Shown here: piece by piece, positions 1 through 64,000 of the stretch
Layout: the number at the start of each line of letters is the position of its first letter
Position numbering within the stretch: the first letter of the stretch is position 1
NCBI GenBank assembly: GCA_031213475.1
Contig: JARUPZ010000010.1
Location: 5,930,776-5,994,775 of the forward strand
Length of the DNA: 64,000 nucleotides
Direction: 5' to 3'
Source of the DNA: Nereocystis luetkeana
Lineage: Eukaryota > Sar > Phaeophyceae > Laminariales > Laminariaceae
The notes under the pieces: generated by a model
Database searches by the model: none
What the model was told of the DNA's origin: nothing
Seen by the model: the letters and a program-made list of their open reading frames with translations, nothing else
Program-made: the position numbers and the translations under genes

Positions 1-542
1 TCCTTACGATCGTCCTGGTTCTGATTGACTCTCCCATACATATACTCCACAGGCTCGTTCTCATGCTGGAGCCCTTGTGCTATGGGTACCTCCTGCCCGT
101 GTCTCTGCTTTTGACGAGGCTCTTCCTTCCGCTGAGCCTGGAGCCATGGTAGTGTGGACCTCTTCGAAGAAGACTTACGGGACGATTATGGCACCTTCCT
201 GGTGCTGCTACAGGCTGCCCCGCTTGCTTGACCGCAACCATGCAGGGGAAAGGTGAGACGTGTTGCGAAAGGCCTGTTCGCGTCCTGCAGACGGGCGACC
301 CGCTCTTCTTAGATGAATCCTCCTGAACGTAACCTTGTTGGAAGTAAGCGGAGTTGTAAAATGCGTGCGAGACCTCGCGCGTCCCTTGTTAGCGGTCGAG
401 GTCGAAAGCTTGTTGCGAAACGTATGCGAGAGAGCCCCCACAAAGCCTCGTTGGTAGTGTCAGGGTTTACACTTGGTACCTTTTGTCCGACGGCTGATCG
501 ATCGCCCGCCTGTATACCCTAAGATGTAGCGAGGGAGATGAT
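1..542. other. no supportable gene
   Basis: Short overlapping open frames exist on both strands, but none shows splice sites, a recognisable domain or conservation with another part of the window. The left edge may cut into duplicated unit A, which becomes recognisable near 543. Confidence 0.4.
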
Positions 543-3500
543 TTTGGCAGGGACGACCGCGTTGATTTCGCCTATATGACAGCCTTATCGATGGCATTTC
601 CGATACGGTGCAAGGCGACCACGACCACTTGTAATTTTTGTATTGGACTGCCGATGAAGCCGCCGTGTTCGCAGACACCAAATGACGCTACACCCAAGCA
701 GGAAGAGGCGTTTTTTTCTGAGGAAAATGGGGCTAGCTGAATCCCTGTAGTTCAGTCATTTACCCGGACAACTAGTCCAGCACGTAGAAGGTTCGTTGGC
801 GTCTTGTCCGCATACGTGCTTCCCACTACAGTACTGTTGGAGCAACAGTGTTGGACAGGGTCTCGCGTGCTATGATATGGATGTACTGCCATACGCACAT
901 GACACTATCTGATAACGTCACCGGTTGTTTGCGTAAGCGTCGGGTACCGGCCACTTTACGCTTGCCTCTTGTGTTTCAACATCGTGTTGTATTGTAGCAA
1001 TAGTGAGGGGGCCTGTCGGCAGCGGTAATCCTCCTCTATTATAAACAAAAAACCTATGGGAACGTTACATTATCTAATATATGATACGTAAGCCGTCACG
1101 CGTTATGTTTACACCTGTCCACCTACCGCAGGTACCTGTTTGATGCAATTCTCGCGGCGCGCCACGCACGTCGGACTGCCAGCCCGCTCTATCTTCCCTC
1201 CATGCCAGAGGCCACCGGGGCTTTCGCTGAGGAATCGGTTCAAACCATCGTTGACATATCGGTGAGAAAGTTTTGTTGGCCATGTTATTCGTGCGACATT
1301 ATACATGGCCCTCGAAACCCAGGCGATAAAACAACCGTGATACAACACCGCCACCTCTTCCACGCACATGATGCTGACAGCAGAGAGTGCACACCGCGTG
1401 ACTCTCTTTGCTCGTATCGAAACAGGGGGAAAACCTTGATTAGGTTCAAGGACATCCCGGTCTTGACGTTCCCTCCTCTGGGCTCATCCGAACCCTTCTC
1501 AGCTTATCTAAGCTCCTCCCAGCTTATCTCAGCTCTGACTCGAAAAGCTTCTTGCGTTACACTCTTCGTGGCTGGCGGAAACCTACTGTAGCGTAGCCGT
1601 GAGGGCTGCTCAGTAAAGTTAGTGTAGTCCCACAATCCTGCCCGTAACTGGTATGGCTTGCCGCAAGCGACCTCGTGCAGCAACCGTGGCTGGACGGAAC
1701 GCAAGACCGAGCCAGGGTGCCCAGGAGGTACCCATCATGGGCCTCTGGCCTCTGCCAGTGTGTTGCATACAGTACGTCGGTGCAAGTCATCATCATTATT
1801 GTGTCCGATTTGGCGTCAATAGCTTGCCCCCATGTCCTGTGTGGCCTTCCCCGCTCCCGCTGTCAGTAAGTGCATCGTTGCTTGATATTGCTATGAGGCT
1901 TCAAAGCTCGCTATAGGTCGCTGTTGTCTCCTCCCGACATTATTTTCTCTATATATCTCTCTATGTATTTATACACATATCTCCCCTTCCCTCTCTCTCT
2001 GTATCTCTCGCTGTATCTCTCGCTCTCTCTTTCTCTCTGTCTCCCTCTCCCTTCCCCTCTCTGGCGCTCTCTCCGTGTATGTCCATCCCCATATCGTCCG
2101 GCGCATTGGTGAATCCGTCTCACGAATCGGTCCTCGAGACTCACCCCCCCTCGATCGGGCTAGACTCTTCCTCTCTGTCTGAAGAACTGGCACCGTGGGT
2201 CTTTCTCGCAGCGAGACTGCTCGTAGCGTGGGCGTGGATGTCATGGATGTCTCGCTACCGGGAGACGTGCAAGCCCGTATCGGCATTACGCTGGATGCTC
2301 GTGTGCCTGTTGGCGACATCTTCGCAGACCCTTGACGGCCTCTTCACGTTAAGTACATGGCGCGTCATAGTCTCGCTGGGCACACTCTCGGCATCGACGA
2401 CGTGGGTGGCAGTCCTCCTCTTGACTATATTCTGGCTCCGAGTAGTCCTGCTGGCGAAGCTCGCGGCGGCTATGATCTGGCTCGCCGTGGTCGCTTTGTT
2501 CGAGCTGGCGCGGAGTGTCAGCTTGGTGCTCGTGGACCCGACTGTTTTGACTGCCGGTGTCTTTGTACTGGCGGCGACTGTGTCAATTTGGATCGTGGTG
2601 ACCGACGAGCTCGGACTAGAAGCAAGGCAGGAGGTACGCTGTAGCCTCGAGCGGTGCTATTTTGCGCGGCATCGTGAGGTTAGAGCGCAAAAAACATTTG
2701 AAATAATGCGGTATCCGCAGCGGCGCTTGGACGTCCGCTGTTGTTTATTGAATTATTGTCTTCACCGATCGAGCAAGGGGAGACCCCTGATAGCATTCAT
2801 TTCCTCTCGGTAGCTGCGACGGTGTGACAGCTACGCTGTGCTTTTTTGGGGTGTTATATGGCAGATACGATACAATCCGTGCCACAGCCTTGCCTTCGCG
2901 AAGAAGGCTTGCGTCTAGAGCTGCCGAGGCGGTGAAGAAACAGAAAAACACGCTTGCCGCATACCACTACAGTGGTGCGGCGTGGGGGGGGGTATAGTGG
3001 CGGGCCCAACATTGTCGTGACTGGCTATTATTAGTACCGGACGTAGACTCCTTCAGCTGAGGAACTGCCCAATGCTCTTGCGATCCCAGTTACGTTGTAC
3101 CAGGTTCACTACTACTAACAACATAGTATTCGTTGCATGTGTGTCTATTTGATTGAGCCGAGGGGGTTGTTCAACAGGGACTACTTACTGTAGGTTTATC
3201 ATTTTCTTGTTTTGTGTGGGGTATTGAGCTCCATATGTATGGTTAGAAGATGGTGTATTTCAGTATCTAGGTACTGATGTAGCCTCTCTACAGCACTATT
3301 CGTATTGAATAGAATGCCTCGCTTCACAGAGCATCGTATCGCCTGCAATTTGGCAAATATCAGTTATTCCGACTTCTCAATCAAGTTCGCCCCTTCGAAA
3401 CATGTTTCGGCGTTTGACACCAATAAACTGAAATCCCCCTATGGAGAAACGGCGCTCTGTACTGGCCGCATGGCTAACCCAGACCCTTTGTTCGCCTGCT

Positions 3501-3796
3501 TTGTTCTCGTTGACGTCTGCCATTATTTTCCATGTGGGGGTATACAGGTACGCGCTTCTTCGACTCCATCCCCGGTGCAGTCGATACCGCCAGCGCCACC
3601 AGTACCAACCCCCCCACCAGCACAGACTGACGCCTCGCCAGCACCTCCAACGCCCTCCCAGACTGTGTCACCACCCATCCGTGTGGCGGTCGCTTCCGTT
3701 CCGACGGTGGCAGAGAAGAAGGCTCACCGCAAAGCTAAGACACGCAACCGTCGCAAACGTGGCATTGGTCTGCACATCTCTGCCATGAGGTGTTAA
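543..3796 (+). repeat. Duplicated unit, copy A
   Basis: This region aligns in order with 11598-15117. Matching blocks include 570-710 with 11610-11830, 1069-1260 with 12079-12235, 1368-1450 with 12933-13005, 1629-1910 with 13020-13310, 2079-2330 with 13792-14036, 3305-3550 with 14545-14800, and 3555-3796 with 14810-15117. Spacers between blocks differ in length and content. The blocks that could be coding are conserved better, with changes mostly at third codon positions. It therefore looks like an old gene duplication or a decayed element with a coding core, not a recent copy. Confidence 0.65.
1653..3796 (+). CDS. Unrecognised spliced gene (copy A of a duplicated family), possible membrane protein
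   Basis: Function unknown. Three plus-strand blocks look coding because they are kept in copy B. Block 1 (1653-1865) begins MACRKRPR and ends at a GTAAGT donor that copy B also has. Block 2 (about 2079-2640) has the motif NPSHE, where all five codons differ from copy B only at the third base, followed by Trp-rich hydrophobic stretches that could be membrane segments. Block 3 (about 3555-3796) is Pro/Ser-rich, then basic, and ends GLHISAMRC before TAA; the matching end in B is GVHISAMRC. The acceptor of block 2 and the joins between blocks were not resolved, so the span is a locus rather than a finished model. No domain was recognised. It could be a lineage-specific gene or the coding part of a mobile element. 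Confidence 0.35.
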
Positions 3797-5088
3797 GACC
3801 GTCACCACGGCGTTGGTTTGTACCCGGCCCAACCGGCTTAGGGAGACGTCTTGTTTTTGTTTGGGTGTATATTTTCGTACTTTTTTCTTTTTTTTCTTTG
3901 TATTTTAGCTGTGGCCACTTCGCCCTGCCGGAAGACGGGGTGGTGCAGAGTTCCTGGCAGGGTGCGAATATGCCCACCTTCCACGTAGTTAGGCGTAACA
4001 GGGAATTATTATAAGTACCCCTCTCCCTTTGCTACAGGAGGTGTTTACCTGTGAGGGCCCTCTTGATGTTGAAAAGGAGGGGGGGGAAGGAAGGAGGGAT
4101 ACCCAACATCTGGGGGGGGGAAGGAGAGAGGCAGGGGGCGGGGGCACAAGGGAGGGAGGGAGGGAAGAAAGGAGCGAGGTGTGGTACACGATCCGTATAT
4201 CGAAATTTCAGAAAGCATGCTGCGAATAAACAAGAACACAGAGGTTTTGAGTCAATATTTTGTTTTCCATTTTTTGGGTCCAACAACTTACAACATCTCG
4301 CGGGAACGCAAGTTTTTCTTTGACAGGACTTCTTCGGCAACGTGTCCTTAATTTGGTTGAAAACATCCGCCTGGAGAGCAGCGAACGCTTTGAGAAAGCC
4401 TTTGTTTTGTCATCGGTGATGTAGACATCAATCGTACTACTATTAAATAGTAAGCTACCGAACGCGAAATAAACATTTTTGCGATTTCTTTTTTTGTGGT
4501 GTTAGCTCGAAACTTCGAGTTCACGAAAACATCTCATGAGTCATTTCTGGTTGCCTGTGACTGTTGCCTGGTGCGCCCCACGCTCTGATACACTCCATCA
4601 GGAGTGTCCCTCCATTTCGCTGGCCGTAGTTTCCTGTGAGGAGCTGCAGCTGGCGCAAGTGAAGTGGAAACCTTCAACTATTGTTGATCTTTGTCTCTTT
4701 CGTGTACTCCAAATTTCGACCAATTCCGACCACTGCGGCACCTCAAAGTCTAGGTGTAGGCCTCTGTTGAGAATCTGACCTTTGAGGTCGATCTGAAGAG
4801 AATAACAAGTTGCTGTGATGATAATTTTCGGGTCATCGCCCGCTCTCTGTTAGGCAGCGAGAGAGAGAGAGATGGCATAAGAGAGGAAGCGAAGGAGGGC
4901 GGAGAGGGAGCGGGCTTTGGAGGTAGCGGGCGGGAAGGAAACAAGGTGTGTGGGGGGGGGGGGAGCTAGCTGCGCGAGCGTGCATGTGGCTTACACGCCC
5001 CCTCTCCTCATGCCCCCCTCCTCGACGCGGGGTGGTGCGGACAAAGACCATGCATGGTGCTGTAGGGGCTGTATAGGCCAAAGTTGTC
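3797..5088. other. intergenic, purine-rich low complexity
   Basis: No gene is supportable. About 4070-4170 is a GGGAGG/GAAGG-rich stretch, and 4855-4930 contains GAGA and GGAGG runs. The open frames here follow these simple sequences. Confidence 0.4.
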
Positions 5089-5262
5089 AGGAGACAGCAC
5101 TTTCACCCTTTCACAGACACCTATTTTCCCTTGACATGCCTTGACTGACACCAAACTACCACGTTTTAGTAGTGTGGAACACTGGGCCCTAGACCCTTGA
5201 GACACCGTGCGTTTTGCGTTGCTTGGCATGTCTCCTGGCATATTTGGTGTAGACTGCTGTGA
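5089..5262 (+). repeat. Dispersed repeat pair, copy 1
   Basis: Matches 6374-6560 in the same orientation. Both contain AGACAGCACTT, TTTCACCC, CACAGACA or GACAGACA, TGACATG, CACCAAACTA, TTTAGTGTGGAA and GCACGTTTTGCGT-like segments in the same order. The pair flanks the GGGACGGGACGG minisatellite. Confidence 0.6.
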
Positions 5263-5589
5263 CCATGAAAAACAACAGAGTACACATCACAAACAACTGT
5301 AATATTTAATATCTGAAGCACGTCGCACACCTCAAAGAAGGAAAAGTGAAACCAGCGTATGGATGGATGTAACATGCGTCGGCGTACTTTTACGTACGAC
5401 GTACGATGAGTACAGAGTTTATACGTTAATACAGAAGAATTTCAACGGAGAGGGCAAACGCGCAAACGCACACGGAGAGAAAAACTGTGTACGTATGGCG
5501 TCTCTCTGATTGGTTCGAAGTTGGCCAAAATCAGTTGAAAGCTACGTAGACAGAGTAGAGAAAAACCAAGGCTTATCACAGTGGCTGAG

Positions 5590-5960
5590 AATCGTGGCGG
5601 GACCGGACGGGACAAATTTAACTTATTTGGCGGGAAAAAAATGACAGCGGGACGGTAAAATGAAGACATAATAAGTTGGCGGGACGGGACAGTGGGTGCA
5701 TAACTTCTCGACGGGACGGGACGGTAAAACTCAACGGGGCAGACTTTCACGACGGGACGGGACGTTAAAGAAAATCTCTCTCGGCGGGACGGGACGGTAA
5801 ATACTTTTTCCCTCGGAGGGACGGGACGGTAAATATTTTTTCCTCAGAGGGACGGGACGGTAAATATTTTTTCCCACGGCGGGACGGAACAGCAATTTTC
5901 TTTTTCTTCGGCGGGGCGGGACGGTGAATATTTTCTCCTCGGCTGAACGGGACGTTCCTA
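5590..5960 (+). repeat. Minisatellite, GGGACGGGACGGTAA units
   Basis: About ten degenerate units of roughly 30-45 bp share GGCGGGACGGGACGGTAA followed by an AT-rich stretch such as ATATTTTTTCC. A related array lies at 7795-8125. Arg/Pro-rich open frames on the minus strand are products of the repeat. Confidence 0.8.
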
Positions 5961-6373
5961 AATATCAAAATATAGGTTTCTTATTTCTTGCTGCTAGGTC
6001 GGCGCGGTTGCACGCCAGGACGTTCCCGCACACTGCTGGTTGCGCGAAGGGAGCCGTCCCCCGACGCAGACGTTTTTTTTCTCGATCCACGGCCCAAGCT
6101 CCGAGAAGTGCTGCCACTACACGGGCGACGTTTTCTTCTTATTTCTTTTCCCACCCCTGCCCCAAGTACCGCTCGCTGTTGTTGCGGTGCCAGCTCATCA
6201 TCATGTTTTTTTTTTCTGATGGTTTTGTGCTTACGCTATGTTTCTGGTGGTTGTGGAGGTGGAGGCAGGACCTTAAGGTGGTGGTGGTGATTCTGTTGAT
6301 AGTGCCGCTCGCTGCTGGTCGATCGACCCCGCCCGTGAGATATGCGTCCGTGCCAGTCACACCAAAGATGTTA

Positions 6374-6560
6374 GCAGACAGCACTTACTTTCACCCCGTG
6401 ACAGACATCAACTTTGCTTTGTTGTGACATGTTTTGACTGGCACCAAACTAATATAATTGTTGATAGGTTTAGTGTGGAAGACTCGGCCCTACATCCTTG
6501 ACAGAGCACGTTTTGCGTCTCGCTTGATGACATGTGACCTGACACCTTTTTGGGCCTCAC
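6374..6560 (+). repeat. Dispersed repeat pair, copy 2
   Basis: Second copy of the repeat at 5089-5262, with similar spacing of the shared words and scattered substitutions. Confidence 0.6.
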
Positions 6561-6742
6561 CACAGTTAGTGCTGGTGTGGCCGTGAGTTGAGTGGTGTCG
6601 GTGCTGTTCGTTTGTGTGTGTGTGTGTGGTGGCGCTGGGCGAGCTTGCGGCTGTGGCAGGTGTTGCGGGTGGAACTGCAAGTATGAAGATTCATGAAAAA
6701 AAACCAGCAACAACAATAACATTTCTTCTTTCAGGAATGTTT

Positions 6743-7133
6743 TGATTGATCAACGTGGAAGCTCATGCTGCACATTGTCGGATGGCAAGCCTAATAAATT
6801 TGACAACAACAACAACAACAACAACAACAACAGCAACCACAACAACAACAACGGCAACAACAACAACAACAACAACAACAACAAGACATTTTTTTACATA
6901 CTACCTGGTACTTGGTAGTAGTTTTTCATTTCTTTCGTACTTCTCGTAACATTTGTAATTACTCTAATTTCAATATATAAAAACAAAGATCACAGCCAGC
7001 TGCTGATCATCAACACCAGCACATTGGGTGCTACTAAACAAAAGAACTAAATGTGGTGCGGAGCAATTTCATAATTTATTATTTCCCTGGCCATCCGACA
7101 ATGTGAAGCATGATCTTCAACATGGATCACTAA
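6743..7133. mobile_element. Non-autonomous element with about 52 bp terminal inverted repeats
   Basis: The left end (6743-6795) and the reverse complement of the right end (7082-7133) share GATCATGCTKCACATTGTC-like sequence and CGGATGGC followed by AATAAAT. The interior is about 290 bp with no coding capacity and holds a CAA microsatellite at 6808-6885. A single copy of the end sequence recurs at 18544-18605, so the family is dispersed. This fits a MITE-like DNA element; target duplications were not resolved. Confidence 0.55.
6808..6885 (+). repeat. CAA trinucleotide microsatellite
   Basis: Almost continuous CAA units with a few CAG, CCA and CGG interruptions, inside the element with inverted ends. 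Confidence 0.9.
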
Positions 7134-7397
7134 TAACATAATTTATCTCTTTTTTTTTTCAATCATCATTTTTTACTTTCCAGCCTAACTCGTACCTACC
7201 TGGTAGGAGGTTTTACCCTCAACGAGCTTCTGGACAAGCCGTGGTCACAGGTGTCTACCCTTCTCCCCCCCCGGTACGTGCCTTTAGTTTTCTCGCGCAT
7301 AGGGTTCAGCATTCCCACTGCTCGTCGATTTTCATCGAAAGTAGCTATCTCACGCTCTCGCGCTTGCCGCTAATCATTTTTTAATGCACGCAAAAAC

Positions 7398-7483
7398 TCC
7401 CACGAGCATGCGCTCGGTGAGACTTGAACCCACGGAATTGATCTTGATAGGCACGCGGACCACCTACCAAGCCACCGGGGACT
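7398..7483 (-). ncRNA. tRNA-derived sequence (possible SINE head)
   Basis: On the minus strand, GTCCCCGGTGGCTTGGTAGG resembles a pol III A box, and about 50 bases later GGGTTCAAGTCTCACC resembles a B box. The opening resembles the head of the SINE copies at 27983 and 35708. A full cloverleaf with a clear anticodon stem was not found, so a functional tRNA is unlikely. Confidence 0.35.
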
Positions 7484-7794
7484 ATAAATATTGAAACGAG
7501 GAAAATACGTCATCAGCTGTGAGTTCGACTGGTTAATTAAAAAGTTGACACAGGCAGTAAGTACTCAATTTTGCAAGCTGCGTAATACGCCTACCGTCCT
7601 ATATACGAGTATACGTATGTTATTCATAGTAGTATGGGAATTGTGCACACATTTTATGATAACGATATGTATTTATATACCAGGTAGGAATTACTACTGA
7701 ATTTTAGTACAACTCGAAAAATTCTTGATTAATTTCGTAATTCGTGTTGTGGGAAGAATGGATGGGAACAGACGACCACGAATGTATCTCGCAG

Positions 7795-8125
7795 GGGATG
7801 GGACGATAATTTCCACTAATTTCCAACGGGAGAGATTTTTCGGTGTCACGGCGGGACGGGGCGGTAATTTTTCGGTGTCATGGCGGGACGGGACGGTAAT
7901 TGTTCGATGTCACCGCGGGACGGGACGGTAATTTCCATTGGGAGAGATTTTATCGGCGGGACGGGACGGTAATTTCCATCGGGAGAAATTTTGTCGGCGG
8001 GACGGGACGGTAAGTGACGACGGTCAGGGAATTTGTCGGCGGGACGGGACGGCGGGACCATTTTGACGGTGGTTTTACCGTCCTGTCCCGTCCCGCCGTT
8101 ACCGCCGTTACCGTCCCGCCGAAAT
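7795..8125 (+). repeat. Second GGGACGGGACGG minisatellite
   Basis: About seven units carry GGCGGGACGGGACGGTAATT with spacers such as TTCCATCGGGAGA. Near 8080-8125 the same motif appears in reverse complement (ACCGTCCYGTCCCGTCCCGCC), so the array ends in an inverted repeat. Confidence 0.8.
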
Positions 8126-8459
8126 AACGTGATACGCCTAGAAAAAAAACAGGTATACCGTGGCCTTTTCGAGACAAAATCAATTAGGATGTCAGCCTGG
8201 CCGGGCTCCTGGGGTGTGTTTTGTACTTGTTTTTACCACGGAACCGATTTTGGCCGAAAAGTGGCCAGGTGTACCTGATTTTGGCAAACACCCAATTTTG
8301 TTTGTTTTCTCCTACGATGCACTCAGGTGGCGAGGTTTTGCTCAAGAAGAGAGGGCGGCTGGACGACCAGGTTAGCGCGTCAGTGGCCAATTTTCTTTTT
8401 GCTTATATACGCAGTCCACACACTCTTTCGTCAGGTTTGGCTGCGCCCCTTCGAGATCA

Positions 8460-8665
8460 GATTGAAAACACAAAACCAAAACTGGTCTTGAGAGAACAAA
8501 GATATATTTGTCTTGAAAAAATGAGCCAAGCTTAGTCCTACAAACCCTACCGAACTTGTCTCGAAAACAGAAAATAACTTAGTCTTGTAAACGGACGAGA
8601 CCTGTCTCGAAAACAGGCCAAAGTTTCGTCTTGAAAACAGACCAAAGTGGGTTCGCAATGCCTCC
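8460..8665 (+). repeat. Degenerate tandem repeat
   Basis: Roughly 18-36 bp units built on GTCTYGAAAACAGRCCAAAGT occur at least six times. The minus-strand frame rich in LFSR and FETS is produced by the repeat. Confidence 0.6.
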
Positions 8666-8952
8666 CTATGGTTGGGCTTTGGAACCGCCTCAGGCTTCTT
8701 CCAAAAAGCAACAGAGTGTGTGTCTATCGATTGCAAGGAAAGGGTGTATATATAGTGTACCACGTATCAACATTGAATTCTGACCCGACCCCCCCCTCCG
8801 CCCCTCGTCGCGCCCCCAACGAAAACATGTTTTGCTTTGCTCCTTTCCTCCCGTGCATTAATCGTGCGTGCTTGTAGGGAGGGCACTGCTCCCGCGGCTC
8901 CTCCTCCTCCTCCTCCTCCCGTAAACTCCGAGGCTCCCATCCCTCTCGTGGC

Positions 8953-9306
8953 GTGCCGATACACGTTACAATCTTCGACGTCGACGGCGACACGCCAGAA
9001 GAGCTGTTCTTCTTCGACAATGACGGCAACACGGTGGAGGTCGCCATTTGTGAAGGCGACGGCGACGTTATCGAAGTGGTCACCCTGAACGTCGTTGGAG
9101 ACAACATGATCGACGCGACCGTCTTTGACGAGAACGGCGACGCGATCGAGTTCACCATCATCGTTCATCTTGACGGGAGCGCGGTCGAAGTCACGATCGA
9201 CGATGTGGGCGGCAAAACACTCGAGGTGACCGTGTTCGACATGTACGACACCGTGCTCCTAGCCGCTTCTGGGAATTCCGGCCCGACGCGAAGTCGGGAG
9301 AGATGA
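8953..9306 (+). CDS. Short ORF encoding acidic 12-residue repeats
   Basis: The frame reads about eight imperfect repeats of 11-13 residues with consensus V-T-[IV]-F-D-x-x-G-D-x-[IV]-E-V, for example TVFDENGDAIEF and TIDDVGGKTLEV. The pattern alternates hydrophobic residues with D/G/N turns, which would suit short beta strands. Base use is GAC-rich, unlike the AT-rich flanks. There is no in-frame ATG at the left end (the frame opens at a GTG), so an upstream exon or decay is likely. No known family was recognised. It may be a fragment of a repetitive surface or secreted protein, or a coding-like minisatellite. Confidence 0.35.
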   Translation: MPIHVTIFDVDGDTPEELFFFDNDGNTVEVAICEGDGDVIEVVTLNVVGDNMIDATVFDENGDAIEFTIIVHLDGSAVEVTIDDVGGKTLEVTVFDMYDTVLLAASGNSGPTRSRER

Positions 9307-11597
9307 TCGAAGAAGCACACGTGTCAGGGGTGAGCGTCGGAAACAGGGTGTGTATGCTTCACGATTTTACCTGGGCAACTTCAATCAACAAAATGGTTGA
9401 CATGTTCTTGATTACAAAACCCCTACTACTATACTTAGTCCTAATTAAAATAAACCTCACCGACCCCTCCCCCCCCCATCGACCCCGCCTGGGAAAATGA
9501 TCGAAGCGAATGAAGCTGCTGTAGAGAGTGGGGTGGGCATTTGCGTACACTATCCGTCAACCGTTTTGGCGAAGCTGGTACATTCTTACGAAAACGCCGC
9601 GTACTACTACCAATACTACTACTACCACTACTATTATCACGGGGGGGGATAGTAATCAGAACCTAAGTTGGCGTGTAAACATAGGGGGATACAGGGTTAG
9701 GGCCTATCTTAACGGGGATTTGTTTTTTCTTCAATTTTTATTTTTTTTCTAATTTAATTTGCACCTGATTGGCCGAAGAAGAGTGAACGACCAAGCAGGC
9801 AAATTAAAAAAATTGAATTTGAGGTAAAAGTCTTTTGGGACTTTTCTCGTGTGATTTTTCGAATTCCAATTTGGAATTTGGGAGTTCCCCGGACTTGACG
9901 TAGCATGTTCATGGAGGGTCAACACCCTCGGTGGAGTCTGGGGCGATTCTAGGCCGCTTCGGCGACCACGATCGAGGCGATAAAACGCGAACCTCAACGA
10001 GAGGTGACCGGAGCAGTAGCCGCGCCCACGCCCACACACCATAGCACATCGTACCCCGGCGGTGGCGCCTCAAAAGTAATCATGGCGGCTGCAATCCCAA
10101 TTTTTCGGCCTGCTCGATCGGCCAACAATCGCAAAAAACGAGCAAAAGAGCAAAAAAACGGAGGATACGCTCGGGACCTCGATAGCTGCATCACCGCTGC
10201 TGTTCCGCACGTGGCGCTTGAGGGCTTCCTCCGCCCACCCAAGACACCCTGAGAGTGATAGGTTCCTATCCTGCGCGACCAAAAAGAAAAAGAGGTTGGC
10301 GGCGGCGCGCACGCGGAAGCGCAAACCTTCGCTCTCGTCTACGCGCGTCGCTGTTTGTCTGCTGGGCGTTGTGTGACGTGGCGCGTTCTTCCAGAAATAT
10401 GTTTTGATTGACAACTAGTACGCTGTTCCCCGATAGGACCCAAAAACGTTTTTTTTTCGAAATCAAATTGAAATTCATTGAAATTATTTTTTTACTTCCA
10501 TACAGCGTGCCCCGTTAAGATGGGCCCTTATAGGGTCCATCGTGGGTTATGTTTACTATCATACTGTAGCCTTTCGGAACACATGCCACCGTTTCACCCG
10601 AAAGCTCCAGTCTCGCCTATCTCTAACCCATTTATGTATTGGAAGTCAATACATTTTCTCAAATATTTATGTTGAATCTCTTTTTTTCTATATTTTTTCT
10701 TTCTTCTTATTTTTTTTCACGTCGTTCATACATGTTTTTTCGGCATTTATTTATTAACTTGCTTTTTCTTGTCGCTTCGTTTCTGTTTCCGTTTCTCCTT
10801 TTTTTTAGCGTAAATTATCCTTTTTTCCCGTTTCTCGTGTGTTGCTTCTGTTGTTGCTAGTTTCTCGTACTCGTACGATAAAAATAGCTCGGTGTTTTTC
10901 TTCGGTGTTCTCCCCTTTCGTTCTTCCTTTCTTTCTTTCTTTCTTTTTTATTCGTTTCTTTGATATGACCTATTTTGTTGGTTCATGGTTTTATATGTCC
11001 TTTCTTATTTCGTGCCCAACAGGCTTGCATCTCACTCGCGACACAATCTCCTGGTTCATTTTGTTTGCTTTTTGCCGTGTCTATTATTATGATGAGAACG
11101 GCAGTTGTATACCTGGTATACATTCGTTGTCTACATACCAGGTATTAAGAAAAAACACCAGTAGTACGAGCACGATGCAGACCCTGGGTTTTGAGGAGCA
11201 GCAATGAATGCTGGTGATGACGTGAAACACAGCTCACACGTCGAGACCGGAGGTTTGGTGCCTTGGCTCCCGAGGCAAGAGATTGGTCTTCATGAGAACG
11301 GCGAGGATGTAACCGCCAACAACTGGTACTCTTACAGGCCCACCTACATGCCGGTGCCAAGCGACGCCCGTGCTGGGCAGAGGTGTGCGGTGTTTGCCAA
11401 GCGCGTGCGAGGCCATCACCAAAACCTCTAGTGCTACCTACAGTTACTAGTAGTGCTTTGTCAATGTTGCGGTCCGGTGCGTTTGGTCCGAGGGTTGCTC
11501 GCGCGAGTGCCCGAACTGTTAGGTAGGGAGGAGGACTAGAATAAAACTTGAAAGCACATACACGTGGCAGACGCTACTTTAGTGTTGTGTTATTAAA
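9307..11597. other. AT-rich intergenic stretch
   Basis: No gene is supportable. The region contains T-rich tracts at 10670-10860 and 10920-10960, and ACTACTACTAC-type simple sequence at 9600-9640. Open frames at 10004-10252 and 11204-11431 have fairly ordinary codon use but no domain, splice support or second copy. Confidence 0.4.
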
Positions 11598-11868
11598 AGG
11601 CCGAGACGAACGCGTTGATTTCATCGATATCTAACATAGCTTTCGTCGATATATGTAGTACTCGATACTGCAAGGCGGCCACAGCTACTCATACTTTACC
11701 CGGTAGCCTTCTCCGGATGGTGCCATTATTTTTTTTTCTGGGTTATTGATGAACCCGCATTGTGTTCACGGACACCATAATATAGCTACACCCACCCATC
11801 CCGGCAGAGGCATTTGTTCAGAAGACATAGCGCCATAACTACCGGGGCACTAACTGAGAAAGTTGCCG

Positions 11869-11938
11869 GATATATATATATATATGTATAGTATCGGATA
11901 TATATTATATATATGGATATATATATGTATATATACAT
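11869..11938. repeat. TA-rich microsatellite
   Basis: Runs of TATATA with GTATA and GGATA interruptions. Confidence 0.85.
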
Positions 11939-12261
11939 GTATGAACGTGTTGGTGACCGGACTATTCTTCATGCTTGTTTACAGTGTTTCAACATCATTC
12001 TTTCAGTAAGGACCTGTCGGCAGAAGTAAGTCTATACTACTGTTGATATGAAAACTTAAATAAGGTGCAGTACCTTAGGCAGTTATCTGATACGTACTGT
12101 AGTTAGCCGTCACGCTAAAGTATACCGTATGCATTTCCCTGTCAACTCGTCGCGCCCGCACATGCTTGACGTGGTTTGGGCGGCGCTCGTGCCAGGGACG
12201 TTGGTTGGACTGTCAGCGATCGGCACGGCGGTGAGAACGAAAGACAAGTCACGCCTCGGAC

Positions 12262-12580
12262 AGGTCGTGATCTAAATACTGTGGATAATCTAGATCACAA
12301 TCTAAATACTTTAGATAATCTAGATCACGATGTAAATACTTTAGATGATGATCCAAATACTCTAGATCATCTACATCATTTAGATCATAATCCAAATGCT
12401 CGAGATAATCTAGGCCATGATGTAAATACTTCAGATCATGATCTAAATACTCTATTATAGATCATCTACATCATCTAGATCACAATCTGAATACCTGGTA
12501 CTTTAGATAATCTATATCATGACGTACATACTTTAGATCACGATCTAAACACTCTAGATCAGCTACATCATCTAGACCAT
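12262..12580 (+). repeat. AGATC/AAATAC minisatellite
   Basis: About fifteen degenerate units of 18-24 bp combine AATCTAGATCA, GATGATCTA and AAATACTTTAGAT. The array is palindrome-rich because of TCTAGA and AGATCT-like words. Copy A has no counterpart at the same place. Confidence 0.8.
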
Positions 12581-13462
12581 TTAGTTCCTCAGCTGCCGAC
12601 GTGAGAGGTTGTACAGGATCTGCACAGCACACACAACCCCGCAAACGCAAACGTGTGCTAGATCACGCAGAATGTGCGGATTTCCACCCGGCAACATGAC
12701 CTCAATCTTTTCAAAATCGGGAACAGATCTATCTACCGTGAAATATCTAGATCATTAAATATAGTCTCGATCATGCCATCTCAGCGGTACATGGCCTTCC
12801 AAAACCTCCGCGACGAAGCAACCCTCACCGCGGCTCGGGCGGGAGGTGTGTATGTATGCGTGTGTTGTGCGCGTGTGAGTTGTGTGTGTTTACGCGGTTT
12901 TGTTTTTTACCATCACATTTTCCACATATTTTTGGCAGAGAGTGCACTCACGCACTGCCTGGCTTTGCTCTACTCGCATCGACACTGGGGAACACCTTAG
13001 TTAAGCTCAAAGGCAGGCACACTGGGCCTTGCCGTACTGGTATGGCTTGCCGCAAGCGACCTCGTGTAGCGCCCTTGGCTGGACGGAACGCAACGCCGGG
13101 CCAGGGTGCCCAGGAGGTACCCACCATGAAACCCTGCCAGTGTGATGCACTTTATTTAGTAGGTCGGCGCAAGCGATTGTTGTGTCCGATCGTGTCCGAT
13201 TGGACCTCCGATGGCTTGCCCCAGCGTCCTGTACCGCCTTTTCCACTCCACTGCCAGTAAGTTCATGGTTGCTCGACCATTTCATTAGCCTTCGGAACTC
13301 GCTACGAGCTGGTTCAAGCTTGCCGCCCCGATTTTATTTAGCATCCATTGTCCACGCCGTTTTTCAAAGATAAGACCCTAGACTTTGGAACACGCGTTTT
13401 ATGAATATCTGCCAACCTTGTCGCGTTGCCGAGTATTCTCTTGGTTTGTCGATTGTTTTTCG

Positions 13463-13489
13463 GGGGGCGGGGGGGGGGGGGGGGGGGGG
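13463..13489 (+). repeat. poly-G run
   Basis: Nearly uninterrupted G with one C near the start. Such runs are prone to assembly error. Confidence 0.85.
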
Positions 13490-13718
13490 ATAATATATGT
13501 GGGTTCTAGGAGATGAAAAAAAAAATCGACGAAAAAGGCAAACGCAGAACTACTATATCAACCGCTCCCGCTGATCATGGCGGTTAGTGCGATGACACAT
13601 CGATATATATGACATCCAAGTAGCTTGTATATGGGGGCACTCGTGGCTGACGCAATGTTGGCGTTTTTTTACTGAACCAGCGCTGCATAGGTGGCTTTTT
13701 TTCTCTAGATGAATATGC

Positions 13719-13771
13719 CCCCCCCCCCCCCCCCCCCCCTCCCCCCCCCCCTCCCCCCCCCCCCCCCCCCC
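13719..13771 (+). repeat. poly-C run
   Basis: About 50 C with two T interruptions, upstream of block 2 of copy B, where copy A has a CT-rich tract. Poly-Gly and poly-Pro frames here are artefacts. Confidence 0.85.
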
Positions 13772-14354
13772 GCCTCTCTTTTGCTCTCTCTCGTTTGCCC
13801 ATTCTTACATCGCCGGGCGCAATGGTGAACCCATCGCATGAGCCTGTCCTCATCGAGACTACTGCTCCCCGGTGGGGGCTGAACCTTGAAGCTGTGGTGG
13901 ACGCAGTGGCCCATTGTGTCTGTATCGCAGCCAGGGCGTTTTCAGCGTGGGTGCGGTGGTGCCGATACAAGAATAAAGCCAGTCCCATTCTGATGGCATG
14001 GTGGGTACTTCTGTGCTTTCTGGTAACGCCGTCCCACTACATGTCCCAAAATATAGTACACCGCTTGTATATTAACAGTGAACACAAATTGTCACTTGTG
14101 TTTCGGAAACACAGCGGCAGTCCGTTAGCCCGCGGGCGATGCTTACCGAGTTGCACGTACTCTGGGCAGGAAATGTATGGACCGCTTGGTCTTCCTATTT
14201 ATATCCGAATGGTCTTTGTATATCGCCCACAGTTGTACCAGGTATACAACAGTGGGGCCACGCTTAAGGAGAGGCGCGTTGTGTTTCAGGCCTGTGCGTT
14301 TCATCTCTCTTACAACCCGAACTTCGCACGTTACGTACACATATTAAATACTAC

Positions 14355-14465
14355 TATTACGGGGGACCATAGTAAACAGGACCTATGGTACACATAAAAA
14401 CCTATATATTTAACCATTTTTACTAACAATATTTGGTCCTGTTAACTATGGTCCCCCGTAATAAT
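14355..14465. mobile_element. MITE, CCCCCGTAATA family, copy 1
   Basis: The left end TATTACGGGGGACCATAG and the right end CTATGGTCCCCCGTAATA are inverted repeats, and the homology extends inward through AGGACC/GGTCCT. The interior is AT-rich with no ORF. It sits between conserved blocks of copy B and is absent from copy A, so it inserted after the duplication. Confidence 0.8.
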
Positions 14466-15149
14466 AGGAATCTGAAATGTATTTATTTCAGTGCGTAGCT
14501 ACTACTGCCGTATTATTGCTGGTACCAGGTAGTTCATACGAGCATGCCTCGATTCGCACTGAGCATCGTGTGTCGCCTACAAGTGGGAAAAAGGTTACGT
14601 GTCCCCCCCCCGTCCTCGATCAAGTTCGCCTTTTGTATAACAAAACCCGTTCGACGTTTTGACACTCTAAATTATCCCCCCCTTGGGTTAGAAGGTGCTC
14701 TATTGGCCGCATGGACTAACTGATATCCTCTGTTCGCCCCTCCCCCCCCTCCCGCCTCGTTGGATGTTTTCCGTAATCCCTTCTTATTTTGGGTTAAACA
14801 TCCGAATATGCTTTCGACGACACCCCCGGCACAGTCGCTGTCAGCACTACCAGAACCAACGGGACCGGCGGGACCAGGAAAAGTAAACGACGCGCAGGAA
14901 GTGGCGACAACCCCCGCCGTAGACAAGAAAAACAAGAAGAAGAGCAAGAAGAGGAAGGAGAGGGAGAAAGAGACAGGCTACGTGCCGCCGTCGCCCATCC
15001 GTGAGGCGGTCGCTGCCGTTCCGACGAAATCGGAGTGGGAAAGCTCGCCGCAAGGCCAAGCTCCGCAAGCGCCGGGACCGTGGCACCGGAGTGCACATCT
15101 CGGCTATGCGGTGCTAGGTGTTCGACACGCACGTCGCTTGGTGTAACGG

Positions 15150-15285
15150 TGGGGGGAGCATAGTAATACATGGTAATCAGAACCCACGTTGGCCGCTAAA
15201 ATCACAAAATCCCCGTATGTTTACAACCCATATTTGGTTCTGATGAGTATTGCTACCAGGTGTATGTGTTTCCCCCGTCACACTG
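15150..15285. mobile_element. Diverged MITE of the CATAGTAATCAGAACC subfamily
   Basis: GGGGGGAGCATAGTAAT at the left and TTTCCCCCGTCACA at the right, with AATCAGAACC and GGTTCTGATGA inside, give the same layout as the copy at 44411-44535. The ends are weakly matched, so this is tentative. Confidence 0.45.
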
Positions 15286-15329
15286 TAGTGGTCAGACGGA
15301 CCGTACCGGCTGCTCAGGGAAGGGAGGGA

Positions 15330-16165
15330 CATTTTTTTCGTTTTATGGAGGCGTGCTTTTTTTGTTTGGAAGGAAGGAAAGGAATGGATGGTATAGGGTA
15401 GTATAGGGAATTATGAAGGATACAGGGGAGTATACGAAATAATGGAGGGAAGAAGAGGCCAAAGGGAGGAAGGAGGGAGGGAAGCTGGTATAACCTGTGG
15501 GAGGAAGGGAGGGGGGGGAGGGATGAGGAGGAGCAAAGGGAGGGGAGGAAGGGATGCATGAAGGACAGTATGGGAAATAGTGAGGTGGGAGAGGAGTGGA
15601 AGAAGGGAGGAGAAGAAGAAGTGGAGGAACGCAGTCAGGGTCGTATGTAGAGCATGGAGGGCAGGAAGGAGTGAAGTAGGGGAAGGGAAAGAAGGTATGC
15701 ATACAGGATGGTGTGTGGAGCAAGGGGGGCAGGAAGGAATGAAGGAAGGGAAGGGAGTGGAAGGAAAGGAAGGAATGGATAGTATAGGAAGTTAGGAAGA
15801 AAGGAAGGAGGAGAGGAAGGGAAGGAGGGAGGAAAGTAGAGGTGACACGTAGGGAGGGAGGGAGGGAGGGAGGGAGGGAGGGAGGCAGGGAAGGGAAAAA
15901 ATAATGCATACGAGGTACAGGATAGCGCAGGACATGAGACAGGGAGGGAGGAGCGAAGGAAGGGAAGGGAAGGGAATGGAAGGAGAGGAACGCATATATG
16001 ACAGTATACGAATTAAGGAATGGAAGAAGGAGTGAAGGAAGGAAAGGGGAGAGGGAAACAGGGATAACTTATGGGAGTGGGGGGGGGGGGGAGGGAAGGA
16101 GGGAAGGAGGGAGGGAGGGAAAGAGGGACATCAGGTAGGAAGGAGGGAGCGAGGTGTGGAATACT
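15330..16165 (+). repeat. Long polypurine tract (GGAAGG/GGGAGG)
   Basis: More than 800 bases are almost entirely A and G on the plus strand, built from GGAAGGAAGG, GGAGGGAGGG and GGAATGGATAGTATA. Long Pro/Ser/Leu-rich minus-strand frames are its shadows. Confidence 0.85.
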
Positions 16166-16402
16166 AAAATACGCTGTATACCAACAGAAGGTTGTCGGCT
16201 AATTTTGTTGTTCTTTGTTCATGAAATAAAATGTTACGAGCTCGGACACCTGCGTGGTCTGCAATGAGTGAGCTGGTGGCGTAAAATAATGGCGGAGCCA
16301 CCTGTCACGACGTATTTGGTATACGCAAAACACCCAACATACCACATATTTGCGCACCCCCAAATGAAACGCATTCTCCAGCAGAAACACCGCCGCGTAA
16401 CC

Positions 16403-16512
16403 TACTACGGGGGACCATAGTAAATAGGACCTACGGTACAGACAAAACCTGCATATTTGCCTATTTTTTTAATCAATATTTCGTCCTATTTACTCTAGTT
16501 CCCCCGTAATAG
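16403..16512. mobile_element. MITE, CCCCCGTAATA family, copy 2
   Basis: Left end CTACGGGGGACCATAGTAAA, right end CTCTAGTTCCCCCGTAATAG, and interior GGACCTA to CGTCCTA as in copy 1. Confidence 0.75.
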
Positions 16513-17555
16513 CTGACCCTCTGCTACCGCCAGCCATGCCGCTGGAATCGCCGCCCGGAGCGGCATGAAGTCGGGCAAGCACAAAAAAATGTCCGGTTCC
16601 GACTCAGTACGTATAAACTAAAAAAACGTCCTGTCGCCACCCAGCCGTACGGGCGTGAATCCTCTGTGTATCAAGTAGGCACAGAGAGGTATACTTGGAA
16701 CCTTTCAGTCAACACCAGGAACGATCGGGAGCTGGCCAATCTGAGGGGGAGCCAGGAAGCCTCTTCCTATAAGCGCCAAAAGTAGCGTACCTATAAATTG
16801 CTCAAAATGCATAGGTATACCTATTTTTGGCTTTGTACTATTTTTACCTATTTTTGGCTTTGGCCTATTTTTTTTCTCTGATGGAGGGGTAATTTATGAT
16901 AAGCTGCAGGCCCCCCAGAAGATTGGGCCTTAATGCGTGTCCTTTTCTTTCCCAGGGCTGGAGAGCAAGGCGGAAACGCCGGAGAGCAAGGCGGAAACCC
17001 CTGTACGAAAGACGCATACATGAACGTTATTATGGCAAGTTGATTTCAAATCGCGTTCACCGACTCGAATCACGGTTCACCTTCCTCACCGTGTCACCAT
17101 GTGGGCCTTGTCTCAGCGGTCTGAAAGATAAAAACAAATACCTGGTTTAATTTATATGTATATTGGCGTCCTAAGCCAGTCAAGACATCCCGTACTTTCA
17201 ATATACTGAATACGTTGAACGCCTTAAGCCCCCTCCCCGTCCCCTGGCATCCCATTTTTTTTCTATACGTACCTGGCACCTACTATACATAACATATGGT
17301 ATACAGTACAGGATGGGCGGCTTCGTTGGGGAGCCTCGGGGGGGGGGACGCGACTCAAGCAACCCCTGCAGCAAACTCCCAAAAGATGTTAACATCATCA
17401 CCCGGAGACGCTACGAACACAAAATAACGGGCTAATACGTACGATGTTTGGTTTGGTGATACAATGAACTCGTTCCTTTTTTTGTGCCCTCCGTCTCCTA
17501 CTCGTCCCCGAGTTTCCGATACATCGTATGGTTCGTCCAAGACAATACAATATCC
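16513..17555. other. intergenic, short local duplications
   Basis: No gene is supportable. CCTATTTTTGGCTTTG is repeated near 16830-16870. GGAGAGCAAGGCGGAAAC is repeated back to back at 16961-16998. Confidence 0.4.
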
Positions 17556-17559
17556 CCCC

Positions 17560-17656
17560 TTAACCCTTTTAGAACCGCAGTCCCGTTGTGGGGGCATACC
17601 ACTCAAATTTCAAGTACTTTGCCCCCAAAGCGGGACTGCGGTTCTAAAGGGCATTA
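17560..17656. mobile_element. Palindromic TTAA-ended MITE, copy 1
   Basis: TTAACCCTTTTAGAACCGC at the left is mirrored by GCGGTTCTAAAGGGCATTA at the right. In between, GCAGTCCCG...GGGGC and GCCCCC...CGGGACTGC can pair, so the whole element could fold into one hairpin with the central CTCAAATTTCAAGTA as loop. Confidence 0.7.
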
Positions 17657-17689
17657 GGGCGAGTCGACGCAGTTCCCTCAGCTGACTCT

Positions 17690-17842
17690 TTTTTAGGACT
17701 GCAGACAGACAGTCCGTTTTTTTTGGGGTCAAAGCACTCAACTTCTAAGCAGTTTTGTTTTTGTCCCCCCCCCCCCACTCAATGTCTCAGGTAGTATGTC
17801 CCCGGAACGGGTCTGTCTGCAGTCAGCGCTAAAAGGGTTTTA
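17690..17842. mobile_element. Enlarged relative of the TTAA palindromic MITE
   Basis: GGACTGCAGACAGACAGTCCG is mirrored by GGGTCTGTCTGCAGTC, ending AAAAGGGTT. The loop holds ACTCAACTTCTAAGCAGTTT, like the centre of the copy at 17560, plus a C-run. A diverged, longer version. Confidence 0.5.
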
Positions 17843-18034
17843 TATAGATGGTTAGGATAAGGTAATACGGCAAGAAGACTACCTCATGACTAGGATGTGC
17901 TATTAGTAACAGCGTTGTAAGTATTGACTATTAATAGTGTGTACGCCATCCGATAATTTGGTGAATTCACACTAGTTTAAAGACGTAAGTACTTCCACCT
18001 ACGAGGCACGCGATACATCTATAAGATTAATGTA

Positions 18035-18140
18035 TATATGCTCGTACATATGTTATATATATTATATTCGTACATATGTTAGATATTATATATATATTAT
18101 ATATATATTATATATATATGTATATATATGTATATATACG
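18035..18140. repeat. TA-rich microsatellite
   Basis: TATATA runs with GTACATATG interruptions. Confidence 0.85.
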
Positions 18141-18543
18141 TACATATGTATGCCCATGTTGCGCTCGTCTCATAACTTTTCATATACAACGAATTGAAAA
18201 CAGAAAATGACCCCCATCATTCCCGCGCGGGCCAGGGGAAAAACAGGATAGCGCTCTTGTTTACTTTGATTTTCCTTCATATGTCCAACAGAGGTCTACG
18301 CTAAACACACACTACTAATACCACAAACGGACGCTACCAATATAAACCAGGTAGCTGTGGTATTAATACTGTAGTAGATTGTTCAGATACATTCATTACC
18401 ACATGGTGAGGAACGAGCTCATGCATCCTGGGTACTTTTACTAAAGCACTTCAATAGAGTAGACAAGCTGAAAGTTGGCACGGAAGGGAGGTAGACTTGG
18501 TGCATGGGTTTCTTTTTGTTTCCGAGGTTTTCTTCTTTCGGGA

Positions 18544-18605
18544 AAGTTATGAGTGATCCATGTTGAAGATCATGCTGCACATTGTCAGATGGCAAGAGGA
18601 ATAAT
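18544..18605 (+). repeat. Single end of the 6743-7133 element
   Basis: Contains GTGATCCATGTTGAAGATCA followed by TGCTGCACATTGTC and AGATGGCAAG, nearly identical to the ends of the element at 6743-7133. No matching inverted end was found nearby. Confidence 0.6.
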
Positions 18606-18640
18606 AATAATAAACAACGGGGGAGGAACAGCCGACAAAC

Positions 18641-18712
18641 ACTGCGAACACGGCAAAAAGAAGGAAATACCTGTTCGTGAGTCTCGGGGCTCCACTTCCC
18701 CGAACAGGTGTG
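18641..18712 (+). repeat. Dispersed repeat, GGAAATACCTG family, copy 1
   Basis: Matches the reverse complement of 23941-24012 over about 72 bases with few differences, including AACACGGCAAAAAGA, GGAAATACCTG and GTGAGTCTCGGGG. Confidence 0.7.
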
Positions 18713-19000
18713 TGATGCCGGTGATGCCGTCACAAGCAACAAATAACGGTAAAAAAAATTACGCATAAGAGTACAGAAGTACACCCGGTGTCTTCGTAAA
18801 CACAGATAGATGTCGAACTTCTTTCCGGAAGCTTCCTCAAACGGTAAGAGTATGAGGGCTGGACAAGTAAAATATTTGCCCCACCAGGTGCCAGCATATA
18901 CTATACAGTACGTATACAGCGCGGAGCATCCTTCAATAGTCCTCGCCTTTTCAAGCCGTTTCGTGCGTCCGTTGTCTTTCGAAGAAGTCCGTTCGTGTCC

Positions 19001-19122
19001 TATTTCGGGGGACCCAGAGCATACTAAATAGGACCTATTGTACACACAAAAAACTACCAGGTATATATTTCGCTATTTTTACCAACAATATTTGGTCCTG
19101 TTTACTATGCCCCCCCGTCATA
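19001..19122. mobile_element. MITE, CCCCCGTAATA family, copy 3
   Basis: TTTCGGGGGACCCAGAGCATACTAAATAGGACC-type left end (shortened word CGGGGGACCC) and right end GGTCCTGTTTACTATG with CCCCCCCGTCATAG. Unlike copies 1 and 4 it contains TACCAGGTA at 19055-19063. Confidence 0.7.
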
Positions 19123-21206
<2,084 letters not shown>

Positions 21207-21351
21207 GCAAAACAAGCAACACAAACAAGCAAGCAATCAAGCAAGCAAAACAAGCAGGCAAAACAAGCAAGCAATCAAGCAAACAAAACAAGCAGGCAAA
21301 ACAAGCAAGCAAAAGGAGCAGGCAAAACAAGCAAACAAAGCAAACAGCGCC

Positions 21352-22141
21352 AAGTAGACAGAGGCCCATGAACTAGGCTGGGCGGATAAAAAAAACGAAG
21401 CGGAAAACACCAACTTCACGCCCACACCGAAAGCTAGCAGCGGCTAAAACGTTGGCGAGTAGAAAAAAACAAGGCTTTCACCGGCAAAAAAAAGAAAGAA
21501 AAGCGGGAGCTACCATTCCCCCCCTCCAGTTCAACAATAATTTCCATTTTTTTGCGCCGACATTTTCAGCGTCGCGGGCCAACTTTACTAGTGTTAGTGT
21601 GTGGTTATTCACTTGACGACTGTCCTTGACGCGTCAAGGGACAAGAGTGCCGTCAACCGACATCTTGGTCCCCCAGCTCTCGTCAATTTCGAGTCGGAGA
21701 GGGGGGGGGGGAAGCGGAACCAGAAGCGCCATCCGAAAAGTAAAAGGAATCATCAATTAATCAATCAATCAACCAAACGACCGTGAATACCGTCGCATTA
21801 TAGCAGAACCGCCTGTACGCCCCCCGCTCTCAACTAACCAACCAGCCAACCAACCCATCTATCCGTCCCATAAAGAGCACAGCCCTTGAGCAGAAAAAAC
21901 CGGCAACAAAAGCAGAAAACCCAAACGCGAAAACAAAACAAGGTCATACGATGAGTACTCTGTTACTCCTAATATAAAAAAGCCAAAACGAAAAAAAGGA
22001 AAACACAACAAACGAACGAACAAACAAACAAACAAGGACAACAAAAGTAAAAAAAAAACAAAACCACACCGAGAAAAGTACCGGTCAAAAACCAAGAAAA
22101 GCACCGGTGCTCGGAACAACTGCTGGTTCGCATCGACATAC
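21352..22141. other. 3' flank of the LRR gene
   Basis: No coding region is supportable. It is A-rich with AAACAAACAAAC-type runs at 22005-22040. The 3' untranslated region of the minus-strand LRR gene presumably lies here, but no polyadenylation signal could be assigned. Confidence 0.4.
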
Positions 22142-25100
22142 TCAGGCCCACACCGCCGGACCTTGCCCGAACGCTTCGTCACCACCCCCGCCGCCGCCGC
22201 CGCCAAGCACATCCGCGTGAGGGTCCGCCCGCTGACGCTCCTCGTGCCCCAGCAACTTTCCCTCAAGCGCCGCCATCTTCTCCTCCAGCATCCTCACAAT
22301 GTCCGCCTCCGCCTCATCCCCGGATTCCTCGAACTCCTCATCTGACACCGCTGCCGACGACAGGCCGCTGACACCCCCACCCCCACCCCCACCCCCACCA
22401 GCGGTCGACAAATCCCTCCGCCCTTCGCCGCCCCACCTCTCCCGGACAGCCAGCGGGCGAGACTCCGGACCTGCCGCCCCATAGCCGTCACCCCCCCCGG
22501 TCACGTACTTGGTCCTCCCTCCCGACCCTCCCACCCCCACCCCCACACCCGCTCCCCCTTCCACCCCCCTCCCTCTCCCCCTTCCTTCTTCAGGCAAAGT
22601 CGCTCCAGCCGAGGCGGGCAGCGCTCGCGCCTGGCTGCCGGCGGAGGGGGGGGAGGAGTACGGGAGAAGACCCGCATTGCTGCCGCCTCCGCTAACGCCA
22701 CCACCGCTACCGCTACTGCTCGCACCGATGGCAGCCACAGGCGCGGCCTCAAGGGCCAGCCGCTTCCGGTCTTCCCTCTCCACCCTGGCGAAGCGTCGTT
22801 CGAGGTGGTCGATTCGGTCCAGGAGCCGCTTGACGCCCGACTTCAAGCGCTTCTCCATCGCAACGCGCGCCATCAGCCCCTCCCTGTCGATGGCCTCCAT
22901 TTCTGACCTCACGCTGCGCAAGGCCGCGTTCATCTCGTTCTGCGGTGTGTGTGTGCGTAAAGTTGGCGATTTTGGTGCCGGACGGTGCAGATGAAGGCAG
23001 CAAGAGCAAGACAGGGTGGGAGGGAGGGAGGGTGGGTGTCGCGGGAGGAGGGAAGGGAGGAGAGGAGAGGTGAGGCGCAGCGAGGGGGGGGGGGGGGAGG
23101 GGGTACTCGATGGGGGGGTGTAGTCGATCTCATGCATGGCCGTAGTCGTATGGCCATAGACCCTCGCATCCCTACAATGCCGGGACGAAGCACGTGAGGT
23201 TTTCACCGACCAGGCAGACATTGCTTGTACCAGGCGCGAAGCGAAACGCCAGGTGTTCGGCGAGTCGCATGAAGGGTGAGCTTCATCCTACTAATAACGA
23301 ACATCTGATTCCAAGTAATTTTCCCCGATGATCTCGCTCCAAGCAATTTAGCCCCAAAGATCTGATTCCAAGCAATTTTCCCCAAAGAAGTAGGTGTAGT
23401 GGTCAAGGCTTCACAGACCTGGCGCAGATGCTCGATTTCTCACCTCGCGATGGTCTGCAGTCGGGAGATTTACTTCAGGAATAGATTCTTGATCTGCATG
23501 GTTTTTTTAGCTCATGCGGCCGGGCGGGATTCGGATAGCTCGCATGATCTACCAACAGCACGTGCCGGTTGTTTCGGGTTTACACCTGCACTACTGCTGT
23601 ACCCATACATATCTTGTACACCATATCATAACTTTTTTTAGGACATTTACTACAGTAGAGTATCTACCTTAGATATATATATATAATATATATAGATAGA
23701 TAGATAGATAGATCGTGATCTGGTCTGATCCGATCCGATATGTCGGACACGCGTGAAAGTGTTGAAAGCCAAACAAGCGTAGGAAACAATACTGGACCTA
23801 TTTACAGAACACGAGAGCCGTGTACGTACACGACTTGCTGCGCTCAGCCTCGATAAGGGCGCTCAATTGTTTGTTACCTGGTACCTGGTAAATGAGATAT
23901 CAGTGAACGTACACTAATACCAGCAAGATAACATAGGAGCAATGCACCCCTGTTCGGGAAAGTGGGGTCCCCGAGACTCACAAGCAGGTATTTCCGTCTT
24001 TTTGCCGTGTTTATGCACTTTTTTACCGACGGAAACAAACCTAACCGACGGAGCGCCTCAACCGAGGACCTAAGCCCCTGACCGGCATAGTACCTATCTC
24101 ATTGGTGTCGCAAAAAACACATTTTTTTCATAGCACCTTAAGGCCATGGGACTAATGGTCGCCGGCTATATTCGGCCTACACATTTTCTCGAAGTCAGTT
24201 TCGAGTGACATGCAGCTAAAATAGTTTTGTTGCTCATCAAGAGAGGGGGCTCAGAAAAAAATGTTGCTATAAACTCGTACCCCCATCGCGGCACCCATCT
24301 CGAACTACAGCAGTGCAAGTTGACTCTGAACCTTAACTGCGACCGTAACCCCAACCGCCTATTTAGGAAGATTCTCGGAATGAAGCAGTAGTCAAGAGAG
24401 ATTGTGTGCACCAGCTATTCAACTAATATTTGTCGACCCTGTGGGCCGTTTATAGTTTATGTGTGTGTTCTTCACATTAAACCGTTCTTTCTACCCGTCG
24501 ACATCCAGCACAACCAGTGTCCGTGCCGATTCTCCAATCCTAGAAGAGATACAAGTTCTGTGGTAACAAAGCTACGCCACAGAGATACTACGTTGCCACG
24601 TACCAGGTATGCACTGCAGTGGGCAATGCACAGCCATGTCATCATACTATTACGGGGGACCATAGTTAATAGGACCAAATATTGTTAGTAAAAATGGTTA
24701 AATATATAGGATTTTATGTATACCATAGGTCCTATTAACTATGGTCCCCCGTAATAGATACGACAGGCAGAACATACACAATCTGTGAAATAGTGAAACG
24801 AAAAAAAACAACCGAAGAGAAAGCAAAAACACAGTAGACAAATCGAAAGAGAAAAAAAATGAAAGCAAAATCTAGGAGAAACAATCTGTCGTGCCCCCCC
24901 CCCCCCCGCAGGCGAGGTGGCCAACACTTGAAAAAGAACGAGCTGGAAAAAAGAAAAAAAATAACACAAACACCACTGCTTGTAAACAGAGTAAGACGAA
25001 GAACAAAGGAAAAATAACATGACGCAAGATAGAAGGGGCACGCCACGAGCACATAACGTTTTTTTTAGGCCGGGTATTTCCATACCACGCACGCATCGCT

Positions 25101-28100
25101 CGGCCTTTGCACTCCCTCCTTTGTTCGACAAAATAATCAGCTCGGAAATTCGCCCAAGGGATGCGTTACCTTTTGCGTGATGTACAGAAACCTTTCGTAG
25201 GACGCACAGACTGCAGCAGTATGCCACCATCGGCGCTCTCCACAGGCAAAATGTGTACTTTCGTCCAAAGTGCTTGGTACTCGGCGTACATACTCTGGGG
25301 GGAACCCAGGTGTATACTTCGGGGGGTACCCGGCCACATACTCTAGGGGTACCCGGGTAGATATTCTGGGGGGGACCTGGGTATCTAATCTGGAGGGTAC
25401 CCGGGCATATGCTCTGAAGGGCACCCGGGTATACCCTCCGAGGGGTACCCGGGTATATTCTCTGGGGGGGTACTCGGGTACATCCTCTGGGAGGTAGTCG
25501 GGTATATCCTCTGGGGGGTACCCGGGTTTATCATATATTCCGGGGGGTACCCGGTACCCGAGTAATACCAAAGAACTAGGTTCAATACCCGGGTAAAATA
25601 TCTCAGGGTACGCACCCTGCCGAAGGCACCCTTGCAACCGTCCCTCCGTTCCCGCCCACCCACCCAACCCAAGCCCAACGCCCCTCATAGGCGTACACCC
25701 TGCCTGCCTCCCTCCCTCCGTTGCGTATCGTATCGTACCTGCATCCTGATCTCAATCTTCTTGGTTTCTTTTTCCACCTCCTGGGCGACCAGAGGGCCTA
25801 GAATCCTTCCCGCCTCCGCTATCGTCACCATCTGCTGGCCGCTGCTGCCGCCGCCGCTGCCCCAGCGTGCAAGACAGAGACCGACCGAAGTAGCGACAGA
25901 GATAGAGGCGAAGAAGAATTAGTATAAACGAGCCAGGTAGGCATGGGTGAGGACGCCTTAGCCAAATAGTCGGCCACAGTCGCCACCGGGCCCCTCGAAA
26001 CTGTTTGAGGAGGGGGGGGGGGGGGGGGGGGGGGGGGGTGCCCGATATTCACCAACCAGACTATATACCATTCATAGGGACGCACCGTACTTGTGTACCG
26101 CAATACAGTACCGTAGAATATCACCGTACTCGTTTCATGCCGTATACCGTACCATCCTGTACCATATCAACTAATTGCATACCATGATGCCGTATATATG
26201 CCGTACCATACTGTAGAAACCACAACATACCATACCAGATCATGCGACACCATATTACACCATACTGCACCGTGCAATAACGACACCATATTACACGATA
26301 CCGTACCAGATCATACGAAACCATATTGCACCATACCGCACCGTGCAAAATTGACACCATATTACACCACACCGTACCGTGCGATTACGAAACCATATTA
26401 CACCACGCCGTACCGTGCAATACCATACCAAAATATCGAACCGTGGCGACGCGCTCAGAGAGCCGCGCAGCCACATCTACTACTGTAAATTCAACTACCT
26501 CTGTGAAAAACCGCACCTACAGCTACCATGGCATATGATATGATACGTACAATAGCTCTATTCCTTCAGCCACGTGCAGCTATTGATATTTACGCAAATA
26601 GCTCTAAAATTTCAGCTGCACCAAGAAAGGGCATCATTAGTATGTACTGTAGCATCACGTAGAAATACGTACAACAGTCGCATTAGTCATTGTATATTAA
26701 CTATGGTGGCTATGCCTGGTGTGGCGATTACCGACGCGGGCGACGGAAAGGCATTGCCGACGAGGATGCTGTTGACGGGACGGTCTGCGGAACAGTCTGC
26801 AGCAACTCGATTTTTTTTCCCAACCCGTAACTTATGAAATTGGAGAGAGTGGCCGGCGGCACGTGGTCCATTGGTCTATCATTCGATCAACCTATTAATC
26901 AATCTACCCGGTAAAAATCTATCCATATCAACCAATCAACCAACTGCCTACTATAGTTGATCCCCGAAACATTCTGTTCAGCGATGAGCCAGCCATACAG
27001 CTATCAACCTTCCAAACACGACAAGTCGTCTCGTTGCGTTCGTGTTCAACCAAACAATCAAGTACCCAACCAAACACAGGAACGCTCACCCCCCCCACCC
27101 CCTCCACCTCAAAAGGGATGCGTGATCAATGGTCAAAATAGTAAGGCAAGCAACACGTGAGTAAGCCTCCTACCTCACCCCACCCTGCTCCCCCATTCCA
27201 CGGATTTCATGTACGTACCTGACTTCCAGCGCCGTTTCGCGAGAGCCAGAGCGTGGTCTACGCTCGTCCGGGAGCGCGAGAGACGCCATCCCATCGGCCA
27301 ATTCCCGCTCCCCTGCAACCGTTCGCACACATGCAGAAATCGAAACCCCACTCATATATATATAAAAAGGCCAGTTATATTTCTAATACTCAAGACACGG
27401 TAAGGTAGGACAATACAAAATAATTCACATCGTTCGTATAAGCTATCGCTAAGAACTCGCACAACACGATGTTGTAACTGCCATTAACGTGCGTGTTGCC
27501 GGAAGGTATAAACCATGTGCCTCACGGGACATGGCCCGCCTGACCAGACCCCCCGGACCCGCTGGTCGAGTGGGGTCACCTTTTCCCGAACCGACCCGTA
27601 AGGTTCGACCCGATCCTTGAACAGCCCCCGGTAAAAACTAACGTAAACCATGCCTTTGGGTGAAAGTCAAAAGAACTGTACACAAAAAAAACATTATATC
27701 TCCATTTTTGGCACGGAGGCCGGTGGTGTTGGATGTCGAGGGGTAGAAAAGGCGGTTTATTGTGAAGATTACACTCACCGTGGATTGTTTAATCCCTTTG
27801 GGGCTTGAGACGGGGAAATTTTCGATAAAAAGTGACAATTACAGCGCAATGAAACGAACGGCGCGGGCGCAACACGACCCCGCCCGTACTGCTGGGTGCT
27901 CACGCTGCCCATAGACGGTTCAATGGTTGATAGCACCAGACTTACCAACCGTTGTTTTGATCGTTATCTTAAGGTCCCAAAAGCCGGTCGCCCCGGTGGT
28001 TCAAGTGGTTAACCTCGAATTCTACTTGTTTGAGTCCTGGGTTCGAGCTCCAGGTGGGTCGGACTTTGACTTTATTTGCAAAATAAAAAAAGATTCAATT

Positions 28101-31100
28101 GTTGAGAGCGCCTTGCAGCGTGGGTAGGCACAATTCGATGCGAGTCGACGAGGGAAGAACAGGCTGAAATCTTCTCGCGATAAAAATGAAGGCACGTACC
28201 GTAGCGGGAAGGGGGGAGAAGAGCCTGCTATGTGACCCCGGATCTGAGTTACGAGTTGGAAGGAGAGAGAGAAGAAGATGCGCGAAGATAATAAATGGGA
28301 TGAGAAAAAAGAAAGAAAAGGTGTCCATGTAAGCATTGGATTGTATGAGGCCTCGTGCGCCGGCCCTGTGGTCCCCGCCCATACTTCCTTGTTCCGTTGC
28401 ACTGCCTCCGTACTTTACCGCTGGTCAGGTGCAGAGCTCTCTCGCCCAACCTTCCTGAACATGGGATCAATCTTTTCCCTCGCGCACTGCGCGATCATTC
28501 TTAAAAGGCGAGAGTGGTGCTCGGAGCTCGCTAGCGTCGACGTAGGTCTGGCCGCGTTTTCTCTTGCTACGTGCAACTTCGGGTATACAGTGTTAGCACA
28601 AGGATGAAGGCGGACGCCTCAGGCAACTCGAAAAAGATCCATTTTTGTTTTTGGCGCCGTCAATAAAATAATAAAGTAGAGTCTTGAACCAAACGATAAG
28701 GTAAAACAAAACATATATATGAGATGATACAAGCTGAGCTAGGCTGATCCCAAGATAAAACATACAACAGCCTATACCTGGTGTATCAGGATCATACGAT
28801 ACACAAGGTACAGGAACACACTGGTACCTTTTGAGATATGGTTATGACTCACCTTTGTCCTCCCGTGAAGACGTTACACTGCTCGATGAGCTTTTCCGCA
28901 CGAGCGGACGCCTACCACCTCGCTCCCCATCCACTGCTGCTCCTGCACCCGAAGTCGCGGGACGCGGCTTCTCCGACGAGTGCAACGATTGCGACGCAGC
29001 AAGCGCGGCACGCGGACTCGGCGGCCTCACACCCGCAGCCTCGTCATCAATCACCTGAGGGTACAATCCTGCCCCCCCCACCCCCTCCCTCGCTTCCGCC
29101 GCGGCAGCAGCCGCGTCAGCCTGCCACTGCCACGTCGACGGAGCTACGCACAGCGGCGATTCCTGCGCCACCATCGCTTCGGTGTCCCCCATCACCTTCG
29201 AAACCACATCGGCGATCGAGTCCAAATGACGCCCGCCCTCAGCCCCGGACCCTGTCGCCGCCGTCCCCGCCCCCGGACCGGCCATGTGTCCGATCCCTCC
29301 CGCAGGGTATCCGTCCGCGAGCGGCCCTCCGGGGGAAGGCGCGGTGTTTCGACTAGTGTGCGTCCGGCCGAGCCCTGCCGCCGCGGACAGTGGCAGCGGT
29401 CGCCGCGAAGACGAGGAGGAGCCGTGGGAAGGAGCAGGTGGGGGGGGTGGGACGCGCGCGGCAACCGTGGGCGAAAATCCGTCGATAGAATCAAGCTCTT
29501 CCCCCTGGTGCATGCGTCTGCGAGGGGTGGGCGCCACATTGGCCGACGCTGACGCTGCTGCCGCCACTGCCGCCGCTTCCGCCTCTTCCACCGCCGCGGC
29601 CTTGTCTCGGGCGGCTAGCGTTGCCGCTGTCGTCAACGAGGACGCCGCTCCTGCCCCTCTCTTATGCGCAGACGAGGCGGCTGAAGAACGCCCGGGCGTC
29701 ACCCCCCCCCTGCCCCCATCTTCTTTCAGGGACGACTTGTTTGAGGTGCGGTGCGCGGAGGCCGGCCCCGGCGGCGGCGTCGCCCGCGCGCTCCCGCCTC
29801 GCCGCGTCCGCTCCGCGGTGCCGGGCTTCGGCCGCTCAACGCCCGCCTTAGGGCGCTCTATACCCGTTCCCCTCACCCCGTGCCTGGTGGAATCCTTCGA
29901 TCCGCTCGGGGTCGACCGCGCCGGCGTGCTGCCCGCCGCGGCGGCGGAACCCGCGCGGTGGGTTGGAGGTGTTCGCCTGCTGCCGCCCGAGGACGACGTG
30001 GTCGGCGTCACGCCCGCCGTTTCGCCTCTCGTCCGAGAGCTGGAAGAGGGCGTGCCCCTCTTGGAGGCCCCACTCCGCGATTTTTCTGTCGTTCGCGACG
30101 ACAGCGGCGTCGACGCCACACCAGGGCCAGCGTCCCCCCGCCTTCCCCCCTCCCCTCCCCCCACATTACCACCGCCTCCACGCTCCCCTCCCACCACAAC
30201 CCCCGCCCGCTCCCTGTTCTCGCGCAACGTCTCCTCGATGCTCGCAGCCGCGGAAGGGTCCCCGCGAAGGAACGCTCCAAGGTTAACCTCAACAACCGTA
30301 CCGGCGAACCGCAACGAGTCCGCCAGCCGCTGGAGCGACTGCCGGAGTGCAACGGCAAGCCCCCCGCGGTCCCCCAGCACCCTGTCGGCAAACTCGGCCT
30401 TAGGGGTCAGGATGACCGTAGTCAGCTTGGGCCCCGCGGCCGCAATGAGCTCCGCGGCGGCCTCCACCCCGCCGGGTCCCAGGCGGCAGCCCCCAACATC
30501 GAGGCGTACTAGCTCTCGGCAACCGCGGAGCGAAAGGGCCAGGGGCCGGAACCCGTCGGCGGTGATGGTATTCATGGAGAGGTCCAGCTCGCGCAGCTGC
30601 CGGGCGCACCGGTCCTCGGAGAGGAGCTTGGCCAGGTCCCTCGCCCCGGAGTGGGTGATGTTGTTTCCGCGAAGGCGGAGGTCTCGGATGCCGCTGGAGG
30701 GACCGGAACCGCCGCGGTGGCCGCCCTTGCTGCTTGACCCCCCTGCCCCGGGGTCCGCAGATCGGTTCTCGTTGCGGCACAGGGCTGAGATGCCCTTGCA
30801 CAGCCACTGCGCGCCGAGGTCTCCGATGCCTGCCGGTGGTAGGACGTGGGCGCGGATAGAGTAGATGAGCGTAGGATCGGGTAGCATGGGATGGGGTAGG
30901 GTAGGATAGGGTAGTTGGCTAGGGTGGGTAGTGGGTAGGGTAGAGTAGGGTAGGGTGGAGGTAAACCCCCACAGCGGAGTAACAAAAGCACCAAGGTCCA
31001 GGAAAATATTCGAGTCTATTAGGAACGCTTCACATTTTGTACGTTGCCACTGCTACATGTCCAAAAAACGAAACCACTGGCGCCCCTTACCACCGCGCTC

Positions 31101-33775
31101 GCACGCAAGCACGACCCGTGCCGATTATTGAGCAGGCGGGCGAAGTCGCTTGTTTTTTTTATTATGACCATTTTTTAATTCTCCCTTTTTCCTCTTTCCC
31201 TCCTGTTAGTTGTCGTCACTCAGATCCGGCGTCATATAGCAGGCTCTTCCCCCCCCCCCCCACCACTCGTACGGTTCGTGTCTTGCATTTTTATCTCGAG
31301 AACACTTCAAGCCCTTTCTTCCCTCTCGACGACTCGCGGCAAATCTCTGGAAGGTGGGTTAACTCTTTGATGCCTACTGCAAAAACAACCTGCTCTATTT
31401 CCAAGTTGTTCGTCCCCGAAACGTGGATGGGGCGCAGTTAGTTCTAAAGGAGATAATCCATCGACACACTAATCCACCAGTACATAATTTCTTACTCGCT
31501 CGTGCATGCAACCAACACAGGCGCAGAAAAAAAGCGGGTCGCGCACCGTTTCCGCTGACATCGAGGCTGAGCACCCTCGCGGGGTTGAGGTAGCAGAAGG
31601 CCCCGCACAACGCCGCGAGCCCACGGTCCCCCAGGTAGTTACCGGACGCCTGCACCGTGTGCAGCGACGCACTGGCCTTGAGGAGGTTCGACAGCTGGAG
31701 CCCGGCTGTCGGGACCGCGGCGAAAGCGTTAAGGGTTTGGGTTGGGGTGGGGGTTAGGGTTGGAGTTAGGTTGGGGGTTGGGGAGGGGGTTGTGCTTGTG
31801 CTTGGGGGTGGGTGGTGTTGGGTGGGGTTAATACTGTGTTTTGGGGGAGGGAAGAGGGCGGGGTTTGGGGCACTACTGGCGAATAAAGAGGAAGTTCTAC
31901 GAGCTGCGTTAGACAGCCACCACCACCACCACCACCACCATGACACAAGCACAGTGGCAGGGGCGAAAAAGCAACGAGACCGAAACATTCACGCAGCGGG
32001 CGGGCGGGCGAGCGAGCGAGCGAACAGGAGCGCAGCTAGCGACTCTTTATACTGTTCTATTTGCTGCTTGCGTTGCCCTGGTTCGCTTTATTAAATACCT
32101 GGTGGTAAGTTCGCAACGATTCGCTTCGGTCTCGCTTGGCCGTTAGGTTTGGAATGGCTGGCTTTTATGGGTTACGTATGGCCCTCCAGAAAAAGAGATA
32201 CTTCTTGGGAGGGCCATAGCCCATAGGCTTGCTTCGCGTTCCTAGCAGTAGCTTTGCTCTTGTTTTGTTTCGCTCCTATATAAGCCCCAACACCCCCACC
32301 CCCCCCCCCCACGACGACACAACGCACCTTCTTGCGCGAGGTTGTTGTCGTTAAGGCACACCGTGTGTAGGCTCGGCAGCGTGGACACCCCCTGCACGAG
32401 GTTTGACAACCCCACCACCGTTATCCCCGTCGCCGACAGGTCCAGGGAAGTCAGCGCGCACCCGAGGTTCCCTTCCACCGACCTCCCTATCGCCGCCACG
32501 CCGGCGTCGCCGATGCTGTTGCCCGACAGGCCCAGGTGCCTCAGGCTCGAGTTGCCTGGGCGAGGGAAAGGGTTAGATTGGATGATTATGGCGGCGGGGG
32601 GGGCAGGCTCAATTATCTTTGTACTTGCAACATACGGCAGCATTGCCAACTTACACCACTTGAAGGAGTGTGCCATCGAGAGCAACGGCGCATGATGTGG
32701 TTGGACTCGGCAGGCGGTTCGTGCACGTCGCATGCAGTGCGGCGATAGCTTCAAATCTACAAAAAGTAGCGGAACAGCAGCGAATAGCAGTACCATGTCT
32801 ACACGCTGCTGTCGGGTCAACCGCACCCAAGAGGTGGTATCGAGCAACACCTGTGTGTCTCCTGTCATACCTGGTAACAGCAGACCTTGTGTCTGATGTC
32901 ACTGGGTAACGCAAAGTAGGCAGGAATGCCAGATACTGCTGCTGCTTCGGGTTGCTGTCTTCTCAACATACGAGGCACCTCCTGTATGCATCATCGTATC
33001 GTATCATACCATACATAATATTTGTACATAAGCACTCGAATGCAGTGGTGCGTAGGAGATCGCGATTTCAACGAGCCGTGGTACTGCCGTACCGCTGCGC
33101 CGGGTGCAGCAACAGCAGTCACCTCGTGCGAGTACCTGTGGTACGAGTATATCTCAACGTGCACTCGTCTCTGACAGTACGTGCGGGCAGTTGCAGGAAT
33201 CGGAATAGGAGCGGATGGGCACGTACTGCTGTAGAGGAGGAAGAAGGGATTCCCGATTCCCGACACTGCTGTTCAGCACGAAAAAATAGCCGCAGTACTC
33301 GTAGTATGAATAGCTGGGTGGCGCGCGGTTGTCGTAACTAATGAATTGGTGCAGCAGCAACAGCAGCGGCAGCAGGATCGCTCTCCGACGTTTGCTACGG
33401 GCGAGGTCACTGTGTCTCTGCTGTGGTGGAAGCTGTTGGCTTGATCTATGATGTGCAGAAGGAATAGTCGTTGTTGCCCGAGCGCTGCTGCTGCTGCTGC
33501 AAACAAGTCAACTAAACCCAAAAGCTCAACCTACGTATATAGCGCGCGTAGCGTGGCCTGCCCTGCCCCTCTCCCCTCCACCCCCTGGTAAGCTTACCCT
33601 TCAGACCCTTGGCGATAACGCTTGCCCCAGCACTCGTGACTACACCCCTCCTGAGATCGAGAGACCTGAACGTGGGCCCCTGCTGGTCCTTCAAGAGGCG
33701 AGCGCACTGCTTCGCGTCTTCATCGGTGGGCACATCGATATCCACGATACCATTCCTGACTTGCACGCCTGTCAT
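22142..33775 (-). CDS. Leucine-rich-repeat protein with C-terminal coiled coil, 1183 aa, seven exons
   Basis: Coding exons on the minus strand: 33775-33598, 32555-32328, 31705-31547, 30829-28853, 27312-27219, 25856-25739 and 22939-22142 (TGA). All introns are GT-AG and every phase joins; the total of 3552 bases is divisible by 3. An in-frame stop lies just upstream of the start ATG. Residues about 34-410 form ribonuclease-inhibitor-type leucine-rich repeats (for example LRHLGLSGNSIGDAGVAAI and LRELDLSMNTITADGF). Early introns fall at the same phase within repeats, as is usual for this fold. Residues about 430-845 are Ser/Thr/Arg/Gly-rich and probably disordered. Residues about 905-985 are a heptad-rich coiled coil, with a short second coil before the C-terminus. 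No catalytic domain, signal peptide or membrane segment was seen, so it is probably a cytosolic or cytoskeletal scaffold. The layout recalls centrosomal or ciliary LRR-coiled-coil proteins, which is only an analogy. The acceptor of exon 6 has in-phase alternatives a few codons away. Confidence 0.82.
23107..23290 (-). repeat. Dispersed CTACGGCCATGCATGA repeat, copy 1
   Basis: Read on the minus strand it contains CTCACCCTTCATGCGACTCG, CACCTGGCGTTTCGC, TGGTCGGTGAAAACC, GGCATTGTAGGGATGCGAGG, and ends CTACGGCCATGCATGAGATC. Copies in the same order lie at 46611, 47722, 57095 and 59218. It sits in the last intron of the LRR gene. Confidence 0.75.
23941..24012 (-). repeat. Dispersed repeat, GGAAATACCTG family, copy 2
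   Basis: Reverse complement of 18641-18712, located in the last LRR-gene intron. Confidence 0.7.
24648..24756. mobile_element. MITE, CCCCCGTAATA family, copy 4
   Basis: TATTACGGGGGACCATAGTT at the left and AACTATGGTCCCCCGTAATA at the right are near-perfect inverted ends. It lies inverted relative to copy 1, to which it is very similar. Located in the last LRR-gene intron. Confidence 0.8.
25290..25570 (+). repeat. GGGGGTACCCGGGTATA minisatellite
   Basis: About nine units of 30-36 bp are built on GGGTACCCGGGTATA plus CTCTGGGG. It is intronic. KpnI/SmaI-like palindromes recur in each unit. Confidence 0.85.
26006..26038 (+). repeat. poly-G run
   Basis: An almost uninterrupted G run in an LRR-gene intron. 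Confidence 0.85.
26050..26440 (+). repeat. ACCATATTACACC/ACCGTACCGTGC tandem array
   Basis: Degenerate units of about 55 bp with ACACCATATTACACC alternating with ACCGTACCGTGCAAT. Intronic. TATACCGTACC-type words also occur at 19520-19600. Confidence 0.7.
27983..28320 (+). mobile_element. tRNA-headed SINE, copy 1
   Basis: The head has an A box TGGTTCAAGTGG and, about 40 bases on, a B box GGTTCGAGCTCC. A unique body of about 220 bp follows, then an A-rich tail (GAGAAAAAAGAAAGAAAAGG). The copy at 35345-35708 is roughly 95% identical by eye. No coding capacity. It lies in an LRR-gene intron. The head could be taken for a tRNA gene, but the arms do not complete a good cloverleaf. Confidence 0.75.
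30884..30965 (+). repeat. GGGTA-rich intronic repeat
   Basis: Degenerate GGGTAGGGTA units, telomere-like in look but not a regular telomere repeat, immediately upstream of LRR exon 4. Confidence 0.7.
31155..31345 (-). mobile_element. Truncated, diverged SINE, copy 3
   Basis: Shares CTCAGATCCGGCGTCATATA, AGCAGGCTCTTC and CTTCCCTCTCGACGACTCGC with the SINE body in the orientation of the copy at 35345, but lacks the tRNA-like head. Confidence 0.6.
31725..31860 (+). repeat. GGGTTAGGGTTGG-type intronic repeat
   Basis: G/T-rich, with GGGGGTTAGGGTTGGAGTTAGG and similar words. Short interstitial telomere-like sequence inside the LRR gene. Confidence 0.6.
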
Positions 33776-34123
33776 GCTTTTGTTTTTCAGCGGTGCCTCC
33801 GGCACGCCTCAGGCAGGGCGTTAAGGCCTCCGACAGGAGACTCCCGCGAACCCCCTGTGGATACCGCGCGTATGTACGGACTCGTGGCAGGAAGGACAAC
33901 GCGTGCTTCTTGGCTGCGCTCCGATAAGCCGTGCCCTGCGCAAACTCCAAACGGCTTTTTCTGACTTTAGGGAGTTATATCCTAAAATAGGTGCATGTCT
34001 ACTTGCTGTATCGTGAGGGGAGAGGGGGTGGAGAGCGGAGAGGCGGCCCAACGAGATCTGCCAACATGCTGTAAGTGCCTGTACGCGTCTGTCCCTTCTG
34101 TGTGTACACCGCCCCTGGTGGGA
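33776..34123. promoter_or_regulatory. Putative bidirectional promoter
   Basis: The start codons of the minus-strand LRR gene (33775) and the plus-strand TPM-RING gene (34124) face away from each other with 348 bases between. The interval has GAGTTATATCCTAAAATAGG near 33970-33990 as a weak TATA-like stretch. If the upstream in-frame ATG at 33995 starts the RING gene, the spacer shrinks to 219 bases. No factor-binding site was recognised. Confidence 0.5.
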
Positions 34124-37100
34124 ATGCACGCCTCGCGTCATCGTCACGACGTTATCCTTATATTATGGGCTGGAGTAGCCCTCTTGTCCTCTTCTGTGCT
34201 GGCGCTTGGTGATGGAGGAGGTCAGTCAGAACGCTACTGCTACTCTCGCACTCGTACGTACCTGGTACGACTGCTCTTGTCTTTTCGACTCACTGCTGTT
34301 CCGGTCTGCCGTCTATTCGTCAAAATGAATTAGCGGAGGGCCGCGTTGTTTGTGGGTCGCCGTCTATCGCCCACTACAGATGCTCTAGTGATAAGTGTAC
34401 CACGTGGCGTACGAGGCAGGAACCTAGTCATCCTGATAGCACGGTTACTCACTTCTGACACTCGTTGTCATGTGAGGCAAAGTGGCAAAGTGCGGATTCA
34501 GGCAGTTCGGCCCTTCTGCCTTCCTGGTGGTATGTCCTCACTTGTGTGATGTGATGTGATGTGCAGTACGAGTACGAGTACAAGTACGAGTGGCAGGCAC
34601 GAAGAGCAAGCAGAACGAGCAACGGCAGCGTCGGCAGCCGCGGATAAAGGAATAGCACAACAGCCGTAGGAATTACAGATTATTTGTAGTTGCACTTGAC
34701 ATTGGCACTTGCTACACAGCAGTTCGTCTTGCTTGGTCAGTTCAACAGCTGTTCAACTTTCGTACGATGACGTATCCCATCTACAGCTAATACATACGGA
34801 GTACTACTTGTTGTACACTATTAATTGATGCGCCCGCAGTAGTGCTTCGGTTACTGGTGTAACAGGCATGGAGCAGCAGCAGCAGCAGCAGCAGCACCAC
34901 CACCACCACCACCACTACCAAGCGCAGCACCACTATGGAATGACACATACGCATAATAGGTGGCAGCCGCAAGAAGCGTCGGCCTTACAAAACAGTATCG
35001 ATGTAAAAATGTACCTGGTACTGGTATGGTTTTATTATTTATAAAATAATATTAATAGTGCTCGTACGTACCTGGTACCTGGTATGATACAGCAGCAGTA
35101 TAAAAGTAGCGCCATGTTTCAAATGAATACGCGGCCGGAGGCGTCTACGAAAAGGTGTAAAGGTGGCAACTCTCGTCAGCTGGCCGCTGGCCCCCAACAT
35201 GTCGTCTACTTACTACTCATGAGTTACACAACAGACAGCAAAACAGCACGTATTGCACACTGCTATCATCAAACGAAACTGCGTACGTACGTACCTGGTA
35301 ATCAGTATACCAGGGCATACGGGTACTGACTAGAAGTTACATTGTTTTTTGTTTTGTTTTTTGTTTTGTTTTTTTTTACTCACCCATTTATTATCTTCGC
35401 GCATCTTCTTCTCTCTCTCCTTCCAACTCGTAACTCAGATCCGGGGTCACATAGCAGGCTCTTCTACCCCCTTCCCGCTACTGTACGTGCCTTCATTTTT
35501 ATCGCGAGAAGATTTCAGCCTTTTCTTCCCTCGTCGACTCGCATCGAATTGTGCCTACCCACGCTGCAAGGCGCTCTCAACAATTGAATCCTTTTGATTT
35601 TTATTTTTGCAAATAAAGTCAAATGTCCGACCCACCTGGGGCTCGAACCCAGGACTCAAACACAAGTAGAATTCGAGGTTAACCACTTGAACCACCGGGG
35701 CGACCGACTACATTTAGGTACCGGTATATACCGGGTACGTACATGCTACTCGTTCTTGGCATGTGGTCATACTCGTAGGGAATATCATACTGCTTGCAAG
35801 GAACAGAACACACCTGACAAACGCAGGTTCGCGGGATGCGTGGATGCCTTGGCGTGTCTTTGCTATGGTATGACGCACGACACGCTCCACAAGCGCTAAT
35901 GCTCTGATTGATCAGATAAATCTGTGAAAAGACTGACGCCACACGACCTGCTCATTGCATCTTCTCCCACCCGAAAAAAAGTCGATATAAATGGATATAG
36001 CAGGTGTACTGGTACAGCGTTACCGTTCCGCTCGTAAGTATCCTTGAGAGAAAACCTGCCTGAAAAATTGAAGAAATTAGGAAATCTTTCAGCCTCGTCA
36101 GTACCTACCTGGTAAGCTTTAAGAAAACAGGCCCGTTCCTGAGGCTGACCTGGCCCAAGGCGCCATCCTTTTTGCCTTACTCTCGATATATAGGGAAAAC
36201 ATCTTCGCGGGGACCACACTAGGAAGCGCATCATGAGAAAGTGAGCTTTCGCGAGCGCCCGGGATAAGAACGTCAGCCTGAGCCCGATTTTTTTTCGGGG
36301 CTCGTGTGAGAGGGGCGGTATTGCTGATGTGTCATACGTATAACACCGGGTGTCGGGTGTTCGTTGATGGTGCGTACTCGTATGTATGACGAGGTACGTA
36401 TTTGTCATGCTTTTGATATGTTGGATTTTTTGTATTGGCCTGTTTTATGCACACGTTCTCATCGTGATGGCGATTGACGGCAACCACCTTTACAGGCGAT
36501 GGCCGCGGCGATGGAGACTTTTCTAAGGGCTGGTCTGTAGACCACCTGCCGTCCCCGACCCTCGACCCGGTGGGATGCGGGCACCCGGGAAGGCTTCGCG
36601 ACGGGTCCTTCGTCTGCGACCCTGACGGTCTGCTCACGAAGCTCGGCGCAAGAAGGTAGGTTGATTGCAGCCAGCGTTAGTCGCTTTCATTCAGAGAGGG
36701 GGGGGGGGGGGGGGGGTCGAAATATGAGGATTATTCTAATACCTGAACATCGGCCACACGAAGCAACCCGGGTTTCAACGTAAGGAAGGATGCTCTGGGG
36801 CAGGGGATGTGTCCGAAGTGCTGTTGCACGCTCTTTCTAGGCGGTTGGTAAATAAGAGAAGACGGCACTACCGCCCTTGTCGGCTTTTAGATAGCTATGT
36901 CGGGATTGCTTAACCCCTTTAGAACCGCAGTCCCGTTTTGGGGACAAAACCCTCAAATTTCAAGTAGTTTGTCCCCAAAACGGGACAGCGGTTTTAAAGG
37001 GGTTACATCTTTTAGTGCTGCACTGTACATGTATATAAATCTGACTCTATTTCCAAGTGTTTTTATCCCAAAACGGAAGTGCGGTGCTAAAAGGGCCGAG

Positions 37101-40100
37101 GGAAAAGGAATTAGAATGGGAATGCGTTTTTTCTACTGGTGAAAGTATTGACCCGTTCGCTGCTTGATTTCAGAGCTATTTTATTAATACGTTTTTTACA
37201 GTTGGTGAAATCATTAGCCCGTTCGCAACTAACTGCATCCACGTTTTTATTGACAGGAAAGGGACAAGCTGTGCTTGACTTCAGAGCTATTCACATTAAC
37301 AGCTGGATAAAAGCTTCGCAGTTGGTAAATTATCAAAAGAACCCCCAAAAAGTTACCAATCTGGGCAGAAATCCAATTTCGGTTGGACCTCCAAATTTAT
37401 GAATACACTCCTCCTCATATTTATGCCCAGAGCGGTATCGTGTCTGTGCTATTAATATACTAGTAGCAAACTCCAGAACGAAACGAGCCCGATGTTTTTG
37501 TTGACGAACCACGTGGATTTTTCACAGCTTTTTTTTAAAGGGTGTTGCACCTTCCTTGCAACGTGCACCCACGTTTTAGAGCCAGAACGCTTGGTCGTAG
37601 TATGCAATATTTCAATACCGTCGTAGAAGTGTTAATTGAGGTTACCGGAATGGATTCCTAATTTCGTCGTGCGCATGGATGGATGGATGGATGGATGGAT
37701 GGATGGATGGATGGATGGGTGGATGGATGGGTGGATGGGTGCATGGATGGATATATGATGTTCGTTCATTTTTTTTTTCTTCCTCTTCTCTTTCTGGGGC
37801 AGGGTGGACGACGAGCTGGACGCCATCTCCGGCCTCGAAAGCCCCTGCGGCGGCATCGAGGGGGGGGTGGCGGTCGTGTCGCGCATGCGTTCGTCCCCTC
37901 TGGCGGAGGCAGAGGGCACCGCCGACGTTTCGAGCTCTGGTCCGAAGAAGAAGCGATCGATGCCGGGGTCTGGGCTGGGGCTAGGGTTGGGGTCGGGCGG
38001 CGGGGGCGGCGGCGTAACGGCGGAAGGTTTCGCGCGGGGCGTGCACGACTCGTGGAGGGTGGGGAAGAAGGACTGTGATAACGGGTTCTTGCTCGTGGCC
38101 TCTCGCGAGGACAGAAGTTTCGCCATCTCCGTGGTGAGAGAGCGAACGGGCGATCGTATGCTCCGGTTGTGTTTGTTTCCCTTTTTTTTTGTCGTCTTTT
38201 GTCGTCTTTTTTGTCGGTCGGTCGGACGGTCGTTCGGTCGGACTGTCGTTCAATCGGACAGTCGTCCGGTCGTTCGTTCGGTTGGTCGGTCAGCCAATCG
38301 GTCGGTCCGTAAGCCGGTCGACCAATAGGAGGGGCGCGATGGTAGTTACCAGAAGTGGTTCCACCCGAACTGCCCCCAGGTGTGTTGTGCCGCCAAAGCG
38401 CCGAAAGTCATTTTAGCAGTAAAAATCAGGGGGACATGTACAGTCAGCCGTGAGCCGGCCCCTCCCCGGCTACCCGCCATATTGTGGAACGCGAGTTGTG
38501 TTTTGAGTAGTGCACGACATTGATAATATGCAGATATTTCTGTAGACAGGGGAAACACTGGCGTTGAACAGTCTGGTCCGTTTTTCCAGCAGGAAACATA
38601 CTGCTACACCTCTGCCTACCCTTCGGAAGATACTGGGGGACCCACGAATAGATTGGCGGGAAAACCAGGCCCATTGTCACTTGAATCCCCTTTTCGCCCT
38701 CCCCCCTCCCCCCCCCTCCTCCCCCTCGTGCTCCCCTCGCCTCCTTCGACCCTGCTTCTTGTCGGATTGTCGAAAACGCGATTACCCCCCCCCCCACAAA
38801 AAAATCAGGGCAAGGGTCTCGAGCGATACCTCGCCCCTAAGGACCGAAACGCCGCTCTGAACGCTATGAAACCCCTGCTCCGAAAGGGAGACTGGGACGC
38901 GGCCGTCCTGATGGCGCTGGAAGAGATATCCACACGCATCCGGAGCAACCTTACCGGCGGAGACAAGAGCTCGGGGGTGGCAGCGCCGACGCCCGTGCCT
39001 GGCGGGAGGTGGGACGAGTTCAAGCAGCGGCTGATGGGGGGGGGAGAGGGTCGAGGTGGTGGCGGCGGTGGTGGCGGTGGCGGCGGCGGAGGAGGAGGTG
39101 GCTTATTTGGGGGCATGAATTTTGGGGGAGGCTTTTTCGAAGGTTGGCCGGAGGTGTCGCCGGCGGCGTCGGCACTGCTGGCCATGTCCTTGCTTTGGGG
39201 TGGAGCGCTGGCGCGTGCCTCTGCGCAGAGGCGGCGGTACAGCGGGTTTGAGGCCAAGCTCGCCGGGATCGAGGCGCAAAGGTGTGTCTCCCCCCGCCCC
39301 CCTCCCCCCGACGAATGCCCTCCTGACAAATACCGTGTTTTGGTTCGTCTTATTTCGCTGAGGGCTCTCTCGCCCAGCGACGAGTCCCGCCTTGCCGTGC
39401 GTCTCACCAGGCTGAGAGCGAAGCTGGGAGCAGCGTGCGGTTGGATTGGTTCACCCCCCCCGACAATATATGAAAACATTTAACGAGCGCCCAAGTGTTG
39501 GAGGTGTCTCAATTTGGAGTAGGGAACAGTGCTCCGCCTCGAAAGGGACGCGTGGTCAATGGTCAAATGGCTATGGCAAGCAACAAGTGGCAACCCCCCC
39601 TGCCCCCTCCCCCCCTTTGCAGAGCGATGGTATCGCTGGCTCCAGGCGGTTGGTCGGTCGGACAGAACGCGCTGGCCTCTAGAGGGTCCTGCCCGATCTG
39701 TCTCGATACCTTCTCGGCTCCGAAGCAGCAGCAGCAGCAGCAGCGAAAATTTGCGACTGGTGGGTACGGGTTAGGAGATGGCGTGGAGCTGACTGGCTCG
39801 GACGGACTGGCGGCGGCCACCTTGAAGTGCGGTCACGCCTTCTGCCAGAGGTGAGGGAAAGTCGCGACTGCAATTTGAGCATCAGTGCCGGGCGCAGCGG
39901 TGCCCTTTAACCCTTTTAGTACCGGAGTACCGTTTCGGGGACAAACTACTTGAAATTTGACTGGTTTGTCCCCAAAATGGGACTTCAGTCCTAAAAGGGT
40001 TAAGGCGGCATATGTACGCCCGGGGAGGGAGACAGGGGGGTGCGCGCCGCGCGCAGCGCAACGCCTTCAGCGACGCTGATTCGTATATTTTGTGGGTTCA

Positions 40101-41627
40101 CCCTTCTTTGCAGGGCACTCGTATTTTTTTCTTTTTTCTTTTTTCTTTTTCTTTTTCCGTCGCATTCTGTCTGGCCGCCCAAAATTTGGTGAAATGGTCC
40201 ATTCTTCACGACAAGAATCGTCTGCAACATCAAAGCGATGTCACCAAAGTATATTCCTGATACAAGGCGCACACACAATCCCTCGAACTGCCACTACTGC
40301 GCGTGTGCAAAAGCCCCCCTTTCAATGCACCCCCCCCCCTCCATCACCCCTCCATGCATGACAATGAGTACCCCCCTCCCCCCACTGCCTTCCCCCCCCC
40401 CCCCCCCCCTCTCCTTTTGCGTGTTCCTCCGTTTTTCTCCCGCACCGCACTACTCGGGGGGTAAAAACAGGTGTCTCTCTCGATGGCACGGCGGCGCCGA
40501 CGATGACACCGCCCCGACTACCGCTGGTAGCAGTCCTCACGCGCTCGGGACGCAGGTGGACGGCCGCGCTTGCCCCATCTGCGACGAGGCAACGCCCGCC
40601 CCCACGGACGCAAGGCTTACCGGCCACCATCACCATCACCGTGACCGCCGCCGCCGCCGCGCACCCCGCCCCAACCTCGACCCCAACGCCCCCCTTGGGA
40701 GGTCCCGCCGCCGCCGAAACGCCGGTTCGTTTGGGTTTAGATGGCCTGGCACGCGCAGGACTACGGGACCCGCGCCGACCAGTCACGGGGATAGCGGCGG
40801 CGGCGACGGCGGCGGTGGAAGAGCAGGCGGCTGGGGACCCTCGATGACGGAACAGAGTGTGCTGCCGCCGCCGCCGCCGCCGCCGCTGTCGCCCCCCCCC
40901 CCGCCGCCACCTTTGAATGCCGCTCATCCAGGTGGAACTCCTGGTGGGATTCCGCTTACCCCGGTCGGAGCGGGGCCTGCAGCGAGGTCGGGCTTGGCGG
41001 CGGCAGCGGCAGGAGGTGGTGGGAGGGCGGAGGCGGTGTTGCGGTCGTCTGCGGGGGAGGGGGGGGGGCGCGCGAGATCGGGCGCGGAGGGAGGCCGCGT
41101 TTCGACTGGCGTCCCTGGGGTCTCAGTACCCCAAGTGTTTGGACGACCGGACCGTCAACAGGTATATACCCGGTATATCTTTCGCAGTGGTTGTTTTCAT
41201 TTTCGTTTCCGTTTCCGTTTCCGTTTCCGTTTTTTTTTTTTTGTCTCCTTTGCCTGCCTCTTCCTGCCTGCTGGCAATCGCAGTATTAGCAGACCAAGCC
41301 GAGCAGGCGGGAGAGGGATTCGACGAGAACATAACCTTCTGGGGCGTTTCTCGGGTGGTTTTGGTTTTTTCGTTTGCCGTTCCGGCCCGATGTTGCGTGT
41401 TATGTTTTTGCAGGTGGCTCTCGAAGGACTACTCGTCTAGCTGGAGCCGAGACCCGTTGCTCGCGCTTAATCGCCCGCCCGAGATGGGAACCAACGGGGA
41501 CGGGACAGGGCTGAACAAAGGAAGCGGATGGGTTTCCAACACGTCCGGCGGAAGGGAGTACGGGGGCGGGGAGAGGCGGTCGTACGGAGGCGGGTCTTCC
41601 TCTACGGCTACTGGTGGGGGCTGGTAG
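34124..41627 (+). CDS. TPM-domain/RING-finger membrane protein, about 730 aa, seven exons
   Basis: Exons: 34124-34220, 36496-36655, 37803-38133, 38809-39281, 39623-39850, 40471-41161 and 41414-41627 (TAG). All introns are GT-AG with matching phases. Residues 1-30 form a signal peptide or anchor ([17 protein letters not shown]). Residues about 57-240 are a TPM (TLP18.3/Psb32/MOLO-1) domain, with [32 protein letters not shown] and [11 protein letters not shown] poly-Gly stretch and a transmembrane helix (about 311-330, [14 protein letters not shown]) follow. Next is a C3HC4 RING (about 376-466): [17 protein letters not shown]. The end is [16 protein letters not shown] and [13 protein letters not shown]. 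Bacterial TPM proteins also run signal-TPM-helix-GlyTrp tail, so the RING looks inserted into that plan. It is probably a membrane-bound ubiquitin ligase; substrate unknown. One base too many in the G10 run 41059-41068 breaks the frame. An in-frame ATG at 33995 is an alternative start. Confidence 0.82.
35345..35708 (-). mobile_element. tRNA-headed SINE, copy 2
   Basis: Inverted relative to copy 1. Read on the minus strand: head with TGGTTCAAGTGG and GGGTTCGAGCCCCAGG (a good B box), shared body, then a long A-rich tail (AAAAAAAAACAAAACAAAA). It lies in the first intron of the TPM-RING gene. Confidence 0.8.
36691..36716 (+). repeat. poly-G run
   Basis: An uninterrupted G run after GAGA in intron 2 of the TPM-RING gene. 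Confidence 0.8.
36910..37005. mobile_element. Palindromic TTAA-ended MITE, copy 2
   Basis: TTAACCCCTTTAGAACCGC is mirrored by GCGGTTTTAAAGGGGTTA, and GTCCCGTTTTGGGGACAAA by TTTGTCCCCAAAACGGGAC. Near-perfect hairpin in intron 2 of the TPM-RING gene. A decayed fragment with CCCAAAACGGAAGTGCGGT follows at 37045-37098. Confidence 0.8.
37674..37755 (+). repeat. (GGAT)n microsatellite
   Basis: About twenty GGAT units with GGGT interruptions, just upstream of exon 3 of the TPM-RING gene. The MDGW repeats in the open frame are artefacts. Confidence 0.9.
38206..38325 (+). repeat. GGTC/GGAC/GTTC tetranucleotide-like repeat
   Basis: GTCGGTCGGTCGGACGGTCG and related words continue for about 120 bases in intron 3 of the TPM-RING gene. 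Confidence 0.8.
39907..40003. mobile_element. Palindromic TTAA-ended MITE, copy 3
   Basis: Begins TTAACCCTTTTAGTACCG and ends CAGTCCTAAAAGGGTTAA, with TTAA exactly at both ends. The middle has GGGGACAAACTACTTG and GGTTTGTCCCC. Intron 5 of the TPM-RING gene. Confidence 0.8.
41199..41233 (+). repeat. (TTTCCG)n hexanucleotide repeat
   Basis: Five TTTCCG units followed by a T run, in the last intron of the TPM-RING gene. Confidence 0.85.
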
Positions 41628-41632
41628 CCAGC

Positions 41633-41850
41633 GAGAGTCTGATCGGTTTTCGTGCATCATTACTTGGAATGGATGTTCCCCGCTGGTTTTTATAGTTGTC
41701 CGTTGGGTTCTGTAGCCAGAGCTTAAGATTGGTTTTCACGTATCATTTCTTTGGAGCAGGATTCCTCCCCGTTCCGTTTGTAGATTGCCGTTGTTGGACT
41801 ATATATCCAGCGCTTGACTCGGTTTTCATGCATCAAGACTCGCCGCCGGT
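41633..41850 (+). repeat. Three diverged tandem repeats in the 3' flank of the TPM-RING gene
   Basis: Three units of about 70-90 bp each contain AGCCAG or ATCCAG, then TGATCGG/GATTGG/ACTCGG + TTTTC, CATC, CCCCG, and GTTGGRYT in the same order. They begin directly after the stop codon and may belong to its 3' UTR. Confidence 0.6.
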
Positions 41851-43914
41851 TCGTAGATACCCGTTGGATTATGGACACATACCAAGTACGTAACGTTTCC
41901 GTCTTTTTCAGCATTGGCTGACTTGCGCGACCCTACTAGTCTTGCCGAGCTGAGGCGGCGACCGTGCAGATTCAGCCGCTGCTGATATTTTCTCAGCGAC
42001 TTTATGATGACAGTGGCGAGAAAAGTACAGAAGCGGGTGTTGACGTATGTGTCTGGGTTTTTTTTTTTTTTCAGTTTGACTTCAAGGTGACATGTTTTTT
42101 TTTTCGGAGTGGATGGAAAAGGGGGGGGGGGGAGGGGTGTGCTCATTATCATGTATGACCGTAGTCGGAATGGGGGGGGAGGGGGGGGGGGATTAGTTCC
42201 ATCATTTATGGAGATAATCGACCGTGCTCGTGTACGGTGTGTACAGGGCGCAACCATGCTTCGCGCACGGGGCGGACGGTTGTACGTTGGTACTCACAAA
42301 TAGCGAGGTTGAGCGTATAGACTCTGGGGAAGCTTTGTACATGGTATTTTTTTTTTTTGTATTCGGTGGGCGAATGTAGTAGTTGTTTGGGCACAATGCC
42401 TTCAGGTGCTGCGATCGGACCGGTGCTGAGGGTGTTCGCCGGGAAGCACCCGCAGGAGATAACGGATGGGGGTGACTGTGGTATATACGTGGTGAAATGA
42501 ACGCCGAAAAGCCTGCGTGCACCGGTCTGGGGCATATGCCCCCAAAACTTGAAAAAATAACGAGCGTGTGTACATACTGAAGTGGTGGTCCCCGTATAGT
42601 GGCGGCTGAGTACGGTATAGTGCCGGCTCCCCGCTTATAGTGCCTTGTGAAATCACTTGGCACAGATGGGATTATCCCGTGGGATTATCCCGTGTGGCGG
42701 TGTGCTATTAATAGTGCCGGGTGCCGGTATTCTAGTGCCGGTACTGTTGGCTGGCGCATACATGCCGGCACTGCAGAGGGGCCACTACACTGTATGTGTA
42801 CGTGCTGGTGTAATATACCAGGTATATAGTGGTCTCGCTCTTCGCCGTGGACGCGCGCCAGGATAGGGCATGCATGCCTTTGCCTTACAGCACTGCATCA
42901 CTTTTTTCGCTCGCCGATTTTCTAAATTTGACGGGCCTCCTCAACTCGATATCATCGGAATATCATTCTTGTTTTTGAATAAAATTGAAAAATGGATGCC
43001 TACCGTAGGCAGGGGACACAGGAAGAAGAGAAAACGGAGTCACACTCGCCTCCCTGTCGGAATTGAAATAGACCCCGTAGCGGGGGGTCGGGAGTTTTGT
43101 CAGAAGTTAAATAGAACATGTTTTTTTCGGTCTTATTTCACTTGATTTTAATATTGTAGTAGTGTCCCCCCCCCCCCCCCTCCCGTCTGGGGCTCAAAAA
43201 ACATAAGTGGAGTGTCGATTTTGTTTTTTTTTGTCGTGTATCCGTGACCTAGGTTAAGGGTTTGGCCATCGGGTTGCACGCTCATTTTTTTCTCAAGTTT
43301 AGTGCTTGGGTTAGGTCGAGGGCTCCTCAAGTTGGTAGAGCCTCATAAAAAGTAAGGTGTACCCCTTTACCGTAGTAGGCGTCCGTGCTCTTCCTAGACA
43401 GCTATCTTTACGGGTGGGCATATGTAGTAAGAATCGTAACCTACGATGGACCCAAAAACCACATATTCCCCCTATGTTAACCTACTGTAGCGCAATTGGT
43501 TCTGATTTGTTCCCTCGTAGTGGTGCCACGAGCGGGGTATGATCGCCTACAGGGCCATATATCTGGTTCTGACTATTAAATAGTGTGTACCCTCGAGGTA
43601 GTGCCAAGGGCCGAGTTTCGAAGAGGCGTGTTTTGTTTTCATTTTTTCGTGAGCTGTTGTAGGGTGTACAGCAGTGCGGCAGCCGTAAATCCGCCATGTA
43701 TGGCAAATTTCTTCAGAAGCGTGCCCGAATAAAATGACACTGCTGTTCTTGTATTGGGGGAGGGGTTTCGTCACGAAGCTGGAAGGGATTCCCCCCCCCC
43801 CCCCCGATATCGTAGTGAGATTATTTCCGGCTTCGGCTGACGGCGGGCACCACCCGGACCCGGAAGTCTAACCGGCGGCACTGCTGTACAGTGGGTGATC
43901 GTGTGACGCCGGCT
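41851..43914. other. intergenic, no gene
   Basis: No supportable gene. G runs at 42120-42135 and 42170-42190 flank a partial copy of the CTACGGCCATGCATGA repeat. At 43404-43520, GTAAGAATCGTAACC with GGTTCTGATTTGTTCC looks like a decayed member of the MITE subfamily at 44411. Confidence 0.4.
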
Positions 43915-44160
43915 TGGAGAAAGAAACGCACCTCACCCGGGTACTGCGTTATTTGTGGGGTATCTGATCTATTGATTATAAGGTGGCGACCCTGGATGGC
44001 AACACCGGTCGAGCAGGGATTTTTCCAACCAACCATGGAGAAGGAAACGCACCTCACCCGGGTACTGCGTTATTGATGGGGTATCTGGTCTATTCATATT
44101 AGGGTCACGACCCTACATGGCAACACACTGGTCGAGCAGGGATTTTTCCAACCAACCATA
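43915..44160 (+). repeat. Tandem duplication, two units of about 125 bp
   Basis: GAAACGCACCTCACCCGGGT, ACTGCGTTATT, GGGGTATCTG, GGCAACAC and GTCGAGCAGGGATTTTTCCA occur twice in the same order (43921-44033 and 44042-44155). Similarity is high, so this is a fairly recent duplication. Confidence 0.85.
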
Positions 44161-44410
44161 AACTTTCCTTGCGACTGAATAGAGACCAGTAGGAGAATTT
44201 CGTTCGTCCACCTCACGTGTGTACACACGGATTCAGCTCGGTCAGAGAGGAGACGGGGCCACAACTATGAACACACGGGACCGCGAGGGGAGCGAGTTAC
44301 CACTGCCGTCCCCTGATTCTTTAAGGTCAGTTTCCTCCACGTGCGCGCCAAAGTACGCCTACCCAGTGTAGCAAACCCGTGCTACGATAGGGCGGACGGG
44401 GTACATCGTA

Positions 44411-44535
44411 GTAATACGGAGGGCCATAGTAATCAGAACCCCCCATACATATAAACACTTACCAGGTATATATTACAGTATTTTTACTACTGTACCAGGT
44501 AGGCGTTTTGGGTTTGATTACTATGTCCCCCGTAA
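44411..44535. mobile_element. MITE, CATAGTAATCAGAACC subfamily
   Basis: Left end GTAATACGGAGGGCCATAGT with AATCAGAACC, right end TTTGATTACTATGTCCCCCG. It carries TACCAGGTA twice (44460 and 44493), the first at the same internal place as in copy 3 at 19055. Confidence 0.65.
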
Positions 44536-44752
44536 GTGCACAATTCTGGCAGCCAAAAAAAAATATATTTCTCGACGGAGAGCTCTTCATATGAAAAGCT
44601 ACTCGATATCGTTGGAATACGGACCTGGTACGGCGTTGGCGAATTACTTGCTGGGAACTGTCATGGTATCCCCTCTTCCTTTGTTGCGGCATGATGATTC
44701 GTAGCAAGCGTCCCTCATCATACCGCTTTAATCCCGTTCGCCAATCAATGTA

Positions 44753-45580
44753 GTGTAGTCCTCGCTACTTTACTCCTCTGTCAGCTCAATCCTCGCCGCT
44801 TTTTTCCTTAGATCGAATCAAGTAAAGACACATAACGCGAATAATAGGCGGATACCTGGTACATACTGTTTTACATGTCGGCGCTTACTTATCTCCCGTT
44901 CCATTTTGGTTCCTCTTCATTGCCTTAATCCTCGGCCTTCTAGCCCTCGCCGCGGTTGAGTTCTCTCGATACTGTACTCAAACCCCTCGATTCCTTGGCT
45001 ATTGTACTCCTTGCTGCTTTTAATTTAATGTCTACCAGGTAATCCTCACAGCTTTTGTCATCGACCGAATGTAGTCAAACACACCACACAAAAGGCGGAT
45101 ATAACTCTCTGTCCAGGAGCGTACGTAATCACTAAAGTACCCAAAATCCAACTACTTTACCTACATACCCATTATAAAGACCTGGCAGGGGGGGGGTGGT
45201 ATACTAAAACCAAGTAAACAAAATAAAAAACAAGAAACTCTTTTCGCACATTCGTCCAGAAATCCCATTCACCCCCCCCCCCCCCCCCCGGTTTGTTTTT
45301 CACGACCGGACGTATGATTTTTTTTTGCGAGAGCGTGGTGTCGTTTTTTTGTTTTTCGTCGTGTGCACCCCGGCATTTCTTCTTCGCTACCTTTACGTAC
45401 AACAGTCCTCGCTACTTCTGGTGCTCGCCATAGTTTTTAGTCCCCGCTACTTTATCTCTGGTCTGGCTGCTTTAAATTCTTGCCACTCTCCCCCTCGCCG
45501 CGTTACTTCTCGCTGCGTTACTCACTCCTCGATCGAATGGCTCAGGCAAAAGACACACGACACGTCAAGGCGAACATAGC
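44753..45580 (+). repeat. Diverged tandem repeats with CCTCGCTACTTT and AGGCGGATA
   Basis: Three units each run from CCTCGCYRCTT-type sequence through ATCGAAT to AAGACACA or CAAACACA, ending AGGCGGATA or AGGCGAACATA (ends near 44853, 45102 and 45580). Unit lengths are unequal because of insertions, including C runs at 45273-45290. Confidence 0.5.
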
Positions 45581-46610
45581 GTTGCGTTCGTCAATACCAG
45601 GTAGGCATGCCGAGCGTGCGGTGATTTTCGCGCGCCAGCATTTACCCACAATGGGTACGGATAACCTCGGCCTATACAAAACTACATATCGCTCCATATC
45701 CTGTTGCAAGATCACACTTAGCATAAACAACCTGACGACATAATAGTGTACCAGGTACAATATAGCGAGGCGTTTGGTTGTCCCCCCGGGGTGTTCCCCA
45801 GCTATCACCCCCTCCCCCCCCCCCCCCCCCCGCCCCCTCCCCCCGAAGACGAGCTTTAAAATGCTACTGCACGTGCACCGGCACACGAGCGCTTACTTCA
45901 CACACTCACGCAATCATATATGCTTCGGTTGGCCGTGTGCGCCCACAATAATACCGCACCTCCTGCCCGTTGAGCGTTCGGCAAGGCAACACCGTCGAAA
46001 GCGCGTCTGGCGCGAGAAGGCCGGAAACCAACCCCCTTCTCCCCGAGTCATTGACAGCTTCTTCTCTCTGCGACTCCGGGGCGAGGAATCAACATCCCCG
46101 GACAGAACGCTCTGGGAAGTCTGACGCATGGTACGCACGGTTGAAGAGTTCACCTACTGCTCCTGAGGGTTTACCAACAACGTGAGGTGGGAGCTCTGCT
46201 TCTGGACTAGGGTAAGTCCCCACCCGAAAATCGATGACATCAAAATAAACGGAAATCAAATATGTGACCGGTATGTGCAAAAAAAGATACAACCCTGTAC
46301 GAAAAAAAAACCCAAGGGCTGCTATGAATACGGATGTAGCGAATGACAATGATGAGTGAAAAATAAATAGAACACACCGTAAGGTTAGGGTATTGTTGGG
46401 CTACTGGTAAATATATCAACGAAGTATTTTTTACGGGCCCAACTAAGGCCTGTAACACAAGTAGGTTGGCCCCCTCATCAGCTAGAAACGATTGATCCCC
46501 CCCCCCCTCCGTCTCGATATTGTAGATTGTAAGGATGCGAGCGTCTATGGTCATGCGACTACGGCCATGCATGACATGAGTGATATGAGCACCCCCCCCC
46601 CCCATCCACC

Positions 46611-46880
46611 GCCATCGATCCATTCGACGCTGCCATCCGTATGCAAGAAAGTACGCGACACGAGGTACCGAATCCCGCCTCACACGCGGTTCTTTCCGAA
46701 GTGGGATGCAGTTTATTTTCACCTTTCGCGCGACACGCCGAGAAACCTCCCGGCGCTTCGCCCTTGGCGCAACAGACAATATATACCTGGCCGGCGAAAA
46801 CCTCGACGTGCTCCGTTCCGGCACCGTAGGGATAAGAGGGTCTACGGTCATACGACTACAGCCACGCATGACATTGAGTT
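46611..46880 (+). repeat. Dispersed CTACGGCCATGCATGA repeat, copy 2
   Basis: Has CATCCGTATGCAAG, GAAACCTCCCGGCGCTTCGC, CCTGGCCGGCGAAAACC, GGCACCGTAGGGATAAGAGG and ends CGACTACAGCCACGCATGAC. A fragment with only the last 70 bases lies just upstream at 46523-46590. Confidence 0.75.
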
Positions 46881-47721
46881 CAACCCCCTCCCCCCTCCCC
46901 CCTCCCGCCTCCCGCTACCGTACGTAGCACGGTTGCTTCGTCTATACGCTTGATGCATAGTGCACCCACACGCAATTTTTTGCTCGGGGAAAAACGTGCT
47001 ATTGGCACGAAACATATCTCCAAAACAGAGCAAGCCTATATATGGGAGGCGCGAGCCTCGGAAATCAGAATGAGAGGGGCTACTAAAGCTACCGCGAAAT
47101 GTGGCCTTTCTTACCGGGGAGCCGTCTGCACTCACACGCGATGCCCAAGCTCACGACAACACAAACGCCCTAAATGGCCTCGTGCCGGCGTTAACGACTA
47201 GCTCAACAGGAAATAGCCGAGACACAGCGTACGAAACTAAGCTGGTTCGAAGGTTTTCAACGTTTTATGGCGTTTTGGTTTTGCTCATCACGAAAACGGC
47301 GACATTTCGCTTGCAGCGAGAACCCCCCCCCCCCCCCCCGCCCCTCATTTCACGCCCTTTTTCTCACAAGAGACCGCCCTTGCGTTGCATGTGATAGCGG
47401 GGGTACGGAGCCGGGTGGTGCGCACCCCCTGCGTGGGGGTGTTCACCACTCACCACCGAAACGGTTCTTGTGCAACCGAAAAACGTCCTGCTGTTTCTCG
47501 CTGAACCCACTGCTGACAGACAGACAGACAGACAGACAGCCAATCAGTCAGAGAGTAAGGACTAAGAACGATAGACCAACGAGCAACACAGACACGCTAA
47601 ACGTAGACCCGTGTTTCATCACGCTCAGCCCAACAGGTTCGAACAGGCCTGGATGGTGTGCGACCTGACCGAAAAAATCCTAAACGCCTGCCCCCTCCGA
47701 GACCTCTAAACTAATGCGACG

Positions 47722-47945
47722 GTGTCATTCACGTGCAAGAAAGTCCGCCTCACACGCAGGCCTTGGACGGTTGCAGCTCAACCTCCATGCGACTCGCCGG
47801 ACACCTCACGCTGCTACGCGCTTGGTGCAAGCAATGTGTGCCTGGTCGGTGAAAACCCGACGTGCTCCGTCTCGGCATTGTAGGGATGTGAGAGTCTATA
47901 GCCATACACCTACGGCCATTCATTAGAGAAACATGAGTACTCCCC
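47722..47945 (+). repeat. Dispersed CTACGGCCATGCATGA repeat, copy 3
   Basis: Has CATGCGACTCGCCGGACACC, GCGCTTGGTGCAAGCAATGT, GGTCGGTGAAAACCCGACGT, GGCATTGTAGGGATGTGAGA and ends ACCTACGGCCATTCATTAGA then ATGAGTAC. Confidence 0.8.
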
Positions 47946-48312
47946 TCCGAGACCTCGCCCCTCCCTCCACCCCCCCCCGTCGACAAAAACGAAAACTATC
48001 AACACGCATATCATACGTAGCCCTTCTCTTCATATTTTATTCCGGCGACGTTGTTGTGTTGGCTGTCCACGCTCTATCCCCTGGTTGCCCACCCTATATC
48101 CATCCCTAGCTGTCCAGATCCCATAGTCCTATCTGCCCATCCCATGCCCCTATCTGTCCATTCCATATATGAAGCTGTCCCTCCCACACCTCTGCCCATT
48201 CCGTGTCCCTGTCGGTCTTTCTTATCTCCTCCGTTGCCCATCCCATAACTCTCGCTGCATCCATATCCCTAGCTACCCATCCAATACCCGTGGCTGTCCG
48301 TCCCGTACCTCC

Positions 48313-51300
48313 CTAGCTGTCCATCCCATACCCTGTCGACACAAACAGCCTCGCGAAGAACTTGTTCACGAACATGCCGTTCGGGTCCCATTTGGTGGCG
48401 ACGCTCTTCAGGAGCGGCAGGCGGCCCGCGAACGCACGCTGCAGCTTTTGGGTAGCGCCTACGATGTAGGCCTCGCTCCACTTGGCCCAGTGTGGCAACG
48501 CTGCGTCGGAACCGTCCTTTGGTGGTAATGTTGTACACAGGTTGATGCAACGTCGTCGGAGCAAGGGGGGCGTACCAGCCACATGAGTGAGCATGGTTCG
48601 CGAGGCGCGATCACCGATACACGTGGCCTTTGGCGAGTTAATAACTGTGAAGTATGTGCGTGAATCCGCGGTATATCGTGTTGCCTCGAGGGCGGAAGGT
48701 ATTGAACGTCTTGAATTACTGTGGTATATTAATTAATAAAAGTTTTGGCGTTGCATCGTAGATTTTTTCGAATGTGACAATCGGGAGCATTGCTGATTGT
48801 AACATCCCGCCGCTGCATTAACACGTACCAGGTATACAGTATGAAGCGCGTGTAAAGCGAGCCCCCCCCCCCCCCCCCCCCGCTCCCCCCCCTCGTCCAT
48901 TTTCAATGTATGGGATTAAGTGTGGAATTTAGTATGTCTGGGAACTGGCGCCACGCGTGTGGTTCCGACAAATACCAAGGTTACCCACGTCGGACAAGTC
49001 CGATAGATCGAATATATCAGGTACATCAGATATATATATATATATATATACCTGGTATATATATATTGTACATACCAGACATATCAGATATACCGGATAC
49101 ATCAGATAGATCATATAGACCAGAAATATCAGACAGACCAGATGAATAAGATATATCAGACATATGAGATAAGTCAGGTAGAGCAGATGGACGATCTAGA
49201 TATCCCAAAACCTGCCGTTGATGCATGTCGTGCAGCATGCGTACACCGTAGTACAAGGTCCAGCCCAGGAAACATGTCCTACATTAGATCAAGCAGATTA
49301 TACGGCTCCCGCCCGGCGGCAACAGGAGAGCTAGATCATACATACATTTCAGGAATCGATCTGCTCTCTGAAATACCTAGACCATGAAGTGGAATAGTTC
49401 TGTGGATGATCTATAGATGATCTGTAGATGATCTGTAGATTTCCTGCACGATGTGTTGGAGGTTGCTACACTGTACCCGGTACAACGGTGTACCAGTACC
49501 CATTTTAACACCACCCTGTGCCAAGCCCAATAGACCTGGTCTTATCTCTACTGACGTGGTTTTATCTTTTACTACTGAAAAAAGGATTCCGTGCTATTTT
49601 CGACTAGCTTTTTTTCTCGTGACAAAGCCGATTTTCCCTGGTCTTATTTATCTCCCGAATAATAGGCTTAAAACAATTGTTACCCCAACGTACTTGGTAT
49701 GTCCAGGGCTGTTCACGGGTCGGGTTAAATCTCGCGGGTCGGTCGGGTCGTGTCGGGTCGTGTCGGGTCGGGTCGAGTCGGGTCGGGTCGGGTCGGGTCG
49801 GGTAATGGTGACCGAAGCCGATCCGTGAGGATTTGAAAACCTCGTGACCCGATCAGATCCGACCCGACTCGACTCGTGAGATTTCAAAAACTTCCTCAAA
49901 CCGACTCGCGGGTTGGGATCTCATCACCCAGTGAGTGCCCTGCCTCTTTCGAAAAATGTTCAAAGCCCTTATCTTCACCGGAGCGCTAGTCGTTACCCTG
50001 ACCCTAACCTTAGCGGCATCCCTGCACCTATACCCTACCCACAGGGCTTTTGTACTTACGTGGTATGGGTGAACCCTTTCGTTTTTTTTGCAGTGTCGGC
50101 TATATACTGGTATTATTACGGGGTATAATAGTAAGTAGGACCACATATTGTTAGTAACAGTAGCGAAATATATAGGGTTTTTTGTGTGTACTGTAGGCCC
50201 TATTCAATATGGCCCCCCGTAATAGTTAACAGAGCATACCACGCCGGCCGATAATATAGTAAACGCTCTACATTTTCATTATTATAACACACAATAATAT
50301 CGATAGTAATAGCGGCCAGAGGGTGGCATCAATTTCCCATTCTTCTGAACCCTGCGTACAACCGCAGCAGATGCGTCTTGATAGGCTGCTAAAGAAAGGC
50401 TGATATACTAGGGTGGAAGTTGAGGCGTCGGCAAACTTAGATCGAATCGAGCGGAAGGAGAACTAGAGCTGCCGCCCCCCCGCTGTTGCCATGGTTGGTG
50501 GTGACTGTTCTCTTTGCGACGGTTGAGCTCTTGGCGCATTATAGTGTTGCTACAATTCTAATGTCCGGCCGATGTCCGAACTCCCCCCTGCTCTGGACTG
50601 CCAGAACGTAGTTTGCAAACTTTAAGAACGAGATAACGCAGCGCTGCACTACTGCTTCGTACGTTTACTCCTCTCTAGGCAAAACAGTGAGGTTATTCCC
50701 CTTCATATCGAAATCACCTACTACTCTTGCATTTCAATGCTGTGGAAAAACGACCACACGCCATATCCACCGAACCACACAAGTCCAAGTCGTGTCCTCT
50801 GAAACATACATGTATGGCTGGTTGCAACGTGTAGCGGTTTTGAAACCGTTGAAGACAAGACCTGCCACGCCGTTCAAAATATGCTTTCTGGCTGAACATT
50901 TAGCTGCTATACTGTGCAGATGATTAACCTCGGCGGGCGTGAGACGGGGCGTGTGCGTGTGCATCGTCTTTACATTACTTTCTACTCATCCCATCTAGGC
51001 GCCCACTTGAATTGTATATACAAATGATCGCCCCTTCGCTCACTTTCAGCTTGATGGCCAACCAAGCGTCGGCGACTTTGGTGTTGAAGTCCTTCAGTCG
51101 GGGAGTGCCGACGGCCGAAAGCACTTCGATCCACAGGAAGACGTCTCCCTGCCTCCACAAAAACGGGAGGAGAAGGAGGAGGAGCAGAATCATGAGAAGA
51201 AAGCGAGTTTTGATAACCACGGAACGAAGTGCCGAAAGCACGCATGGCGCGCACGCAACCTGCCTGCCGCACAACCCTATGGCCACGGTAATGGTGTAAA

Positions 51301-53343
51301 ACACTAATCTGATTTGGCAGCTCCTACCACTTTGTACCTGAATATAAGGAGATTTTTTTTTATATAATACTCATGTACAAACCGCCCTTATATTTAGGTA
51401 CAGAGCAACTCGTTTTTTGGAGCCCCGCCATCAGTCAGGAAGGTTTTGCCCGAAACGTGATCCACCCCTATCGTAGCTTGCGTCTCTGGCCTGTAATATA
51501 AACCCCACTTGTAGTCTGATGGGAACGCTCAACGATAGTTATATTTATGGCCAGAGTGGTATGAAATGCCAGGTACCTGATACGTACGTATACATACTTC
51601 GTATATACGTAGCCGGTATAAACGTCGATGGAAATACACACAGCGTTCTTTCACCCTGGTATTTTACCAAGCGACGTTGTTCAACGGCCCTTACAGTCCG
51701 AGCTCGTTCCGCGGACTACCCCGTCGAGCATCCATGACACCAGTCACGAACACTACAATTACTGCTACTACTACACAGATGACCAGGACCCCCCCCCTCC
51801 GACTACGGCCATGTATGAAAATGAGTGAACCCCCCCTCTCCCATCCTGCACACTGTGAGCGTAAATGTATCCTCGTGGAGACATTGGACAATGTAACGAA
51901 CCCCACAAGGTATCGGCAACCTCTCAATTCGGTACGCCAAACGTTATGCAACATTATTCAATATCTCCACAAAGGTTTGTTTACGCCTACGTTCTGGACG
52001 GGGGGGGGTGGGGTCTCCGACCACCTGTGTACCACTACTCTCTGTCACTACTCCAGTGGGTGAGCGATAAAAATGCGGAAAACGTCGCAAAGCATCGCGT
52101 TCGATCGAGGAATGCGTCAAGGGGGGGGGGGGGGGGCGGGGGCGGGGGGGGGGGGGGGGGGGGGAGTTACCTCTTTGCCGTAAGCCGGGGAGATGGGGCT
52201 GTCGCTGTGCTTTGTGAAGCGCATCTCAAGGGCGACGTTGAGAGGCATGGTGCCCTCATCCTCGGCGAAATTCTTGATGATGGCAATCGTTTCATGGATG
52301 GCCTTGTACGCGCTGATAAGAAACAGTAAGGAGAAGAGGTAAGGGTTGTCGACGACGGGCGGGCGATGCGAGGGGCTGCCATAAAAAAATGAAGCGAGCA
52401 TCCATCTTCGTTTGGAAACCCGTGAGTCTATCTTCGACATATATTTTTTTTTCAAAAAGTTCCTAAATATCAGGTATGGAACACGCCTTATTGTCAACTT
52501 TGTTTCGGAAGATTTTCCCCTAGTGTCAGGTATGGAACACGCCTCGGAACCACAAAACTGGCCAGCTCCGGCCCGCGTCCTTAATCTTCGATGAACGGGC
52601 TTCTATTGAATTTTGATGTAGCACCGATCGAGATGTTCAAGTAAGAACGCACTCCCGAAGGATTATTGTGGAATGGGAGGTGCGTGTGACTCGACGGTTA
52701 TAGATAGTAGTGGGGCTTCATGCTGGACTCTTGAACAGTAGTAGTCGGGGCTACGGTGCTGATGCTGGGGGAAGTAGTACCAGGCAGGGAGTTGCGACGG
52801 GAGGGTGGGGGGCGTCGGGGTAAGCAAGTATTTGTGTGTGATTTATGTGTGACCTGCACCGTTTGGTGGCAACCACGTATCACCATTAGACTATTGCGGG
52901 ACATAAACAGGTATATATATATAATATGTACAGCAGTAGTCTCGATGGACATACGTGTTTAGTGACGGTGGAATACCCGACAGCCTATACTATATCATGC
53001 TGAACACAGCGGTAGGCGATATTGTGGCTTTCGTCGGCGGGCTAGGCCGCAACACCCGGTGCTTTAAAACGTTCTTTCTCGGAGCGCTCGTGTGGCTAAG
53101 CCAAAGCAGTCGTCATATACGCCGGAGGGGAAGATGCTCTCCGGGTTCCCTCGTCGCGACCATTTGTCGCGAGAAATGAGCAGTCGGTACGCACGAGAGG
53201 CTTACATATGTACTCTTATTCTGTACCGAGTGGCGAAAACAAATGTCAGCCTGTGCGTCTTTGAATCAACCAATGACCGATGCAAACGAACTACGAGTAC
53301 ACTGCTGCTATTGTTGTCGTTGTTGTTGCCGTTGTCGTTGTCG

Positions 53344-53386
<43 letters not shown>

Positions 53387-53941
53387 GGTTGTTTTTGTTA
53401 TTGTGGTTGCCGTTGTTGTTGTTGTTTTTGATGGTGTTGTAGTATTGTTGTTGTGTTGTGTTGTGTTGTTGTATTGTTGTTGTTGCTGTTGTTTCGTACT
53501 GTGGTCGTTGTTGTTGTTGTTCTCATATTAACTCTCAAATCAAGGCGTCCGTGGTAACACAACAGTGCTGGAGACCTAGGAAGATAAAAAACCTCCATAA
53601 CGTACTGTTGTGGTACGGCCAAACCTAAGCAAATGCCAAAGGCAAGACGTCATCTACCAACACAGCACGCCCATACCAAGGTACAGGCAGGTCGTCCAAC
53701 CATTTTGATTGAGGAGGATAAAAAAAGGGAACCAACCATCATTCCACGAAGAGCGGAACATAGTCGAAGGCATGCCGCTGCGACGCTCACCTTGTGAAGT
53801 CAGGGTCGCACTTGATACACACCTACCGGCAAGGCGGACAGCAGCAGCCCGACCAAAACACGCGTAGATGGTGATTGAAGATTATACGAGACGAGAAAAG
53901 GGGTCGCGCAAAGGTCTTCGCATAAGCTCCAAGGTTTACAG

Positions 53942-53978
<37 letters not shown>

Positions 53979-56900
53979 CATACACGGGTTGATCAGCAAC
54001 CGGGTGGGTACTCCTTTTCCCTCTTTTTTCTCCCTCTTTCTGTACAATAGCCGCGAGCCCGGAGTGGTTGGGGGGTTCGAATGGGACATATCTACTGTAC
54101 ACTCATCCCAACGTTAGGGCGGTTGTTTGGCCGGTCGAGCTCCCTATATTAGTGTACCGGTTGAAGACATGTGAAAAGCCAATTAACTTGGGTAACTACA
54201 ACCGACCGAGAACTTGCAGCTCTTTTTGACGGGGGGGGACAACGAGACACGATTGTCGCAAAGATCACGATTAGCTTTGTCCTCTGCATCGCCTCCAGCA
54301 ACAACCCCCGCCTGTGTTTCTTATCCGCTGTCTACGCAGCTAAACGCATGAATCCGCGCGCCCCCCCTCGAAGTTTGAAGTCGTTCAAGGGTCGATAAAA
54401 CACCAATTGCGGTTTTGGTTGATTTAGTTGCGCTTTTAGTCGATTAGGACCTTCCTTCTTTAGATGATATTTACCGAGGCCTTTGCCCATTCACAGGACA
54501 GTCGTCCAACGTCGCAGGAACCAGGTTTCTGTTGAAGTTGAACTGGCGGGTGGCTAGACAATGATAGATTGCTTTGGAGCAAGAGCGAGAGTTGACGCTC
54601 GAAGCGCACACTTCGTTAGCCCAGACAGCGGCAGCGCATGTTTGCTGTTTAATGAGAGAGTGCTGCGTGTTGAGGCTCTGTCTCTGCGAGGAGAGATGGG
54701 CAGGTGGCACCGAAGCGTCTGTAGAGATTCACGTGTGATCTATAAGAAAGACATATGTTCGGAGAGACGCTTATTTTGTGGCCAAATGAGGGAATTGAAG
54801 AGAGACCGTTGGTCTCGAAAGAAGAGAACAGGAACACGTGAACAAACATCAAGCCAAGAGGAGAAGGAGTGATCGAAGTGGGCGTGCCCGTCACTTGATC
54901 TGCACGAGACAATGCCCACGCGACGGAAAGGCGCACTGCACGGGCTGGTGCACTACTCGACAGTCCATCCTACAGCGACGTTCCCAGCGCCGATGCTTAG
55001 CAACTTTCCCGGCATCGACACTGACGGTGATCCCTGTACTATGCAGTACCTCGACGACAAGGAACAAAGCCGAGTCTCAGTGCTTTACATTCGTTGGACA
55101 GATCATTGACGCCGCCATGGTCGAATCCATGGTCGATCATGGACGGGCCATGTGGTCAATCGTGGCTGACCAGGACCGGGCCCGTGGTCGACCATGGTCG
55201 ACGACCATGACGTACACCATGACCGGTACCATGGGCCCGTGGACAGTGCCACCGACGATTCCATGTCGGCCATGGTCGATCATGACTTCGCTCATCGATG
55301 GTCCCATGGGCCCGTCCATGGACGAAGCCATGACCGACACTTGGTCGATCACGGCCGGAGCCGTGGACGATCTCGGTCGACCATGGAGGCGTTCTACGAT
55401 AGAGGTTCACCCTAATTTTTCTGAGGCTCCTCACTTGAGGAGCTCCATGCCTCTTCCGAAAACTTATTTCAGCTAAAATCAAAATGCATCGCGGCTAATA
55501 GTCCAATGGCCCGAGTCTACAAAACGTTTTTTTCGAAATCAAGATTGGCATTACGGCGAGTTGGGGTCAAGGAACCCCGTCTTTCAGAAACAAAATGGCG
55601 GAAATGCGCTACCGCTATCGTAGAACGGGTCCATGGCACCGTTCAAAACCACTTGTGGTCTAGGCCCGTCCATGTACGGTCCAAATAATGCAGATAATCG
55701 CTGGGGGGGGTGGCACCACACAAAACATCTGATGAAAAAAAACACACAGCTCAAGCTTTAGGGGGCCAGTTCGTTGTGCATTTTTGTCCTTACAGAAGAG
55801 GCTTTGTCTTGAACGATTCTGTCGCTACGCAAGCCACCGCACCGCACGAACGAGCACAAGTGCCCAACCAAACGCCATCTACTGGTCTCCAACTCCTGGG
55901 GGTAAGAATAACACGCGGCTACTGTGCCAACCTCTCACTTCTGTGTCCGACACCGGGTAGCCGTCGGTGCTGTATCTCTGCCAGTGAATCGCCTGGGGGG
56001 GATGGGTGCCCCGAGGTACGTGTACACGATGACGTAGCGCGCGTGGGACGAGGGTGGGGAGGGTGTATAGAATCAGTCGTCTCACAAGTCCAACAGCGGG
56101 GCGTGAGGGGGGTGGTGGGAAGAGTTATGGTTCGCTTTACGAGTACCTTAAGGGAGGGGGGGGGCGAGGGTGTGTGTGGAGTAGGAAGAGTGGCCAGAAA
56201 AGTAGTATGGCTGGGCGAAAGGAGGATCGGAAGGCGGTGCGAGCTATGATAGAGGTAGGGCACGTTCTAGCCGAACTACGTCCAATTTACGGAGCTCCTA
56301 CGCTGACCGTACGCGTAAGGCGTTAACAATCTCCGATCATGTCTTAGGCTCGCGGCTTAATGTTGATGTCAACGTTGAGCATAGGCTCCGGAAAGGCTAT
56401 TACAAATGGATTTAGTGCGGCGCTCTTCTCTGAGCACAGGTGCTTACAGAGCTGCACATTCTTAAATTCAACAAAATCTCAGCCTGGAAGCCTTGACTCC
56501 GAAATTCTGAACACGGTATGTCGCCCGCTGTATAGCCCTACGCCATGAGATTGCTCGTCGGGTCACTCTCGAGTCGGTTTTTACTTACTCTTAATATGGA
56601 TATCCTCCAGGGAAGATCCCCAGAAAAATGAGATGGTACATACCCTACTGCAGCACGTGTCGGGGGAGGAGAGGTATAACACCGTCTCATAAGTTGTACG
56701 GCGGGAAAGGAGGAAGGGAGAGAAGGTGCGGAGGAGGAGGAGGAGGACGAGGGGGAGGGGGAGGAGGAGGAGGAGGAGGTGGAGGAGGAGGAGGAGGAGG
56801 AGGAGGAGGAGGAGGAGCAGGAGGAGGAGGAGAAAAAATAGCCTACACAAGCATCTCGGTAGGGGCAAGAAGCCGAAGTTTGTGTTCAGGATGCCTACTG

Positions 56901-59900
56901 TGCTATTGCGGTACTTGGAGTTTCTCAAGTGGTGTTGGGGATGAGAAAGAGGGGGGTGGACTGCGGAATCCACGATACCAATCGGCCCATTTTTGACCAG
57001 CTGGAGAGCCTTTGGTTAAACCCTTCTCGGCGTTGCTATTACGGTACTTCCCTCACAGATCCAAAGTGCCTCCCCTCCCGACCTCATTGAAGCTGTCATC
57101 CATATGCCAGTCCGTCTCAAAAGCGGTTCTTAGTAGGATGCAGCTCACCCTTCATGCGACTCGCCAGACACCTCACGGCGCTTCGCGCTTGGTGCAAGCA
57201 ATGTCTGTGCCTGGTCGGTGAACACCCGACATGCTCCGTCCCGGCATTGTAGGGATGCCAGGGTCTATGGTCATACGACTACGGCCGTGCATGATATCGA
57301 GTACATAGCTCCTGTCGAGTACACTCCCCCCCCCTCCCCCTTGCCGCATGAAGCGGTGTCGGAGCAGAGGGACAAATCAACGGAGGCCGGAGGGTTGGGG
57401 GTGCCTACCACGCAAGTCGATCGGGGGGATATTTACAGACACAACAACCACGAGCAAGGGAGAAGTCCGACCCGTTTCACAAACCGAGAGGGGAACTCAC
57501 CACCACCAGCGACGTGAACTAAGATAGGGGTCGGCACTGCACACTTAGCGCCTTTTGATCGGACTCTTTCTGACCGACGGAGCTCCTTAAGGGCATTGGC
57601 AGGTACGGAGGTACCACCCAAAATGTCGTGTTGGACAAAATACGTTATTTGTTCGCTTTTAGACTACAGTAGCCCACGGGATTGCTCGTCGGATTCAAGG
57701 CCTACCCGCTTTCTCATATATGTCAGTTTGGGGAGAAGGGCATGGGACCAACTAGCGGTGAGGCATCAGCGGTACGTAGTACTTTCGAGCCAGAAATTAT
57801 TTGTGACGGATGGCGCTTCTCAACCAGTCTCAACCTATAATAACTTCTACCCAACATTCTTCGTTTTTTACCATTAAATCTCACTACGAGTACAGGCCTG
57901 TATAGGCCATGGGGTTGCTGATCGGCTCAATCACAAATGTGAGATTCTTCTTGAACACCAGTATTCGGGCGCCCCAAGTGAGGAGCCTCAGAAAATGCTC
58001 AGAAACCTTTCAGAAATTGCAGGTTCACCCCTCTGCAGTAGCATGTACCTGAAAAACAAGAACACGCTAAGGAGGTACTGCAACATAGCTGCACGTGCAA
58101 ATTGTTTATGCGTATGCATGTATGTATGTACCTGCCCAAGCGACGTCTCGTACGAGACCTCTCCAGTGGTCTTTAGCGCCGGCTCGAAGGCGAGGGCTGC
58201 CGCCTTGGAATACAAGGACACCAGCGCAGGCTTATCACCGAACTTTTTCACCTGTGTGCGCGTGCGTGTGTCGGGAGGGAGGGAGGGGGGGGGCTCGTGA
58301 AAACAGGTTTCGCTCGGACCGCTCGGTCATTTCCGCAAGACGCACCAATGATATTAGTAGAGTCGACGCAGTCTGAACACAGGGGCAACGGGGAACACAC
58401 ACAAAACGTTCGCCATCATGCCCTGTTCGGGGCGCTGACAGGGTACAGTATTGTTTCGCGGGCGCGGTTAGACCGTCTTCAAGCTAAAACGATGAACAGA
58501 CGAGGCGCTCGGTGAAATGGGGAAGGCTCTTCAGGCTATATATACCGACGAGAGCATGATATTTGATTGATGCGGTTAGAGTTTAGGAGAAGCAGAGTGA
58601 ACCAACAGCGCGCATGATTGTTTGGGATCGATTTTCGGGGTCGCTGTTTCATACCAGAAGGTATAATAACTCACCCGTCGTAAAAAGCTGGGGTCTTTCG
58701 CTCGGGTCTGCCGGCTAATACTCCAACGCCTTTACGCCCTCGTTTCTGCTGCGGTAGTGCTCAGTGCCCCTGTCCTTTGTTTACGCTATCGGTGTTTTCG
58801 TTCGGTAAGCGTCGCTCCCACTGGTTAGCCGCTGGTTTGGTTCTTGGATCGTTTGCCGATTCGTTTGGTACGACGGTGCTTCCATGCACTGACTGCACTA
58901 TGAAAGGGGGGGGGGGGCTAGTGTTATAGTCATAACCCCCGATGGACCCAATATCCATGTATCCCGCCACGTTTACACATCGTGTTTGGTCTTGATTACT
59001 ACGCTCCACCGGAATAGTGTGGCTATGGACCGTGCGTAGTGTGAACGGATTTGGTTGCTAGCTGGTTTTCTCGTGTTTCCGTCTACCTCCCGGGCTGCGA
59101 TGACGTTAATGATGGCTGCGACAACGGCGTTGTGGAACCTAGGCCGACCGTTTCTTCACCTCTCTCTCTTTCTGCCTCTACCCCCCCCCCCCCCACACAC
59201 AAAAGCAAAACAATTCGTCTGACGCCGTCATCCGTATGCAAGTCTGCGTCACAAGCGGCCCTTAGTAGGATAAGGCTCACTCTTCAAGCGAGTTGCCCCA
59301 GCACCTCACGGCGCTTCACGATTGGTGCAACGAGCAATGCCTGTCTGGTCAGCGAACAACCGACGTACTCAGGCGCGGCATTGTAGAGATGCGAAGGTCG
59401 ATGACCACACGATTGCGGCCATGCATACCATGAGTACACCCACCCCGGCTACCTCGATTATGTTTACAAGTACATCGCACGAAGATGGGGGGGGGGACGC
59501 TGTGGTTGGATGGTACTATCTCCATCATCGTTGGAAGGTTATACTCACCAGGGGCAGGGCCAGCTCGGTTCCGAGGTTGGTCTCGAGGAAGTCGGTGATG
59601 CTGAAGTTGCGGTCGAACCAACTGGTTGGCGTCTTTTGGTCGGTTCCGGAGGACGAGCCCTCGTCCTGCCGCCGAAACATCCAACCATTGTTAGAGGAGC
59701 GTGCTACGGTTTGACACGGTAGGGGCGCGCCTCACCAATCATTGTGAGGCTCCTCGCTGGAGGAGCTCCATACTACAGTAGTCACCCGAAAACGACCCCT
59801 TGTAGCGCTGCAGTGTACAGGCACACCTATTCTTATTCGGAGTAAGTTGTTCCCGAAACAAGAGTGCAGTGCAAAGGGGGTTAAACTCGATGGAAAATTC

Positions 59901-62727
59901 CAATGGCCCACAGTTCAGGTTGACCATAGACTTAAATCCGATAGACTGTACCATGGCCTACATACGGGTGGGTAGACTTGAGGGCATGTGGCGTACAGTA
60001 GCGGTAGGTGCTATTAACAGAAAACTATTTTGCCGCACAAAATAAGATACGCGTGTACCGGGTGCTGCCCTCGTACACGGAGCCGCTGCCGTCCGAGTCG
60101 GGATCGTTTCGGCCAAAACGTGCTACATGCATACCCCCTCTGTCGTGCACGGCATTTTTGCCACTACTAGAAGAGCGAGAAAGGTGCCGTGGAGAGAGGG
60201 AGTGATTTTCAGGACAATCATCCCACTTGTGTGTGTATGTGTGTAATCTGGTGTTTATATCGATCTACCAGCGCTGTAGATTCTATTTCTATATTCTACG
60301 GTGTGAGCAGGCGACCGTTTTTGTTCCCCCATGCTTCCCAATACGTCTGCATATATTAACGTTACATTGTGTTTAAAGCGGGGAGGGAAATCGCCCACTA
60401 TTTGACGCGTGCTATATGCGATACGCGTGAGCATGCTTTCGGCAAAAAAATGTTTCTATGCGGTCCACTACTAATGAAAGACCGGTGGATCCGCATGGGG
60501 TAATCCACTATGCGACAGGGGTACTGTAGCTCATATTTATTTTTCGAGCCTCCTCGCTTGAGGACCTCTCTACCCCCACCCAAAACCTGACGAAGCACAC
60601 GAGCAATGTGATAATCGCCACGACCTAGGTATCAAACGAGCCATATCGTAAACGACGAAGGGGATTCCAATCGGATCGGGTAGTAGTTCCCTCAGTGCTG
60701 TCAGCGCCCTTAAGGGAGCCGGTCGATCATAACCGTTTTGGCCAAAAAGTGATCTATCTCTGTCTATCGCAGCACGCGTCATTGTAGACACCACCGCGGG
60801 GCTTCACCTTGGCGACGGCATTCTCCGTGCGGTTGATTTTCTTCACGGAGCAGATGTCGCTGTACTCATCCCACGCTTGGAACTCGAACTCTTTGCTGTT
60901 GATGGCGTAATAACCCCCCCCCCAAAACACGGCAACGCGTGTACGTCACAGACGAGGGAGGGTTGGGTATATATCATATTTGCGCATATTCCTGTAGCAC
61001 ATGCATGCCCATGAGACCATCACAAAACAGGGCCACACTTTGAGCAAACACACGCGTTCAGTGCGCCTTGATAGGGCAAACAAAACTCGTGACTCGCAAA
61101 CACAAAGCCGCACTTGGTATCGGTGGCCGAGAAAGAGATAGAGAGAGATAGAGAGAATGTACCTGGGATAATTTTCGACGGGTCTCCGGTAGGTATGCAC
61201 CACACACACTCGAACGAAGTCGCGGAGACAACCGAAAAAATCAGCCACTCTGGGAGTTTTTGTTTGTTTGTTTTTTACGGCGACGTGCATCATTTGTACC
61301 CGTGTACATGAGACTGCGTATGCGGACGGCAGGGAAAGGGCTGCCTCACTTTAGCGGGCCGCCAGTTACTTGAGGTCAGTATCGTGAACTGCGGTAATTT
61401 GCGTAGGACACAGCAGGCGGTTGGTTCAGTTCCAGGCGCGTGTTACGCTAGGGGTACGAGTACATAGCACGTACATTTTCTTCTGGGGTTTTTCTTTTGA
61501 GGAGTTATATACAAAAACCGACTTATGAACTACATCGTAAGTACCTTAAGGGTGCCTCAAAGTCGCGCACGGGTGTGATAATGTTTCAGCCCTGGTTTTC
61601 TCGGCTACAACGGTAACGATGCTAACGAAAGTTGAACATTACGTTGTCGGATGGCTCTCTCGACCAGGTCTTTCCGAAAAACGCCCTTGTTCGCTTGTTC
61701 AGTTGTATTGGCAACCATTCCGTTCTGGAAACAACGAGGAGCTAAAGAACGACCGCACCCCTGCGCGAACTCTAACGCTCCCTTACGGTAAGTTATTCGT
61801 GAGTCCGACACATACCCCTAAGATCTGACTAATGACGTAGAAAAAACACGCGTAGGGTCTCCTAACTATATAGGGTGGGTAACCCCTTAGTTGAAGAACC
61901 CCACCCCCGGTGATTAGGTGCTGCGCTCGAACGTGCTGCCCTCCCTACCGCAACACGGCTCTTGGTGTATGGAGGCATTCGACGACATGGACGCTATACG
62001 CTATCGGACTGACTGATTGGTCTAGTAGGTTATCCCTTCGGCCCGATGAATGACACACGTGAGTGCGACTCGATTCTCGGCTATCATCAACGTTTCCGCG
62101 TGTGGGGAAACATGGGGAAGGCGGATTCCCTCCGTTCCGACCCCAGCAGCGTGTCGCGAGGGGGCCCGCCCTGAGGATAAATGCCGAGACTGTGTGAGTC
62201 GAAGCCACAAAATACCCTTTTGTTTTTTTGGTCAGCAGGGGGATAACCTCTACTAGATCCCCCACGCCAGCGCTAACTGAGTGGTCTAGTAGGTTACCCG
62301 TTCGGCCCAATTAGCGCACCTACTTTTTCGGAGAGACCTCATCGGGGTTGAGCCTACTCATTTCCCTCAAAGTCAGTTTCCGGCCTACTGCAGGTGTGGG
62401 GCGCCTCAAGTGAAGAGCCCCAGACGGTTTAGGTGCTACCCCTGTGGAGACAGCCGTCATGGGGGGACACCAATACCACTTTTTTAGCACGCCCTTGTTT
62501 GTATGTATACCTCGACAGGTTGGTTATCTCCAGGCTGGAGGCGGCGAAGTAGAAAATCTCCACGGCATAGTTGTCGTTCCACAAGTCCAGCAGCGGGTTG
62601 CGGCCGCCCCCACCTCCGGCCTGCGGCCGCGGCAGCTGCCCCTCTTCCAGAAAGACCTCCCTAGCCCGGCACTTGAGGTCAGTCACCCGAACCGGAGTGC
62701 GCGCGCCGTCCAGCTGGAAAGTGTACG
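48313..62727 (-). CDS. FAD-dependent aldonolactone oxidoreductase-like protein, C-terminal 340 aa (5' part outside the window)
   Basis: Minus-strand exons: 62727-62511, 60895-60808, 59665-59549, 58251-58132, 53822-53791, 52312-52171, 51148-51044 and 48516-48313 (TAG). All introns are GT-AG and every phase joins. The fifth exon has only 32 bases. Family evidence: LLDLWNDNYAVEIFYF, then EFEFQAWDEYSDI, then MRFTKHSDSPISPAYG, then PHWAKW, then WDPNGMFVNKFFARLF follow the order of the D-arabinono-1,4-lactone oxidase domain. HWAK is the substrate-site motif conserved in gulono-, galactono- and arabinonolactone oxidases. Such enzymes oxidise sugar lactones with FAD, as in ascorbate synthesis. The FAD-binding domain should lie beyond the right edge. 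The first exon's frame stays open up to 63011, so its acceptor is uncertain. Donor GTGAAG at 60807 is weak. Substrate cannot be told from this half. Confidence 0.75.
48861..48891 (+). repeat. poly-C run
   Basis: C run with G and T interruptions near its right end, in the last intron of the lactone oxidase-like gene. Confidence 0.8.
48990..49200 (+). repeat. ATATCAGA/GACCAGA simple-sequence region
   Basis: Degenerate 8-10 bp words (ATATCAGACA, ATAGACCAGA, GATACATCAG) surround a TA run at 49029-49070. Intronic. Confidence 0.7.
49725..49880 (+). repeat. GGGTCGGGTC repeat followed by its inverse
   Basis: About ten GGGTC/GTGTC units at 49725-49805 are followed by CGACCCGACTCGACTC-type sequence at 49840-49880 in reverse complement, so the two arms could form a long stem. 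Intronic. Confidence 0.8.
50113..50225. mobile_element. MITE, CCCCCGTAATA family, copy 5
   Basis: TATTACGGGGTATAATAGTA at the left and TATGGCCCCCCGTAATAG at the right; the interior matches copy 4 (ATATTGTTAGTAA, ATATATAGGG). Intronic. Confidence 0.75.
52119..52164 (+). repeat. poly-G run next to a splice donor
   Basis: About 45 bases, almost all G with two or three C interruptions. It starts 6-7 bases inside the intron, directly after the donor of the 52312-52171 exon, so on the transcript it is a C run. Confidence 0.85.
53300..53525 (+). repeat. (TTG)n microsatellite
   Basis: TTG units with GTC, CCG and TGTTG variants over about 220 bases, intronic. Poly-Val, poly-Leu and poly-Cys frames are artefacts. 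Confidence 0.9.
53944..53974. repeat. (TA)n microsatellite
   Basis: Uninterrupted TA run inside intron 4, the long intron of the lactone oxidase-like gene. Confidence 0.9.
55115..55386. repeat. CCATGG/GGTCGA palindrome cluster
   Basis: Eight CCATGG sites fall in 272 bases (0.07 expected), mixed with GGTCGA, CGACCATG and GGGCCC. The stretch 55187-55202, GTCGACCATGGTCGAC, is a perfect 16-base palindrome. It is not a simple tandem array: words alternate in both orientations. Intronic. Confidence 0.8.
55423..55446. repeat. GAGGCTCCTC/GAGGAGCTCC hairpin, copy 1
   Basis: GAGGCTCCTC, a short loop ACTT, then GAGGAGCTCC. Preceded by ATTTTTCT. A stem of about 9 pairs. Other members: 57971, 59746, 60546, 62397, 63082, 63234 and 63395. 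Confidence 0.6.
56715..56835 (+). repeat. (GGA)n microsatellite
   Basis: GGA units with a few GGGGGA and GAC variants, intronic; poly-Gly and poly-Leu frames are artefacts. Confidence 0.9.
57095..57312 (+). repeat. Dispersed CTACGGCCATGCATGA repeat, copy 4
   Basis: Has GGATGCAGCTCACCCTTCAT, GCGACTCGCCAGACACCTCA, CGCGCTTGGTGCAAGCAATG, GGCATTGTAGGGATGCCAGG and ends CGACTACGGCCGTGCATGAT. Intronic, well preserved. Confidence 0.8.
58924..59016. mobile_element. Decayed MITE of the AATCAGAACC subfamily
   Basis: TTATAGTCATAACCCCCGAT at the left and GGTCTTGATTACTACGCTCC at the right can pair partly, with ATATCCATGTATCCC between, as in the copies at 15150 and 43404. Tentative. Confidence 0.4.
59218..59436 (+). 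repeat. Dispersed CTACGGCCATGCATGA repeat, copy 5
   Basis: Has CATCCGTATGCAAGTCTGCG, AGTAGGATAAGGCTCACTCT, CACCTCACGGCGCTTCACGA, GGCATTGTAGAGATGCGAAG and ends GCGGCCATGCATACCATGAG. The most diverged full copy. It lies in the intron before the 58251-58132 exon. Confidence 0.7.
59746..59769. repeat. GAGGCTCCTC/GAGGAGCTCC hairpin, copy 2
   Basis: GAGGCTCCTC, loop GCTG, GAGGAGCTCC, nearly identical to copy 1 at 55423. Confidence 0.6.
59798..59884. mobile_element. Diverged TTAA palindromic MITE
   Basis: CCCTTGTAGCGCTGCAGTGT at the left, TAAGTTGTTCCCGAAACAAG in the middle and AGTGCAAAGGGGGTTAA at the right follow the layout of the copies at 36910 and 39907, with many changes. Confidence 0.4.
60546..60568. 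repeat. GAGGCTCCTC-type hairpin, copy 3
   Basis: GAGCCTCCTCGCTTGAGGACCTC, preceded by TATTTTTC as in copy 1. Confidence 0.5.
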
Positions 62728-64000
62728 CTGTCGGCGCCGCACAAGAAAGCGCCCCACGGAAACAATTGAAAAGACGACGAGACCCAGGCGGACAAGGCAG
62801 CCTGCTGTACGAGTTAGTGTAGAAGGACATCCTCTTTGTTTGTGATATGTTGGGGGCGGAAACGAGTGGTACGTTAGGCGGAAGCTGCAGCATCAGTTTC
62901 GCGGCGGTGGGGGGGGCGACAAAGGAGGTTTCCTTGATCGAATCAACGAGATCAAAATCGCCGCGCGGTTTCTGGCGCCAAAAGGAGCATATGCCGTGTA
63001 ATGTAGCGCGTTATGTTTAGCTGGAGGTCAGGCGCGTGCTCACGGCACGGGTAGGGGGTAGTGCCTCACCTACATTTTTCTGAGACCCCTTTCGCTCGAG
63101 GGGGCTCTATACTATCGGCAAGTCAGACAATTCACTGATTTTTGTAGGGCAACCCGAAGAACGGTCGCAAACGAGCAATGCCACGGCATGCAGGGGTGGG
63201 TAGCGCCTTGTTAGGGGTGGTGCCTTGTTTCCTGAGCTCCTCGCATGGGAAAGGAGCTCATTACATCTGACCCGACCGAACATGACTGCGAAGAACGCTT
63301 GTTCGCGCAACCCGACGAAAAGTGCTTGTGCGCTAGTCTGAAAACAAGCAGGCATTATAGTAAAGCCATCACACTATATCCGGTATGCTAGTAGTTTCTC
63401 GCTTGAGGAAGGAGCTCAGCCGGTCAGAAAAAGTTGCCTCAGAAGGCAAAAAGCTGCAACCCCTACCGTGGGAAGAGTCAAGCCATATATACAGTAGGTA
63501 TATCACAAACACTATTGTAAAGCACAAACGAAATGTGTTTCCGACGCTACTGGGGTAACGAGTTCGGTCAGCCAGAGAAATAAAGTCGACAATCAAGTGC
63601 AGCGCGCGTCTTCCACACTGTCTCCGTGCTCCGATGACATGTATTTACCCACATACGGTAACTCCCAGGAGTCCGAAATGGACGATCGATTGCGCGAATT
63701 CCTTGGGGTCTTCTGCCCTGATCAGGTTAACGCGAGTCCCGTCCCACGTGATGATGCTAGTCTGGACGACGTAATCGCAGATAGTCTGGTTTGATGAAAT
63801 GAAACGCCACACAAAACGCGGAGGGGGGAAACGCAGAGTAAAATACCTACTGTAGCATCAGGTACCAGAGCACGTAGGCGACGGGGGGCCCCTTCACCTT
63901 AGAGATGCAACCTATCAACTGCGCTAAAAGCAAGCGCTGGCTGTTAGCGCAGTGGTTAGGGTGTATCCTTTGTGAGGGTTCCGGTATTTTGCAACGCATT
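62728..64000. other. intron or upstream part of the lactone oxidase-like gene; hairpin copies
   Basis: No exon of the missing FAD-binding domain could be identified here. The minus-strand frame of the 62727 exon stays open to 63011. Hairpin copies lie at 63082-63107, 63234-63259 and 63395-63417. A plus-strand frame at 63639-63794 encodes about 50 acidic residues without recognisable features. Confidence 0.4.
63940..64000 (+). ncRNA. tRNA-like sequence cut by the window edge
   Basis: GCTGTTAGCGCAGTGGTTAG resembles a tRNA 5' region with an A box, but the following 40 bases give no clear B box before the sequence ends. It could be a SINE head or part of a tRNA. Confidence 0.25.

Follow-up and report, generated by a model that had tools for sequence, protein, structure and literature searches.

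TACCWGGTA, a recurrent nine-base word that resembles an ultra-short insertion at TA, and its possible origin by transposon excision

Abundance of TACCWGGTA in the window and in the genome

Why should a single nine-base word, TACCWGGTA, recur so often in the 64-kb window of Nereocystis luetkeana DNA (the whole stretch analysed here)? The window contains 29 exact copies, 14 as TACCAGGTA and 15 as TACCTGGTA, compared to 0.52 expected for the word and its complement under a second-order Markov model (0.43-1.09 across orders 1-4). All 29 starts listed in the original prediction proved exact, its expectation of about 0.5 copies agrees with the model, and its statement that no exact copy lies in 1-6901, 24610-32867, or after 49057 was correct. 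The copies are as follows (all are exact matches; repeat comparisons are added where they apply).

6902..6910, minus strand, copy
7197..7205, minus strand, copy, +11 net compared to 3 of 4 repeat partners and +10 compared to one
7678..7686, plus strand, copy
11110..11118, minus strand, copy
11136..11144, plus strand, copy
12492..12500, minus strand, copy, clean +7 at a TA in tandem repeat 12288-12576; unit 12285-12368 lacks exactly TACCTGG
14236..14244, plus strand, copy
14523..14531, plus strand, copy
19055..19063, plus strand, copy, +7 at a TA within MITE-like copy 19000-19122 (repeat comparison)
19571..19579, plus strand, copy
23875..23890, minus strand, overlapping pair TACCTGGTACCTGGTA, starts 23875 and 23882
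24601..24609, plus strand, copy, exception with net gap 0 compared to 3 of 4 repeat partners (repeat comparison)
32868..32876, minus strand, copy
34259..34267, minus strand, copy
35012..35020, minus strand, copy
35069..35084, minus strand, overlapping pair TACCTGGTACCTGGTA, starts 35069 and 35076
35292..35300, minus strand, copy
36106..36114, minus strand, copy
42816..42824, plus strand, copy
44460..44468, plus strand, copy in MITE-like copy 44412-44535, sharing its TA position with the 19055 copy (repeat comparison)
44493..44501, plus strand, second copy in MITE-like copy 44412-44535, within an 11-base excess (repeat comparison)
44853..44861, minus strand, copy
45033..45041, plus strand, copy
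45595..45603, plus strand, copy
45749..45757, plus strand, copy
48826..48834, plus strand, copy
49049..49057, minus strand, copy

TACCWGGTA accounts for 29 of the 255 TA-N5-TA words in the window, where the runner-up word occurs 7 times, and outside its nine positions the window copies share no fixed base. The copies are clustered (11 gaps of <300 bases compared to 4.1 expected), and none of the 29 falls in the nine stop-to-stop ORFs of at least 250 codons (7,248 bases; chance 0.03). In the 10 kb adjoining the window, 5 copies lie on the upstream side and 2 on the downstream side.

The 465-Mb genome contains 182,395 copies of TACCWGGTA compared to 1,744 of the reversed control word. The word is therefore not merely a local feature, and this 105-fold excess is the opposite of the lack of genome-wide enrichment that the original prediction had named as evidence against itself. 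Copies were present in 20 of 20 sampled genome regions (mean 3.7, variance 4.9, a mild overdispersion), and TACCWGGTA accounts for 103 of the 616 CCWGG sites (about one in six) in a 264-kb sample.

Length gain at TA, target site, and decay

A MITE-like family of 31 copies includes 5 with TACCWGGTA (one twice, one with a mismatch) and 26 without it, and the same TA in this family is filled by the word in both orientations. Four window copies lack the word.

14354..14465, plus strand, palindromic MITE-like repeat without TACCWGGTA, the empty reference
16402..16511, plus strand, MITE-like copy without TACCWGGTA
24648..24757, minus strand, MITE-like copy without TACCWGGTA
50112..50225, minus strand, MITE-like copy without TACCWGGTA

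Alignment of the repeats at 14355 and 19001 bore out the earlier claim that 7 bases had been gained at a TA. The end of this MITE was found in 0 stretches of viral contigs and in 3 stretches of genome contigs; all 3 come from bacterial bins and resemble contaminating algal DNA. As wholes, these three bins show no excess of TACCWGGTA over the reversed word beyond 23 versus 14, 2 versus 5, and 5 versus 8; 3 of the 5 copies in the third bin lie within L123. A paired-word scan of viral contigs gave at least 120 stretches, and the densest 25 of the fetched loci were inspected. One of these, L100, carries 15 copies in 13 kb.

We compared repeat copies within the sequence, rather than alleles, at 98 exact copies of TACCWGGTA (from the window, the sampled regions, and L123), 8 of which had a usable partner lacking the word. 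Extra bases were present at 6 of these 8 informative sites (7, 7, 7, 11, 8, and 5), where the off-size gains were +11 at window position 7197, +8 at L151:3808, and +5 at L149:6350. A gain of exactly 7 occurs at 3 of the 8 informative exact sites among the 98 copies tested. The two exceptions were 24601, which has partners of equal length and differs from them by substitutions, and L151:9110, which aligned poorly (net -4). Among control TA-N5-TA words, by contrast, at least 5 extra bases occurred in 5 of 161 and exactly 7 in 0 of 161 (Fisher p 4e-7 for at least 5 bases; p 7e-5 for exactly 7, 3/8 compared to 0/161). Thirteen one-mismatch copies were also informative; exactly 7 bases were gained in 4 of them, with a split alignment gap in two of these four, and none in 6. 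A looser run on 102 copies, 30 with some partner, returned mixed gap sizes and many low-complexity or weak alignments. The gains at 6 of the 8 informative sites do not agree with origin in place by substitution without change of length, to which 24601 is the exception.

The requirement for TA is two-sided. TACCWGG is followed by TA in 206 of 306 cases, compared to 9.5% after CCWGG with neither TA base in front, and among XY-CCAGG-XY frames TA alone stands out (103; next 8). Outward from the TA, the flanks prefer R Y A Y N A T symmetrically, so that the preference is palindromic around TA. At 70 isolated sites, p was 9e-12 at position 6, 8e-10 at position 7, and between 2e-3 and 5e-5 at positions 1-4; beyond position 10 nothing was significant. 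A TA target that ends up at either side of the inserted bases is as expected of a Tc1/mariner footprint, and the R Y A of positions 1-3 corresponds to the palindromic AT-rich target ATATATAT of this group. This inner flank preference fits the ATATATAT preference given for the Tc1/mariner element ZB in excerpts of PMC7913693.

Repeat copies that have or lack the 7 bases, the MITE-like family, the tandem repeat, the two-sided need for TA, and the palindromic target preference uphold the original proposal of an ultra-short insertion with TA duplication. From these sequence comparisons, it is well supported that TACCWGGTA acts like a TA into which the 7 bases TACCWGG have been inserted, and the unit gained has neither terminal inverted repeats nor an interior.

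The central base was W in 103 and S in 15 cases in the 264-kb sample. One-mismatch copies contained 47 transitions compared to 17.0 expected and 52 transversions compared to 34.3, and retained part of the flank preference of TACCWGGTA. Arrays were frequent in the genome, with 15,917 pairs (≈1,284 would be expected if TA targets were hit at random) and 1,689 triples, such that each further unit has a similar frequency of 9-11% (182,395 to 15,917 to 1,689). Centres were mixed in 35 of 50 triples among the matches listed, and mixed-centre pairs also occur. The related word TACWGTA is in excess (103 compared to 37.8 in 264 kb); however, it was rejected as a second scar family, because a 5-base gain of the Sleeping Beauty type was found at 0 of 9 informative sites among 104. 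Likewise, the difference between 35479 and 28202 was rejected as a 5-base insertion, since alignment shows a C/A substitution.

Proposed excision scars and competing explanations

The 7-base gain, TA target, symmetric target preference, largely W centre, transition-biased decay, and arrays are supported. We favour the interpretation, with a probability of ≈0.6, that the copies of TACCWGGTA are scars left by the excision of a Tc1/mariner-like cut-and-paste element that targets TA and has CCAGG ends and 5-base overhangs. Such an element would insert at TA and duplicate it. Upon excision, a transposase would cut within the element, about 5 bases from each end, so that both flanks would terminate in ...TACCAGG-3'. 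The two 3' overhangs would pair, CC with GG and GG with CC, around one central A-A or T-T mismatch, and after sealing the mismatch would be resolved to A or T, so that TA would become TACCWGGTA with a net gain of 7 bases. The element would then re-insert elsewhere, and therefore a few elements, a putative low-copy source, could leave very many scars. The scars themselves would become new targets and give rise to arrays.

The search for a parent element covered 264 kb of 465,085 kb. No element with CCWGG ends was seen in these 264 kb, and of the terminal repeats that are flanked by TA and separated by no more than 6 kb, none starts with CCWGG, save pairs of TACCWGGTA itself. TACCWGG without a following TA occurs 99 times in this sample compared to 68 expected, and the 46 not explicable as singly decayed scars carry no target signature. 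In a group of three CCAGG half sites, upstream sequence is common to 2 of the 3 copies, and therefore this group sits inside a longer repeat. Profile searches gave 0 matches to DDE_3 (PF13358; 30 candidates scored) and 0 to Transposase_1 (PF01359), where the control was also silent; both are weak negatives. The suggestion in the original prediction of a Tc1/mariner scar stands as the best fit, but an element with CCWGG ends was absent from the 264 kb and the transposase searches gave no match.

This absence, together with an almost uniform product and the similar frequency (9-11%) of each further array unit, would also suit direct micro-insertion, in which a stray transposase complex with terminal bases only, or a nuclease plus polymerase, writes TACCWGG into TA and no full element ever existed. 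We regard this as unlikely, because we know of no enzyme of this kind, because the TA target, its symmetry, and the W-centred palindrome all fit an ordinary transposon scar, and because a 264-kb sample would miss low-copy parents. Quite unlikely, too, is a self-spreading 7-base insertion, whereby TA-targeting machinery without a resident element would write TACCWGG into the genome and, at a more or less steady rate, hit the sites that it had itself produced. If no element exists, the mutational process would be, to our knowledge, without precedent.

The original prediction also named a binding site spread through insertion. A regulatory or chromatin protein binding site, whether maintained by selection or dispersed in that way, would account for the strict nine-base word, its palindromic extension into the flanks, its absence from the longest ORFs, and the substitutions that separate 24601 from its partners. 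However, this explanation is very doubtful given the length gain in 6 of 8 informative copies, the transition bias of one-mismatch copies with the same gain in 4 of 13, and the 182,395 copies spread over 20 of 20 sampled regions. Still less probable is descent from a palindromic MITE, formerly abundant, that inserted and then lost its interior, so that only the ends persist. TACCWGGTA does form an imperfect palindrome between two TAs, and MITE-like repeats are plentiful here, but interior deletion should yield many sizes, and TACCWGG-N(0-12)-CCWGGTA occurs only twice in 264 kb besides TA-sharing arrays and neighbouring complete words. Chance, local repeats, or an assembly artefact, for which we found no point in favour, is highly improbable given the 105-fold excess, the lack of any longer sequence common to the copies, and the 3 copies in L123, where they lie in a 3.6-kb segment of algal appearance within a contig of a different data set.

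If the copies are excision scars, past jumps could be counted in one genome, 182,395 of them in addition to the decayed ones. Their decay would give dates and their flanks the target preference of an element that now has few or no resident copies, and the number of jumps would be measurable apart from copy number. Moreover, excision alone could then spread a palindromic CCWGG word through a genome.

Comparison with known transposon footprints

Within the open-library literature on footprints and brown algae, nothing was found that describes TACCWGGTA, and the word 'footprint' is absent from excerpts of an Ectocarpus transposon paper (PMC12477816). The two 9-mers occur in 217 papers, and the 40 among the matches listed were judged, by their titles, to contain them by chance in printed sequences.

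TACCWGGTA resembles MITEs in its TA-type target insertion and high copy number, but differs in its unit of 7 bases without terminal repeats or interior. Mos1-type mariner terminal repeats start with CCAGG, and these elements cut near 3 bases. Such terminal bases would match CCAGG, but no such transposase was found here (PF13358, a weak negative).

Tc1/mariner excision leaves 3' overhangs (excerpts of PMC8151067) and footprints reported as 2-4 bases (PMC7913693), whereas TACCWGGTA has 5 bases between its TAs. CCWGG has the form that a palindromic overhang residue with an ambiguous centre would take (W 103, S 15 in 264 kb). The consensus footprints of Sleeping Beauty, TACAGTA/TACTGTA (excerpts of PMC4378557), are similar in having TA on both sides, a short odd palindrome with an A/T centre, a gain equal to the overhang plus one TA, and a palindromic AT-rich target preference. 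They differ in carrying 3 bases, CWG, instead of the 5 bases of CCWGG; TACCWGGTA further stands apart in its 182,395 copies in one genome, a preference that reaches bases 6-7, and a putative parent.

The plant mariners Stowaway/Osmar5 likewise leave short remnants of their terminal repeats between TA duplications, and PMC1925063 describes re-insertion at the TA of an earlier footprint; their remnants, however, vary and have 1-4 bases per side, whereas TACCWGGTA is almost one product. Natural DNA transposon excisions in rice are heterogeneous as well (8 of 94 perfect, several superfamilies; excerpts of PMC4423477), in contrast to the almost uniform putative TACCWGGTA scar. A uniform 5-base scar would call for cleaner repair than that behind the mixed footprints of rice.

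Genome-wide excess of TACCWGGTA

The excess of TACCWGGTA, a 9-mer with A or T at its centre, is genome-wide. The original prediction had counted 29 exact copies of TACCAGGTA/TACCTGGTA in the window, where about 0.5 would be expected. This observation is confirmed, as 29/29 listed starts are correct and the computed expectation is 0.52, or 0.43-1.09 depending on the order of the Markov model. The word accounts for 29 of the 255 TA-N5-TA occurrences in the window, and the runner-up word for 7. Fixed bases are restricted to nine positions in the 29 window copies; because no base beyond these nine is fixed, the word is not a fragment of a longer repeat. A count over the whole assembly (465,085,209 bases, with the window on contig C10) gave 182,395 copies of the word compared to 1,744 of the reversed pattern. 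Twenty 10-kb regions were sampled, of which two adjoin the window and five more lie on its contig; each region (20/20) holds at least one copy, with a total of 74 compared to 1.95 expected. Window and sample together (264 kb, including 2,500 masked bases) contain 103 copies compared to 2.46 expected, and 103 of the 616 CCWGG sites there (about one in six) lie within the word.

Other sequences are also over-represented in the 264 kb. TACWGTA shows a 2.7-fold excess (103 vs 37.8), which is not explained as 5-base insertions, and TACCCGGTA shows a 5.8-fold excess (15 vs 2.6). Separately, a 585-base array of ≈144 AAGC units occupies window positions 20728-21312.

Repeat copies with a 7-base gain at TA

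For each copy of the word, a similar stretch without it was sought in the 264 kb, in outside contigs L121 and L122 from bacterial bins, and in the first 3.64 kb of a third such contig (L123), and the length difference was measured. Copies were pre-filtered for complexity, and a partner counted as usable if the 20 flanking bases on either side were at least 70% identical. Such partners were found for 8 of 98 filtered copies (7 in this genome and 1 in L123), and the commonest values of net extra bases for these informative copies were 7, 7, 7, 11, 8, 5, 0, and -4. Among 901 control TA-N5-TA words, all at least two mismatches from the word and none adjoining a copy, 161 were informative; exactly 7 extra bases occurred in 0/161 and at least 5 in 5/161 (Fisher test against the word, 7e-5 and 4e-7, respectively). 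When one-mismatch words were still included, 7 extra bases appeared in 4/155 controls: three differed from the word by one mismatch, and the fourth lay next to a real copy. The one-mismatch versions themselves (n=104, 13 informative) gained exactly 7 bases in 4/13, zero in 6/13, and another number in 3/13, and the gap was split in the alignment for two of the four with exactly 7.

The clearest insertion cases are window position 12492, which lies in a tandem repeat (the unit at 12285 matches without TACCTGG, substitutions aside), and L123:2762, which sits in a MITE-like copy. Counter-cases are window position 24601, whose partners are of equal length, and L151:9110 in a sampled region, where the alignment is poor; moreover, three of the gains differ from exactly 7. 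A looser comparison gave some partner for 30/102 copies, with mixed gap sizes and many weak or low-complexity alignments.

The palindromic MITE-like family has ends CTATTACGGGGGACC and 31 copies, with 24 in the 264 kb and 7 in the three outside contigs. The word is present in 5/31 copies and absent from 26/31.

MITE-like copies in the window
14354-14465
24648-24757
16402-16511
19000-19122
44412-44535
50112-50225

Word-bearing MITE-like copies (W, window position; L149 and L153, sampled regions)
W19000
W44412, word present twice
L149:6293
L153:93, one mismatch
L123:2675

At one TA of this repeat, the word has an A centre in two copies and a T centre in two others; since both orientations occur, there were probably two or more insertion events at this TA. 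Together, the eight informative sites and the MITE-like family support the ultra-short insertion at TA that was originally proposed, and the interpretation that the word represents a 7-base insertion is well supported on this basis.

The MITE end occurs in three contigs of bacterial bins (L121, L122, and L123). Positions 1-3640 (≈3.6 kb) of L123 (JALZWD010000061.1) contain the word 3 times and have several repeat families in common with the window; they are followed by ORFs that we take, by eye, to be bacterial. Thus, L123 appears to be a chimeric contig of algal-type repeats and then bacterial-looking ORFs. Because the MITE-like repeat is present in L121 and L122 as well, the bins with these contigs seem to hold host DNA; as wholes, the bacterial bins are not clearly enriched in the word. 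A paper on the bacteria of bull kelp gives a host-DNA share of 39-50% for its whole-tissue assemblies, names Flavimaricola, and also mentions Saprospiraceae and Phycisphaera (PMC9238374). The genome that contains the window is eukaryotic, judging from its size and repeats, and probably that of a brown alga, perhaps a kelp; if so, the word is also present in independently sampled algal DNA. L123 holds a further copy of an inverted repeat pair in the window (28080-28318 and 35364-35602; 239 bases, 94% alike, 7 kb apart).

Target site, decay, and arrays

The target of insertion is TA. TA follows TACCWGG in 206/306 cases, compared to 9.5% where CCWGG is preceded by neither base of TA, and among CCAGG sites with an identical dinucleotide on either side, only TA is common (103), with AC next (8). 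In 101 sites compared to 14,130 TA sites, the flank bias is symmetric and reads outward from TA as purine, pyrimidine, A, pyrimidine, any, A, T. It persists in the 70 sites left after clustered and simple-repeat sites were dropped (p 9e-12 at position 6, 8e-10 at position 7, and 2e-3 to 5e-5 at positions 1-4), where position 4 favours T, position 7 favours T or A, and significance does not extend past position 10.

One-mismatch versions are in excess in the 264 kb (transitions, 47 vs 17.0 expected; transversions, 52 vs 34.3) and retain part of the flank bias, with A at position 6 in 0.40, compared to 0.51 in exact copies and ≈0.25 in background TA sites. If decay was neutral, an excess of 48 over eight positions against 103 intact copies corresponds to ≈6% change per base, which implies by our own estimate that the insertions were spread over a period and that most of them are not ancient.

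Genome-wide, there are 15,917 occurrences of the pair TACCWGGTACCWGGTA (control, 2) and 1,689 of the triple (control, 0). The pair count amounts to 8.7% of the count of single words, and the triple count to 10.6% of the pair count. Targets chosen randomly among ≈25.9 million TA sites would give ≈1,284 pairs. Of the 50 triples listed, 35 have mixed centres (three of these 35 overlap another listed triple), as do 19 of the 59 listed pairs, where same-centre pairs are in excess (40/59). Because the centres are mixed, tandem duplication alone cannot be the source of the arrays. A-then-T steps outnumber T-then-A steps in the listed triples (28 vs 13) and pairs (14 vs 5).

Candidate source and known footprints

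The likely source is a TA-targeting transposon, which the searches below did not find. No CCWGG-ended element was visible in the 264 kb, where one longer than 6 kb or overrunning a 10-kb region would escape. Half sites number 99 compared to 68 expected in the 264 kb; 53 are one base from the full word, and the remaining 46 lack target bias. Exon-by-exon searches of the genome, in which few candidates are scored, gave weak negatives for Pfam DDE_3 (no match, 30 candidates scored) and for Transposase_1 (no match, and its control likewise detected it nowhere).

We infer that the word may be a scar left at TA by excision of a cut-and-paste element. In the Sleeping Beauty footprint, CAG overhangs pair with a central mismatch. 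By the same route, an element ending in CCAGG on both sides and cut with a 5-base stagger would leave TACCAGGTA or TACCTGGTA. Since each jump can leave one scar, many scars could come from few resident elements. Tc1/mariner excision is reported to cut the second strand a few bases inside the element, and the resulting 3' overhangs form the footprint (PMC8151067); the consensus Sleeping Beauty footprints are TACAGTA and TACTGTA (PMC4378557). The innermost flank bias of the word resembles the target preference ATATATAT reported for the Tc1/mariner element ZB (PMC7913693). A uniform 5-base scar would be unusual, because Tc1/mariner footprints are reported as 2-4 bases (PMC7913693) and rice excisions as heterogeneous (PMC4423477). 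As its length departs from this reported feature, the word is best classed not as a proven member but, by analogy, as a sequence that works like a Tc1/mariner footprint.
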